A DNA stretch of 64,000 bases from contig JABYQU010000072.1 in the NCBI GenBank assembly GCA_022264855.1, forward strand, positions 1 to 64,000, in the 5' to 3' direction. The DNA comes from Lenzites betulinus (taxonomy: Eukaryota; Basidiomycota; Agaricomycetes; Polyporales; Polyporaceae). A program made the position numbers and the translations under genes. The notes beneath the pieces were generated by a model. The model was given only the letters and a program-made list of their open reading frames with translations. It was not told where the DNA came from and did not search any database. This document shows, one piece after another, positions 1 to 64,000 of this stretch (positions are counted from its first letter, which is position 1; every line of letters begins with the position of its first letter).

Positions 1-906
1 CCTGCCAATCTGAGCGCCGTATTCCGGGAAGATGGCACATGGAGAGCGTGTTCCTCGCAACAATCATATGCTCGATGAACTTCTTCCATCTTCCGTGCAC
101 ACATGTACAACATCGCTTAGAGGGCTCGACTCGATCGAACATTCGCCAAAGCTCCGCGAGAAAAGAGATCGTGGCTGGAACGGAGAGAAGAGCTGTGTTA
201 CGTACCCAAGGGCTTTGCGGGTGAAAAGGCCGTTAAGGACGCGGCGATAATCCACATGCACCTTTCCGGTAAGGAAGACCCTGAAGGAGCGCGAAAAGGT
301 TAAAACACTATACACGCGCCTTACGACAGGGCTCCCGCTTCTTACCAGTTGTCCGGGCGCAGGATCTGCTTGGCCGAGTAGACGAGGCAGGGCTCGGCGT
401 GGGTAGGCGAGTTCAAGATCTTGCGCGAGTACTCGTTAGACGAGGCCATGACGATGAAACTGCGCGCGGTTGAATTTGACGACGGCATTAATAGGCACAC
501 GGCACGGGGGCAGACAGAGTTTGCAGGGCGTGACAAATGCAGTCAGAAGGCTGCCATAACGGGATGAGAAGGAGATGGGCTCGTACATGTTGAACACGCT
601 GAGGGCAGAGAGGGCACCCGAGTTCCACTGCTTGACGTAGCCCTCCATGGTGGGCTTCAGGCTGTCCGCGAACTTGCCGATGATGGGGAGCGTCCAGTTG
701 TCACCGGGCAGGTGCCGCTTCTTGTAGCGGTAGACGGACTGCTCGAGGGCAAGGAGGGAGAGGACGACGGCGAGGGTGGTGTAGAGCCATGTCGCGGTGC
801 CCGCGGACACGGAGAGGAAGGAGGGCACGGGGATGTGGTCGAACACGTCCGCGGTGAAGGAGGGGAGGGCGGCAGCGGAGGAATGGTCTCTGAGAGCGGA
901 CGCCAT
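1..906 (-). CDS. ERG5: CYP61/ERG5-like sterol C-22 desaturase P450, 5' exons only
   Basis: In the ergosterol pathway CYP61/Erg5 is an ER cytochrome P450 that introduces the C-22 double bond. Three exons are readable: 906-587 (start MASALRDHSS, a hydrophobic anchor near residues 35-60, then LPIIGKFADSLKPTMEGYVKQW), 459-346 (FIVMASSNEYSRKILNSPTH to ILRPDNW) and 280-206 (VFLTGKVHVDYRRVLNGLFT, RKALG), joined by GT-AG introns in frame. These blocks match the N-terminal signature of the family. The ATG at 906 is preferred over an upstream in-frame codon at 1050 because the protein then begins directly before the anchor. The heme-binding region would lie left of the window. Oddly, I find no convincing continuation in the last 205 bases, although the other introns are about 65-130 bases. 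Either the next intron is long or this copy is broken. The family call is firm; functionality is not shown. Confidence 0.8.
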
Positions 907-1259
907 GGTGTTGGGGACGTCTGGCTCGGGTGGGAGGGGTAGATGAGGGGGAGGGGACTCAGGGAGGACAGGACCCGACTGGCGGCGAGCGAGCGAATAT
1001 ACAGCTTGGAATTCTGACAAACAAATCCGCCGTCCTCTCACCCTGGCCATCCCCCGCCTCCCATTGGCTCCCCTCGGAATCGGTCGATTTTCGCGAGCTC
1101 ATTTCTGTCACGCACCCTCCTGTCACAGTCACGTGGACGCGTGCTGGTGCGCGCCTCGGGCCGAAAACGGCCTCTCGCGCTCCGTCCGGGCTCGGAATCT
1201 GTCCGCAACGCCTCGGCAAGCATCAGCTCGCTTACCACCCTCCTCGCCAAGTCTCTGTA

Positions 1260-1968
1260 CTATCCTGACACGGGTAATGCAAATGTAGACACCTAGTGCA
1301 AATCACAGATCCTGGCTCCTTCCGTCCTCCGTGTACTCCCAAATTTTGTAGGGGGGTGTCTAATAGCCATGGTAGTATGGCTACCAAGTTTCATAATATT
1401 TGAGGACGGTCTGGGACGGGAACTTGACAAACAGTGCTCGAGAGCGGTCAGTGTATGCAAATTTGAGGCACTTGATGATGAGATCTGCACGTGCGGTCCC
1501 CTTCGATAACGCTGAAACTTGGTGGATAACACTTTTTCCATGCCTAATGCATGTCCTCTCTACCCGATTCACTACAGTACATGTCAAATGCTCATAACAA
1601 GAGATGTTGCATTTGAGGTCGACCTCGAGAGTGACATATTTGAACTCCGCTCACCAAGCGAGAAAGAGCGCTGGGGCTGGTGATGGTGTGGAGGAGACGG
1701 CGAGTGCAAATGCGCGCGTTGGCGAGTCGGAGTTCCAATCTCAGGCGTGATTGATCGTGACAGTCCTTTGCATTACATGGCAAAAACAAGTCGTCCCACC
1801 GGGAACTCTCCGAGGTCAGTTCTTCGAGCCCTACGCAGAAATAAACTACACAGGGATCTTCGGAAGACATCATTTGTATGTCAGGTCAAATTTGGAGGGC
1901 CTAAACGGAGGGAGGAGCTTATAACGGTGCGAAATGCCAAACCATTTGCATTACCCGTGTCAGGATAG
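1260..1968. mobile_element. 709-bp MITE with 26-bp TIRs and TA duplication
   Basis: The first 26 bases (1260-1285, beginning CTATCCTGACACGGG) and the last 26 (1943-1968) are perfect reverse complements. The dinucleotide TA flanks the element on both sides (1258-1259 and 1969-1970). The interior has no plausible gene. TA duplication plus short TIRs suggests a non-autonomous Tc1/mariner-type element; that class assignment is inference. It sits about 350 bp upstream of the P450 start codon, so it may affect that promoter. Confidence 0.9.
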
Positions 1969-2150
1969 TATCTGAGACAGACAAGTCCTCCCTGTATTCC
2001 AAGTAGCATTGCACGTAACATACACAGCGGCAGTATCCAAGGCGCACGAGAGCACACGACAGTCACGACGATAACAGACCCCGCCCTGCTTACACTGACA
2101 TCCACACCCTGACAGCGGCGTGCGTGCGCAGCGCGCGGACGCCGTGCGTC

Positions 2151-4782
2151 TTATCGCCCAGCCAACACACGCCGCCGCGGCATCCGCGCCGCTTTCTTCG
2201 CACCCCCGTTCATGCACGCCGCGCTGCCCGCCTCGACGCGCGGCAGCGGCAGCGGGCTCGGGCTGAACGGCGTCGACGAGCCCCATACCGGCTGCTCCAG
2301 CTCCGCCTCCGCCGCACTCGGCCCCGCGCCCAGCTCGTGCAGCCGCGGCCAGGCCCGACGCGTCGCGGCCGCGCTCGCGCTCGCAGGCGAGCTGCTGCTG
2401 TTGGGCGCGTTGAACTGTGACAGCACGCGCTCGCGCGTCGAGCGCAGGACGTCGTCCGAGTCGTCCTGCCAGCGCGACGTCGCGCCGCTCCGGATCCGCA
2501 CGCGCACGCCCGAGTCGTTCCACAGCGAGCCGGGCGTGTTCTGCGTCGTGGACGTGACCGCGTACGTGCCGGGGGGCGGTGGTGGAGGTGGAGGCGGCGG
2601 GGGCAGCGCGCTGAGGCCCCGGGTGTACGCACCCGGGCCTGCGCCCACGGACGAGGCCAGAACGTGCGCGCGCGCTATCATCGCCGCCCGATTGCGCTCG
2701 TACCCGCTGCCCGATGTCGCCCCTTCTTCATCCCTCTGCAGTTCCCTGAGCGCGACTGCGCACGGACGGGTGGTCAGCTTGGGCGCAGCACACACAGGGA
2801 CATCGGGGGCACTCACGATTCATCCAGTCGGTGTTGGCGGTGTTCGGGAGCGGGTTCCCGTCTGCGTCCATCCCCGCGCGCGAATTCGGGGTGCCTCCGT
2901 CCCATCTATTACGAGTCCCCCCCACGGCCCTCGAGCCTGGCGCAGGGTTATACGCCTCGCCGTTGCGTGCCCTTTCGGCGCGCAGTGCACGTTCGTACGC
3001 AGAAATAAAGCCGTTGTCCGTCTGCGCGAACGGGTCGCGCTCCTCGTCCGCGTCCGAGCGCTCGCGCTGCTGCCCCGGGGTCTGCGTCCTGCTCCACGAC
3101 GAGAAGCTGCTGCGCGAGACCCGGACGGGCACGCTCCGCTCCACGATGTCCCCGTCTGCGTTCAGCCGCCGCCGGACGCGGTGCCCGCGGCGCACCGGCG
3201 GCTCTTCCTCAGAGGACGACTCGTCCGCGTCGTTCAATGTCGGCCCTCGTCGGGTGAGTGCACGCACGCGGGCTAGCGCGGCGACGTAGTCCGTCTCCAG
3301 ATAGGTCGTGCTGACTTCCGCACCGGGGGCTGCAGGCGGGGGAGGGGACAGTGGCGTGCTCGTCGAGGTGGCCAAGACGTCCCTGCTTGTGCTGGGAGAT
3401 GGCCCGTTTGAGGTGCCGTTGGCGTCGGGGGCCGGTAGACTGGAAGGCGCGTCCCAGCGGCGATGCCCTCCATTGGCGGCCTCCAAAAGCTGTAGCACGT
3501 ACCTCTCCCTAGGCGTGAGGTTTGCAGCATCGGACCCGGCTCCGCTAGTAGCCCCAGAAAAAGCATTCGCCGTTGTTACAGGCACGTGCGTTGCCAGGCC
3601 GAGGACAGAGGCTGCCGCTGTTGCTGCTGCTATGTTCGCATGCGCTGGTCTCGGGGTACGGTTGGCGCTTGGGGAGGGCGATCGGTCCGCCGTGCGTTCG
3701 CGTGGGGGAGTGGGAATCGCCAGAGTAAGAGAAAGCGGAGGACGAATAGCAGCAAGACCGGCGTCGATCCGGGCGCGGTTATCATTAATCCACGACATGA
3801 GCGACTCGCTCTGCTGCGAGATGCGCGAAATATCCTGCTGGATCTCCTGTGCGAGGCGGGAGAAGCGCGTCGCGATCCCGTCCGGTATCGGTGCGTTTGC
3901 ATCAGCGGGCGGTGGAGAAGACGAGGAAGAGGAGGCCGATTGTGATGGCCTGGACGGGGGCGGGGAAGGCCGGTGCGAGGAAGACGATGACGCACTGCTG
4001 ACGGAGGCGCGTCCGGCTTCCCTGTGTTCGTCCGCGTTTGTTGGAGTAGCTGCGTTGCGCCTTGCGGCGGCTAGGGATGCGCGCGCAGTGACCATCACCC
4101 CAAGGGAGGTAGAGGGGTCGTCCGCGAAACGCCTCTGGAACGCTGAATCCCCCGCAAGTGTCCTGCTGCGCACAACCTGTGGTGGGAGGTTCTCAGATGC
4201 CTCCCTTACCTCCCCGGAAGCCGCGGTTGCTGAGGTGTCAGCCAGAGGGGCATTCCGTGGTGTGCGATCGCGCTCAAGTTCCCGGAAAGCGTGCGCTCGC
4301 AGGTCCAGGGAGTGCATGGCGATTGCGCGACGCAGCTCGTCCAACTCGCCTGCACGGCTACGCACGCTTTCCGAAGACGTCATAAGATCGCTTCCCAAGT
4401 TGGAGAGCGTGGAGATCGAGGCAGCAGAAGGTCCAACAGAGGGGGCAGGCGCGGTTGCCGCAGGCGCTGCAGTATCGGTAGCTGCAGGAAGCTGGAGGAC
4501 AGTAGAGAGGAGAATCGCATTGTGGCCGGGGTCCATGGCGCTCCTACCGGGGCTTTGCACGCTACGCGACCCACTAGCGTCCGTGGCCGCAGCTTGGTTA
4601 CGGCTTGGGCCGCTCGCCGTCCGGGCTTGGGTGCGCAATGCGGCCGCCTCGGTGACGCGGCCGTGCAGCGTGCTGAGCCCCTCGAAGGCGGACTGTATGA
4701 GCTGCGCAGAGCGACGGATCTGCCGCTGGGTCTCTTCGATTTCTTCTTCTATGGTCCCTCGCGTGGGGGTTCTCTGGGCCAT
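2151..4782 (-). CDS. Unrecognised low-complexity protein (two exons)
   Basis: Exon 1 runs 4782-2817 and exon 2 2755-2151. They are joined by a 61-base GT-AG intron that keeps the frame (..DWMN-LALRELQRDEEG..). The product is about 860 residues. The N-terminus (MAQRTPTRGTIEEEIEETQR) is a predicted helix with an EEIEETQRQIRRSAQLIQ heptad-like pattern. Most of the rest is Ala/Ser/Pro-rich and probably disordered, with a more ordered TPRERYVLQLLEAANGG segment near the middle, an RRGHRVRRRLNADGD basic patch and a run of eleven prolines near the C-terminus. I do not recognise a domain. The long uninterrupted coding length and in-frame intron support a real gene. The opposite strand is also open over much of this GC-rich stretch, and I treat that as a shadow. 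Confidence 0.65.
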
Positions 4783-5122
4783 TTATGTCGATGTGTCGGT
4801 GTTGGACGTGAAGACGTTGAAGAAGCAACTGAGATGCGGTTAAGGGAAAGGTTGCGTTCATGGGTGTTCCACCACATACTGATGCTTCGTTTATGGTCTA
4901 TTCCTCCCCTCAAGCAGATTCCAAGCTAGCAAAGGCTGGGACGGCAATGAGCGGAATATAAGGGAGTCTGGGGTTACGGCCGACTGGGGGATGAGAAATC
5001 CAAGTGAACAAAGCCCTGTAGCTAGAGCTATCAGCCTCTTCCGAGATACAGAAACAGATGGGCCTAAGACAAACAAAAAGCGATGATGAACGCAGAAGGC
5101 AAGCAGGTTAAGTTGTTGCTGA

Positions 5123-5146
5123 GCCCCAGTGAGAATCGACGCCAAC
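5123..5146 (+). repeat. Left TIR of the CACTA/Tnp2 element
   Basis: This 24-bp terminal repeat is preceded by TGA (5120-5122). It pairs with 38512-38535 with a single C/T difference. Confidence 0.85.
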
Positions 5147-5678
5147 CAATTCCATTAGGATCCATTAGAATCCAAATCAAGCCAAAGGCGCCCAACAGGC
5201 GCCAACTGCGACGGCTTTCGGCGCTCATCTTACTCCTTTCCCAGTTACTTGTCCCGCAACGTGTCACTCACTTACTCACTCAGCCCCACCAGTCGCGCCT
5301 TTGGAGTCGTCCGACGATCGAGTTAGTCAAACATCCGAGCAAGTGAGTTGGGCACGCGCTTCCAATATCCCGTGCACCGCCCAGTTAACCCAACCAGCAG
5401 CCCCATTGCCTGAAGAGCTCGCTGCGTCGCCGGCATGGCTCTTTGTCGGCCTGGCACTGTCTTCCATGGCCGCTGCCCATGCAGAGAGAACAGTTTTGAT
5501 GCAGGCTGTATAGAGTACCGTTGGTAAGCCATCCCGCCACTTCTCCCATTGGCTCAACTTTGCTAACAAGTGCTCCAGTGTGTTCTGTAGCAATATCCGT
5601 GACATGTATATAAGCACAACCTTCAATACATGATTCTGTGTGCCTCCTGCAGCACCCTACCCCTCCCACTGCTTCAAC

Positions 5679-8600
5679 ATGGACTCCATACAGCCAGGTG
5701 CATTCCGCAAACCGGACGGCACCACCGTTTATTTCTGCAACTGTTCCGGCCCATGCCGAGGCCAGTGGACAGAACTCTCGAGCCGTAGGCAGTACCAAAG
5801 ACACGCCCCCAACCGCATGGATCCGGCGCGATTCCTCGCGCCCAACGTGCCGGGACCCGCGGCAGGACCTGTTCAGCCGGCCGCCGCTGTGTTTCCACGG
5901 GGGCAACCCATTATCGGCCGTGTTGCGCCGCCCGGTCGTGTTGTGAGTAGACTCATAATAGAGAGATGCGCACATGTACTGACATGTTCATGGTAGCTGG
6001 AGCCTCCGAGGCCCGCCATGGAACCTGGCTACGGAGATATGCCACCCCTCGTTGACGACGATGACGACGACGACATGATCGCACCCCCAGAGCTAGCGCG
6101 TCCACGCCAACCTGCGGAGCCCCAGCCCGACGATGTTCTTGACATTCTGCGTGAGGTCGACCAGCTGATAGCGCAGCAGGGCGATGAGCCAGACCCTCCC
6201 CGCGCGCCGCTTCCCCCTCCCCTAGCCGAGGGACAAGTGCTGCCCCCAGACCCGGAGTACGGCTATACCGAGGACGTCGACGTCCCGTCCCAGGCGCGCC
6301 GCCGCGAGGTGCGCGAAGCCCTCGAATTTGTGAAGTCGATGCGCAACGCAGCGCTCGACGGCTCCGGTCTCTCCCCCGAGGCTATTCATCGGCTGCGCAA
6401 CCCTCCCCATGCGCTGCCTGAGGTGACCCGCTTGGACCGCGCTGCATTGCGCATCTACCTCGCGCGCGGAGATGCCTCTGAAGGGAACTACGAGGATGTG
6501 TGCGCGGCGATAGAGGAACTGAATGGTACCATCGGGACGCTTCCAAGCTACGACCAACTCAAGCAGCACATCTCGGCGATCACTGGCATCTGCACGCTGG
6601 AGACTGACATGTGCCCTGGTTCTTGTCTTGCCTACACGGGCCCGTTCGCCGATCTTGACAAATGCTCATACTGTCAAGAGCCCCGCTACGATGCCTGGGG
6701 CCTCGCACACGGGAAGAAGATTCCTCGCCGCACGTTCAAGACGTTCCCCATCGGTCCGCAAGTCCAGGCGATGTGGGCGTCACCTGAGAACGCCCGACTC
6801 ATGCGCCACCGCGCTGAACGCACACAGGAGATTTTGGACGCAATCCGACGGGATCCAGGTGCTCTCAACGCTGGAGTCTATGACGATGTCTACAAGGGCC
6901 TTGACTATCTTAAGGAGGTCGAAGCGGGGCGAATCGTCGCGGACGACACGGTCCTCATGTTCTCAATCGACGGTGCGCAACTCTACTCTATGAAAGCCTC
7001 CGATTGCTGGTTTTTCATATGGGTCCTTCTAGACCTTCCACCCACCGTCCGCTACAAGAAGCGTTTTGTCCTGCCCGGCGGCGTCATCGGGGGTCCGAAC
7101 AAACCGAAGAATATTGATTCGTTCATGTTTCCAGGCCTCCACCACCTCGCTGCGCTGGAGCGGGACGGTCTGAAGGTTTGGGACGCCAATTCCAAGAGGG
7201 AGTTCATCTCACGCCCATACCTCCTCCTCGCGACGGCCGACGGACCAGGAATGGCGTACCTCAGCGGCCTTGTGGGCCATCAAGGAGCTCGTGGGTGTCG
7301 TCTCTGCTGTGGATTTCCCAGCCGCCTTAAACCCGCGGCTAACACATATTACCCAGCATCACTGTGTCCTGACAACTACGACACCCCCGGGTCCAACCAT
7401 CCGGACGTTCCCCTTGTTGCCCATGCTCAAGTCCTCACGCAGACCACCCGTCCCCGGTACCTTGCCAATCTCCGACGCATTATCGAAGCTCGCAGTCTGG
7501 CAGCATACCAGCGCATACGTTTAGACACGGGCGTGGCAAAGCCAAGCATCTTCTCAGGTCTCCCCCGCGCGCTCCCACTCCCAGCTTGCTTCGGCACCGA
7601 CCTCATGCATTTGATCACACTCAATCTCACAGATCTCATCACCAGCCTCCTTCGAGGCACCATCGTATGCGACCCGACCGACGACAGGGCCACCTGGGAC
7701 TGGGCCATCTTTGCGGACACGGTCACCTGGCAGGCTCACGGCAGACTAGTTGCATCAGCTACGCAATATCTCCCTGGCTCATACGACCGCCCGCCGCGAA
7801 ACCCCGCACTGAAGATATCTAGCGGCTATAAGGCCTGGGAGTTCCTGCTCTATGTTTACGGACTTCTTCCAGGCTTCCTACGGTCGAGCCAGGCCCCGCA
7901 CTATTTCCTCCACTTCTGTAAGCTTGTCTCCGCGATCCGTATTGTGCTCCAACACTCCCTTCCAGCCGCGCAGCTCCGTGTCGCACACACCCGGCTTCTC
8001 GAATACGCCACCGAGTTTGAGGAGCTGTACTACCGGCGTCAGGCAAACCGCCTCCACTTCGTCCGCCAGAGCGTTCATGCGACAATCCACCTCGCGACAG
8101 AAGTCGTCCGCCTCAGGCCTGGCTCACTGTACACTCAGTGGACACTGGAGAATTTCATAGGTAACATCACTCGCGAAATCAAGCAGCACGTCACGCCTTA
8201 CGAGAACGTAGCTAAACGTGCGTTCCGTCGCTGCCAGGTCAATGCCATCCAGGCGGCGATGCCCGAGCTTGCCCCGTGGGATGGACCGTCCGAGAACTCA
8301 GAGGATGTTGGGGAGGGCTATCGCCTGCTGCGCGCGAAGGACCGACACCCGGTCGAGCTCATCGTTGCATCCGAAGCCGCGGCGTTACGTGCATATCTAC
8401 AGACCACACATGGCATCAACATCTATGCGGGGAAGATCCAAGTCACTCGGTGGGCACGCCTCCAGCTCCCGAACGGCCAGATTGCACGCACGGCATGGAA
8501 GGAGCATGTCCAGGAGATTCGCGGCAAATCTCCTCGTCGTGCTCGCATGGTCAAGGTGCGTGATCGTTTATGTCTATATACATAAATATATATTCATAAC

Positions 8601-8981
8601 CTCTTGTGCTAGCTGCGAGACGGCCGCCTTGCGGAGGTGCAGTACTTCTGCACGGGCGCGGCAGATGGCAGGCCTTTCCGGCTTGCTATGCTATCGGTCT
8701 TCTCCCCCCCCGACGCGGACCTTCTTAATACAACGTTCGGGGTTCTCTGCGCGTGCCTGTATCAGGGCGATGCCTCACGTGTTGTTGTGGATGCCAAGGA
8801 GGTGTCTGCAGCAGTAGCGATGGTACCACTTCCAATGACCCCCGCCGAGCGTGACAGCCCCAATGCAGAAGCCCAATTCGCTGATCGCTATTTTCTAGTT
8901 GAGAAGCCCGGATTGGAGGTCGCACATCTCGGTGGTATAGTGGAGCATGATGGCAATGAGGATGAAGGCGGCGAGATGTGA
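5679..8981 (+). CDS. Tnp2-family (Transposase_21) transposase
   Basis: Three exons: 5679-5942, 5997-8555 and 8613-8981, joined in frame by short GT-AG introns. The product is about 1,060 residues. An N-terminal C-N-C-S-G-P-C cluster and an acidic stretch (DDDDDDD) precede a zinc-ribbon-like block (TDMCPGSCLAYTGPF..CSYCQEPRYD). The transposase core follows: DDTVLMFSIDGAQLY, WVLLDLPPTVRYKKRFVLPG, the PNKPKNIDSFMFPGL box and YLSGLVGHQGARGCRLCCGF, which are typical of Tnp2/En-Spm transposases. The start lies just after a short untranslated stretch inside the left TIR. No stop or frameshift is visible in the core, so this gene may still be expressible although its element is split. The neighbouring accessory genes are shared with other fungal Tnp2 elements as far as I recall. 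Confidence 0.85.
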
Positions 8982-9065
8982 GGAATTAATGGATACAGGA
9001 CGCATATAGTCGATTCAACTCGGCTGGCTCTATTGTACAAGTATGTCTACAGGGTTCTTATGAAA

Positions 9066-9945
9066 CTACAGCTTCCGCTTCTTTGCTCCTTCAGTCAGGG
9101 TGCCGCTATCTTTCGCAGCCACGCGGCGGGTGCGAGTGGGGGCGTGCGTTCCGGAGTGAGAGCTACCGCTCCCGGAAGCGACCATGCCAGTCGGGGAGTG
9201 GGACGTTGTCGCATTCGGAAGGGCGAGCTCGTCTTTCTCGGCGTGCAAGGCAGTCTCCGGAGTGGCCAGGACAGAAGGAATCCCCAGAGTAGCAGGAGTC
9301 TGACTGTAGCGCTTGGAGCCAGCAAGGAGGCGAGTGACGGCCTCAGACACGGGTGTGGTCAGAGCAAAGATGATAGGCTCTTCGAGGTATTGACTGAGCG
9401 GCGCTATGAGCCGGTTTTGCAGGTCGTTGAGCACAAGGGGCAGGAGTGCAGCTGTGAGTTTGTCCGCCAAGGGGGCCTGCAGCGACAGAGTGAGATCGGC
9501 GATGATGTTGGTCTTCAGGTTGTGGACGTTGATGAGAGATGTCGGGATGAGATTGCCAGGGGAAGGGCCAGTAGGGTCCGGGAGTGCGTCCAGAGCTTCA
9601 TCGATCGCCGTCTCGATACCTCCGTACGAGCGCACCATGTCCTTGCGCACGCGCTCAAAGCCGCCCGCTCCTATTTCGCCATCATCCTGCGTCATCTCCC
9701 AGGCAATGCGCGCCGAGAGCCTTGCGTTTTCGAGAAGAGCAGCAACGAGTTTTGCAGCTTGAGTGCCCTCCGGTGCATTTCCACTCGTAACGAGGTCGTA
9801 GGCGTGCATTAGGAAGCTGGGGTGCATGAATTGGGAGTCCATCTCCCTGCAATGCAATACAGATTAGCTAATGACTCCCTGGGATAATATTGTCTTACTG
9901 GGTCTGGGGGATTTCGTCCATGGATGTAAGCAGAGGGGTTGTGGC
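9066..9945 (-). pseudogene. CACTA accessory gene, 3' part, split by the outer KDZ insertion
   Basis: The main exon is 9857-9066 and a preceding exon piece is 9945-9899, joined across a 50-base intron (..MDEIPQTQ-EMDSQFMHPSF..). The protein is mostly helical (FMHPSFLMHAYDLVTSG, AKLVAALLENARLSARIAW, VTRLLAGSKRYSQTP) and ends in a basic tail GAKKRKL. Function unknown; by position it is a partner protein of the Tnp2 transposase. Its reading frame stops exactly at the 8-bp duplication of the KDZ element and resumes at 35168. Removing the insert plus one duplication copy gives a continuous frame (..CLPLATTPLLTSMDEIPQ..). It is therefore a gene broken by insertion rather than decay. Confidence 0.7.
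9938..9945. repeat. 8-bp target duplication (left) of the outer KDZ element
   Basis: GTTGTGGC immediately left of the element; the identical octamer is at 35168-35175. Removing one copy with the element restores the accessory reading frame. Confidence 0.85.
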
Positions 9946-10230
9946 CAGCTGCTGCTGTAGGAATGATACATCATATGCCGGCTAATGGCGTGCGCCGTGA
10001 TACAAAGTAAGCCGGCTGGTTTCGTGATGTATCACGAGTCCGCCGGGAGCTCCGAAAGCTGCCTTATGCTCCGTTCGGCTTCTCGGCGGCCTTCCTAAAG
10101 CGGTAGGAATGGGCGGGTGCCTCTAGTAAACCCTCCGGGGCTTCCCAAAGCGGTTGTTCTGCTCATGTAAGCGTTCCGGGACGTCCTAAAGCGGTAGATA
10201 CATGTCGGGGAACTTGTAGGCGGCGGCTAA
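9946..10230 (+). repeat. Left TIR of the outer KDZ element
   Basis: From about 9964 to about 10197 I see no mismatch with the reverse complement of the right arm. It contains repeated TGATAC/GATGTATCA motifs near the tip and three copies of CCTAAAGCGG/CCCAAAGCGG further in, with another at 10257. The outermost 13 bases are CAGCTGCTGCTGT. Confidence 0.85.
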
Positions 10231-10431
10231 ACCCATAAATCACTCATAAATGTGCCCAAAGCGGACGGTGTACCTGTGCACATAGGATGCCAGGCATAGC
10301 ATGTCTACTTTCAATTGTTTGGAGCCTTAATACTCGAGGTACAACGATTCTGATTGTCCATAGCATATACAACAAGATGAAGGGGTACATGAGAGGCAAC
10401 TACAACGATAGAGAGTGGTAGGAGGGACCCA

Positions 10432-13400
10432 TCAACGCCGGCGTGACTTCTTTGTGCTCTTAGGCTCCTCTTGGGAGGGTGCAGATCGTTTCCTTTGTGA
10501 TGAGAAACCCGGGTTAGTGGGATAACCATGAGGAGCAAAGGCGACTTACTTCGAGGCTGCCCTGCCCTCAGCCATCCTCCAAATCGCCCACCCAACATCC
10601 TCGGCAGCTTCTTCACACTCCTCAATGGTGCTTGAGGCAATCTCCCTCCACCACATGAGGGACGCAAGCACCATGAATATGCCGTTCTTGCCGGAGTGAT
10701 CGAGCCGGCCCCAAGGCCCCTCGCCGGTGTGCACACGATTGGCAGCCCCATCTCTCCGCCACTCTGGCTGCAGGCATGCCCACCATGCGCGCCAGCGCTC
10801 GGCGTAGACGGCCTCGTCTTCGATGATCGGGTTCTTGTTGATCTTGCGTCCGAACTGCAGCCACTGCGCGACCTCTTCGGGGCGATTATCAGTGGGGAGG
10901 CCTTGCTTCTATGAGGACGTTAGCATAAGGAACCTGCTTGGATGAGAAGAGCATTTACCGTAGATACCCATTCATGGCGGCGTTCGAACACCGTCCACCA
11001 GGCCACAGCCCGCCTGAAGCCCTCACCGAGCTCCGCCAAATCCAGCCTTTCGAAGCCCTCTTTGAGCCAGGGCGGCCATGCGCTCATGTCGATAGCTACG
11101 TCGGGGACCCCTGACCTGGAGGCGGGTAAGGACGTGGGCGCAGTCGAGGACGCGGCGGCAGGTGTCGACGACGCGGTCGGATTTGCTGGTACATGTCGTG
11201 GGCGTGGGCGGACCTTTGCCCTTGTCGACGTTGTAGGCGCAGGCTCGGTTGATCTTGCAGGCGCGGGCTCGGGGGGCGATGTTGCGGGTGCGCCGGTGTT
11301 GGACGTCGTGGGCGCGGGCGTGGACGACGTCGACGCTGTGAGAGCGACAGCGTTGGATGTTGCGGCCGCGGGCGCGGTAGACACTGAAGGTGTGGGCTCG
11401 GTGGGCGGCGTTGCAGTCGCACCGGCGCTGGACGTTGTGGGCACGGGCGTGGAAGTCAACCTCGGCGTTGCGGGCGTGTCCTCGATCACGGGCGCGGGCG
11501 CGGGCGCGGTTAGCGTTGCGGGGGCGGGCTCGGTGGACGACGTTGCGGTTGCGCTGGTGTTGGACGTCGTAGGCGCGGACATGTCCTCGTTCACGGGCCC
11601 AGGCTCAGACAACGTCGTGAGCGCGTTGGACGTCGTGGGCGCGTTGGACGTCGTGGGCGCGTTGGACGTCGTGGGCGCGGTGGACGTCGTGGGCGCGGTG
11701 GACGTCGTGGGCGCGTTGGACATCGCGGGCGCATTGGACGTCGCGGGCGCGGCCAGCGTTGCGAAGGCGAAGGCGGGCGCGGTGGACGACGTTGCGCTGG
11801 CGTAAGACGTCGTGGGCGCGGGCATGTCCTCGTTCACGGGCCCAGGCTCGGACAACGTCGTGGGCGCGCCGGCATTGGACGTTGTGGGCGTGGGCTCAGT
11901 CGGCGTTGTGAGTGTGGCGGTGTCGGTTGTCGTGGATGCAGGCTCGGACAACCGCGCCCCATCCTCCTCTTGCTGCAGGCGACGAGAACGCCTCGGAGGC
12001 TCTTTCTCCAGCTGCTCTTCTGCAGCCTTGCGCTTTTTGGTCTTCTTGGGTGCGGCGGGTGTGGCGATATGGTGCTTGCCCATGATGGCCGCCATGGACA
12101 CAGCGTTGTTTGCCCTCGTGTTCGCGGCCTCCCGCTCCCAGTCCGATGACCTTGCCCACGAAAACAGCATGGACCGGCGCTGCTTCGCGCTGAACTTGTC
12201 CATCGTCGCTTGCATGGCCTCTCCAAAGCCGAGTGACTCGGGTGTCGGCGTTGGTCCACGGTTGAGGTGCTCGAATTCATCCTCCTCGTCCTCCAACTCA
12301 TCGTCCTCCAGCTCATCCTCCTCCAGCTCGTCGTCCTCCAGCCCATCGCCCTCAAGCTCGTCCTCGTCGCTGCTGTTCTCCCTGTCATCGTCATCGCTCG
12401 TTGCCGCACTCTCGGAGGAATCACGACCTCGTGTCTGTCGAGCAGCGCGCTTTCCCTTTGATTTGCGGGAGGCGCTCCTCTCAGGGTGCAGGGTGCCGGC
12501 TCTGCTCGGTAAGGGGGATATGGTCAGGCCCAAGGCGGAGAGCGCGGGAGTAGCAGGGGTGATCGAGGTGCCAGCGGTGGCGTTGACAGCGGGCTGGCCC
12601 TCAGCCTCCATGCGCTGTAGGTACTCTACTGCTGGTTAGCGGATGTTGTATGTAGTGTACGCTGATACACATACCAGGAGTCTTCATCAAGAAACGTGTG
12701 AAGGAGCGCATCACGTCGCGTCCAAACACAGGCTCCTCATAGACATGCCAGGGCTCTGGCACTGGACCGCTGGTTCGACCGGACGTCACGCTGGAGTGGC
12801 AGGGATAGTGTCAGAGAGAAAGGCAGACGGGCAGCGTCGAACATACGTACACCTTCAAAAAAAACTCTTGCGGGCCGCTGGGGAGTGCAACGCCGGCGAT
12901 GAGCGTACAGTACAAGCCTGTGTAGTCTTGCAAGAGCTCCAGCAGAGGCTGGACAACGGTGGCGAAGTTGCCCCGCGCTCTATGCAATCTATAAGCCACC
13001 GCGCTCACAAGTAAAACGCGCGATACATACTGCTGGATTCCGTCATTGTCGATGTGCGCCGCCCCGGGCAGAGCTCTCTCTTCGTACTCCGCCATTTCCT
13101 CCTCGTGGTTCCGCTTCGTCTCCGCGTCGAGCGCGTCGCGGACTTCCTCGGGCTCGGCTGCGAGCAGCTCTCGCGCGATCGAGCTACGGAACGCCAGGCT
13201 TCTTCTGCTTGGTAGATTCGCGGCTGGCCAACGCTCATCGAACACGGCGCTCACGTCCTCGGCGTTCTTCGTCATGTATAGCTGCCATGGGGACATCCGC
13301 CGCGGTGGTGGGATGTCCTTCGCTCGGTTCTGCAACGCGGCGAGGAGCGGGCGCCACGGGTTTTGCTCCTTCACAGTCGTTGTGGTGTATCGATAGCTAA

Positions 13401-13859
13401 GGTGGGTTTTGATGCGCTACACCAGTCGAATTAGCTACGAGGGGAGAGCGAGCATGTAGAACTCACCTGCTCAGTCTGCTCAATTACCCTACCCTTATTC
13501 TCGGTGGTCTCCTCGGAAGGGGCGGGCTCCAGGTACAAGTGGAGGTCGCTTGGGTCCTTGTCAAGGGGGAGGTACCAGGGAAACTTGGCCCAGTACGACG
13601 CGAACAAGGCGTTGAAATACTTGGATATGAGCGCGCGGCCCTTCCCCTTGACCTGGCAATACCCAGTAAGTTGCTCGTCCAGGAAGGCCTGCCGCTCGCC
13701 GTGGAAGTTGCCCTGATTCCCGGCCCTACCGCCTTTCTTTGGCTTGCTTTGACGGGCTCTCTTGCGGCGGTCGCGCGTCGGTTGAGAAGCGGCTGTCGGG
13801 GCACGGGTGACGTCGGTCGCGTCGAAGAGGACAGATGCAAATCCATCCCGTGAGGACAT
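10432..13859 (-). CDS. KDZ-cassette protein with divergent HMG-like box (outer copy)
   Basis: This multi-exon minus gene starts at 13859 (MSSRDGFASVLF) and ends with a basic tail (KKSRRR, stop at 10432). Ordered blocks are GGRAGNQGNFHGERQAFLDE and YWAKFPWYLPLDKDPSD (exon 1); SPWQLYMTKNAEDVSAVFDE through IARELLAAEPEEVRDALDAE to HEEEMAEYEE (exon 2), which resembles a degenerate HMG box; VVQPLLELLQDYTGLYCTLI; SGPVPEPWHVY; and, after a long Thr/Pro/Ala repeat and acidic linker, WPPWLKEGFERLDLAELGEG and WRAWWACLQPEWR with GKNGIFMVLASLMWWRE. The inner element carries a homolog with the same blocks (19480-22807). A divergent HMG protein is a known companion of KDZ-TET elements; a DNA-binding role is inferred. 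It is transcribed divergently from the gene at 14106. Confidence 0.75.
11580..11800. repeat. 18-bp coding minisatellite in the HMG-like gene
   Basis: The unit GCGTTGGACGTCGTGGGC and close variants repeat about nine times in a row (densest at 11623-11750), encoding APTTSN-type hexapeptides in the disordered linker of the outer HMG-like protein. The whole of 11200-11900 is built from looser variants of the same unit. Confidence 0.85.
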
Positions 13860-14105
13860 CTTGCGTTGCGGGGGCGCGCAAGAGAGACGTGCGGAGAAGG
13901 CCTGAGTACAAGCGTATGACCAGGTGGCAGGCGACGCGTTGGCTGAAGCGCTGAAGCGCGTCGGGCGCTTCGTCGTTCAACAAACCCGGGGTGCCCCAGC
14001 TGTCACGTGCTGGTTCTGATCGACCGATCGCCGTGACCGATGGTTGAACGTCGAACTTCAACCACGACCACGACCACGACCTCCCCTTCCCTGCTCTCCT
14101 CAATC
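13860..14105. promoter_or_regulatory. Divergent promoter interval, outer cassette
   Basis: These 246 bases separate the start codons of the HMG-like gene (-) and the double viroplasmin-like gene (+). The inner element has an equivalent interval of 247 bases (22808-23054). The matched spacing suggests a conserved bidirectional promoter. I see no clear TATA box. Confidence 0.45.
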
Positions 14106-15250
14106 ATGCCTCGAGTCGACCCCGAACTCATCAAGGACTGGGACACCCTCGCGGCCTCCATAGGCAAAACCCCCAAGCTCGATCAGGAGGGGGAGATCGT
14201 GTCCATCGGGGCCACCGGCCCCAAGGGCAAGACCTACGTCGTTTGGGTTGGGCGCGCAGTCGGCCTGTTCAAGAACTGGTGCGTCCCCCGCTATTGTGTT
14301 CCTCTGCTTACACTGATCACCTCCTCAGGGGTCTCACAAGTGCGATGGTCACCGCGTTCCCCGGTGCTATATACAAGTCGTTCAAGACGTGCGAGGAGGC
14401 ACGCGCCGCCTGGTACGAAGGCCCGACCAAGCATCTGCCTGGCTGGAAGCCCCCGCCTCCCCGCTCAGCAAGGCCCACCCCGCAGTCACATGCTGCTGCC
14501 AAGCAGTCCGAGGCCCAGGCTGAAGAAGGCGCCCTCACCGCATCCCCTCTCGTTACCGCCACCGACGTGCACGTACTTCTGCCGCCACAGGCGATGGAGG
14601 ACCCAGAAGCGGACGCTGACGTGGACGACGCCTTCTTGCCGTGCGCGACGACGCCATCGCGCACCTCGTCGATCTCAAGCGTCTCCAGCATATCCGAGTG
14701 GTCCGACACCGTCGATGAAACCATGCGGCCGCGGCCCTCGGTTCTCACAGCCGACACACTCTCACTTTACAGCGCCCTCTCTCCCGCCATGTCAGAGCTG
14801 AACCTGCACGGACTTTCGCCGTCGACGCCTCGTCGGGCCAAGCACGGCGCGCGCTCCCCGAGCCCTCCGCCTTCTCCTACCACCCCAGCGTCTATGCGCC
14901 GGCTGACTCGCAAGCGCCAGGCACAGGGCTCACGCGACATGCAGCCTGAGCCCAAGGGTGTCCATGTCCGCAAGGGGGATGTGGTGTTCGTCGTCATCAG
15001 GGGGGACCGGCCCGGCATATACTTCGACCGGTAAGTCCGACATCGCATACCGCGCCAACAGGCCTGATACTGAGGGAACAACGACAGCACGTCCGCCTTG
15101 CTGAATGCAGGGTGGAACCCCGGCATGAAGATCGTCGCGTTCACGTCGCTTTCCCAGGCGGCGTGGTACTTTGTGCAGAAGTACATGCAGCAGAAGGTCG
15201 GCGTCCCCGTCATCGAGGTCTTCAGCGACGACAACGGCGAGGGGTTGTAG
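14106..15250 (+). CDS. Protein with two RNase H1-N/viroplasmin-like domains (outer copy)
   Basis: Three exons: 14106-14278, 14329-15030 and 15088-15250, in frame. Domain 1 (about residues 40-85) reads YVVWVGRAVGLFKNW then GLTSAMVTAFPGAIYKSFKT and EEARAAW. This is the pattern of the viroplasmin/RNase H1 N-terminal fold: an aromatic-V-GR-GL/IY-W stretch, then FPGAxYKSF and an EEA helix. A Ser/Pro-rich linker follows. Domain 2 at the C-terminus repeats the logic: VFVVIRGDRPGIYFDR, then PGMKIVAFTSLSQAAWYFVQ. Such domains bind double-stranded RNA or RNA-DNA hybrids in RNase H1; a similar role here is inference. No RNase H catalytic domain is present. The ATG at 14106 follows closely on the divergent promoter interval. 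The inner homolog is at 23055-24270. Confidence 0.75.
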
Positions 15251-15380
15251 CTACGTGTTCCGGGCCCCTGTACTATGTCTTGCTGTATAGTATCCTCAAT
15301 GTCATCGTCTGTCTGTGCCTTCTAGTGTGTCAGGGTGGTGCAGATAACATCCATGCACATTGAATACACCACTACAGTAA

Positions 15381-16044
15381 CTAAGGAGCATCCAGGCGTG
15401 CCTCAACAGCTGCCATGATCCACTGCACTTTAAAAACAACAGAGGTAACATTCTGCCATACCTGGAGACCTTCAGCGTGTGCTAAACCCTGCAGTGCGCC
15501 TTCCCCGAGTAACCGCTCCACCTCATCCAGTATAGCATCCCCCTCAACTACCCAGCTATCCTGCAATTGCACCCAGGTCTCATGGGCCTCCTGATCCACC
15601 GTCGCGCAGCGGCGTTTGGCGTCGTATTGAGCAATAAATTGTGCACGGTCCTCGCGATATCCCCATGCCTTGAGGCGTATGTTGAGCCTGGAAAAAGACG
15701 TCGAGAGCGCGACATTGGGTGTGAGAGGTATGGCGAAGGGACCAGCCCTGGGAGCGTGTTAGTTGTAAGCGTATGAAGGGTTTGCATGTTCGCCACGTCC
15801 CACACTCACCTGGCTACAGTACAAGATGGATCCGATGACCCACCGAGGCTATTCTCCTCGAGCTTGGCTTGCCTGAGAATTACACTAAGCCAGGAGGGCG
15901 CGAGGGGGACAGACGAACTCACAGTTTGAGTTTCTGCCGGTGCCGATGATTGCGAGCTCTGCGAAGCTTCTTCTGCCTCGCAATCTTCGCCGGTAGGTCT
16001 TCTGTAGAGGCCTCGGAAGCGCGTGTCGTCGTTGAGCATGCCAT
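15381..16044 (-). CDS. Small KDZ-cassette protein with basic N-terminus (outer copy)
   Basis: I place the start at the ATG at 16044 because that frame alone (KIARQKKLRRARNHRHRQKL) matches the inner homolog (RRLKQAALRKARNKRFYETK). After two short introns the C-terminal exons read AIPLTPNVALSTSFSRL, LKAWGYREDRAQFIAQY, VEGDAILDEVERLLGEG and VVFKVQWIMAAVEARL, closely parallel to the inner copy (QIPLTPNQTLVSRLTTL, LLVWGFTEDLDAFTQTF, GDDILDEIQ, SAFKVQYMMVFANVYVD). The product is basic at its start and helical after it. I know no name for this family. Conservation between two diverged elements shows it is a true cassette gene. Palindromes lie directly upstream (16107-16250). Confidence 0.65.
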
Positions 16045-16106
16045 GAGCCACGACGTGTGATGTGCTGGGGAAGCGTCGTGTCAGAGACAACAAACACGTA
16101 CTGCGA

Positions 16107-16250
16107 TGACCCGCGTCTCACCCTGGCTGAGGCTTGAGGTGTGCGGTCAGGCGCGCATGAGACGCGTCTCAAGTGGCCTTGCGGTGAGGGCGTATGAGAC
16201 GCTTACGCTGTTTCGCAGGTAGACGCGATTGTTCAGTGAGACGCGTCTCC
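16107..16250. promoter_or_regulatory. GACGCGTC palindromes upstream of the small gene (outer)
   Basis: A perfect 14-bp palindrome TGAGACGCGTCTCA is at 16158-16171. Near-copies lie at 16107-16120 (TGACCCGCGTCTCA) and 16237-16250 (TGAGACGCGTCTCC), with a half-site TGAGACGC near 16195. They lie between the start of the small gene and the 3' end of the TET gene. The inner element has analogous sites with changed flanks. Confidence 0.7.
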
Positions 16251-16314
16251 CCCGGGCGGTGATCAGAACACAGCTCAGCAAATGCTTTATAGTAATACGT
16301 CCATGCATGCTATT

Positions 16315-18225
16315 CTACTGGAACTCCTTCCAATTACTCAGCATACCTAGCCCCTGCTCCCACCTTTCCTGGCCAGTGTGCTCCAAGGGGATTGTGTCGG
16401 GCTCACGATCGTACTCACGACGTGAGCGACAGCCGCACTCAAGCCAGCGGAAGAGCCCGCCAGCGCTGTACTGAGTGATTGAGAGCCTGCTCTCCCCCTT
16501 CCCGATCTGTGTGTTGGAATGCCGCAGGATCGCAGACGGGATGAGCACCGTCGACCCCGCCGGTACCTCAATAAGCATCCTTAGATCCCATAGGATGAGG
16601 TGTCCTCCCCGCGTGTGATCAAAACTCCCCAGCGGGGTGACGGTGCACCACCCCCACGGAAGATTCAGGCCATCGATGTGTATGTAAGTCACCGTTCTGG
16701 GCCCGAGGTTGAAGGTGCAGGCGGCGAACGCGTTGTTGGAGAAGTTCGGGCGCAGCGCGGGGTCGTGTTCGCGGAGCTGGCGAAGGCTTGTCGCATAGTA
16801 GGTGTGCAAACGTGGCGCCCACAGTCGAAAGGCACCTGTAGCCCCATGAGCAAGAATCACGGAATAGACAGATGTGGAGGGCGTACCATTAGCGTAATTA
16901 GCCAGTCGCCGGATGCTGGGCCTGGCCAGCAGCCCGTTGAGTACGCGCTGGACCGTAGGCCCGTTGTCGAAGTTGCTCGGGTGCTGCCATCGAGACGTAT
17001 GAGTTAATGCCAGTAATGCATGGCATAATGCGAGCGCGTACCGTCTGGCCCCCTCCATAGGATATCCCCGACGTGATGCACGGGTATTCTCCTCGGCGAT
17101 GGAGGTATTCACCATTCATACCGCACGTCGCCCGTGCATCCTCGAGGGCGCGCGTCGCGTCGCATACCTCTTTATCCCACCCTTCATCTCTTGGGCGACC
17201 TGCTAGCACGGCGAATACTGTGCCTTCAGCATCGACGATGGGGCGTGGGGTCCTGACCCCAAGGAGGGCTGGTTAGTTTGCGGAGTACAAGCGAGAGTGA
17301 GTTCGGCTTACCTTCCATCCCAAGCAACGTACTTAAATCCTTTCTCTACCAGCTCCTTCTTTGTCACCGATTGGCCATCCACGCTGGAGCTTTTGAGGTG
17401 GCGCGCTATGTACGATGTCCGCGCGGCGCGGTGGCGCAGGGCGTCGATGGAAAATTCGCGCGCGCGGGTCTTCGCTGGCATAGGCGTGCTTGCCTCAAGC
17501 AGCACCGACTCACCGCGACGTCGCCGCGCAACCGCCTTGAGCTTCTGGGAGACTGAATACGAAGCCTCGACTTCCTGCGAGCGTGCGATCCGACGGCGCC
17601 TCTTCGAGCGCTGCTTGGCGTGATAATCGTCCTTCGACATGGCGGCGGTGCGTAGCTTGCTCGGTGAAGATGCTTGGTGGTGTGAGGGCGGCGCTGTGAA
17701 CATCTCTGAGGTGCTATCAGGTGAGCGTTGACTGGGTGGAGGGGGACGGGCTGTGCGACTGCGTCGAGGTTCGAAATGCCAGAGAGAGGGTTGCTGTTGG
17801 CGTCATGGCGGATGACTGAGTCTTGCCCGGGGTGCTCTAGTAGGTAGTCGCCATTCGTACTTGCAGCCTTGGCCAAGTCGCGGAGCGAGAAGCTATCCGG
17901 CGCGTGTAGAGGAGTCCCAGCGTCCGAAAACCACGGAGAGAACACGCGCCCGCGCCGAGTCTGCAGATGTGGAGTAAGCGCTCGGTGCTCCGTGGCGGTC
18001 GGGGAATCCGGCCCACCTTGCGAAACGGCGCCAAGAGGCAGCTGGATTCGGGCACGCCTGCGAACGTAAAAGGGGTCAGCGCTCAGCGGTCGTTCTCGAT
18101 TTGACTTGTACAATCGGAGCCACGGTGCGGGAGACCCGCGGTCCGGGTTCCAGAAGGCGGATCCTCGCTAAGCGTTCGCCCGCACCGCAGCTACGAGAGA
18201 TGTCGTGGAACTTACCGGCAGGCAT
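16315..18225 (-). CDS. TET/JBP-family dioxygenase (outer copy)
   Basis: This is an Fe(II)/2-oxoglutarate enzyme that would oxidise 5-methylcytosine in DNA. The first exon (18225-18216, ATG CCT GCC G) joins in frame to GVPESSCLLAPFRK, then to TRRGRVFSPWFSDAGTPLHAP. A Lys/Arg-rich middle follows (YHAKQRSKRRRR), then AVLAGRPRDEGW, HRRGEYPCITSGISYGGGQ and the catalytic core: FNLGPRTVTYIHIDGLN (HxD metal ligands), GGHLILWDLRMLIE, IPSAILRHSN (distal His) and RLSITQYSAGGLFRW (Arg for 2-oxoglutarate). All ligands are present. The frame changes near 17740-17800; I could not settle whether this is an intron or an indel. The divergent KDZ transposase starts 185 bp away. Confidence 0.85.
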
Positions 18226-18409
18226 GTGTGCTAGAGTAAGACTCGAGGAGGAAGCTATTGAAGCATTTGGCTGGCGCCGGCGGGGGAGGGCGGGGGTAAG
18301 ACCAACTTGGGAGGGTTCATATAACCTTCCAGCGCTAATGTGTGACGAGGAACCCCTTGGAAGTCCCGCGTGCTAAGTTAGGTTAAAGAAGCCACCCAAT
18401 ACGCCAAAT
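18226..18409. promoter_or_regulatory. Divergent TET/KDZ promoter interval (outer)
   Basis: These 184 bases lie between the start codons of the TET gene (-) and the KDZ transposase (+). CATATAAC at about 18319 is a possible TATA-like element for the transposase. The inner element has the same arrangement with 324 bases. Confidence 0.4.
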
Positions 18410-19015
18410 ATGAGCCGCGGAGGGCGCAAGCGCCCTGGCATCCCGGTGGCCGCAGACGTGTCCTGCGACTACGACATCAGCGCTGCAGAGGCAGCCTCCA
18501 CCCCGTCAACAACCCCCGTCGTCCTCTTCGACAACCTCTCCGACGACTTACGACGCCTCTACCGCGAATCGGTGCCTCTGCCTTCGCCTTCAACGGCTTC
18601 TGCTACCCTCGCTACCCCTACATTCTATGACCAGCCGCTCGCCGACATAGGTACCACCGACGACTGGGATCCTTCTCTCGAGCGACAACGCCCTCAGCCG
18701 AGCTATCAAGCTACTGTCGAGGATGCCGACGAAACCGAGCCTCAGGGAGCTCAAGAGTACGAAGAGCGTGACCCTGCGCGCCGGTACGAAAACTCGGTAT
18801 GTGCGGCAGCCCTCCATGCATCATGCTGAGCTGACCTCCCTCAGGACGAGCCAATGAAGACATGGATACCCATGGCCGCAGATTACTTGGACGAGAATCT
18901 GCGATATGAAGGCCGCGGCGATTTCTCGCAAATGATCTGCCCTGGCTGCCCACTTGCGAAGGAGGAGCGCGGCAAAGCAACCATCCGCTGCCGCGACTGC
19001 TCCCCCAGGCTGTAT
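18410..19015 (+). pseudogene. KDZ transposase of the outer element, 5' part
   Basis: Exon 1 is 18410-18796 (MSRGGRKRPGIPVAADVSCD..). Exon 2 starts at 18845 (DEPMKTWIPMAADYLDE..) and carries the first cysteines of the CxC2-like zinc cluster (MICPGCPL.., IRCRDCSPRLY). The frame is cut at 19015, the end of the GGCTGTAT duplication. It resumes at 31649 as CEECTASRHVDIPFHSIQ. Removing the insert and one duplication copy gives CRDCSPRLYCEECTASRH, which aligns with CRDCIPGPLCCEACMVRRH of the inner transposase. Confidence 0.85.
19008..19015. repeat. 8-bp target duplication (left) of the inner KDZ element
   Basis: GGCTGTAT, repeated at 31641-31648. The junction without the insert restores the outer transposase frame exactly. 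Confidence 0.9.
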
Positions 19016-19366
19016 CAGCAGCTGTTGTACCAATAATGTGTCACGAACCGTTTAGCTTCCGTAACCGTTTTACATTACGAACCGTCAGGCCCCGTAATGT
19101 GTCACGAAGCCCCGGTGGCTGTTCCGCTGGGCCGGGAGCTCCTCCTGGCGCCCTCTCGGCTTCTCGGCTTATTGCCTATTCCGGCAGGCTCCCTTGGTAT
19201 GTCTAGTATTCGTTTTGTACCTCCTCGGTTGCACTCTACGCGATATATTTCTATTTGCCGAGTAGATACAGATCGGTGCTTACACATGTACTCCGTTTTT
19301 TTCGGACAAATTTGGGACCTCCGGGCTTCTCGGACTTGCTCAGAAGTGCACACTAGCAGGGCGCTG
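19016..19366 (+). repeat. Left TIR of the inner KDZ element
   Basis: Begins CAGCAGCTGTTGTACC and contains repeated TAATGTGTCACGAA and ACGAACCGT motifs near the tip. It ends where the right arm meets the stop codon of the transposase. Confidence 0.9.
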
Positions 19367-19479
19367 TCCTTCAGGCACAACGTGGCAATAGAATAGCCCA
19401 CGGGGAACGGTAGATACAGGGCATGGGGATGGGGTACATGGCAGAACAGAACAGCGTGCATAAAATGGGTGCGGGGGCC

Positions 19480-22400
19480 TCAAAGACGTCGCTTTTTCAG
19501 CGGACGGCTGTGCTCAGTTTGTTCTTCTTCAAGCTCTGCAGAACTTGCATCGCTGTATAAGAGTATCAGTACATGTCACACAGAAGAGCTGAGAAGCGTA
19601 CCTTCCATCTTTTGGCGAGCAAGTAGCCATGGAAGAGACTACCCACCCCACATCTGCCAGGGCTGCAGCCCACAGGCGAACTGTTTGTTCTGTGGCGACC
19701 TCACGCCACCACACCAGCGAGAGCAAGACGATCAGAACACCGTTCTTCCCAGGACTTTTCAGGGAATCCCAGTCGCCATCTTCACCTATCACCGGCCGCC
19801 CATCTGCGTCAAGCTGCCGCCACTCTGGCTGGAGCTGGGTCCACCAATTCCACCACTGTGCAGCATAGGCCGCGTCGTCCTCGATGGTGGGCGACCGGTC
19901 CAATCTCCGTCGGAGAACCCTTAGCCAGTGTGCAACTTCGGGAGGGCGGTGTTCGGTACCCAGACCCTTGGTCTATAGCCAGTTAGCGCAAGTCACAGAT
20001 AATAGAAAAACGACTCACCGATGTTGCCCACTTGTACGAGTGCTCAAGGACTACCCACCACTCGACGACCCGCATGAACGCGTGGCCATATCCTTTTGAC
20101 TCCATATGGTCGAAGGCTTCGCGCACCCATTTGGGCCAGCCGTTGTCATCCAGCATGAGCGGCGCCGGGGGTATAGCGGCGGCTTGCAGAGCTTGGGCAG
20201 CCAGAGTTTCCACGGCAGATGGCGACGTTGGCAGGGCCGAGGCAGACACAGACGAGGAGGGCGGCGGCGTTGGTCTGGGCGGTACAGATCCCTGCTCGCC
20301 GGCGTCCTGCGAGGCTGCAGCAGGCGGTGGGGCCGGTGGATGTGCCAACGCGGGCAGGGCGGGCGACAGCGCGGAGTTGGCCGCCGATGTGGACGCGGGC
20401 AATGCAGGCGATGAGGTTGGACGCGGCGGGACCGGTACATGGGGCGCAGGCTCCTCTGTAGGCGGCGATGTGAGCGTTGGCGCAGGCAGAGACTGCAATG
20501 TATGTGTCCCACCTGTGTTTGCCATGGCCGATGCCGGCAATCCTTGGCCTGACGAGGGAGAGGCGGAAGGCGGCGTTGCCGCGGTCGACAATCTTCGGCC
20601 TGACGAGGACGAAGTGGAGGGCGGCGTCGGCGGAGCGCGCATCGACACTGGCGCGAGCAACGACGGCAAGGAGGGCTCAGATGTTGGATGGGGCTCAGGT
20701 GTGGGGGGATCTTGGGGAGGCACTGGCGGTAGATGACCCATGGCCTCTGGCAAAGGCGAAAGGGTGGGCGTTACAGAGAAGATATCGTTGTTCGGCACAA
20801 TCTTAATACAATCAATTAGTTTGCACATGCCGGATACTTCGATATTGGCCACTCACCGGAGTACCGCTGAGGGCGGACGGCGCGTGCGTCATATTGAGGG
20901 ACGCAAGCCTATTAGATGTGCGAGTGGGGAGGGACGGCCGACCGCGACTTTTCTTGGACATACGTCGCTTGTCTCTGACGGCTTGCGCAGCTATTGCAGC
21001 CATCGGGGACATGGTGAGGGGGATGACGGTTTGGCCGGATGTAGCCTGCACCATGATTTCCGCTACAGCCACGCGGCTGCAAAGGGTCTGCAGGTCAAAC
21101 TCCCCATAGGCACGCAGCTCTCGGAGCTCTGCACGACGGCTGCGGGGGCTTCGCAAAGCGAGCTGACGTTTGACTGCGTCGTTCAGATTGAGGTCGTCCA
21201 TGTCCGGTTCGTCGCCGGAGTCTTCATCCACCGCCTGACCCCCGTCCCCTTCATCGGCGACGCCCCCGTCCCCTTCGTCGTCGTCGTCTCCATCGTCGTC
21301 ATCGTCCTCGCCATCCGCCGGTCCCCAGCCGTCTTCATTCTGCATATCCTCCCCGTCGCCTTCCCCGTCGCCTTCCCCGTCTCTGTCGTCGCCATCGTCA
21401 TCATCGGACGACCTGGCAAACAGCTCATCCGGATCGCGCGCCGCCTTGCGCTTGGATGTTGACGCGGAAGCCGAAGAAAGCTGCAGCGCACTGGAGGCGA
21501 GACCCGCGCGAGCAGTAGAAGCGGAGGCGGGTGCAGGGGATTGGCTGCCAACCGGGGTCATGTTTGCCATTTGTCCGTTGGCCCGTGCTATTCCCTCTGT
21601 ATTGTGCATGAGTTCCATATGCCCCGCTAGAATAAACCATGAATACTTACCGGGTGTGCGCGAAAGAAACATTGTAAAGGACCCCATGACGTCCCTCTTG
21701 AACCGCTCTGCGTCGCACAGATGCCATGGGACGGGAACGGGCCCAGCTGTTTTGCCCGCGCTGATGCTGCAATGAGTACGGGTCAGTAGCGATGAGGAGA
21801 AGACATGCGGGGGTGCGTACACTTTCATCTGGCTGCCCCCTGGCAGAGGCAAGCCCGCGAGTAGCGTGATGTACATACCGGTGTGCTCACGAAGAAGCTC
21901 CAGTAGCGGCTGAACGACCGTGGTCATCCTTTCGCGAGCTCTGTCCACGGATTAGCAAGATATATTGACGCACAAGAAGACAGTACATACTGGGCTTGAG
22001 TGGCCTCCAGGTCCTCCGACGTCTTGGCAAACTCGTCTTGTAGGCGCGCCTCTTCAGCAGCCCCTTCTGCGGCACGCAACTCCCGACACTCGTCTTGAAG
22101 CTCCTGGCGGTACTCTTCGCTCTCCTGAGCAAGTAGCTCGCGGGCAATGGTGGATCGCAAAGCTAACAGCTCCCTGCCGCCGACGCCCTCCATGACGCGT
22201 CGTTCCTCGAGCACTTCGTCAATCTCCGTGGGTTTCTTGGACATGTAGAGCTGCCACGGTGCGAGCTGACGCGGGGCTGCAGGGGGTGCGATGTGAGTGC
22301 TGCCAAGTTCGGAGAGGACCGATGTCCATGGGTTGTCCTCTTGCTGGAGGCGGTCGCGCACATATCGCATATGACGCTTGACAGCCTGGAAGCAGCTCAG

Positions 22401-22807
22401 GACGAGCAGCTCTATACAGAACCGTAGTTACTCACCTGAGTGACTTCCCCGACCACCTTTCCCTTGGCTTCACGCTCCGCTTCCGTGAACAGAGCTTCGT
22501 CCGGCAACTCACAACCTCCTTCCCCGGGGTCGTCCTTGAGGGACAGCACCCACGGAAATTTCGGCCAATATATCTTGAAAAATTTCGCCCAGAACTCGTT
22601 TTGCATTGTCCTGGCGGTCTTCTTGAGACTGTTGAACTCCGGCTGGTATTCCGCGAACAGGGTGAGCCGGCCTGGGCTGAACAAACCCGGGTTGCCAGGT
22701 TTGCCCCCCTTCTTGACTCGCTTTGTTCTCCGCCGTGTTCGTGTTGCTGCAGAGCTCGTGTACCGTATACCAGAGTCGTCAGCAAACTCCAGATGAGACA
22801 CAGACAT
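19480..22807 (-). CDS. KDZ-cassette protein with divergent HMG-like box (inner copy)
   Basis: The gene starts at 22807 (MSVSHLEFADDSGIRY) and ends DASSAELEEEQ..PLKKRRL, stop at 19480. Its blocks parallel the outer homolog in order: GGKPGNPGLFSPGRLTLFAE and KIYWPKFPWVLSLKDDP; LAPWQLYMSKKPTEIDEVLE with STIARELLAQESEEYRQEL, the HMG-box-like segment; VVQPLLELLREHTGMYITLL; AGPVPVPWHLC; a long acidic Asp/Glu/Gly run and Pro/Ser-rich linker; WPKWVREAFDHMESKGYGHA; WWNWWTQLQPEWRQLD; and GKNGVLIVLLSLVWWREVA. The linkers differ completely from the outer copy while the blocks are kept, so the blocks are the functional parts. DNA binding is inferred from the box and the basic tail. It is divergent from the gene at 23055. 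Confidence 0.75.
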
Positions 22808-22879
22808 AGCGAGTAGCAATCGCAGCAGCGGCGTGATTGAGCCCGAAAGAGGAGACACGTCAAACGCAGGAGCATGGGC

Positions 22880-22955
22880 GCTAAGTTCACGCGACGCGAC
22901 TGTGGAGGCGCCCACGTGTACGCGACGCGACATTGGAGGCGCCCACGTGTACGCG
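22880..22955. promoter_or_regulatory. Tandem GGAGGCGCCCACGTGTACGCG repeats in the divergent promoter
   Basis: Two direct copies of a roughly 33-bp unit (CGACGCGAC, then TGGAGGCGCCCACGTGTACG) occupy about 22892-22955, preceded by a partial copy. Each contains CACGTG, an E-box-like hexamer. They lie between the inner HMG-like gene and the double viroplasmin-like gene. Confidence 0.6.
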
Positions 22956-23054
22956 CTATGGCGCCTACACCTTGTCTCTCGCTCACCATCGCCGATCATC
23001 TACCCCGCTCTCGTTCACACCACCCCCTCGCTGCTCAACGCCGCACGTACGCTC

Positions 23055-24270
23055 ATGGTATCTCAAGATCTTCTTCGTGACCTCGACGCCGTGGCGAACT
23101 CCATCGGGCACACTCCCAAACTCGACAAGATGGGGGACGTCGTTCCGATCGGTCGCGCGGAGGGTGGGGGGATTGTCTACGTCGTATGGATTGGAAGGGG
23201 TGTAGGGCTCTTTCATAACTGGTAAGTTGATCCTTCCTATGCCATATGTCAGTCTTATGCATGTTTGTAGGGGTCTCGCACATGCCATGACTTGTGGCTT
23301 CTCCGGGTGCGCCTTCAAGGGCTACAAGGGCATCGATAACGCGCGCCGCGGGTGGATGCAAGGCCCGACTCGTCTAAAGGGAACATGGATCCCCCCTGCG
23401 CCGCGCGCAGCCATCCCAACTCCCGGCTTGCGCCCACAACCCCCTCCCCCTCCGACGCCACACACGGCCCCCGAACTCCCGCCAGAGATACGCTTCTCTA
23501 AACCGACCCCCTACAATGTATCCGTCGACTTCCCCGACGCGCCACCTCAACTGTACGAAGAGTTCTGGGATAGCGACAGCGATACCGACTGCTTTTACGA
23601 AGTGGAACAGCCGCCCTCGCCAGGTCCGCCGCCCTCGCCAGGTCCGCCGCCCTCGCCAAGTCCGCCGCCCTCGCCGCCCTCGCCGCCTCCGATCTCCTTG
23701 CACGACTATATCCAGGCGCATGGTAGGCCTGCGGCCCCGATGTCCCCGTCGATTTCAAGCGTAACATCGCTCCCGCTGTCGTCGCTGCTTAGCGATGGAA
23801 CCATCACGCCGCGCACCATCCACACACCGCTACTCACCTCGCCGATGCGTCAGCCCGACTCTCTCGGAACCGCTCCGGGCTTAGTGGCGCCCCCTTCCGT
23901 TCTTCCACTGCAAGACAGTCCGGCGCACAACTCCGCCCGCGCCAAACATCCAATGCATGCGCGCACACACCTCCGCGATCAGCGTACTAGCGCCCCCCGG
24001 CCCGCACAACCCCGCATCGTCTACGTCGTCGTTCGGGGTGATCACCCCGGCGTATACCTCATTAAGTACGCACGCACCATTGCGAAAGTATTTTGATTTA
24101 CTAAGATTCTACCAGGGACGTCGCACTTGAGAAGCTCGGCACAAAGCCCGGCATGAAGATCGTGCGATTCGACTCGCTCAGCCGTGCGTCATGGTACTTT
24201 GCACAGGAGTACATGGCGGGCCGCGTTGGCACCCCGGTCTGTGAAGCCGATGTGGAGAGCGAGTTTTAGA
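23055..24270 (+). CDS. Protein with two RNase H1-N/viroplasmin-like domains (inner copy)
   Basis: Exons 23055-23221, 23271-24065 and 24116-24270 join in frame. The N-terminus (LLRDLDAVANSIGHTPKLDK) parallels LIKDWDTLAASIGKTPKLDQ of the outer copy. Domain 1 is YVVWIGRGVGLFHNW then GLAHAMTCGFSGCAFKGYKG. The linker contains a PPSPGPPPSP repeat (about 23610-23695). Domain 2 is IVYVVVRGDHPGVYLIK then PGMKIVRFDSLSRASWYFAQ. Both domains keep the G-hydrophobic-Y/F pattern and the K/F-S/K-F/Y strand of the viroplasmin-like fold. Domains and intron positions are conserved between the two elements while linkers are not. Hybrid or dsRNA binding is inference. Confidence 0.75.
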
Positions 24271-24389
24271 GCTAGGCGTGCTGTTCCGGCTGTACTACGC
24301 ACGAATGTAAATGTATTTGAATGCTCAGCGCACACGAAACCCCGGCGTGCGATCGACAGACGACTGACCGACAAAATATGCGAGTTGTT

Positions 24390-25077
24390 TCACATGCCCA
24401 AGTCTACGTACACATTGGCAAAGACCATCATGTACTGCACCTTGAACGCAGATGCAGACAGCTGCTCCCAAAGCCTCCCCATGTGTCTGGGTGCGAGGGA
24501 CTCAAGGATGCCGCTAGTTACCACGCCCTGTATCTCGTCGAGAATGTCATCCCCGCGGTTCAGCCAGCGCTGTGTTTCTTCCACCCACAACGCCCTTTCC
24601 CCGGCTCCTCCATCATTGGCGCGTGCGTGTTTGGCCTTGAATGTCTGCGTGAAGGCGTCGAGGTCTTCGGTGAACCCCCACACGAGAAGGTCGTTCTTCA
24701 ACGTCGTCAAACGAGAGACCAGCGTTTGATTGGGGGTGAGGGGGATTTGAATACACGGAAGCTGTCTGCAGGAAGTAAATGAGGACATAGTCGCAGCGGT
24801 GAGTGTAGACATACCCAGCCGCAGCCGTAGGCAACGCCCGGCAGGCACCATTCGTGCCCAAGGAGGTCTGGCTAGAGATACACGACTCCGTAGGCGGTAT
24901 CAGACCCATGCTTTTCCTGTGTATTTCTAATGAGTAGTAGGCCATGGAGACAAGGAGCAGGGTACAGTACAACTTCTTTGTCTCATAGAAACGCTTGTTG
25001 CGGGCCTTGCGGAGGGCGGCTTGTTTAAGTCGACGTTGAAACATTTCGTCGTCGCTCAGCGTTTTCTTGGGTGGCAT
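24390..25077 (-). CDS. Small KDZ-cassette protein with basic N-terminus (inner copy)
   Basis: Exon 1 from 25077 reads MPPKKTLSDDEMFQRRLKQA then ALRKARNKRFYETK. After two introns the main exon continues GQLPCIQIPLTPNQTLVSRL, LLVWGFTEDLDAFTQTFKAK, RWLNRGDDILDEIQGVV and SAFKVQYMMVFANVYVDLGM, stop at 24390. It is homologous to 15381-16044 at the same cassette position. Function unknown. The basic N-terminal helix could contact nucleic acid and the C-terminal helices could mediate pairing, but neither is shown. GACGCGTC-core palindromes lie directly upstream. Confidence 0.65.
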
Positions 25078-25168
25078 TGTGATAGTATACAGAAAGCAGT
25101 CGCCAAAGTAAGTAGAGCGAGTGTGGGTGATGGAGAGATACCGGGTTCCGAGGCGAAGGTGGGCGCGG

Positions 25169-25255
25169 TAAGACGTGTCTTACCCTGCGGGGATTGTGCA
25201 GCGCTCAACTCATGGCCTTTCCAGCGCCGGGGATACAGACTTAAGACGCGTCTTA
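25169..25255. promoter_or_regulatory. GACGCGTC palindromes upstream of the small gene (inner)
   Basis: TAAGACGTGTCTTA (25169-25182) and the perfect palindrome TAAGACGCGTCTTA (25242-25255) lie between the small gene start (25077) and the TET stop (25336). The core equals that of the outer element, but the outer flanks are TGAG/CTCA instead of TAAG/CTTA. Confidence 0.7.
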
Positions 25256-25335
25256 CGGGTTTGGATCGACTTACACACTTTGTAACTGGGTGCGATGGGT
25301 TAGATTATTTCAGCGGCTAACATCAGAATTACTAA

Positions 25336-27292
25336 TTACTCAGATCTATGCAAGGTACAAATCTCTGACCAGGTACTAAGTAGCTCTATTCCACGCCGCC
25401 AGCGCTCATGCCCGCCATTATTCAACTCCTTTGCGGTCACTCCAGAGTCCTTCAGTGATTGGAATCCACACTCTACCCACCGGAAGATCCCCCCGGGGGA
25501 GAATTGGGTGAAGGAGTACCTTCTTTCATGCTCGGCTACCGCGGTGTTGGAGTGCTTCAGGATGGCCGAGGGTATAAGGATCGTGGCCCCGGGGGGAAAC
25601 TCTATAACCATGCGTAGATCCCAGAGAACGAGGTGCCCCCCCGCGTTGGGTCGTAGTTACCGAGCGCGGTGATGCAGCACCACCCGCAGGGGATATTCAA
25701 ATGATCGGTGTGGACGTGCGTCACAGTCTTGGGGCCCAAGTTGAACGTCGCACAGCTGAACACAGACTGGTCGAAGTTACGCCAAAGGCCCAAGTCACGG
25801 TTGCAGATGGCAGAGAGGGTGGATGAGTAATACTCATACATGCGTGGCGCGAAGAGTCGCAGGACACCTGGGAATCTACGATGAGTAATGCCCTGTCCAT
25901 GGTCGGTGGCACTCACTGTTCCCGAAGTTCGCGATGCGCCTGACTGCCTTCTGACGCAGCATTGAGTTCAGCGTCGCCTGATTCGGCGCGGAGTGCGCGA
26001 GGTTGCTGACGCGCTGGCAATACGTGGGTGAGCTTGCGGTACGCACGATTCAGAGGATGGACTGCCGATGCTTACCCTCTGCCCTCCACCGTACGATATC
26101 CCGCAATTCACCGCACAAAACTGCCCCCTACGATGCACCAGTTGGGATGCAGACGCACTGTACGCGTCGCGACTTAGCTCGAAGATCTTCTGTAGTTCTT
26201 CGTTGACTTGAGGCCACGCGGGGTCCCGAGGATGGCCGGCGAGGATGGCGAACACGCGGCCGGTCTTGTCCAAGATGGGCCGACACAACCTAGCGGGGGA
26301 TGAGGGGTGTGCACCCCTCATCCCCCGCAGTGAACGAGTAATGTATGTACTTACTCGCCGTCCCACCTCACCATCTCAAACCCTTGCGCCTCCAACTCCT
26401 TCGCCGTCCACGCATATGCATCTTCGGGCGATGGCGGCAGGCGTTTTCCAACAAACGCGCTCTTTGCGATGGGGACGTCCTCCTTGTCGAGCGAAAAGTC
26501 GGTCTTGATCGGCTCAGGGCCGGTGACATTCGTGCGGGCGTCGTCGTCCGCGAGGGTTGAGGTGATGTCGTACTCGGAGGGGATGGAGATCTTCAGCGCC
26601 TGTGCAGCAGCAACGCGCTTGCGGGCGATGGCTTTGACTGGGCGTCCGGTGATGGGGGCGCTGCCGAGTCCCGCAGTGTGTGCGCTCGAGCGAACCGCAC
26701 GTCTACGCTCCTTTGACCGCTTCTTGCTGTGATACTTCTCCTTGGAGCCGGCGACGGAGGTCTCGGCTGTGGATGGCGACGGCGGGGATGGGGTAGAAAT
26801 GACAACGGTGGTGGTTGGGGGGGTGTCGCGCATATCCGGAGTGCATTCGGAGACTTCGTATGTGAGGGGCAGGTCGTCCTCTTCGCGCGCTGCGTCGGCG
26901 GCATCTTCAACAACTTGCTGTAGCTCGATAGCGGCCTCGACGCGCGAATCAAGCTCGAAATCGTTGGGGGCATGCAGCGGGACGCCGACGTTGCACACCC
27001 ACGGAGAGAAGGCTGCGCCGGACCGAGTCTGGCGGCACGTAGGTAAGCGCCGTGGTTGGGAAGCTGTGAGAGACACCTACCTTGCGGAACGCGCCTGCGT
27101 TGCATGGCGCGGTCGAGGTTTCTGTTTGTGAGGAGAAATGGGTGCAATGAGCATGGGTTTGTCGTAGGAAGGGGGCGTCGAGGCTACGTGAGCGTATGCC
27201 ATCCGGGTTCCAAGCGTCGGATCCACGCTAGGCATACGCGTCTCGCAGCGCCGACAGCCACAGTGGATGGACTTACTGGAGCGGCGATGCAT
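25336..27292 (-). pseudogene. TET/JBP-family dioxygenase with a one-base frameshift (inner copy)
   Basis: The start at 27292 (MHRRSS) splices in frame to AFRKTRSGAAFSPWVCNVGV, matching the outer enzyme. Further on are YHSKKRSKERRR, ARPILDKTGRVFAILAGHP, HRRGQFCAVNCGISYGGGQR, FNLGPKTVTHVHTDHLNIPC (HxD) and, in another frame, LVLWDLRMVIEFPPGATILI, PSAILKHSN and RRYSFTQFSPGGIFRW. The frame breaks in a run of seven Gs (plus-strand C run about 25636-25642): eight would give TRGGHLVLW as in the outer copy (TRGGHLILW). The metal-binding HxD is thus separated from the distal His and the 2-oxoglutarate Arg. Everything else looks intact, so the lesion is recent or a homopolymer sequencing error. Confidence 0.82.
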
Positions 27293-27616
27293 GGGTTCGC
27301 CGGATGCGTCAATCGGCGTTGTGTGTGCTTGCGGGGGCGGGCATTGAGGTGGACGCGAGGATTAAATATGGCTGAGAGGGTTCGCAAACAAACAGAGTGT
27401 GAAACAGATCGGGTGAGGGCGAGGTTTGCCGCGGTACTACTTCACGTCGGGGCTTGTTGTGACACAACGCGTGACTGGACGCGTCGAGCCGCTGGCCAGT
27501 GCAACGTGGAGTTCTCTTCTCTGTCATCTGGCCGCTGTACTTCTCGGGCTTCTCTTTCTCGGGCTTCTCTTCTTTGTGCTTAACTTACTTTTAACTTAAT
27601 CTACCTTCGCGAAGCC
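27293..27616. promoter_or_regulatory. Divergent TET/KDZ promoter interval (inner)
   Basis: These 324 bases lie between the TET and KDZ start codons. GATTAAATATGG at about 27360 is an A/T-rich island in GC-rich surroundings, and GGGCTTCTCTTTCTC is repeated at about 27548-27575 just before the transposase start. Confidence 0.4.
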
Positions 27617-30600
27617 ATGGGACGAAGCAGACGCCAGCGCAAAGCCCCGCGAGCTCCGGCAATAGACCCCTCCCTCATCGCAGACTTCGAGGTCCCTCTC
27701 TCCGACGTCCCAATACCTACGGACATACTCTCTGCAGAGAAAGTCTCCGTCGACCAACGTCGACTTCACCGAAGCTCTGTTCCCCTACCCCCTTCTGGCG
27801 AATTGCAGTCGGTCCCCCTCCCAGACGATGCTGCCGCTCCCGACCATCTATCCTTGGGGGGCATTCTGTTCAATGCCGAAGACCCGTTCTTCACGCCAAG
27901 CGGACCCGACGACACAGGGAGCAGAGTGGACGTGGAGGATGGTTTGGAGGCAGGTGCTGCTCGTTATCTTGCATCGGTACGTCGCTTGGCCATTCCTCCC
28001 TCCCATAACTAACCGGTAGCAGGACGAGCCAATGAAGGCGTGGATCCCCAAGCGCGACAAGTACCTTCATGAAATGTTACGGCTCGACGGACGTGGGGGA
28101 TATGCACGCGAACGGTGTGCTTCATGTCCGGACGATCAGGCGGCGGGGGCCGCTGTAATCCGTTGTCGCGATTGCATCCCCGGGCCGCTTTGTTGCGAGG
28201 CGTGCATGGTTCGCCGGCATGCGCATACCCCGTACCACCGCGTCCAGGTACGGTCTCTTATTACTCGACGACTGTGACAATCTAACGCGCTTGCTTTTCG
28301 TCAGCGGTGGGAGGGGGGTACTTTTGTGGTTACATCCCTCAAGGAATTGGGACTGACGATACGCCTGGGGCATGAGGCCGACGATTTTGAATGCTCCAAC
28401 CCCATTTGCTCCCGCGCAGACTTCTCCGTCGTGCACATCAATGGTCGACACAACGTTTCCGTTATGTTCTGTGGCTGCGACAGGGCTGGCGACGCCGGCG
28501 ATCCCGTGCAGCAACTCCTACGACTCCGGCTCTATCCAGCGACCGACAGCGAGCCCAACACCGCCTTTACCTTCGACCTCCTCGAACACTACCATATCCA
28601 AAGCCTTCAGGGCAAGATATCCATGTACGACTACTACACATCGCTGGAGCGTCTGACCGACAACACCGGCACCTTGAAACTACAAGACCGCTACCGGGGT
28701 TTCATGCGTGTTGTTGCCCAATGGCGACACCTCAAACGGCTGAAGCGTTGTGGGCGTGGGCATGACCCTGCGGGCGTCGAGGGAACAAGTCCGGGCGAGC
28801 TGGCTGTGCGATGCCCCGCCTGTCCTCGTCCAAACGTCAATCTTCCCCCCAATTGGGATACGGTATCAGACGACCTTCGGTGAGCTCGTGTGCGCTCTCT
28901 TTCGATTGCTGCTAACGTTGTGTTCAGTTTCCTTTACTTCATGACCGTCGCCATCGACGCATGTTTTCGATTGAAGCGGCGCGCCGTCTCCGACGCCGGG
29001 AAGGATCCAATATTGGGTAGTGGATGGGGATATTTTGTAGAGGATACCGGCTACCAGGAGGTGCTGCGTGGGTACGGGCAGCAAGACGAGGTAGGCGCAG
29101 TGTGCATTGAGTTACCCTTGCCCAACTGACGGCGGACTGCTCCACAGATGTCGACATGCACTGGCTTATCTGCAATTGACCACGCAAACAGCAAGTTTTC
29201 GAAGGGCTATGCAGCGACGGGTATCGGGGCGGTTGTCTGCGCACGCCATGAGTTCTGGCTGGCGCTAGGTGCAGGGGATCTCCAGCACGGCGAGCGGTGA
29301 GTTCTTACATGTTCTATGCGGTTAGGTCTTTTATCTCATAGCTTGCAGGTATATAAACATGGACTATATCTATGTTTGCGCCTTGCGGGAGTATCTCGTT
29401 TTGAACAAGATCGTCAGCTACGACATAGCGTGTCAATGGTCCAAGAACATCCTCGAACGCATCAGAAGCCTCCCCTCCCACATCCAAATCCCCGTGCCAG
29501 AAGGCTCCGTTATCTACGCTATCCCGAAGCTTCACTACGGCAGTCACCAGCAGGCGGGTCACTCAAAGTTTTCGCTCAACTACCGCATTGGCAGCGCGCG
29601 CACGGACGGCGAGGGAATCGAGCGGCGCTGGTGGTGGATTCAGCCGATCGCCAACAGCACCAAGGTAATGGGCCCCGGGATGCGGCAGGGCATGTTGGAG
29701 GATCAATGGGGGTATTCGAACTGGCGGAAGATGGTGGACCTCCGTATGTGTGCTCTATCTGTTCTCTTGCACAACACTCACAGCGTCTACTACAGCGTGG
29801 ACGCTGGCCAGTCGACTCAAGGACGCGCTCGCCGAGGCTCAAGTCCAGAAGACCCAGTATGAGGTGCTTACAGAGCGGCTGAGCAACGAACACATCGTAC
29901 TATGGGAGGCCGAGATCCAGGAGTGGGAGTCGAACCCGGATGAATGCAATGATCCATACGTCGTCGCTTCGCAAGGTACGAGTACTATCTCTTTGCGACG
30001 ATGTCTACCGGCCGCTAACTGTCGTAGGGATGACCGAGGCTGAAACCGTGCAAAACCTCTCCGAGGAGGAGCAGGCGACAAGCGCGTTGCCCGGCTTCAT
30101 TGCGCTACACAGCGTCAGTGTCCTGGGCTTCCTTACCTGCGGGCTGGAGATAGAAGCACAGCAGTAAGTCCATTTGCCGCCATACCGTCGCATCTTGCTG
30201 ATTGTTACTTAGAGCACGTCTGGTAGAGGATGTGAAGTCCGTGATTCCGAGCAAGCTGGCAGAGATCCATGAGCGGCGTACATCTCTTCGGCGCAAGATC
30301 CAGAAGTACAGGGAGCTCCAAGCTGTGTACATGCCCGCGGCTACGCCTGTCCTCGCCGAGGACGACGCATGCCGTACCGACGTTCAGCACGTCGAGCACA
30401 TCCGCGTCGGCCTACCGTCGGAAATCAGCGAGTCACGACGCACTGCGGTGTGCAGCGCACGCCTTATCAACATGGAAACCCGGCTTCGAACGGCTCAATG
30501 TCGCGACGCCCTCCAAGACCTCCGGAACAAGCTGCACACCATCGAGCAGCTGTACAGCTACAAGAAGCTCAATGTCCGAAATCAGGGCCCGAACACCCGT

Positions 30601-31290
30601 GCGCGTGCCAGTATAGCGCAGCAGGAGGCGAGGAAGTTGCGCGCCGTCCACAAGTACCGCCGTGCACGCCGCGCGCTGCTCGCGCTCTGCGGCACCGGAG
30701 ACTGGGAGCAAGAGATCAAGGTCTTGCTGGACGACGATGTGCGGGGTATCGAGGAGGATGATCCTGCAGTCATAGCGAGGCGGAAGCGAAAGCGGGGCGA
30801 CAAACCAGGACCTGCTGAGGGACGCCGTCGGATGTCCTGGATCTGGCATACTTCCAACGAAGACGGCCCGCACCAAATCACCGACAGCCTGCGAGTGGAA
30901 TGGCTGAAGAGCCGCGCGCGGCATATGCGATGGCAGGAGGAGATCAAGCTCCTCCCTGAAGAGATGCGACGCGTCCTGGCGACGCACCGTCACGAGGCCG
31001 AGCAATGGCGCGCCCACTCAGAAGCTGCAAAGGTAATATCATCTGATCCCTCTCTTCAGGAGGGCCTTGTCGCGTACGCCTTAACGCAGGCACACATTCG
31101 GGTGGCAATGGCCCGAGTGCTGCTGACGGTTTGTCAACCGTACGCAAGAAATGCGCTGTCTGGGACTGGTCCTGAATGGGAGGGATGGGGGGACGCAGGG
31201 TCTGAGCCTGCTGCAGTCGCCGTGGATGAGGGCGATGATTATAGGGATTACATGTCATTATATCAACTAGATGGGGAGGATATGGAGTAG
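27617..31290 (+). CDS. KDZ transposase with CxC2-like zinc cluster (inner element)
   Basis: Nine exons (27617-27976, 28023-28247, 28305-28879, 28928-29090, 29147-29296, 29349-29743, 29796-29975, 30028-30163, 30213-31290) join in frame. The N-terminal half has a cysteine cluster (ERCASCPDD.., IRCRDCIPGPLCCEACMV..H) followed by SLQGKISMYDYYTSLERLTD and CPACPRPNVNLPPNWD. The RNase H-like core supplies acidic residues in AIDACFRLKRR, VSYDIACQW and RTDGEGIERRWWW, the pattern expected for KDZ transposases. C-terminal helices (QCRDALQDLRNKLHTIEQLY; LRVEWLKSRARHMRWQEEIK, LLPEEMRR) follow. The stop codon abuts the right TIR. No disabling change is visible. Confidence 0.9.
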
Positions 31291-31640
31291 CAGCGCCCTG
31301 CTAATGTGCACTTCTGAGCAAGTCCGAGAAGCCCGGAGGTCCCAAATTTGTCCGAAAAAAACGGAGTACATGTGTAAGCACCAATCTGTATCTACTCGGC
31401 AAATAGAAATATATCGCGTAGAGTGCAACCGAGGAGGTACAAAACGAATACTAGACATACCAAGGGAGCCTGCCGGAATAGGCAATAAGCCGAGAAGCCG
31501 AGAGGGCGCCAGGAGGAGCTCCCGGCCCAGCGGAACAGCCACCGGGGCTTCGTGACACATTACGGGGCCTGACGGTTCGTAATGTAAAACGGTTACGGAA
31601 GCTAAACGGTTCGTAACACATTATGGGTACAACATATGGT
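31291..31640 (-). repeat. Right TIR of the inner KDZ element
   Basis: Reverse complement of 19016-19366. It starts one base after the transposase stop codon and ends GGTACAACATATGGT before the GGCTGTAT duplication. Confidence 0.9.
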
Positions 31641-34600
31641 GGCTGTATTGCGAGGAGTGCACGGCGAGCAGGCACGTCGACATTCCCTTCCACAGCATAC
31701 AGGTACGCTCCCCATCGCTCAGATTAGATTCTGCTGCTGACGTTTTGTAGTGGTGGACGGGGAGCTCTTTTGACGACGTCACGCTACGCGACCTCGGTCT
31801 CGTCGTGCAGCTTGGACATGCGGACGGCGGCGCATGCTCGCGGCCGCAGCTTCCGCGAAGCGACTTCTGCGTCATCGAGGTGAACGGCCAACACCGCGTC
31901 GACCTCCGCTTTTGCGGTTGCGACGAGGCGGGCGCTGCTGGCTCTCGCGCGCAGCAGCTGTTGCGCCGCGGTTTGTACCCAGCCACCGACCACAAGCCCC
32001 ACACCGCCTTCACCTACCGCCTGCTGGAGCACTACCACCTTCAAAGTCTCCAAGGGAAGGTCTCGATGTACGATTACTATCAAACCCTAGAGCGCCTCAC
32101 CGACAACACTATGACAAAGAAGCTGCAGGACCGGTACAAGACCTTCATGCGCGTCGTGGCGCAATGGCGCTTTCTCAAGCGGCTGAAGAGGGCGGGGCGT
32201 GCACACGCGTCTGAGGGCGTCGCGAACACGAAGCACGGCGCGCTCGCGGTCTCATGCCCAGCGTGTCCGCGTCCAGGCGTCAACCTGCCCCCGGACTGGG
32301 ATACCGTCTCAGAGGACCTGAAGTACGTCTATGTGCACACTATGAGCTTCCACCCCGCTGATGCTTTTGTCTAGGTATCTCTACACCCTGAGCGTTTCCA
32401 TGGACGCGTGCTTTCGGTTCAAGCGGCGCGCGGTCTCAAGCGAGGAGAAGGACCCCATCCTCGGTAGCGGTTGGGGTTACTTCGTGGAGGATGGGGGGTA
32501 CAAGGCGATTCTCGCCGAGTACGGTGATCAGGAGGAGGTACGCAGCCCTCTCTAGTCGTCGGCGGGGGGACGGTGCTGATGCGCTTACTACTAGATAAGC
32601 ACGTGCACAGGCTTGTCTGCTATCGATCACGCCAACTCGAAGCACTCGAAGGGGTATGCGGTCACAGGTATCGGGGCGGTGTTCTGCTCGCGGCACGAGT
32701 TTATACTGGCGAATGGGTGCGGCGATACACAGAAGGGCGAGAAGTAAGCATATCGAGCCGTCTATCCATCGCATCGCGCTGACCGTAGTGTTCTAGGTAT
32801 GTGAACATGGACTACATCTTCTCGTGCTCTATGTGCCACCACTGCCACGTCCGCAAGCACGTGTGTTACGATATCGCCTGTCAGTGGTGCAAACACCTGC
32901 AGGAGCGACTCAAGAAGTTCCCGAGCGCGCTGCAGACCCATCTACCGGACGGCTCCATCGTCTTCTCCATCCCCAAGCTGCACTGGCATAGCCACAAGCA
33001 AGGCGACCACTCAAAATTCTCCTTGAACTACCGTGTGGGAGCTGCACGGAATGATGGCGAGGGGTCAGAACGGCGGTGGTGGGAGCTCCAACCCATTGCC
33101 AGCAGCACGAAGATGATGGGCCCAGGTCAGCGGCAAGGCGTTCTTGAGGACCACTGGGGGTACGCGAATTGGAGGAAGTTTGTAACTCTAGGTGTGTGTT
33201 CCTTCTCCTCCTCTCGCGCTCACTGCACTAACCTCTTGCATGTAGCCTGGACGTTTCGTGATCGCTTGAAGAAGGCGTTGGAAAACCACGTCGAGCATCG
33301 TGCACTCCTCATCTCCCTCACAGCATCCCTCAAGCGCAAGTACATCAAGCAATGGACTGCAGAGATCAAGGCGTGGGAGAAGGATGACACGCTCGACGAT
33401 CCGTACGTGGGGACCATCGATGGTAAGCTCATTTCCACAGACACCAAGAGCGTGCTCTAACATTCGTTCGCTACAGGTCTGACGGAGGCAGAGGTGCGTC
33501 GGGAAATCGCACAAGAGGAGCAGGCTGCAAGTGCGGCGCCCGGTTTCCTGGCGAAGCACGCAGTCAGTGTGCTCGGCTTCATTACGATGGGCCTGGATAT
33601 TGAGGACCAGCAGTACGTCAATGGCACATGTGCGGTAGAGTGCATTCGACTGACCTCCCGGGCAGGATACGCTTGCGTGTAGATGCCAGGTCCGCGCTCG
33701 ACTCCCGCCTGCCCGCCCTTTTCGAGCGGCGCACAGCTCTGAGGAAGCGCATTCAGAAGCTGCGTGAGCTTCAGGGTGTGTACATGCCCAGCTCGCTGCC
33801 CCTCCTCGCCCGCCTGCCAGAAGCCCAGACCGACACCGAGCTCATCGAGGGAGTCAGATTAGGACTCCCATCCGACATCTCCTCCGCTCATCGCGCTGCT
33901 GTGTGTAGCCAAGACGTCATAGCGTTGGAGTCGCGTCTTCGGGAGGCGCAGTGCCGCGACGCCTTGCAGGACATGCGGAACAAGATACACACCCTCCACC
34001 ACCTTCACCAGTTCAAGAAGGCCAACGTACGCCATCAAGGCCCGAACATGCGCGCGCGGTCCGAGCTCGACCTCCACGCACAGAAGCGCGATCGCGCTGC
34101 GGAGAAGTACCGACGCGCCCGTCGTGCAAGGCTCTTACTGGACGGTCCCGGCGCATGGGAGGCGATTTTGAAGGAGCTGCGCGATGAGGACATCCGGGGC
34201 ATAACGCCGACCGAGGACGAGGTGAACAGCAAGCTGAGCAGGAAGCGCAAACGCAGTACAAATGGAACTGGACCAGGGGAAGGCCATCGGACGGTTTCCT
34301 GGATTTGGAACGCGTCCGACGCAACTGGGAGCGCGTCCCACGTCGAATCGCTTCGCATTGAATGGCTGAAGGCGCGTGCGCGGGCTATGCGCTGGGAGGA
34401 GGAGGTGAAGCTCCTACCGGAGGAGATGCGTCGGTCTCTCGCCGCTGTGCAGGGAGAGGAGCAGGAGTGGCTGAAGCGTGTCAATCTCCGTGGCGAAGTC
34501 GACAAGCAGCTGCAAGAGGGGCTGACCGCGTATGCGATTGACCAGGCGAAGGTAAGGCGGAGTATATGCGCTGTTTTCCGCAATGTCTGTGGTGAGGTGG

Positions 34601-34728
34601 CACACACCGCCCAGGGCGAGTTGGGGCCTGAATGGGGCCCTACTTCTAGTGGTGTCAAAACTGACATGGATGGGTACAGGCCGCCTGAGGCGACAGGACT
34701 TGCATGGGAGATGTATGAGGATGTCTAG
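31641..34728 (+). pseudogene. KDZ transposase of the outer element, 3' part
   Basis: The frame resumes right after the duplication (CEECTASRHVDIPFHSIQ, to 31702). It continues through exons 31751-32322, 32375-32537, 32595-32754, 32797-33191, 33246-33422, 33477-33612 and 33666-34728. The core motifs are all present: SVSMDACFRFKRRAV, DPILGSGWGYFVEDGG, HVCYDIACQWCKHL and RNDGEGSERRWWE, with C-terminal QCRDALQDMRNKIHTLHHLH and LLPEEMRRSLAA. Apart from the inner insertion I see no stop or frameshift, so the gene was probably intact when hit. At matched positions it is clearly diverged from the inner transposase. Confidence 0.88.
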
Positions 34729-34799
34729 CACATTTACCGCTCCATATGTCAATTTTATTGTATGTCTGCATTGGAAGCGCCCATTGAAGGGTTGTGCCA

Positions 34800-35167
34800 C
34801 CGCCTAGAAGGCCCCCAACATGTATCTACCCCTTTGGGATGTCTGGGAAAGCTTACCTGAGCAGAACAACCGCTTTGGGAAGCCCCGGAGGGTTTGCTAA
34901 AGCCACCCAACAATTCCTACCGCTTTAGGACGTCCCGGAACGCTTACATGAGCAGAACAACCGCTTTGGGAAGCCCCGGAGGGTTTACTAGAGGCACCCG
35001 CCCATTCCTACCGCTTTAGGAAGGCCGCCGAGAAGCCGAACGGAGCATAAGGCAGCTTTCGGAGCTCCCGGCGGACTCGTGATACATCACGAAACCAGCC
35101 GGCTTACTTTGTATCACGGCGCACGCCATTAGCCGGCATATGATGTATCAGGACTACGGCAGATGGT
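34800..35167 (-). repeat. Right TIR of the outer KDZ element, with an extra 91-bp unit
   Basis: Reverse complement of the left arm, ending GATGTATCAGGACTACGGCA then GATGGT. It has two copies of a 91-bp unit (one is 34925-35015) where the left arm has one. Each unit carries two copies of CCGCTTTRGGA. Confidence 0.85.
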
Positions 35168-35322
35168 GTTGTGGCAAGTGGGAGACAGAGAGCTTGAGCG
35201 GCGTGCACGACAAGTCCCGCTTCTGCCAGAATAGGCAAGTCACTCTCATCACATGACTTCGGCGCGTCCTTCACATTCTTATGCGCGCCGTTATGTGCGC
35301 CGTGCGCATACCCTCTTGCATC
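35168..35322 (-). pseudogene. CACTA accessory gene, 5' part
   Basis: The frame that continues across the restored junction reads, upstream of it, DESDLPILAEAGLVVHAAQA then LCLPLATT. It is open for about 50 codons to 35322. No ATG lies in this frame, so a splice junction or short first exon is needed. A TATAAAA on the minus strand at about 35339-35345 would suit a promoter for it. Support comes from the exact in-frame restoration at the 8-bp duplication. Confidence 0.5.
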
Positions 35323-35361
35323 TTACTCTCATCGTCGTTTTTATACCACCAAAGCCTTATA

Positions 35362-38011
35362 ATGTTCCCGCAACCATTCCCCCCCTTCTCGTTCCCCGTG
35401 GCATCTTCTCTATATGGACAATCTCAACCGCACATGGATATTGGATTGAGTGGAATCCCTTCGGGTCTGATGCACCCTTTCAATCTCTCTTCGTCGTTCC
35501 CTTTCTCCCAAAATTCCTTAGACCCGTTTCAAAGCAATTTCTGTCAATCTCTGGGATCTGGACCAGCTACAGGCAAGCATGAACTTAATCACGCTGTCAA
35601 TCACTCATCGAGCCATGTCCCAGGACCGAGTTCAATGAATGCCCAAAATATCGTGGCGGCGGCGCCTTCGTCCCCAGAAGTTGCCTTGTATGGGGCCGGT
35701 CAGGTAAGCACAACTTCTCATGCAACTTTTGAGAGCAGTTTGAACTGATTCACACCACAGTTCACTCAGGCTGCACAAGCTGCAGAGTATATGCGCCTTA
35801 TACAGTGAGTATATGCAGCGATATATGCATTAAATATATACTTACGCCTTACTGCCGCAGGAACCAAACCCGGTAGCTCGTCATGTACATTTTTTCACCA
35901 GCTCCGCACAACTGACATACAATTTAGCACGGAACCCGCCGTGAGCGCCCTCAGTACCGGGTTTCCGAATCCTCGTGTACACGAGGAAGAAGGTAGGCCC
36001 TCTGTATGCTGATAGCCTCCCAAACTAACCTAATCATACACCACAGGCGCACCGGGTGTGTGGAGACACCCACGACACCAAGCCGGTCATTTCTATGACA
36101 CGCCGCACAACCATTCGGACTTTCCAAAGGTGAATTAAATTACCGCATATATTGATCTGTAACACTACTAACATACGCTAAAGGTCAAATGGTGGACAAA
36201 GCAGCAGTGGACCAAGCACAAGAGATCAATCTCGCATGATTTCGGCCGTGTGAATCTCCGTGGTGGCACGCGCGCATCAAACGGCGAGAATGTCCGCTAC
36301 ACATTCATTCAAGATGCCCAAGGAGAGCCCATCAGCGGATATTGTGCCTCAGCCATACGCTCACGCTTCCGGGAGTATGCAGTGTATCTATATAACCGCG
36401 GCCGTGCACCCGACACATGGTCGCGTGGTCTGGACCTCCAGGACAAGATAGGCTACGAGCGATGGATGAGGGCAACATGCCCTGAGGTACAGTATTGCGA
36501 TGGCAACTGGATCTGCACGGAGATCGCCATCAAGGAGTATCCGCAATGGAAACCAGCTTTCGAGAAGCGCGTGGCCCGGAAACAAGCACACGCAGCTGCC
36601 CTCCTGCAGGCCAAGTGCAGCACAGAGAAGAATTCGCGCAAGTCCGGTGCGCACCATGCTTATCCCAAGGGTTATATGTACTAACTGTGTTTACTCATTC
36701 AATCAGAACACCTGGGGCTCGATTACGAAGACGCTGGTGCTGACGTGGACGAACAAAACGAGTCCGAGTCCCCTGATGCTGTAGATACCTTCCTGAACAG
36801 TGCCGCATACAAGATAGCCGATGCTACGCCGACCGTGAATAGCAGTGCTAACGGTCTTTTGAAGCGACTGTCCAGCGATCTCACAGAGGATTCCGATGAA
36901 GCACCCAAAGCCCTTGCCAAGCGAGCATGCCTGTTCGTCCCGAACAGCGACGAGAATGCTCTCGGACCCACCCCGGTGGTGCCTCGTCCCTCGTTGCCTA
37001 ACTCGGAGTTGGACCCTGCGGCAGTGCCTCGTCTCTCGTTGCCCGTGTTGGACTCAGCCAAGATGCCTGCGCCCGTCGGCATCCAAGCGCCGAACACAGT
37101 GAATCCGGATGCAGATGCTCCCGAAAGGTGCTTCATATCTATCGCTTCTCTTGTGCTTTATCTCTCCCACTGATCCGAGTCTGCACCTCCAGCGCCAGCT
37201 TTCCGGAAACCACACGGGATGCTATCAATACGGTCGCAGGCTCTATTAATGGACCACCCGGCGGGAGTGAATTGCCTGAGGGCGCGGCAGCTATCCACAA
37301 ACCGGCATCGATCCTGGCTCTGGTACGTCTGCCCCATGTAACCATGTCAGATCGTACTCACGGACAATCTGTGACGTCAAGGTACCTGATTTATTGTGAG
37401 TCTCCCTCGGGTTCATAACAGCTGGCACGATATTTAAAGTTGGCACTGCGCATATAGCGGGGGCATCGTCATCAAACCTTCCCCGGTGGGTGTCTCACAG
37501 ACTCAAGCGTCTGCATCCCCGGGCAAGCCGATACTGGTCAGGGGACAGAAGGCCGACAAAAAGTCTATCAAAACCGAGGCAAACAAGAAGGGCAAAGCGA
37601 CCATGGTCTGGCCGCCGCCTCCGGAGGCAGACTCACTCAGGTACGCCACTTCCGTGGTCGCGTCACCGCGTGCCCTGCCATGTGATCGGAACTCACACGA
37701 TTGTTAGGGACAAATGCGCCCGTGTCTGGGTACAGCAGCCGGAGAACATCAACAATACTCGGGAGGACTTCAACATATGGTACAGGCAGGCTTATCATTA
37801 TCAAAAAAAGGTGTGCACGCCACAACTACTCTCCGTCCGCTGCCCGCGCACTGACGCATGTTCCGCAAACGCGCAGAAACTTGCAGATCTGGATGGCGCA
37901 GCCATCCCTGCACCACCGACTGCTGCCGACACAGGCTCTCCGCCTCCCAACACTCTGTCGGTTTCTGAAAAAGACGCGTTGCCCAAACTCACGGAAGTCG
38001 CAGCTGTCTAG
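35362..38011 (+). CDS. CACTA/Tnp2 accessory protein (multi-exon, unknown function)
   Basis: Starts MFPQPFPPFSFPVASSLYGQ and is Ser/Pro/Asn-rich at first. Several short exons follow (FTQAAQAAEYMRLIQ; GAPGVWRHPRHQAGHFYDTP), then the conserved core at about 36184-36684: VKWWTKQQWTKHKRSISHDF, LRGGTRASNGENVRYTFIQD, SGYCASAIRSRFREYAVYLY, CPEVQYCDGNWICTEIAIKE. Later exons are low-complexity with Lys-rich QKADKKSIKTEANKKGK, ending LPKLTEVAAV at 38011. I recall similar WWT..W.K-type proteins beside fungal Tnp2 transposases but cannot name a domain. Its position inside the TIRs makes it part of the element. A few introns are inferred only from GT-AG signals. Confidence 0.65.
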
Positions 38012-38176
38012 CTTCTAAGCAGGTACGACATGGGGCATGGTCCAGCGCAAGCACGTGCGATGGCGCAGATGGCGGCGAAGACGGGGTTGTAAACGGGGGC
38101 ACGGGCGGAAAGGGTAGGGTAGTGCGAGCAGCGGAACGGGTAGGGGAGCGCGAGCAGCTGCGCGGGCGGGCGCAAG

Positions 38177-38266
38177 CGGGGAGGGGGCGGGGGCGGGGAG
38201 GGGGCGGGGGCGGGGAGGGGGCGGGGGCGGGGAGGGGGCGGGGGCGGGGAGGGGGCGGGGGCGGGG
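38177..38266 (+). repeat. Five 18-bp G-rich tandem repeats
   Basis: The unit GGGGAGGGGGCGGGGGCG repeats five times perfectly, with looser G-rich copies on both sides. Many G-runs of four or five make G-quadruplex formation likely. It lies just inside the right end of the CACTA element, after the accessory gene. Confidence 0.9.
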
Positions 38267-38511
38267 TACGGAGGCGATGGCACGGGACGTTGCGGGTGCA
38301 GGCGCGGGCGGGGTCGGGTGGTGTGTACATCACTATAACGCTGAATCCAATGGATTTTTGGCATACACAAATCATTGGAGGCCGTTAGATTGTGAATGGA
38401 AACAAATGGGTGTGGTTCGCTAATAAGCCAAGCAGGGGACATCCGTCCAATGCGATCCGTACGGTGCTGTCTCGTGTAGGGAACATATGCGAATGGATAT
38501 CATTGGACGCC

Positions 38512-38535
38512 GTTGGCGTCAATTCTCACTGGGGC
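38512..38535 (-). repeat. Right TIR of the CACTA/Tnp2 element
   Basis: Pairs with 5123-5146 and is followed by the TGA duplication (38536-38538). ATCATTGGA, CCAATG and ATCCAATGG repeats occur within the preceding 200 bp. Confidence 0.85.
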
Positions 38536-38961
38536 TGAGCGAGGGGGGGCGTCAACCTAGAATGGGCGCTAATATTAGTATACCATCCCGCTCGGCACGT
38601 TCCGGAGTTTACTACGATGTTATTTCTTAGCCATGATTAGGTAGCACCTTGAGAATGGCACCACCGCCATTTCACGCGTCAGGATTACGGGATCCACAGC
38701 GCAACAGAACTGCAGCCCTGCGCAACGTGGATCGGCATTTGAGTCGGGCGAACGGCCTTTGTGACTGTGGTAGCGCGCATTAATGATTGTATTTACCGAA
38801 CCAGTACCTCCTCGTCCTCATCGCCACAATACCAGAGGACGATGAGCAATAGGGGTACCTTTTCAAGATTAAGTGTCGCACCACTGCATACAACTGTGGC
38901 TACGCTCATAGTATGCACAGAATAGCGAACAGCACGTACAAACGACGACCCCCGACCCAGC

Positions 38962-41466
38962 CTATTCACTCTCGTCCTCGTCCTCATCTTCGCTGTACTC
39001 CTCCGCCTCGTCGTCGATGAACCCGCCTAGCGTAGGATCATCTCCTTCGTCGTCTTCGTCCTCGTCGTCCGAATCCTCTTCGTCCGAGTCCTCGACGGAC
39101 TCCCCCTCGCTATCCCCGCCCAGCTCCACGTCCTCGATGCTCCCCTCCTCGTCCGCACTCTCGACCTCGACCGCCGCGCCATCCTCGTCTTCGTCGCCGC
39201 TCTCGCCCTCGATGTAACGCCGCGCCTCGCGGACCTGGGTCTGCTTGTTCTGGCCGCGCTTTGTCTTGGGCATGGGGAGCGGCGCAGGTGGGCCGGAGGA
39301 GCGCATCTCGATCTGCGAGATGACCATGTCGAGCCGCCCGCTGAGCGAGAGCAGGCTCTCTTGCAGCGTCAGCCGTTGTGTGAGCGTCGCGTGCAGCCCA
39401 GAAAGTCGCGCGACGAGGTCAGGCATCTGCATGGTGGTCAGCTCAACAAATTGCGACAGAACGGTCAAGCATGCGTGTACGTACAGTCATAAGGTGGCCA
39501 CTGTGCGCCGTCAAGACTGCCTTCACCCAGTTGATCAGGGCGGTCCCGCGCTGCGAGCTCGCGCCGCCTCCACCGCCCTTCATGTTGTTGCCTCTCGCCC
39601 CGCGGCTCAATCTTTCAACGCAGGCCGTGACCAGCGGTACGGCAAGCTGTGGCGGCAGCCTGCGGACGGTGTTGCGGATTAGAGTTGCGTCGGAATGCGC
39701 CAGACATGTCTCCAGCAAACGCGAGTCGGACGAATGAAGGGCCTGGATGAGCGTGCGCGTGAGAGAGCTCGCGGGGATTGCGTCCACTGGCGCGCCCTTG
39801 GCTGCCTTGCCGTTGGGCGCCCCACCTTCATCGGGCTCAGACTCCGAGTCGGACCCGGACGCACGGGGGTCTCCACCCTGGACAGCGGTTAACCGTTGTC
39901 CGAGGCTGAATTCGGCGAGGTCTGCGTCGAGGACTCCGTCGACATCACGCATGACGAGATCATCGAGCTCTCGGTCTTGCCCGATCTCTGCGCCGGTACC
40001 CACAGCGAGCCCCGCTGCTTCGTTATACCGCTTGTTGGGCGCGCCCTGGGGCGGATTTCTGTCAATTATCGACTCAAAGATGAGAGAGTGAGACACTCAC
40101 AGCACTATCCTTGCCATCCTGTCCCACGGCGGCATCGGGTGTTGCAACGGTCACCGAGAGATCTGCGATGAAGTGACCGGAGTCATCGCGGTAATCCTAA
40201 GTAGGGCAGGGTAAGATGAAGCCTTTTGAGTAGACTTCTGCAAAGCAAACTTACTGCTGTATCGAAAGCAAGCTGCACGCCGCCACTAACAGAGGCCACG
40301 CGCAAGCGGCCGGCGGTGTCATCTACTGATGTCACCGCAAGTACAGATAATGCTGCAATGTTTTTCTTAGAGGAGAGGGAGATGACGGATTTCGGGTTGA
40401 GGGTGGGAATTGCGCTCTTGCCCTTCGCCGGACTTGAGATGGCTAGGTCGGATGCGAGGGTGAAGACCGAGACCCTGCCTGCAGCAGATAGGGCAAAAAG
40501 TAGGTGTTGGGCGTCGGAGGTAGGCGGGTTGGAGAGGTGGATGGCGCGTGCATCGGAGTCAAGGGGGATGGTGGCAATAATTTTGCCTTCGGTCTTAGAA
40601 GCGGGTGGTACCTCCCAGACGTTTACAAAGCGGTCCGAGGCTGCTGCAGAGATGAATCGAGCGCGGTCTATCCACTCTAACGCGCTTACGGGAGATGCGT
40701 GTCCGGTAAACTTCGCCATAGTTTTTGGTTTCTGGGAATCAGAGGATACCGCAAGGAGGTGTATTGAGTGGTGTGCGGCAAGAACCTCGGTCACATCCTC
40801 TTCTTCTGATTTTCGTACCGCAAGCACCGTGTAGGGTATTCGGTCGTCGCTGAAATGGGATTGGGCAATTTGATTCGTCCGCGCATTCCAAAGGCGTAGA
40901 GCTCCGTCTGAACTTGATGTCCAAAGTGTGTGCGGGTCCTCAGAATCCGCGTCCTGGCCAGCAACAGCAAGAACAGCAGAGGAACTCGAGGGGTCCGAGA
41001 GCGTCCGCAATAGTCTGCCATGCGAAGGCGAAAAGAGGAGGAGCGAACCGTCCGAAAGACCAAGTACCACGAGCTGCGGTGCTGCAGCACTAGGGGTTGC
41101 AGCATCAGCCGCAAGGCTATTCCTCTTCTTCCGCTTGCTTTTCCGCGATGCATCTTCGCCCTCCGCACCCTTCCCCTGCCCTTCCGCAAGGTCAAGCTTG
41201 GCCCAACACAGAGAAGTTACGCGGGCGGCGTCGACGATATGTTCTGCTACGGAACGCCGGGTTGCGGTGTCATAGACTTTGAGGGCGTGCTTGTCGATCG
41301 CCAACGACAAGAAAGCAAACAGCTGCCCATCCGGCGAGAACGACGAGAGGTACGTCGAGGCTGCGGCGTCCTCCACCGCGGGCTGGGAGATGGCGGAAGT
41401 CGCCTGCGGCCGTCCGCGAGGTGGCTTTGTGCGGACCTTTTTGGATTTTTGTGGTGAGGGTGCCAT
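38962..41466 (-). CDS. UTP5: Utp5/WDR43-like U3 snoRNP (SSU processome) subunit
   Basis: A nucleolar WD-repeat protein of the t-UTP complex, needed for pre-18S rRNA processing. Exon 1 (from 41466) carries beta-propeller repeats: YLSSFSPDGQLFAFLSLAID, LVVLGLSDGSLLLFSPSHGR, LWTSSSDGALRLWNARTNQI, FTGHASPVSALEWIDRARFI, SAAASDRFVNVWEV. Further exons hold DYRDDSGHFIADLSVTVATP, an Utp12-type helical domain (SSLTRTLIQALHSSDSRLLE, ALINWVKAVLTAHSGHLMT, LHATLTQRLTLQESLLSLSG) and a very acidic Asp/Glu/Ser tail ending EDEDEDESE at 38962. Domain order and length fit the family. It is divergent from the kinase gene, with 362 bp between start codons. Confidence 0.88.
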
Positions 41467-41828
41467 TCTATGTACGCCGTGTTCGTTGACGTGCGCGCGG
41501 TCTGGAAGAGCGGGAAAGACGCACCTGGAGCGTGAGGGGGACGAGGTTCGCGGCGAGCAAAAGATTTGCTACGCGCCCAAGAAACTCGTGTCACGTGCCG
41601 GTGCCGTATAGCGCGGGCGTCTGTGGGACCGGGGACGCCCTCAACTGAACGTTGAACCGTGTTCTCTCCGGACCACGAGCTCTACGCCCGAGATCTCTCC
41701 CACCTGCACTTTCTCGACTTGACCCGACCTTTGAACTACACCGATCTCTAAATCTTGCATAACTATATTTCACCCTGGCTGCCCCAATCCCTTTCGACCA
41801 TTCTCGCGGCCCAGGGCAGCGCTCAGGC

Positions 41829-43287
41829 ATGAACTACGTTCAGGTCAGTTTTTCCATCGTTGTCCAGCATAATCTCATCCGCTGACTGTTCCCACAGCTA
41901 GAGAAGCTAGGTGCGTGATTGCGTTTGGCGGTATGCGCAGTTCACTGCTGATCACCGGAGAACAGGCGAGGGGACGTACGCCACGGTATACAAGGTACGT
42001 TTACACCCCAGTGGCCTCGCAACACATCGGAGTTGCTGACCCGTAAACGATAGGGCCGTTCACGAACCACGAATGAGATTGTTGCGCTCAAGGAGATCCA
42101 CCTCGATGCGGAAGAAGGCACCCCATCCACAGCCATCCGTGAGATCTCGCTCATGAAGGAGTTGAAGCACGTCAACATCGTCCGCCTCTACGATGTTATC
42201 CACACCGAGACGAAGCTCGTCCTTATTTTCGAGTTTTGCGAGCGGGATCTCAAGAAGTACATGGACGTCCATGGCGAGCGTGGAGCCCTCGATCCCATCA
42301 CAGTCCGGAGCTTCATGTACCAGCTTTTGAAGGGAACCGCCTTCTGCCACGAGAACAGAGTCCTGCACCGTGATCTCAAGCCTCAGAACTTGCTCATCAA
42401 CAGGAAAGGAGAGCTGAAACTGGGTGACTTTGGTTTGGCTCGCGCATTTGGTGTGCCAGTGAACACCTTCTCGAACGAGGTCCGTCTTACACGCTTTGTA
42501 ACCGGATATGATGAGTTGACCGGAAATCTAGGTCGTCACCCTTTGGTATCGTGCACCCGACGTCTTGATGGGCTCTAGGACATACAGCACTTCCATCGAC
42601 GTGTGGTCCTGTGGGTGTATCTTTGCGGAGATGATCTCCGGCGTCCCCCTCTTCCGTGGCCGCGACAATCAAGATCAACTCCTTCATATCATGCGGATCC
42701 TTGGCACGCCGGATGAGAGGACATTGCGTAAAATTGCCACTGAAGGGGTAAGCAATCTATATGCGCGCTCATTTCAATCCTGACGTCTGTGCCGCCCACA
42801 GCAAACAGAAGGACAGGCCCAAAAGCAGTACCCCAGGTACCCGAAGATTCCCTTCCAGCAAGTCGTGCCGAAGGCCTCTCCACAAGGTACGCTAGCCAAG
42901 CGAACATCTTCAGCAACACGCTAACGTTGTCCATCAGCTGTCGACCTACTCGAACGGCTGCTTCAATTCGACCCCTCCAAGCGCATCTCAGCGGCTGAGG
43001 CGCTCACCCATCCCTACTTCACCACGAACCCCGTCTACAACCCACCCGTGAACATGTTCAACGCCCCCCTCACCAACCCGAACTACGCCTACGCGCAGGC
43101 ACAGCAGCAGCTCCAGGGTCCGCAGCCACCCCAGCAAATGCCACACCCGCAGATGTACGGCGCGGTCGGCGCGACGCAGCTCATGCTCACGCAGCCACAA
43201 ATACCTGGCGGGCCATACGGGGTGCCGTTCACCCAACAGCAGTACCAAGCTGCCCAGCGGGGCGGCCAACAGCCCATGCAACAGTAG
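41829..43287 (+). CDS. PHO85: Pho85-type cyclin-dependent kinase
   Basis: A Ser/Thr kinase of the Pho85/PhoA group, linked to phosphate and nutrient signalling. It begins with tiny exons (41829-41843 MNYVQ; 41898-41910 LEKL; then [10 protein letters not shown], the ATP loop). Motifs are [20 protein letters not shown] then [10 protein letters not shown] (PSTAIRE helix with catalytic Lys and Glu), [67 protein letters not shown] and [18 protein letters not shown] Gln/Pro-rich tail ([16 protein letters not shown]) ends at 43287, a common basidiomycete extension. All catalytic residues are present. The intron after NEV falls before VTLWYR. Confidence 0.92.
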
Positions 43288-43634
43288 AACCGTGAAGGTA
43301 CGGTCTTGTATGATTACGATGAACCGGCTGTTCCCAGTTTCCCTATGTATTCTCATCGATCGGGACAGTTCTGTGTATCTTCCGCCGACGTCTGTGTCCT
43401 GATCCTGTCAGATCCTCTCTCGTAATATTGTGTTATCGTCATGTCATTAGATTTGTCTAGTATTGTACTGTGACTCTAGGGCCCGGAGTTGTAATATTCG
43501 CATAGCACGGTCGATGGGAATCATGTAGTCATACTCTCCCATTAGCCTGGTATCCAAGCACACACTGGAAGTAAAACATGAATGGTATTGTCAAGAGCTC
43601 GGCTTTTTTTATGGGAAGTTGTTCACAGTCTCCT

Positions 43635-44128
43635 TCAACTTTCAGCAACCTTCTCTGACAATCCATCGACGTCGTTCACTTTCAAGTGGCTGACCGCCGC
43701 TGTCACCGCGTTCATACTATCGTCCACGTCTCCGGATATTTCGCGCAAGGGAGCACGGCTATCCTGAGGCTCGGATGTCTGGGGAATAATACTGCCAGTG
43801 GTGGGCGGACAACTTGTCAAACGCTGGCCACACGGTGACTACGGATGCTGTAAAAATACCTTGCCACTATACGGAGAACATCCTCCCTCATGTCTTCTAC
43901 CATATCCCAGTACACCGTCTCACGTTGGAGATCTTCAAGAGTGCGGAGCTTGTGAGCGCGGGCACCATTCACAATCCGTAGGATTATGTCGTCGGGCATC
44001 ACCAATGCGGCCCCGAGGTTGTAGAGAAGAGCGCGGCCATACAAAGCTCTCATTTTCTCGCGCCGGAGGTCGTCCAGCGCAAGCTGTAGTTTGATGAAGA
44101 CGTCGACTTTCGGGTCGACCTGCGTCAT
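43635..44128 (-). CDS. Unrecognised small protein
   Basis: Starts MTQVDPKVDVFIKLQLALDD and continues LRREKMRALYGRALLYNLG, PDDIILRIVNGARAHKLRTL and RETVYWDMVEDMREDVLRIV. A 50-base intron follows, then a second exon PPTTGSIIPQTSEPQDSRAP ending at 43635. The helical first exon looks like genuine coding sequence and vaguely recalls C-terminal tails of fungal DNA-binding or helicase proteins, but I cannot assign it. It may be the end of a larger or decayed gene. Confidence 0.4.
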
Positions 44129-44872
44129 CGCCGACAGCGCGAAACGATCAAGGAGGACAAGGGGGGACGAGGAGCACGTAGTCCGGGGTGTGACTTGTTG
44201 ACGACGCGCCAGAGTCAGCTGCAACAACTGGCAGAAGGAGAAGGGCCAGACGTAATATTAATGTTATGAGAACGTGAGTCTTGAGTCGAGTCTCGCTTAC
44301 CCCAAACCGCCACAGCACTTCCCGCTTCGTTTCGGGAGATCGAGGAGACACATCCAGTGCGAAGTGGACCCACACAGCTCGTGGGACTGCCACAGCTCGC
44401 TTCGAGCGAGTGCGAAGCCTACAGGTTACCAGTTCTACGGCCCACAGCTGGTGGTGGAGCTTCAGGCAGCAGATTGATGTTACCCCAGCGGGGGGTCGCA
44501 TAGTCTATTTGATCGGTGGCCATGGAAGCTTCGCGGAAGTATTGGGCGGTGGCGCATGCTCAGCCGACGCGGAGCCCGAGACTGAGCTGGGTTGAGGAAG
44601 AACAAAGGCCGATTGGAACTGCGTCTGAAAAAGTGGTATCATTATGGTACAGAAACGGGACAGGTAAGTACATTATAATACAGAGTCTTCATCATTACCA
44701 GCTACGTCGGCGTCGGGCAGGTCATTCAACGGTATACAGTACACAGTACACAGGGCACATTAGAGCACATCGGGGAGAGGCGGATCATCGGAGTACTTGA
44801 AGAGCGTAAGGGTGTCCGCGCGGATGGTGAGATGGGGCGGGGAACGGGAAGAGCGGCGTGGGATGGCGGAAT

Positions 44873-45330
44873 TCAAGGGCGCGACCAGCCCGCCTTCGCG
44901 CGCTGCCTGCGCGAGGGGCGGCCCCATGCGAGGTTGTCGTCGTCCATCATCTCCGCCTGATATGGTGGAGCATATGAGCGCACGCCCGTGAGATAAACGC
45001 GAGAGAGGTACTAACAGTGGAGTCCGTGCTCGCGGAGGAGCTGAAGCTCGGAGAGAACGAGGTGCGTCGCGCGTCGCGAACGGATGGCTACAGGGTACAC
45101 ACAATGGTGAGCATCCAGAAAGTGGCGCGACGAGGCGGACGAGACTTACAAGGGAGATCACGTAGCTCGCGGAGGATGCATAGGAGTCGACGGAGGCACG
45201 CCTGTCGGTGGAGCCTCGAGTGGAGCGCTGCAAATGAAAGGGCTTAGATTGACTAGGCGGAGATGCAAAAGGAGGGGATACGCACGCTGGAGCTGCGGAC
45301 GGGGAAGAACTTCGCGAAGAGCGGGGTCAT
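44873..45330 (-). CDS. Small Ser-rich protein with C-terminal DDDN-LAWG motif (paralog A)
   Basis: Four exons with phase-0 introns: MTPLFAKFFPVRSSS; RSTRGSTDRRASVDSYASSA then SYVISL; PSVRDARRTSFSPSFSSSAS then TDST; AEMMDDDNLAWGRPSRRQRA then KAGWSRP. About 92 residues, no signal peptide. The exon pattern and C-terminal acidic motif followed by basic residues match two other genes in this window (48027-48571 and 59278-59706). Function unknown. The phase-0 joins and shared motif argue for a real gene despite its size. Confidence 0.6.
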
Positions 45331-48026
45331 TGTGTTTGAGTGAAGCGGTTGAGTGGGAGGGTGATCAACACCGAGAGGACAGGGGTGTGGGTAGTGCGTG
45401 GGTTGGTGAGACAAAGATGACTTTTGGAGGCACGCTCGAGAGGAACTGTGCTTGCGATGTAGGTTGCAGAGAGGAGGTATGGGAGCGGGGATGAGAGGAC
45501 GAGGGCAGGCGGGCTTAAATGCAGTCTGTGGAACGAGGGAAGATCAGCTCCACCCGCGCGCTCTTTATACTACGCCCCCGCAGCGGGGCGCGTGCACCTC
45601 CTGTGGACGGTCAGTCTCCATACGGACAGCCGCATTACTCGCGCATCATGCAACGCCGGGCGTGCACCAGGAACAGACTGGGACGGATCTCCATCTGCCC
45701 GCGGTGGCGACGGCTCAGCGCCGACTAGGACCGACGACTGACTGCCTGACATCTGTGCACGGTACCCGTTCGCGTAACGCGGGCACGGGTGGGCCGGCAC
45801 CACACCATACCGGCGGTCATCCTGGCCTGACAGCGTCCGCTGCGGAGGGCGCAAGACAAATGGGAGTGTGGGGCAGGTGACCCGGTCATCATCGCAGTAA
45901 TGTCGTGCGGGGGAGAGGCTGACAGTGCGGGGCAGCGCGCGGGGGTGCCCGATGACGGAGAATGCAGTGTTGTGCGTGACCCACTGCGCAGGAAAAAACT
46001 GTTGGAAAACAGGCACGTCCGGGATTCTATCATCATAGCCTCCGCCACCTTTGGACGGTGTATTCCCAGCGCGCACTACGCACCGGTTATCCGAGAGTTC
46101 GCGGATCGGTCAGACCCGCTGCTAGCGCGGGGACGCGAGCTCGTGACCGCATTAGTATATGTTAACCGCCGCGAAGGCGCGCACACGGGACTTTTTGAAG
46201 CGTTTGTCAGGTTTCCCGAAGTCACGTACGCGCTAGACACGCTGGGTAAGCGCAAGGTAGGCGCAACGGAGGTAAGGAGCGGAATTCGGCCTTACGAGGG
46301 AACGTGGGCGGAGGCCGAAAGTGCATTTGCGCGTTTAGGCTCGGCGAGACTCGCTGTCGGAGGATGTTGGAAGTAGGAACATAGGACGGAATCCATGTGT
46401 GCGGCCGCCGTGTGATAATGGTTCTGGGTCCTAAATGACGTCGTGTCCCATATGAGCCAAGCAGGAACGCGGAAAAGAACCTTCGCGTCGCGAAGGTTGG
46501 AAACAGACTAAGTGAGAAGAAAGTCTCAAACAGGGCAAATCATAGGTTGAAAGACACGAGCCAGACTTTGGAGTGCAGTAGGCTCACCGCATGGAAGCGA
46601 AACGCACGGAAGGCCAGCCAAAGCTAGAGAACTCGAGGCCTCACGCGATGATCCCGTTTGTTACGACACTCTTCGACTGAAGCCGGCGCGCGAATGTTCT
46701 GCACATCCGGACACTATCCCGGCAGAACAGTGACGTTACTGTCCTCATCTTCGCGACCTTGACGGCAAACACAACGTGGGAGTCGTCATCAGGACGACCG
46801 TACGCGGTCACAACGCCGCAGAAGGAGGTGCACATGCTGCTCAGGATCTCGAGCAGTCCAAGGCCGCCGGCCATGTTCTTGAAGTCTTCGTCGGTGTCTC
46901 GGCCAGGGGTGCAAGCGACTGCCAGTGATTCTGGTGAGATCCCCGTCCGTGCTTTCAGGTGGAACAAACGCAGCGAGTCGGCCTAGCCTCAAAGAAATCT
47001 TGTGGACTTGTCCTCCGAACAGAATATTTCCATGTCATCAAGAATCGCGTGGTCTGTGATGTGTGCTCAGTACTGATACGACCTACGAGCCCAGATTAGA
47101 AATACGCTTACATGAGTAGTCATAGCTGGCATTCCGCCCATGTCACGTACATCTGTCTTTCCCTGGGTGTTGCAGCGTGCGCAGTCAAGACAGGCGTAGC
47201 GAAAAGCCGAAAGATAGCACCCGGCTGCGCAAACAAGCCCCGAGTTCTCCACCACACGGGAGACAATGGAAGGCAATGCATGGAAGGTAAGCAAGAGGAC
47301 CGAGAGGCATCTCGATTCGCGTGTTATCGCGGGTCGGGCCAATTTGGCTCGTCACGGGGCCATGGGAGTCTTCGTGTTCTTGCGGACACGACCGTCGCGC
47401 GATGCCCCGCACCGTCGTCGCACGGCAATCGTAAGTGATCCACCACAGAATTGCGTGGGGCGCATACATTGCCCCGGAATGATGACATGTCATAGTACCG
47501 GGAACGACACCGCGGAGCAGGGTGGCCTTTGCTTGCATCGGGGTCGGGGCGAGCAACGCCCTGGGACCAGCAGAAGCGGCACGTCGCGTCGTGGGATTCG
47601 TGACCCAGCGTTCACAGCACCTACTCCGTGCGCAGCCGCATTCGGGGCGGACGACCTTGGCTTCGGTAGCATTCGGTGTCGGCATCAGAGGTGGGCCGGG
47701 CGAAGATAGCGAGTGAAAGAAGACACCCCACCGGCTGCACGAAAACTCGTTTTGCGGCGGTGTCCTGCGGAGTAAATCCGTAGTCGCCCGTGTGGAATGC
47801 GTTCGGTTTCCGAGGTACTGGTCCCGGGGGATGTGCTTATAATAAGCCATGTCAAACGGCAGTCCTTCAACCCATCCCATCGCACTCACTCGTCACCGCA
47901 CATCCCTTCTACCCAACGCTTTTCTTGCCATGCACGCGTCTAACAACGCCCAGTCCTGGGAGCCCAGTGTTAGTCTATGTGTTGTCTGCGATGACCCGAT
48001 GACTTACCAAACTCCATGCTCAGAAC
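45331..48026. other. Stretch without a supported gene
   Basis: Several open frames exist but none has convincing coding character. A minus-strand segment at about 46990-46700 (EDFKNMAGGLGLLEILSSMC, GRPDDDSHVVFAVKV) reads like a protein fragment, but I cannot place it in a gene. Confidence 0.5.
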
Positions 48027-48571
48027 ATGCCGTCAGACGATCGCTCGTCGTCACGTCCGTCTGGAGTCAAGCGCCTCATCCAACGAATGGGGCTCTCCCC
48101 CTCGGATAACCAGGTAGGCGCAGGCAGACTAGGCCATGCCATACATCAGTTCACCCCATCGTTGTAGGGCGTATCACATCTTCAAGGCTCCTCCAGTTCG
48201 CGCAGCTCTGGGAGCCTCGCGAAGAGCTTCGCGTCGTCTGTAAGTACATCTGGCATCGCTTTAGTGAACAGACACGCTTACATGATAGTTCTCCGTAGTC
48301 TTCACCAACGCTCGATAGTGACCGGGGTGCATACCGACCAGCTGGGCTGTTCGCGCGCCTCTTGGAAGGTCGAACATCTGAAAATGAGCTGGTAAGCCTG
48401 CTGTGCTCGTCAAATTCAAATGTCTCTGGAAGATTCTCATCGCGTGCGCAGCCGGACATCGCGGATATGCTCGAGGACGACAATCTAGCATGGGGAGCGC
48501 TCCCACCCAAAGCATCCAAATCCCGCAGGCGCAGTCGGAAGGAGTCTCCGCAGCGCGCTAACCGGATGTGA
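48027..48571 (+). CDS. Small Ser-rich protein with C-terminal DDN-LAWG motif (paralog B)
   Basis: Exons join in phase 0: MPSDDRSSSRPSGVKRLIQR then MGLSPSDNQ; GVSHLQGSSSSRSSGSLAKS then FASS; SSPTLDSDRGAYRPAGLFAR then LLEGRTSENEL; PDIADMLEDDNLAWGALPPK then ASKSRRRSRKE..; stop at 48571. About 125 residues. The last exon carries the same acidic-AWG-basic signature as the genes at 44873-45330 and 59278-59706. The start at 48027 is chosen as the first ATG of the frame that splices through; exons further upstream cannot be excluded. Confidence 0.55.
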
Positions 48572-48986
48572 ATCGTTTCCCTCTTTTGAACATTAGTATG
48601 AATTTGAAGCCTCGATAACACCTTAGTACGATACCGTCGCCCAGGCATCTGTAGTCACCGTGTATCTCTCACCCAAGTACGCCGCGTTTACCTTATAATG
48701 AGCAGGAACAAACTTTCCACATCCACGGAAACGTCTGTACCCATGAAAGAGGGCGTTTTGTCGCAGACACCGCAACTTCTATACAGAAATCCGGCGGTGA
48801 GCAAGGACAGATGCGAATGGTGAGAGCGTACATACCATATGTGGGCCTTCCATGTCTTGGCACGCATCCCCAGGCCAGTCTCATCATGCCGATGCATACA
48901 CTGGGTGGAAAGCGCAGTACACGAGGCCGAGACTATAAGTACAGATTCTTCCACCATAGACACAAGTTGGCCAAATCGTATCCGAT

Positions 48987-50983
48987 TCAAAGCTTCGCCC
49001 GCTCCAAGATGTACGGCGAATTCTTGCGTGCCTTTACCTTGTCCACATCCGCACGGGTGACGGGGCGGCACTCATATGCATGGTTGTACCCAAGCCTTCG
49101 AGGTCCGCAGCATCAGCCTTCACACCTCGGGATTTACGAGGGTTCTAGAACTCACCGCTTGCGACCATCCTCGCCGCCTTCTTTGAAGAACTCTGGGCGG
49201 CGCAGCAGACTACACACGACCGCACCGCCAAGGCCGATGTTGTGAACCATCCCGTACTTGCCGCGCTTGTCGGGAACATCGAACAGTCCAGGTGCCTGCA
49301 TAGGGCCGGCCCCTGAGAGTCTTTGTCAGTGTGCCATATGCAAGTGAGATCGGCGTTTCCCCACATTGACGCAGTTGCACTGTGATGGTCTTATCAATAG
49401 GACGAACGCACGGCGTAGGAATGTCAATACTCACTGATGATATAGAAGTGCATACCCAGTCCGGTGGCGCCCAGAGGGTGGCCCTTAGCCTCCAGGCCTC
49501 CACTGGGATTGACAACGTATTTCCCACCGTACTATATACTTGTCAGGCACAGACTCTCAGATGTCTATGAAAGGATCGCCCACCGTGTTGTCGCCTCGTT
49601 CAACCATCTTGTGAGCCTGCCCAGGCTCACAGAGTCCGAGCGCATCGTAGGTGATAAGCTACCCAGTTCCATGTGTAAGAAACGTCTTGTGAAGTATTAC
49701 TGATAGAGCCGTACCTCGTTGGCCGCGAAGCAGTCGTGCAGCTCTACTACGCCGACTTGATCGCGCCCTTCACGTCCCTGCAGACCGGCTTCGGCAAAGA
49801 CATGATCGGCCGCGCTCTTGGACATACTGAAGCCAATAACCTCTATCGCACTCTTGCTCTCAAAGGTGGTTGGTTCGTCGGTGGTGAGCGCAATTGCCAC
49901 TATTTCGATTGCTTGGTTCTCTAGGCCGTGCTTGTGGACGAAATCTTCCGATGCGATGATGCAACAAGCAGCGCCGTCCTACTAAACATGAGCTTATGCA
50001 GACTTCATGTATGGATAACGACTCGCAGAAGTGGGACTGCACATATATTTAGTCAGTTGTTTGTTGATCATCGGGGCGGCGAGCACTTGTTCGACGCTCC
50101 ATCCGTCGCGGAACTGCGAGTACGGGTTGTTCACAGAGTGTTTGTGATTCTTAGACGCTAAGACGGATGCACATAGTCAGATGTTTCTTAACGAGACCCG
50201 ATGCGTACATCATACTTACCAATCTGTGCGAGGTGCTTGATATTGGCGCCATACTTGTCGAAGTATTCCTGCCCACCGTTAGCGAACATGCGTGGTGCCC
50301 CCGGACCGTGGTTCTTCCCAGCACTGAGACTGTCCTCAAGTTCAGCGGAAGCATCATTGAACGGCTTCGTAGGCGATTCTCTGTCAGGGTAAGCTGATCC
50401 CAGGCTGCCGCGCGCCATGCGCTCAAAGCCCAGAGCGAGTACACAGTCGGCAAGCCCACCCTTGATGAGCATGTTGGCATTGTACAGAGCGGTGCTCCCT
50501 GTCGAGCAGTTATTGTTCACATTGGTGATGGGAATCCCGGTCATTCCCAGCTGGTACAGCGCTCGCTACAGGCATAGTTAGAGCACACCTCGGACGAACA
50601 CCAAGAAACAGCTGACCTGTCCCGCCGTAGAGTCGCCGTAGCAAAAGCCTACAAAGGCTGCTTCCACCGCATCGTAGGTAATACCTGGTTGTCGCATACG
50701 GCTTAACAGCGAACCACATACTCAACTCGTTCGGTACATACCGGCATCGAGCAGGGCCTTGGTTCCTGCTTCGAGACCCATCTGAGAGGGCCCATGTCAA
50801 CATCAGGACCTTCTGCAGGATGTTTTTCGCAGTTACGCACCTCCTCGGTCGTTCGCAAACCGCGCGGCTGCGCAACCCAATGTGTCTGAGAAATCGGACA
50901 TAGCGTGAACACGCTGAGCATACCTTGCTGAACGCCGTACATCCAGCCCCTATGATGAACGTTCGTGCTCTTGTACGCGACAT
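48987..50983 (-). CDS. Peroxisomal SCP2-type thiolase (SCP-X thiolase domain)
   Basis: Starts [20 protein letters not shown]. Later blocks are [50 protein letters not shown] (nucleophilic Cys), [112 protein letters not shown] (active-site His) and [20 protein letters not shown]. It ends YILERAKL, where AKL is a peroxisomal type-1 targeting signal. The family cleaves 3-ketoacyl-CoA in peroxisomal beta-oxidation of branched or sterol-type chains. There is no C-terminal SCP2 lipid-transfer domain, only the thiolase part. The splice near 49985-50030 is not clean in frame. Confidence 0.85.
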
Positions 50984-52925
50984 GTTGTTGTCCACACTAC
51001 GAGTGGTATGACGGTGTTGTCAAAGCTTCTGTCCCAGGAGTCGCACACTAGCTAGTTAGACGCGAAGAGAGGAGTTCCGGAGGAGATGCCGATGAAAGAT
51101 CCCAGGCTTCATCTATTATGGGCAGAAGACCTCCCAGGGCCGGCTGTGACGTACCCTAGTATGCCGGAGGGTACATCTATGGCAAAACAGGTGAGTTGCA
51201 TTCGGGTGCTGAGGGCGCAATTCCCCAACAAACTTTCCCACCCGGTGGAAGACCAACCAGCCTGGAAACCGGGATGCAACATGGAGAAATAAAATGAAAT
51301 GATTAAATTCGGGTAAGGGTCGGCTGCTGGACTGTCGGCACGCCCAGGTCGTGTATAACAAGGTCATCGAACGCTGCAGTGCAACGCCCAAACGACGCCC
51401 AACCGCGGTGCAACATGGAGAAATAAAATGAAATAGTTGCATTCGGGTAAGGTCGGCTGCTGGACTGTCGGCACGCCCATGTCGAGCTCATCAAGGACCG
51501 CTGATAATACTGATAAATGCCTTCCCCCGGTGGCTCGGATTTTTTGGAATTTGGTCCGGACCTAAAATGAGCCCTCTGAGGCCGGTTTGGTCCGCGTTGC
51601 GCGGAAGGCATAGGTTCGGGGGGTCATTTGGTCCGCAACGGATGGGATGCCTACCCAAAATCGCAAATTTAGCTTCTCAGCGCAGTGTTTCAGCGTTTCG
51701 CGCTACGGGACTATTTGGAATGTTATATGAGGTTCCTAGGAGGCTTCTTGAACAGTTAGGTTTTCCTTGTTGACAAGTATAACAAACATGACGAGTTGTA
51801 GTTGTCCGATCGTACCTGCAGGCACTCGTCGCTACGTGGTCCGGGTGACCGGGTCGTGGAAGGTCTCGTGCGACCCCGGATGTCCGCCGGTGTTGAAGGC
51901 TTTCCCGGCCAAAATGGTCCATTTCCGCGGAGGCATACCTTCACTGCGTGTGGTCGGTCCCCGAGGTAAGGCATTTGCTGGGATTATCCGTGGTCCTGCT
52001 CATCATGTATGACAAGGTCATCAAGCGCTGCAGTGCGACGCCAAGACGACGCCCAAACAACGCCTAAAACACGAGAGCAGCTGACAGATGGTGAGGGTGA
52101 GAATATACTCAGAAAAGCAGGAGGAGCACGCTCATGGTGGCGGTCCGGATCTTAGGCGCTCGACAGCGCTTGACGTTCTTTCTCATCAACGCCACAACGC
52201 TCAGTGCGTCCCGGATTCCTCCGATATCTACCACAGCTCGGAAACTTCAACCTTCAACCTTCAGACCTTCAGGCCCGGATACATGGACTACTTATTGCTT
52301 AGACGCGCCGGGCAATCATAGGGGCTTTCTTTTTCTTTTGGAACATTGATCTGTTTGCAGTGTGCACCTTTGGCCGACGACAAGGGACTAGCAGGATGAC
52401 CGAAGCTCTGCAGCTCGTCTGCACTCAGACAGTCTCATATACCGGTGCTCGGTCTAGTACAGCCAAAGCTGAACCGCTCACAGGCTGCTGTACCGGGGTG
52501 AATCACTATGCGGGCTGTGGTAGCGGAAACGCATACGGCCATCGGCAGGCCTCCGAGTCCACGTGGGCCTGCATATCCGGCGCGCCAGGGCCGCCAAAGC
52601 AGTACATGTTCACTTCTGGCGTGGCGTTTGGGCTTTGAATCGGGTACGCATGGTCTCCATATTCACCACCGTCTCCATATTCACAGGCCATTCTCTGATC
52701 GTAGCTGTGTTGGCGCAGTCGCGGCGCATTGTGCAGCCTAGCCAAAGCACTTCATCACCAAAGGTTGATCCGTCTCCCGTGTCCGTCCATAGTGATTCAT
52801 GTGCCCCGCCTTTGGTATGGACGCATATAAAGTAGAGCGACCGATGAGATACTTTCCCCCAGGTCCTGCGGATCCCAACTCGTCGCTCACTTACCCTTCC
52901 CTTCCCCCTCATTCATTCTTTCGCC
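50984..52925. other. 1.9-kb stretch without a supported gene
   Basis: Contains the direct repeat pair described separately and a partial copy of CATCAAGCGCTGCAGTGCGA-type sequence (51363 and 52019). No coding frame looks genuine. Confidence 0.5.
51275..51482 (+). repeat. Direct repeat pair, about 73 bp
   Basis: 51275-51347 and 51409-51482 are near-identical (TGCAACATGGAGAAATAAAA through CTGGACTGTCGGCACGCCCA), 134 bp apart. Function unknown; possibly remnant of a mobile sequence. Confidence 0.8.
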
Positions 52926-54328
52926 ATGCGTTCAACAGCTGCGCTGTTTGCCGTCTCTTCTCTGGTTTCCTCTGCTCTGGGAGCGACGTACAGTCTCAAG
53001 GACACATTTGTCGGTCAGGACTTCCTCACGGGGTTCACGCACCAGGCGATCCCCGACCCCACCCATGGCCGAGTGTAAGCAGGGTTTCTTGATATCATAA
53101 ACCGATCATGTACTGACGAGATCGCATCCTTTGATTTTGTATAGTAATTACGTCGACCAACCGACCGCCCTTGCACAGAACCTGAGCTTCGCAACCGATG
53201 ATACGTTCATCATGCGCGCGGACTCTTTCAAAGTGGTCGACCCTTCCGCCCCCGGCCGGGACTCGGTCCGCATCCAGAGCAACAACCAGTACACGACACA
53301 CGTCTCCGTGTATGTTTCCGGGATCCCGATGTGTCGTGGCGCTGGTATTGATCAAGTGTTGCAGTTATGACATTAGGCACATGCCCCAGGGCTGTGGCAC
53401 CTGGCCCGCCGCTTGGGAGGTCGGCGACAACTGGCCAGCCCAGGGTGAGGTCGATATTGTACGTGTACTATTGGGTAACGCTACAGAAAGTTATTCATGT
53501 CCTTTCGCAGCTTGAGGGCACGAACGATATCGAGCCGAACCAGTCCACGCTGCACACCAGCGCCAACTGCGCGATGCCCGCAGGTCTGCAAGAGAATGGG
53601 TCGGTCTCCCTCCTGCGTACTCCCCCATCAGTCGCCGGCTGATCCGCCTGCGTTTAGAAACCAGGTTACTACCAACTGCGACGTTGCGGCAAACGGCAAC
53701 GCCGGATGCGGTGTGCAATCTACCGTCCCGAACAGCTACGGCAAGTCGTTCAACGGCGCGGGCGGTGGATTCTACGCAATGGAGCGTACCTCGACCTTCA
53801 TCAAGGTCTGGTTCTGGTCCCGAAACGACCCTACCGTACCAGCGGACGTCAAGACTGCCGGTGCAGCCGTGAACACAGATGCATGGGTGAGTCCCCTTCG
53901 CTACGCCACCGCGCCCACATTGGCGCGCTGTGCTGGCGCAGTTGGGCTTGGCAACATGTCTGATTTTGGACTTCGTGGCAGGGCACTCCCTCGGCGCTGT
54001 TCGTGAACGACCAGTGCGATATCAACGCGCACTTTGGCGCACACAATATCATCATCAACCTCACGTTCTGTAAGTGCCCGCGTCCTGATGGTGGCAAGGA
54101 ATGCATCACTTACGCCGCCGGACACTGGACAGGCGGAGATTGGGCTGGCATCCCCCAGTTCTTCAACACCCTCGGTGGTTGCCCCGGTAGCTGCGACGGT
54201 GCGTGCCCCTGATTATACGCTATTCCTCCTGGGGCTTATAGGAGCTTCTTCCAGACTTCGTTAACAACAACCCGAGCGCGTTCAACGACGCGTTCTGGGA
54301 CATCGCCGGTGTGCACGTTTACGAGTAG
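52926..54328 (+). CDS. Secreted GH16 family glucanase
   Basis: Signal peptide [20 protein letters not shown], then [37 protein letters not shown] substrate-cleft region, [16 protein letters not shown] and GEVDI spliced to [17 protein letters not shown], giving the GH16 catalytic ExDxxE arrangement. Downstream blocks are [20 protein letters not shown] and [20 protein letters not shown], ending VHVYE at 54328. About seven short introns. Family members hydrolyse beta-1,3(4)-glucans of fungal or plant walls; substrate here is inferred. Length matches single-domain fungal GH16 laminarinase-like proteins. It is convergent with the GH5 gene. Confidence 0.9.
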
Positions 54329-54753
54329 ATACGACAGACGACGCATCAAGGTGAGCGTGCGCGATCATTCTTCACTACCATCAGTGACAGCTGTACGAAC
54401 GTTAGTGCTGATCCGCTTCGCGACAGAAGCTGTATCCATATGAACGCAACACTTTGATGGAGGCGCGTGGCCTGTGTATCCGTAGTCCCCGACCCAATGC
54501 GCTGTATAGAAGTATAGACGGCTGGCCATCTGTCTGTTCTTTGTATGTTTCCGAAGTGCACGAATATATGGGAGCCTCGGGCCCGTCTTTGTGGGCGAAT
54601 TGGAAAACTGTGTGCCTACTAGAAGCAACTGTTCACGTTCCATAGTCAAAGACCCGGCTGTACACCGCAAGGATCATTTTCGGTCATCCGGTCGGGATAT
54701 AAATTAGTATCTGATTCAAACCATCCGGTGTGCGCATGACCATGGTCTAGATC

Positions 54754-56359
54754 TTACGGCAGAAATTCAGAGAAATCAAAGGCGCCTGGAGCCTCGAGGG
54801 CCGCCTGAGCAACGCTCTGGAGAGTACTCCATGAAAGGTCTCCGATGCCAATTTCGTAGTCGAAGCCATTCTTTGTACACAGTGGGTCAGCACGGGTTTG
54901 CCGAATATGCAAATCGAAGCGTACATGTGGGTCCGCGTTGGGGATGACCTCCCAGTACAGCCAGGCAAGGCCGGCGGCGGTGATGGCATTGGCAAAGCTT
55001 TCGATATTTGAATTGCGCGCATCGGTCGACAGCGCATCTCCGTTCGGGCAGTCGTTGTTCTCCGTGTCAAAGAAGCACGCGCCCCTGTCGTATTTCAAGG
55101 ACATCAGTGCTGTTCTCGAGCAAGCGTGCAGGCCGACGGTCGATGGGGATCTGACAGGAACTTACCACTCCTCAACAATCAATTTCTTCCCTGCGTTTTG
55201 GGCCTGCTGAACAAACGGCGTGAGGGCGGACGTCGTCAGATCCCCAACCCCGTACGCGTGGATGGATATCACATCGAGTGCGTCGCATGTCAGCCAGTCG
55301 GACTGTACGGACTCGGTCAGGAAGGATTCGCCGCCGGTCATTACAAGTATCTAGGGTTTCATCAGCTCGTATCGTCAAGGAGAAACTTTCAGGATATGGT
55401 GTCCTTTACCCCGCTGTTGTCCCCTAGCTGTCCGCGGATAGTTTTTGCGCGATCGCATTGCCTGAGCAACCACATAGTCAGCAGGAGTATATACACCCTT
55501 ACTATACAAGAGGGAGGGGGCGTACCATTGTTGGTGTTGCTGGATGTAGTCCTGACCCTGAATACCACACGCGCGGTGTCGTAAGATGGTGTCCTACTAG
55601 CCCTCTCGAAATATACGTACCTTGCCAATCATTGCCTCATTCTCTGCTTCGAAGCCAAAGATGTACTCGTTAAGCTCCTTCCAAGGTTTCCCCAAGGTCG
55701 TATGGACGTGGTTGAGGACATGTACCAGCCGAGCATCAAATGCCTCTTGGGGTGCCTCTTGCTCGTAGAAGAAACCGGTTCCGAACTCTGCGCCGTAAAC
55801 ATCTCCGGCTTGAAGGGCATTGAAACTGTGCATCGTGATAATAAGCTGGAAATTACAGCGTCAGCGTTCATCCTGACTGAATTGGAGGGAAAAGGGAGCT
55901 CGCCTTGATCCCGTGAGCTTGTGCGTCGATCATGAAATCGTCGAGACGGTCGAGGACCGTGTCATTGTAACACGAGGCGTCGCCATTGCAGATCGTGTTT
56001 GGCTCCAGATCAGGGAAAGGGTCGATGTCAGTGCCCTAGGAACGAGGAGCACTTTATGAGTACTCTGTGTTGCTGTACTATAACGTCAGATTGAGTCTGT
56101 CCGCACCTTCTGGGTAAAAGACTGTCCGTCAAGCCACACGCGAAGAACCTTCATTCCGGCGCTCTGTAATCTACTGTAAACGAGTCAGTTTAGCGACCCC
56201 ACAGCGATCATAGAAGATCACAAACCTGAGCAATGTAGTCCGAGTGTCGGCACGTAGTCCGGCTGCATAGTACAAGTTGGAACCCGCGAATGTGTTCGCC
56301 GCCGCCGTAAGATGCAGCGCGCAGGAAAGGAAAACACTGAGAAGAGCGAGGGCGCGCAT
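54754..56359 (-). CDS. Secreted GH5 family glycoside hydrolase (mannanase-like)
   Basis: Signal peptide MRALALLSVFLSCALHLTAA, then NTFAGSNLYYAAGL, GMKVLRVWLDGQSFTQK, MIDAQAHGIKLIITMHSFNA, ELNEYIFGFEAENEAMIGK (acid/base Glu), LDVISIHAYGVGDLTTSALT, GKKLIVEEWGACFFDTENND (nucleophile Glu) and LAWLYWEVIPNADPHVRFDL, ending FDFSEFLP at 54754. About eight exons. The motif set fits the GH5 fold of beta-mannanase-like or related endo-glycanases; the exact subfamily and substrate are not determined. Neighbouring convergent GH16 gene may share carbon-source regulation, which is inference. Confidence 0.88.
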
Positions 56360-57478
56360 TTTTGCTGGGGTGCGGGATCGTGGAGCCGGCAACGATTGGC
56401 TTTTATATATTGCATAGACGCGACGGCGGGATACTTCTAGTTGCTCGGAAGCGAACCAGAGCGTCGTCGACCACGCCGATATGAGAGCGGGGGGCTGTGG
56501 AGCTCCCGAAGCGAAACGTTTGCAGTCTACGTGACAGATCGAATCCAATCAATACCACATGAGATTCGCAGGCGAGCACGATGCTATGCGATGTGGTCCT
56601 CCGCGTAGATACTGTGGCAGTGGCGGTGTGAGGCATGAGAGGCGGGCTCCGGCAGATCGTGACATATTCCATGAGCTGCGAATGGCAAGCTCTAAAACTC
56701 ATTTTAGTGGACAGCTGTGAGACCATCAATGACAGATTATACATGCCACAAGCCTACGGCTGTGGCTGTCTGCTAATTGCCACCTGCGTCCGACGTGTCC
56801 TCGTGGCACAGTCGCTCGCGGCTCGCCGGGATATCTCCAGCCGGTAGTGGATACCTCATGCAACACACTTCGTTCCCCACCGTGCTGGTAAATCTAAAAA
56901 CAGTCGATGATCAGCGCCAAATACGGGAAGCTATGCAGTGGGAGCAATGTACGTACAGCTCACGAGGTCTAGACAGCATGATACAATGCTAGTCCCAGGG
57001 AGCCACGAGCCGCGGTGACGCTTCAACGGGCGGCACCTCTGAAGCGTCGCGGCATCTGGCAATTCACTATGTATACTAACGAGATGATCGTGATAGTTGC
57101 CACTAGTAGCTGTCGCAAATAGATAGAGAATCTTGAGCTATGAAAGACATAAAAGATGTGAAACTTCCCTACAGCCTGTATCATTATCGCGCACGAGTAA
57201 GCGCAGGATATCTGAGATGTTGTAGTAGTACAAGTTCAAGAACGCCGTAGGTCAGTGACATCTTGCCATAGAGGGTGAGAATGCGGTGCAAGTCCTATTT
57301 TAGAAACATGACACCCTATTATGGCAATCGATCAGAGGAAGAGGATGATCACGCCGGATGCGGTTCGAGCGGCTGAGACCACTGCACTCGTTGTCTGCCA
57401 CCACCTCCTGCACCATCCGCGGGCTCATACCAACGTCGCAGTTGCTTTTCGTCACCTCTGCGCGAGTCTAGGATAGAG
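56360..57478. other. 1.1-kb intergenic stretch
   Basis: No gene seen. It separates the GH5 5' end from the next gene and presumably holds both promoters. Confidence 0.5.
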
Positions 57479-58141
57479 ATGCGCATCCTGGTTTTGGGCG
57501 GTACAGGTCCCTCTGGCATCTTAATCATTGAGCAGGCCCTAGCGCTTCATCACGCCCTCGTCGTCTATGTCCGTTCGCCACAGAAACTCCCGGCAACAAT
57601 CACCGCCAATCCCGCAGTCTCTGTCGTGGAGGGTCAGCTTACTGACAAAGACAAGCTCTTGGACGCGATGAACGGCGTCCACGCGGTCGTCTCCGCCCTG
57701 GGACCTGCCGTGAAGAATGGTCCGTTCCACCCCGCCAACACGCCGCTCGCCCATGCCTACACTTTAATCCTGGACACCATGAAGAAGCTGGATGTCAAGC
57801 GGCTGATACTCCTTGGCACGGCGAGCATGAAAGACGAAAACGACAAGTTCAGCCTGCAGTTCACGGTGCTCGTTGGCGGTGTCGCACTGTTCGCCCACAA
57901 TGCGTACAAAGACGTCGTCGCTATCGGCCAGACAGTCCGGGCGGCGGACGAGGATGTCATCTGGACGATTGCTCGCGTCCCACTCTTGACTGAGAAGCCG
58001 GAGAAAGACTTTGTCGCAGGCTATATTGGCGATGACAAGACGGGGACGAGGCTCTCTCGCGCGGCTTTCGCCGCCTTCGTGTTGAAAGAGTTAGAGACCA
58101 ACGAGTGGTGTCGGAAGGCGCCCTTGATCTCGTCCCCTTGA
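57479..58141 (+). CDS. NAD(P)-binding Rossmann protein (NmrA/BVR-B-like atypical SDR)
   Basis: Single exon, 220 residues. MRILVLGGTGPSGILIIEQA contains the GxxGxxG nucleotide-binding loop (GGTGPSG). VVEGQLTDKDKLLDAMNGVH and AVVSALGPAV follow, then KRLILLGTASMKDENDKFSL in place of a classical YxxxK and a C-terminal DVIWTIARVPLLTEKP, as in NAD(P)H-binding proteins related to biliverdin reductase B. The substrate cannot be told. The lack of introns contrasts with its neighbours. Confidence 0.85.
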   Translation: MRILVLGGTGPSGILIIEQALALHHALVVYVRSPQKLPATITANPAVSVVEGQLTDKDKLLDAMNGVHAVVSALGPAVKNGPFHPANTPLAHAYTLILDTMKKLDVKRLILLGTASMKDENDKFSLQFTVLVGGVALFAHNAYKDVVAIGQTVRAADEDVIWTIARVPLLTEKPEKDFVAGYIGDDKTGTRLSRAAFAAFVLKELETNEWCRKAPLISSP

Positions 58142-59277
58142 TTTATGGTGGGCAATCTTATGATGTGTTAGATGCTAGACTTATCCTGATATCGTCTAGG
58201 ACTCGAATAGAAAGAACGCAGAACCTTTGTAGGTGATATCCGGTGCAGGTTTCGTTCAGCAGCATAGGTTTGACATATAAATTGCACCCATAGGTCATAA
58301 TCGTCCCATTCCGGAGGTTGGATATATGTATCAATATGGATGTTACTCCGGTATACCGGTGTATCTCATCTCATTTGCTTGTCGAACATCCGGTCTTTCC
58401 GTCGGCGTAAACGAGCCGCGCAAATTTCATGTCTGGACGGAGACACACGCATTCAATTGCGATTGGACTGCGCTGCGGTGTTATAGCGCCCCTTCAACAA
58501 CCTTCCTTGACAACGATGGGTGGGTGGGTCTGGGTAGGTGCTGTGTCCAACCCACTCTTCCTCCGCGGCTGGCAGGCAATATGTTCCGAATGGGATTGAA
58601 TCCCAACAAACTTCCTTCCCACTAACTTTACCTGGACGATGCCAGTGCACGAGTACCTCAGCAGAAGAATCAACTCATTAAACCATTATGCCCAGTGGCA
58701 GGTACAAACTCACTCATCTGCTCTCAGCCAAAAACACTGACCGGCCCGCTAGGTCACCATACCCTCTTCGAATCCAGCTCCATGTCATCGGCTCCCCGAG
58801 CTCCGACCCCGTGGCCCTGGGGAGGAAATAGACGATGCCGTGTACGTATCATCGCTGTCCTGCACATCTTCTATCTCCACCCTCACGGCAGATTGCCGTG
58901 GACGTTGGGTGCCCGCGCGCTGGAAGTCCGGCTGCTCCCTTCCATGGCGAGGCCACTCTCTGCCGTCTGAACCCGCCGTGCCTTGCGGCGTTTCGACGAA
59001 GATCTGCTGAGCAATGCGCAGCGCGTGATTGGTGCTTCTGAGCTTACCGGCCCCCAATCCTATTGGCGGACGGGGTTGCACGGGCGCGTATGGACGCCCA
59101 GTGACATACGGAGACTCCATTACACGTCGTCTTCCGGGCAGCGAGCGATGTGGCAGGCATGATTTCCGCTCGGCACGCGATGTGAAAGGACCATGAAAAG
59201 ATGCAGGGTGAATACACGAACTACTGTACATCGTAGACAGATACAGAGGGCAAAGGGGTATGCATGGGGCACTCAGT
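58142..59277. other. 1.1-kb intergenic stretch
   Basis: No supported gene or repeat seen. Confidence 0.5.
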
Positions 59278-59706
59278 CTACCGCCGCCTCGAGTGCTTTC
59301 TGGGTTTGCCCCAAGCCATGTTGTCGTCATCCATATCTTCCGCCTACACCGGTGATGAGCAGGCGGTGATGGGTGTGTTATAAGAAATGCTCACATAATA
59401 TGATCCGCTTGACTGCGAGCTAGTCGACTGGAAGGTCGTCTGTCTGCGCGTGGGTGACAGGCCAGGCTGAAACACGGAAGTCAACATCTTTCGAAGAACA
59501 GTCACTCTGCAACGAGGAGCTCACAATCGAGATGTAGGACACTGGCGAATCACATTCGCGTGTTATAGGTGACGACGGCGGGGACGTCGTGTCTATTGAC
59601 AACTAACCACGACACTATCAGCGTCCGCTCCATAGCTTCGCCCACAAACGGGACATACCTTTGAGGACGCCTTGGAGGACTTGAAGAAAGAGAGTCGGCG
59701 CGACAT
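59278..59706 (-). CDS. Small Ser-rich protein with C-terminal DDDN-MAWG motif (paralog C)
   Basis: Four exons with phase-0 introns: MSRRLSFFKSSKASSK; LSIDTTSPPSSPITRECDSP then VSYISI; STSSQSSGSYY; AEDMDDDNMAWGKPRKHSRR then R, stop at 59278. About 79 residues. N-terminus, intron positions and last exon align with the gene at 44873-45330 (FAKFFPVRSSS; SYVISL; AEMMDDDNLAWGRPSRRQR). No known domain. A cytoplasmic or nuclear location is likely because there is no signal peptide. Confidence 0.65.
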
Positions 59707-60947
59707 CGTGTATGACGTTGGGTAGCGTGTCTCGCAGCTATAATGGTCCGGCCTTGAACGCGTGCAGCTTGCGCTGGGGAAGTAGCAGCTCCGACAATGG
59801 GGGTATAGAGTCGGACAGCGGGCCAAGGAGCGAAGCCTCGCAGCCAGTGCCTCTTATACTCGGTGCTCGCGCAAACAGGAGCTGATACGACTCCATATGG
59901 AACGCGCGCAGATGCCATATGCAAATGGGCCGCTATGGACAGGTACCCCGGTTGACCCATCAGGCCGAGTCGGATCGCCCGGCGGAGCGTCGAGGATCCA
60001 GGACTGGAAGGCCCACTCCGCAGGCGCGGCCCATGCTGCATATGCCCGCAGTGACCTTCCACACAGAACCCCGAATGTTGTTCCCGGTGCCACGCAGGCC
60101 TGGGAGACAGAATTTTAACTCTCGTGCATCCCCCCGCGCTCTCTGCCCATCAAACACCGGTGACGTTACTGAAACAGGCGAGACGTTCACACCTCCTATT
60201 CTTATCCCGGCCTGGTGCGTGACGGCGTTGGCGCTCTGGCAGCTTGTTGGACGGGTAGCCACGAGTATAGAGATGGGGACGCTTCTATAGGATAGGCACG
60301 AAGAGATGTGTCGCCTAGAGCCTCTGCCTCGAGCGTTCCGTCCCGGGAGTACACAAGGCAGAGACCCCTCGGAGGGCCTCGAGCGGAGGAAGGACGCGCC
60401 AGATGTGCAACGTGCCATCGCACAATCTGCAAATGACAGAAAATCTGATGATGCCGGGAGAGCGTAAAGTCGTTCTATTGGCGTAGCAGTGTCAACGACA
60501 TCTATTGGCAGAGCCACGCGCTCAATGGCGGGCGCATGATCCCTGCGTCCCGTGGCGGGCGGAGGGAACCCCGCAGGCGCAGCGCTGTGCACATGGCCCC
60601 CGCTTAGTGGCGATGGAAGGAGCCACTTACGAGAATGAGCTCGTAGCCGGACGGTGGCAGACTTTCGCCGCTCGAGGATTGATCGAGGGATCCCATCTTA
60701 CATCAGGAGCTTGGCAGCGCTTTTGTAGGCGTCCGTTTATGAAGTAACGGCAAAGCGAATGCAGAAAGTGGAGTGTATTAAGCCAATGACAGCTGCGACA
60801 TATCTAGACGACTAGTCGGTCAAAGGTGTACAAACGGGGGACCGCGAAAACCAGCGAAGCATGGGGCTTACCGCTCTATGCGCCTGCGGACGGGGGCAGG
60901 TCGCGATCGGAAGTGTTACACATCCGACATACCAGATCACAGGTTGC
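59707..60947. other. 1.2-kb stretch without a supported gene
   Basis: Several open frames on both strands but none with recognisable coding character. Presumably intergenic. Confidence 0.5.
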
Positions 60948-62108
60948 TCATGCTGTGAACTCCGTGTGGTTCAAGAGACCCTCCCATTGGAACTCGCTAG
61001 GTGTTTCATGGAAGGCCTTCAGCAGCGCGGCGCGCTCTTCCGAGCCTTCATTCCAGAGGTAGAATCTCTGCAAGTGGATAGCGAGCAACTGGGCGTCTTG
61101 CTGGCTGAGCAAGAATCTCCCTCCATCCTTGTCGGCTCCCACGCTGGGCGACACCGTCGCGGCTGCAGGTGTGATCTCACCGCGGAGAAGGACAAGCCCG
61201 TGGGTCTTCGCGAGGTCGGTGTAATGGGTGACAGCGAGATAAGGAGTGGCGAATGAGGTCCGCTGCTTGTACTCTTGCAAAGGCGTGAACAAGACGGTGG
61301 AGGTCTGAGGATTTGAGGAGGGTTTTGGCTGCGCGAAGATATCCGTAGTCGGCTCCTGTGGCGACCCGTGGAAGCCCCATTCCATCAGGTAGAACTCATA
61401 CGCCGGCTCCTTCGACCCTCCTTCGATCTGGGCATTCTCGCGGGGTACTGGGATCACAAACCTCGGATACTTCGACGCGACGTCCAGCATTTGCTGGTAT
61501 GTCTCGACGGGGAGCGCTGCGCAGATGTACCCACGGCCTGTGCCTCCGGAGCGTGAGGCATGGTAAGCACGCCACAGAACCGATATCTGCTCAGCGGAGT
61601 GGGGGGTTTCCAGGATCTTGTCCAGGTTGAATATACTCGAAAGGGACTGGCAATGCGTTGTCAGCTCAAATCCGCAAGATTGTAACTGCGTGCTTACCTT
61701 GACTGGAGAGCTGTCCTTGCGAGCTTTGCTAATAGAGGGCTTCGGCGCACCAGACGACGCGTCAGGTGAAGTTTTGGGGGGAAGAGAAGTCTCCGACGTT
61801 CCTGAGGGTTTACTGCTCTCCTCCTTAATCCTCTGTAGTCGTCGCTGCCTCTCCTGCTCTTTCAGCTGTGCGCGGATTTGCTCAACGCTCTTCCCTTGCC
61901 TGCAGTACATAGTATGTGAAAGTTAATTCGGAGACATATGTCATGGTACGTACTGTTGGGCTCTCCGCTGCAACTTCTCCGCGTACTTCTCCTCATAATT
62001 TACTTGCGGAGAGGTGAGCCCAGCATTACGAGCAACCGCAGTGAGCGAAAAGTTCCGCAGAGGAGCCCTGCTCCGAGGCACGAATGACAAAGCCCGTCTG
62101 GAAAGCAT
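60948..62108 (-). CDS. ATP11: Atp11-like F1-ATPase assembly chaperone
   Basis: A mitochondrial matrix chaperone that binds the F1 beta subunit before alpha/beta assembly. Exon 1 from 62108 (MLSRRALSFVPRSRAPLRNF then SLTAVARNAG) is an Arg/Ser-rich mitochondrial presequence; VNYEEKYAEKLQRRAQQ splices to GKSVEQIRAQLKEQERQRRL. After a Ser/Pro-rich stretch the core follows: LSSIFNLDKILETPHSAEQI, SVLWRAYHASRSGGTGRGYI, YPRFVIPVPRENAQ, EFYLMEWGFHG, VLFTPLQEYKQRTSFATPYL, AVTHYTDLAKTHGLVLLRGE and LLSQQDAQLLAIHLQRFYLW. All are ATP11-family hallmarks. It ends NHTEFTA at 60948. Confidence 0.92.
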
Positions 62109-62376
62109 TATAGACTGAACTTGTGAGCCAATCAAGCAAATAGGTGAAAGTACGTCGGAGGCAGACGGGTCAGCGCTCGCAGGCGCTCACGAGTGTGTGT
62201 CGAACAGACGCCCATAACGCCCGTTTGGGAGTTTTATGAGCTGCAAATGGCAATTACCGCCTTGTGACCTTCAACGACCACCATCTCCCCGACGTCGCCT
62301 ACAGTGTCCAGCTTTTACTGTTAACCAGCCGTGTCGGTGCGACTTAACCCCTTGGCCTCTGCACTAGAACCTTGAG

Positions 62377-64000
62377 ATGGCTCACCCTTGCCTGAGGACG
62401 ATCCAGTTCTGCATATATTCGTACACGCTAGTTGCGGTCGTCTTCACAACATATGTCTACGTGCTCTCGCCTCTTGTTGGACTCACGCGATCTTTGACGT
62501 CATCTGGAAAATTACTGGGCGATATCTCTGCTCAACAGAACGGGGGAAGACGCCTCTCATTGCTCTCAGAGTCTCGTGAAGTTGGCATTTATTCTGATCG
62601 TGCGGTGGTGCCTCTGGACGACAGACACTGGGCAGAAATCTGGCCTGTCGGATATGCTTCGTCTGAGATGCTCTACTTGGACAGTCCTGATGCTCCGCGG
62701 AAGGGGCCTGTAGGACTGGGGTACGCCGTACAAGAAGAAACACTGCTCTCGAAGGCTTTCTCGGATGCTATGCACCCAACTCGTATAATCCCGTTCTACT
62801 TCAAGGCATCTGGCTCTGTCGACTCTGACGACGTCACAATCACCACCCTTGTTACAAACAACAGGTTCCGGGTCTTCAAGCAGCTCGTCGAACGGTACCG
62901 AGGCCCTATCTCTGTTACAATCCACATACCGCTCCCGCTGCACTCTACCTTCGCCTCGCTCAAGCCGGACCACCCATCTAGAGTCGCTCTAAATAATCTG
63001 CATGCTCTATATGCGTCCTCTGCGCTATTCTCGCAGCACGTCGATGTCCATCTGGCTCTCTCCCCCTTCGTCAGCGTTCTTTCCAGCGGGAACGTGCCTA
63101 GCCTGGAAGGTGAAGGCGGCCGGCAGTTCAACGTCTGGCGTAATGCTGCCCGCCTCTTCGCGCGGACCGAGTTCGTCATGATGCTCGACGTCGACTTCGC
63201 TGTCTGCACAGACTGGCGCGGGGCCGTTCGAGACGCGCTTCGTGCGGCGGCCCTGCCCCCATCCGTCACGCCGCTCACACGCAGCCCCAGCCGGACGGCG
63301 TCAATAGCGTCGCGATAATGAAGATGCTCCGCGACGGGGCCGCGGCTCTCGTCGTGCCCGTGTTCGAGTACGTGAAGCAGGAAGCAGGTGTCGACCAGCG
63401 CACCTTCCCTGCAGACAAGCAGGCACGTCCCCCGTTCTCTGTTGCCCGCTCGCCGCCGATGTCTAATCCGCCTGGCTTGCCAGGCTCTTCTGCGACTCGC
63501 GAAAGCTACTCCGCCGGTCATCGCGTCGTTTCACGCGTCATGGGCCCCAGGCCATAACAGCACTGATTACGAGAAGTACTACGCCATACCACCCGACTCC
63601 CACACGGTGTACAAGGTGGAACATTATCAGAGCGCATACGAGCCGTACGTTATTACGAGCAAGCGCGTCAGCTGGTACGTACTCCGCATGCGACGAAGGT
63701 TTCAGTGCACGTTCTGACGGCCGCCGCTTCCTGCGCAGGTGTGACGAGCGGTTCGCCGGCTATGGCGGAAACAAGGCGGCCTGCCTTTTCGAGATGTACC
63801 TCAGCGGCGTCTCCTTCTACGTGCTCTCAGACCATTTTCTTATCCACCAGAGTCACAAGTACGAAGAAGAAGCCAGAAGGGAAGAGGTAAATATACCAAG
63901 AGCTGTCTTTCCACTCCCCAGCTGATCGCTCGTCATATTCAGCGGAAGTCGAACCGCAAATTGTATTCCGATTTCAAGGAGGAGGTGTGCCTGAGGTACG
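62377..64000 (+). CDS. GT49-like (LARGE-type) glycosyltransferase, 3' end outside window
   Basis: Starts MAHPCLRTIQFCIYSYTLVA; the next 20 residues (VVFTTYVYVLSPLVGLTRSL) form a type-II membrane anchor. Core blocks are VTITTLVTNNRFRVFKQLVE, ISVTIHIPLPLHSTF, RQFNVWRNAARLFARTEFVM, LDVDFAVCTDWR (DxD motif), AALVVPVFEYVKQE, YEKYYAIPPDSHTVYKVEHY, EPYVITSKRVSW, DERFAGYGGNKAACLFEMYL and FYVLSDHFLIHQSHKYEEEA, matching the GT49 family. There is a frame change near 63280-63300 with no intron of normal size (only 20 bases between GT and AG), so an indel or sequencing error is possible. The intron after ADKQ starts GCACGT, a GC-AG type. The gene continues past the right edge. Confidence 0.82.

Follow-up and report, generated by a model that had tools for sequence, protein, structure and literature searches.

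The 64,000-nucleotide stretch of Lenzites betulinus DNA analysed here (the window) has two large KDZ transposons, one nested in the other, which possess a common set of five genes in identical order. Judged from their sequences, these elements, A and B, belong to a single lineage of large KDZ transposons that move by cut and paste and have ends of the Kyakuja type, and they have diverged within it. Purifying selection acts on each of the five genes. The best explanation, which we hold to be reasonably probable, takes together a single KDZ lineage, a common ancestor with five genes and the roles proposed below for the cassette. That common ancestor of A and B would already have had the HMG-like, viroplasmin-like, small-protein, dioxygenase and transposase genes.

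Structure and ends of the nested elements

The outer element A (9946-35168, approximately 12.6 kb without the nested B) has 5'-CA..TG-3' ends and is flanked by a 7-bp duplication, TTGTGGC (9939-9945 and 35169-35175), while its terminal inverted repeats (TIRs; 9952-10197 and 34917-35162) agree at 98% over 246 bp. The inner element B (19016-31641, 12,626 bp) likewise has 5'-CA..TG-3' ends, a 7-bp duplication, GCTGTAT (19009-19015 and 31642-31648), and TIRs (19016-19366 and 31291-31641) with 98% agreement over 351 bp. B sits within the CxC region of the KDZ gene of A, the frame of which runs on from 19015 into 31649 when B and one duplication copy are removed. An arrangement of A and B side by side is ruled out by this nesting. 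A sequence-only reading of this DNA had placed two five-gene elements in 9946-31640; the two elements were confirmed with their genes, but this span misses the right TIR of A and most of its transposase, because A ends at 35168.

Both elements have, as had been claimed, an HMG-like gene (minus strand), a viroplasmin-like gene (plus), a small-protein gene (minus), a TET-like gene (minus) and a KDZ transposase gene (plus), and every pair is homologous by blastp. In A, the HMG-like gene (10546-13859, minus strand) was delimited by homology to B, with its introns not fixed and its ATG presumed, and is followed by the viroplasmin-like gene with three exons (14106-15250, plus strand), the main exon of the small-protein gene (15381-15758, minus strand, homology to B) and the TET-like 2OG-Fe(II) dioxygenase gene (16315-18005, minus strand, 5' end approximate), the catalytic exon of which (16315-17115) encodes an HxD...H triad. 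The KDZ transposase gene of A, interrupted by B, consists of a 5' part identified by homology and frame (18410-19015, plus strand) and a 3' part (31649-34728, plus strand) with matches to PF18758 (E-value 1.2e-28) and CxC2 (E-value 1.6e-41). The corresponding genes of B, the first four identified by homology to A, are the HMG-like gene (19529-22807, minus strand, ATG presumed), the viroplasmin-like gene with three exons (23055-24269, plus strand), the main exon of the small-protein gene (24390-24899, minus strand), the TET-like dioxygenase gene (25336-27076, minus strand, as exon blocks with an approximate 5' end) and the KDZ transposase gene (27617-31290, plus strand) with approximately eight open exon blocks and matches to PF18758 (E-value 3.3e-27) and CxC2 (E-value 1.2e-39).

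The five A/B protein pairs are 32-56% alike, the KDZ exons being 56% alike. With blastp of ORF against ORF, the best exons gave E-values of 8e-99 (KDZ), 1e-33 (TET-like), 1e-27 (HMG-like), 9e-19 (viroplasmin-like) and 6e-18 (small protein). The presumed ATGs of the HMG-like and viroplasmin-like genes (13859 and 14106 in A, 22807 and 23055 in B) lie head to head, with 246 bp between them in A (13860-14105) and 247 bp in B (22808-23054), bearing out the matching divergent interval that had been described. This interval and that between the dioxygenase and KDZ genes may be two short promoter regions which drive most of the genes.

Assignment to the KDZ class is based on PF18758, the KDZ transposase domain (cut-off 26.6 bits), with scores of 100.7 bits in A and 96 bits in B, and on the CxC2 domain, which exceeds its cut-off in both. 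A 7-bp duplication with 5'-CA..TG-3' ends was found in six of the nine elements tested (A, B, C87a, C22 and two 2.4-kb elements) and was not found by the same search for C4, C51 and C87b. The search demanded that CA/TG adjoin the duplication, so that the ends and the duplications form one joint criterion and are not independent; among random stretch pairs from the window, it succeeded in 1 of 300. Such ends and 7-bp duplications are those of Kyakuja, and Polyporales are among the hosts of TET+ Kyakuja (KDZ) transposons (Kojima 2025, PMC12730594). Duplications of 8 bp (Zisupton/Dileera) were excluded by eye on the flanks in C28, C87a and C22; the flanks of A, B and C55 are, again by eye, compatible with 7 or 8 bp.

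The TIRs, which range in length from approximately 250 bp (A) to 900 bp (C22), had been described as unrelated between A and B. In local alignment, only 13 bp are common to the left TIRs of the two elements, and this is the evidence for the same five genes having been assembled independently, or long kept apart, in two unrelated transposon families. However, the outermost 15 bases match, by eye, the pattern CANNNN(C/A)TGNNGTA(G/C) at all 12 ends of the six duplication-flanked elements, which include A and B, and because of this one common pattern the description of the TIRs as unrelated was rejected. Together with the 7-bp duplications, the likeness of the KDZ exons and the largely concordant gene trees described below, it makes an origin in unrelated families scarcely credible. 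Like ends, like duplications and largely concordant trees indicate that the five-gene order was inherited from a single ancestor and not kept in unrelated families. The argument for selection which had been drawn from two families with unrelated TIRs accordingly falls.

Non-coding relatives of these elements also occur, with 12 B-type and seven A-type inverted end pairs among the matches listed; two of these sequences were read. The non-coding 2.4-kb elements retain end sequences only. The KDZ protein would cut the 5'-CA..TG-3' ends and may mobilise these elements in trans.

The cassette across the genome and selection on its genes

The four accessory genes co-occur at 10/10 loci, belonging to six lineages, in the one Lenzites betulinus genome searched, where loci were counted by matches to the small protein, viroplasmin exon 3, the HMG-like C-terminus and a TET-like exon; viroplasmin-like exon 1 was sought at these loci and at C30 with the exon of A as the only query. 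The complete five-gene order is present in seven elements (A, B, C4, C22, C51 and two on C87). A KDZ exon was matched at seven of the ten loci, and at the other three (C64, C73 and C92) the four assembled genes have the same order and strands, with the contigs stopping 222 bases beyond the last TET-like match. Absence of the viroplasmin-like or small-protein gene, which in most intact elements would have spoken against the original reading, was seen in none of the seven KDZ-complete elements of the clade in this genome.

The copy on C4 is the nearest relative of B (dS 0.86-1.41), and comparison of the two over approximate exon blocks gave dN/dS values of 0.13 for the HMG-like, 0.20 for the viroplasmin-like, 0.13 for the small-protein, 0.14 for the TET-like and 0.11 for the KDZ gene. 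These values, with the accessory genes together at every cassette locus, uphold the claim of selection on the whole set. The KDZ, HMG-like and TET-like trees have one topology, although the split (C87,C22) has a support of merely 0.04 in the TET-like tree, while the viroplasmin-like and small-protein trees each have one deviating placement. The pair (B,C4) was recovered in 5/5 gene trees and (A,C51) in 4/5.

These results also bear on shared descent without joint action, in which each gene is useful separately and the order reflects no more than a lack of recombination inside the transposon. The largely concordant trees and like ends indicate a single origin, and low dN/dS for each gene is expected equally under separate benefits. 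In addition, the distant KDZ loci read (C30, C78 and C60; C46 at 201-203 kb was left out) have no credible viroplasmin-like, small-protein or TET-like gene, and KDZ transposition as such thus seems not to need these middle genes. However, separate benefits alone should give some partial sets, and all ten cassette loci keep the three middle genes despite small-protein identities between lineages of 25-46%, the B/C4 pair aside. We regard shared descent without joint action as possible, while giving it clearly less weight than the explanation with roles taken together.

C30 has HMG-like and KDZ genes only. Under the explanation preferred here, the HMG-like protein would belong to an older transposition core, and the middle block of viroplasmin-like, small-protein and dioxygenase genes would have been gained by, or lost from, this core. 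Two matches at the distant loci were taken as chance, namely a TET-like exon match at C30 (E-value 0.006, 50 residues, outside the HMG-like/KDZ pair) and a viroplasmin match at C78 (E-value 0.0044, inside a Pro-rich ORF).

It may also be considered that the accessory genes are cargo which benefits the fungus, the transposon being merely their carrier. Low dN/dS cannot separate host from element benefit, and many dioxygenase copies lie outside the cassette. At the sensitivity of the genome searches used, 28 of 38 dioxygenase loci are without the small-protein, viroplasmin-like and HMG-like genes; this family of dioxygenases is thus not tied to the cassette, a point that also weighs against the preferred explanation. 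Against a role as cargo, the single-exon queries for the small and viroplasmin-like proteins match only the cassette in this genome (10/10 matches each inside), and cargo serving the host seems to us very improbable.

Proteins of the cassette

The HMG-like protein has conserved N-terminal, middle and C-terminal blocks with a long low-complexity linker between. Its label, which comes from the sequence-only reading, found no support in Pfam or in a PDB profile search. No Pfam HMG match was obtained in the scanned exons of A and B, nor in seven members of the middle block; the profile of this block retrieved no HMG protein from the PDB and one weak unrelated chain, and the C-terminal block (seven members) gave chance matches only in Pfam.

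The viroplasmin-like protein has an RNase H1 N-terminal domain, followed by a putative second, degenerate copy. The former is recognised as Cauli_VI (PF01693, cut-off 21 bits) in A, with 25.5 bits for one exon half, and in 4/4 scanned annotated relatives, the C4 copy among them, with 36-60 bits. The raw exon ORFs of B score below the cut-off, with no match for the first-exon ORF. The second copy reaches 12.3 bits in B, also below the cut-off, and the relatives show a single stretch; of the "double viroplasmin-like" protein originally described, the first domain is thus confirmed and the second comes from alignment only. Relatives occur in three Trametes species, namely T. sanguinea, T. cinnabarina and T. 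cubensis.

For the small protein, structure modelling of the B copy predicts a bundle of helices (pLDDT 90). A fold search with it, considered for spectrin/BAG-type bundles, returned generic helix bundles, a PDB search 20 weak unrelated chains, and a Pfam search of 13 members a best E-value of 0.013. Its single-sequence search matched this genome alone, and a profile search reached other fungi, with relatives in Ganoderma (including Ganoderma leucocontextum) and in metagenomes.

The iron triad of the TET-like dioxygenase (H146, D148, H199) is invariant in all ten sequences aligned, of which five are solitary copies and five come from the cassette, including that of A, and the enzyme of B shows the same HxD...H motif. 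As all ten have HxD and not HxE, the enzyme is not a PE-type TET/JBP. The AG-type TET/JBP enzymes have the iron triad in common with it, and have Gly or Ser three residues, and Asp nine residues, downstream of the Asp of HxD (Gly331 and Asp337 of CcTET; PMC12730594). The cassette enzyme is without both hallmark residues, with Asn and Cys at these positions in all ten aligned sequences, as counted gap-free from that paper and without explicit alignment to CcTET. Three of the ten sequences, namely C4 from the cassette and the solitary C98 and C46, match Tet_JBP (PF12851) over the catalytic core. The E-values of the three matches are 7e-4, 0.0085 and 0.026, and the best score is 19.3 bits against a cut-off of 34.9; the dioxygenase of A has no match at an E-value of 10. 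The TET/JBP label originally given is thus weakly supported, by the triad and by sub-threshold matches in relatives of the A copy. A whole-genome Pfam search for Tet_JBP gave no matches, but it also gave none in control genomes and is hence uninformative. PDB searches gave no matches with a profile and four weak unrelated chains with a single sequence, and structure prediction from three rows of the window reached a pLDDT of 34 only.

The dioxygenase may be a separate HxD 2OG oxygenase and not a TET acting on 5mC or 6mA; its target would be another base or RNA and, with the RNase H1-type protein, transcripts or RNA:DNA hybrids. Its Asn and Cys residues where the AG-type has Gly/Ser and Asp (PMC12730594), HxD in place of HxE, the lack of a PDB match for its profile and the RNase H1 N-terminal domain of its viroplasmin-like partner are in keeping with this. 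Weighing against it are three relatives whose catalytic core is weakly matched by Tet_JBP, the counting of residues without a CcTET alignment, and a substrate that is not readable from sequence. We consider a separate oxygenase somewhat less probable still than shared descent without joint action.

Proposed roles and comparison with known systems

TET+ KDZ elements have been described from a transposase and a dioxygenase, with an HMG-domain protein as an extra, and are thought to evade silencing via their own dioxygenase. The sequence-only reading had suggested that all five products work jointly, for example in marking, recognising and moving element DNA, and such joint work is conjectural. 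Under the explanation favoured here, the dioxygenase of the cassette would oxidise a base on the element DNA, which may thereby stay transcribable or transposition-competent. The viroplasmin-like protein may bind nucleic acid, its RNase H1-type domain making the contact, and the small protein, with its predicted helices, may join partners. A bolder version, which we put forward tentatively and think doubtful, is a five-protein machine in which an undescribed HxD-type dioxygenase modifies element DNA or transcript hybrids, guided by the RNase H1-type adaptor and the small helical linker, with the modified ends being the preferred substrate of the HMG-like and KDZ proteins. If true, such a machine would be self-contained and encoded by the element. 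The two additional genes, each under purifying selection and element-only in this genome, are concrete partners for tests, and it can now be asked whether the dioxygenase acts in transposition or in counter-silencing only.

CpG is undepleted in both elements (observed/expected ratio 1.04 in A and 1.05 in B, against 1.04 in positions 36000-64000 of the window), and there is thus no visible methylation footprint. Two non-coding elements have lower ratios (0.77 and 0.74), which are confounded by coding content.

Iyer et al. in 2014 reportedly described TET+ KDZ transposons in Agaricomycetes and also KDZ elements in which a gene for an HMG-domain protein is divergent from the KDZ gene, as is the HMG-like gene of C30. 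The cassette, by contrast, has three more genes between the two, and its HMG assignment is unconfirmed here. Like the TET+ Kyakuja of Agaricomycetes, as far as these are covered by Kojima 2025, the Lenzites elements have a KDZ domain, 7-bp duplications, 5'-CA..TG-3' ends and a linked 2OG dioxygenase. However, two Laccaria Kyakuja families are given as lacking TIRs (PMC12730594), which is not stated there as a rule, whereas the TIRs of the Lenzites elements are approximately 250-900 bp. The main text of that paper has no mention of viroplasmin or HMG, and the Lenzites cassette has a viroplasmin-like and an HMG-like gene. No paper linking viroplasmin with KDZ or Kyakuja was found in the literature searched.

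A possible counterpart is the long copy of helpo1.3 in Pleurotus ostreatus (PC15, scaffold 1:3742549-3754728), which is 10.7 kb longer than the others and has inverted repeats around three genes, namely one with a UL36-tegument-like match, a Cauli_VI viroplasmin and an RNase H-fold "putative transposase", described as Helitron-captured (PMC4289320). It shares inverted repeats and a Cauli_VI gene with the Lenzites elements, while KDZ, TET and HMG do not appear in the text of that paper. We suspect that the long copy of helpo1.3 reflects a KDZ element of the kind described here, in a nested position.

Elements A and B and their genes

The window contains two KDZ transposons, with the inner element B (19016-31641) nested within the outer element A (9946-35168). 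Both have the structure of mobile elements, possessing long terminal inverted repeats (TIRs; 98% over 246 bp in A and 98% over 351 bp in B), 5'-CA..TG-3' ends and 7-bp duplications, namely TTGTGGC at A and GCTGTAT at B. Once B and one duplication copy are removed, the transposase frame of A is continuous through the insertion site and the rejoined frame aligns with the same stretch of B. A sequence-only reading had given the span as 9946-31640, which starts correctly at the left end of A but stops at the right end of B, omitting the last 3.5 kb of A. To the left of A is a long ORF (5997-8585, + strand) with a Transposase_21 (tnp2) match (E-value 4.6e-13), representing another DNA transposon.

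Comparison of ORFs upheld the gene order and strands claimed by that reading, these being HMG-like (-), viroplasmin-like (+), small (-), TET-like dioxygenase (-) and KDZ transposase (+), with the genes homologous between A and B. Identity ranges from 32 to 56% (small 32, TET-like 34 with intron codons included, HMG-like 41, viroplasmin-like 52 and KDZ 56). The PF18758 and CxC2 matches make the KDZ assignment of the transposase certain. The viroplasmin-like protein has an intron-split RNase H1 N-terminal domain, a second copy of which is degenerate, its Pfam score not being above the cut-off. The small protein is a helix bundle in the AlphaFold2 prediction (mean pLDDT 90); a fold search with this model gave nothing significant and no convincing Pfam family was found among 13 members scanned (best E-value 0.013). 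Pfam and PDB profile searches did not confirm the HMG label. The HMG-like and viroplasmin-like genes of A and B lie head-to-head across intervals of 246 bp and 247 bp, which suggest shared promoters.

The cassette across the genome

In searches of the genome (37.4 Mb, 108 contigs), matches to the small protein, viroplasmin exon 3, the HMG-like C-terminus and a TET-like exon coincide at at least ten loci, namely A, B and loci on contigs C4, C22, C51, C64, C73, C92 and C87 (twice); locus counts are lower bounds, with only the best candidates scored. The HMG-like query also matches contig C30, weakly. The gene set is fixed, its order and strands being read in all seven complete elements, the loci at which a stop-free KDZ exon was found. 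The contigs of the other three (C64, C73, C92) end 222 bases beyond the last TET-like match, so the presence of KDZ cannot be judged there; the four assembled genes show the same order and strands by direct reading at C73 and from match positions at C64 and C92. These contigs stop at the same TET-like position of C51-type elements, probably because the assembly broke within a repeat. As near-identical copies occur, the loci are not independent and six lineages were counted: identity is 99.65% over 13.7 kb within the C87 pair and 99.7% between C51 and C73 with some flank included, and the scores of C64 and C92 equal those of C51 and C73. The C87 twins (1688-15875 and about 20837-35020) are oppositely oriented and separated by about 5 kb, with a clear 7-bp duplication in the first only. 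The C4 element lies between the arms of a further inverted repeat (743 bp; 2278-3020 and 17781-18522, 98% alike) and may be nested in another element.

Ends with 7-bp duplications were found in six of nine elements tested, compared with 1 of 300 random pairs; none were found for C4, C51 and one of the C87 pair (C87b). By eye, the first 15 bases fit CANNNN(C/A)TGNNGTA(G/C) at all 12 ends of the six duplication-bearing elements. The outermost ~100 bp of each TIR turn up again in inverted pairs, the two copies mostly lying 2.4-2.7 kb from one another, with at least 12 B-type and at least seven A-type pairs (one of 0.9 kb) among the matches listed. Two such non-coding elements were read, both with 7-bp duplications and CA..TG ends and neither with a match to cassette genes, which suggests that element proteins act in trans. 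In such 2.4-kb non-coding elements, with ends of A or B type, GC content (0.47-0.49) and CpG o/e (0.74-0.77) are both lower than in the five-gene elements.

The 44 TET-like matches were grouped into 38 loci, at 28 of which the small, viroplasmin-like and HMG-like queries all found nothing, six of these 28 being read with at least 8 kb on one side or more. None of the other four genes occurs in the regions read around the TET-like loci of C98, C32, C13, C34 and C46. At C22:106210 the HMG-like, viroplasmin-like and small genes are absent beside the TET-like copy and a KDZ fragment lies about 3.5 kb off; the end of the C22 cassette is no more than 6 kb away. Four distant loci (C30, C78, C60, C46) also match the KDZ exon query; the first three were read and gave only weak matches to the viroplasmin-like, small and TET-like genes, none of them credible. 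At C30, an HMG-like gene adjoins KDZ divergently, forming a two-gene core.

Descent, relatives and proposed working

Selection acts on each gene, with dN/dS between B and C4 (Nei-Gojobori on approximate exon blocks; dS 0.86-1.41) of 0.13 for HMG-like, 0.20 for viroplasmin-like, 0.13 for small, 0.14 for TET-like and 0.11 for KDZ; comparisons with C87, C22 and C51 were saturated or nearly so. The KDZ, HMG-like and TET-like trees have one common topology, ((B,C4),(C87,C22),(A,C51)), the (C87,C22) split having a support of only 0.04 in the TET-like tree. B groups with C4 in all five gene trees and A with C51 in four, the viroplasmin-like tree lacking this pairing and the small tree that of C87 and C22. 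On the simplest reading, the set would have been inherited as one unit and not assembled twice.

A viroplasmin-like profile search, scoring only candidates with the most shared words, identified at least six proteins, from Lenzites, Trametes cinnabarina, T. sanguinea (3) and T. cubensis. The small-protein profile gave 12, four of them from this genome, with Ganoderma leucocontextum and metagenomic proteins among the rest. A Helitron copy of Pleurotus ostreatus, described as carrying a viroplasmin gene and a putative transposase of the RNase H fold, with inverted repeats on either side (PMC4289320), may, as a guess, be a related element.

After correction the cassette observation is solid, the elements being a variant of known TET+ KDZ transposons. 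They carry two accessory gene families for which no description in KDZ elements was found in a literature search that did not cover Iyer et al. 2014. KDZ and the HMG-like protein would form the transposition core, while the dioxygenase, the RNase H1-type adaptor and the small helical protein would be a further block, serving to maintain expression of the element or the reactivity of its ends; joint action of the five is putative.

Dioxygenase type

The HxD...H triad is present in all ten aligned TET-like sequences (A, C4, C22, C51, C87 and five solitary copies outside the cassette). Tet_JBP matches were obtained for three (C4, C98, C46), all under the cut-off, and none for the copy of A. According to Kojima 2025 (PMC12730594), the AG type of Kyakuja elements has Gly or Ser where CcTET has Gly331, and Asp where it has Asp337, both just past His326 and Asp328; HxE marks the PE type. 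All ten sequences have Asn at +3 and Cys at +9 along with HxD and, unless a gap lies in between, the dioxygenase would be neither AG nor PE type, so that 5mC or 6mA activity is not to be assumed. A second, more divergent dioxygenase group in the genome likewise has HxD and Asn at +3 (two members aligned), and genome searches with the small, viroplasmin-like and HMG-like queries gave no match at its places. This group has several copies, with the motif HTD(S/A)LNDP(C/I)NWIH.
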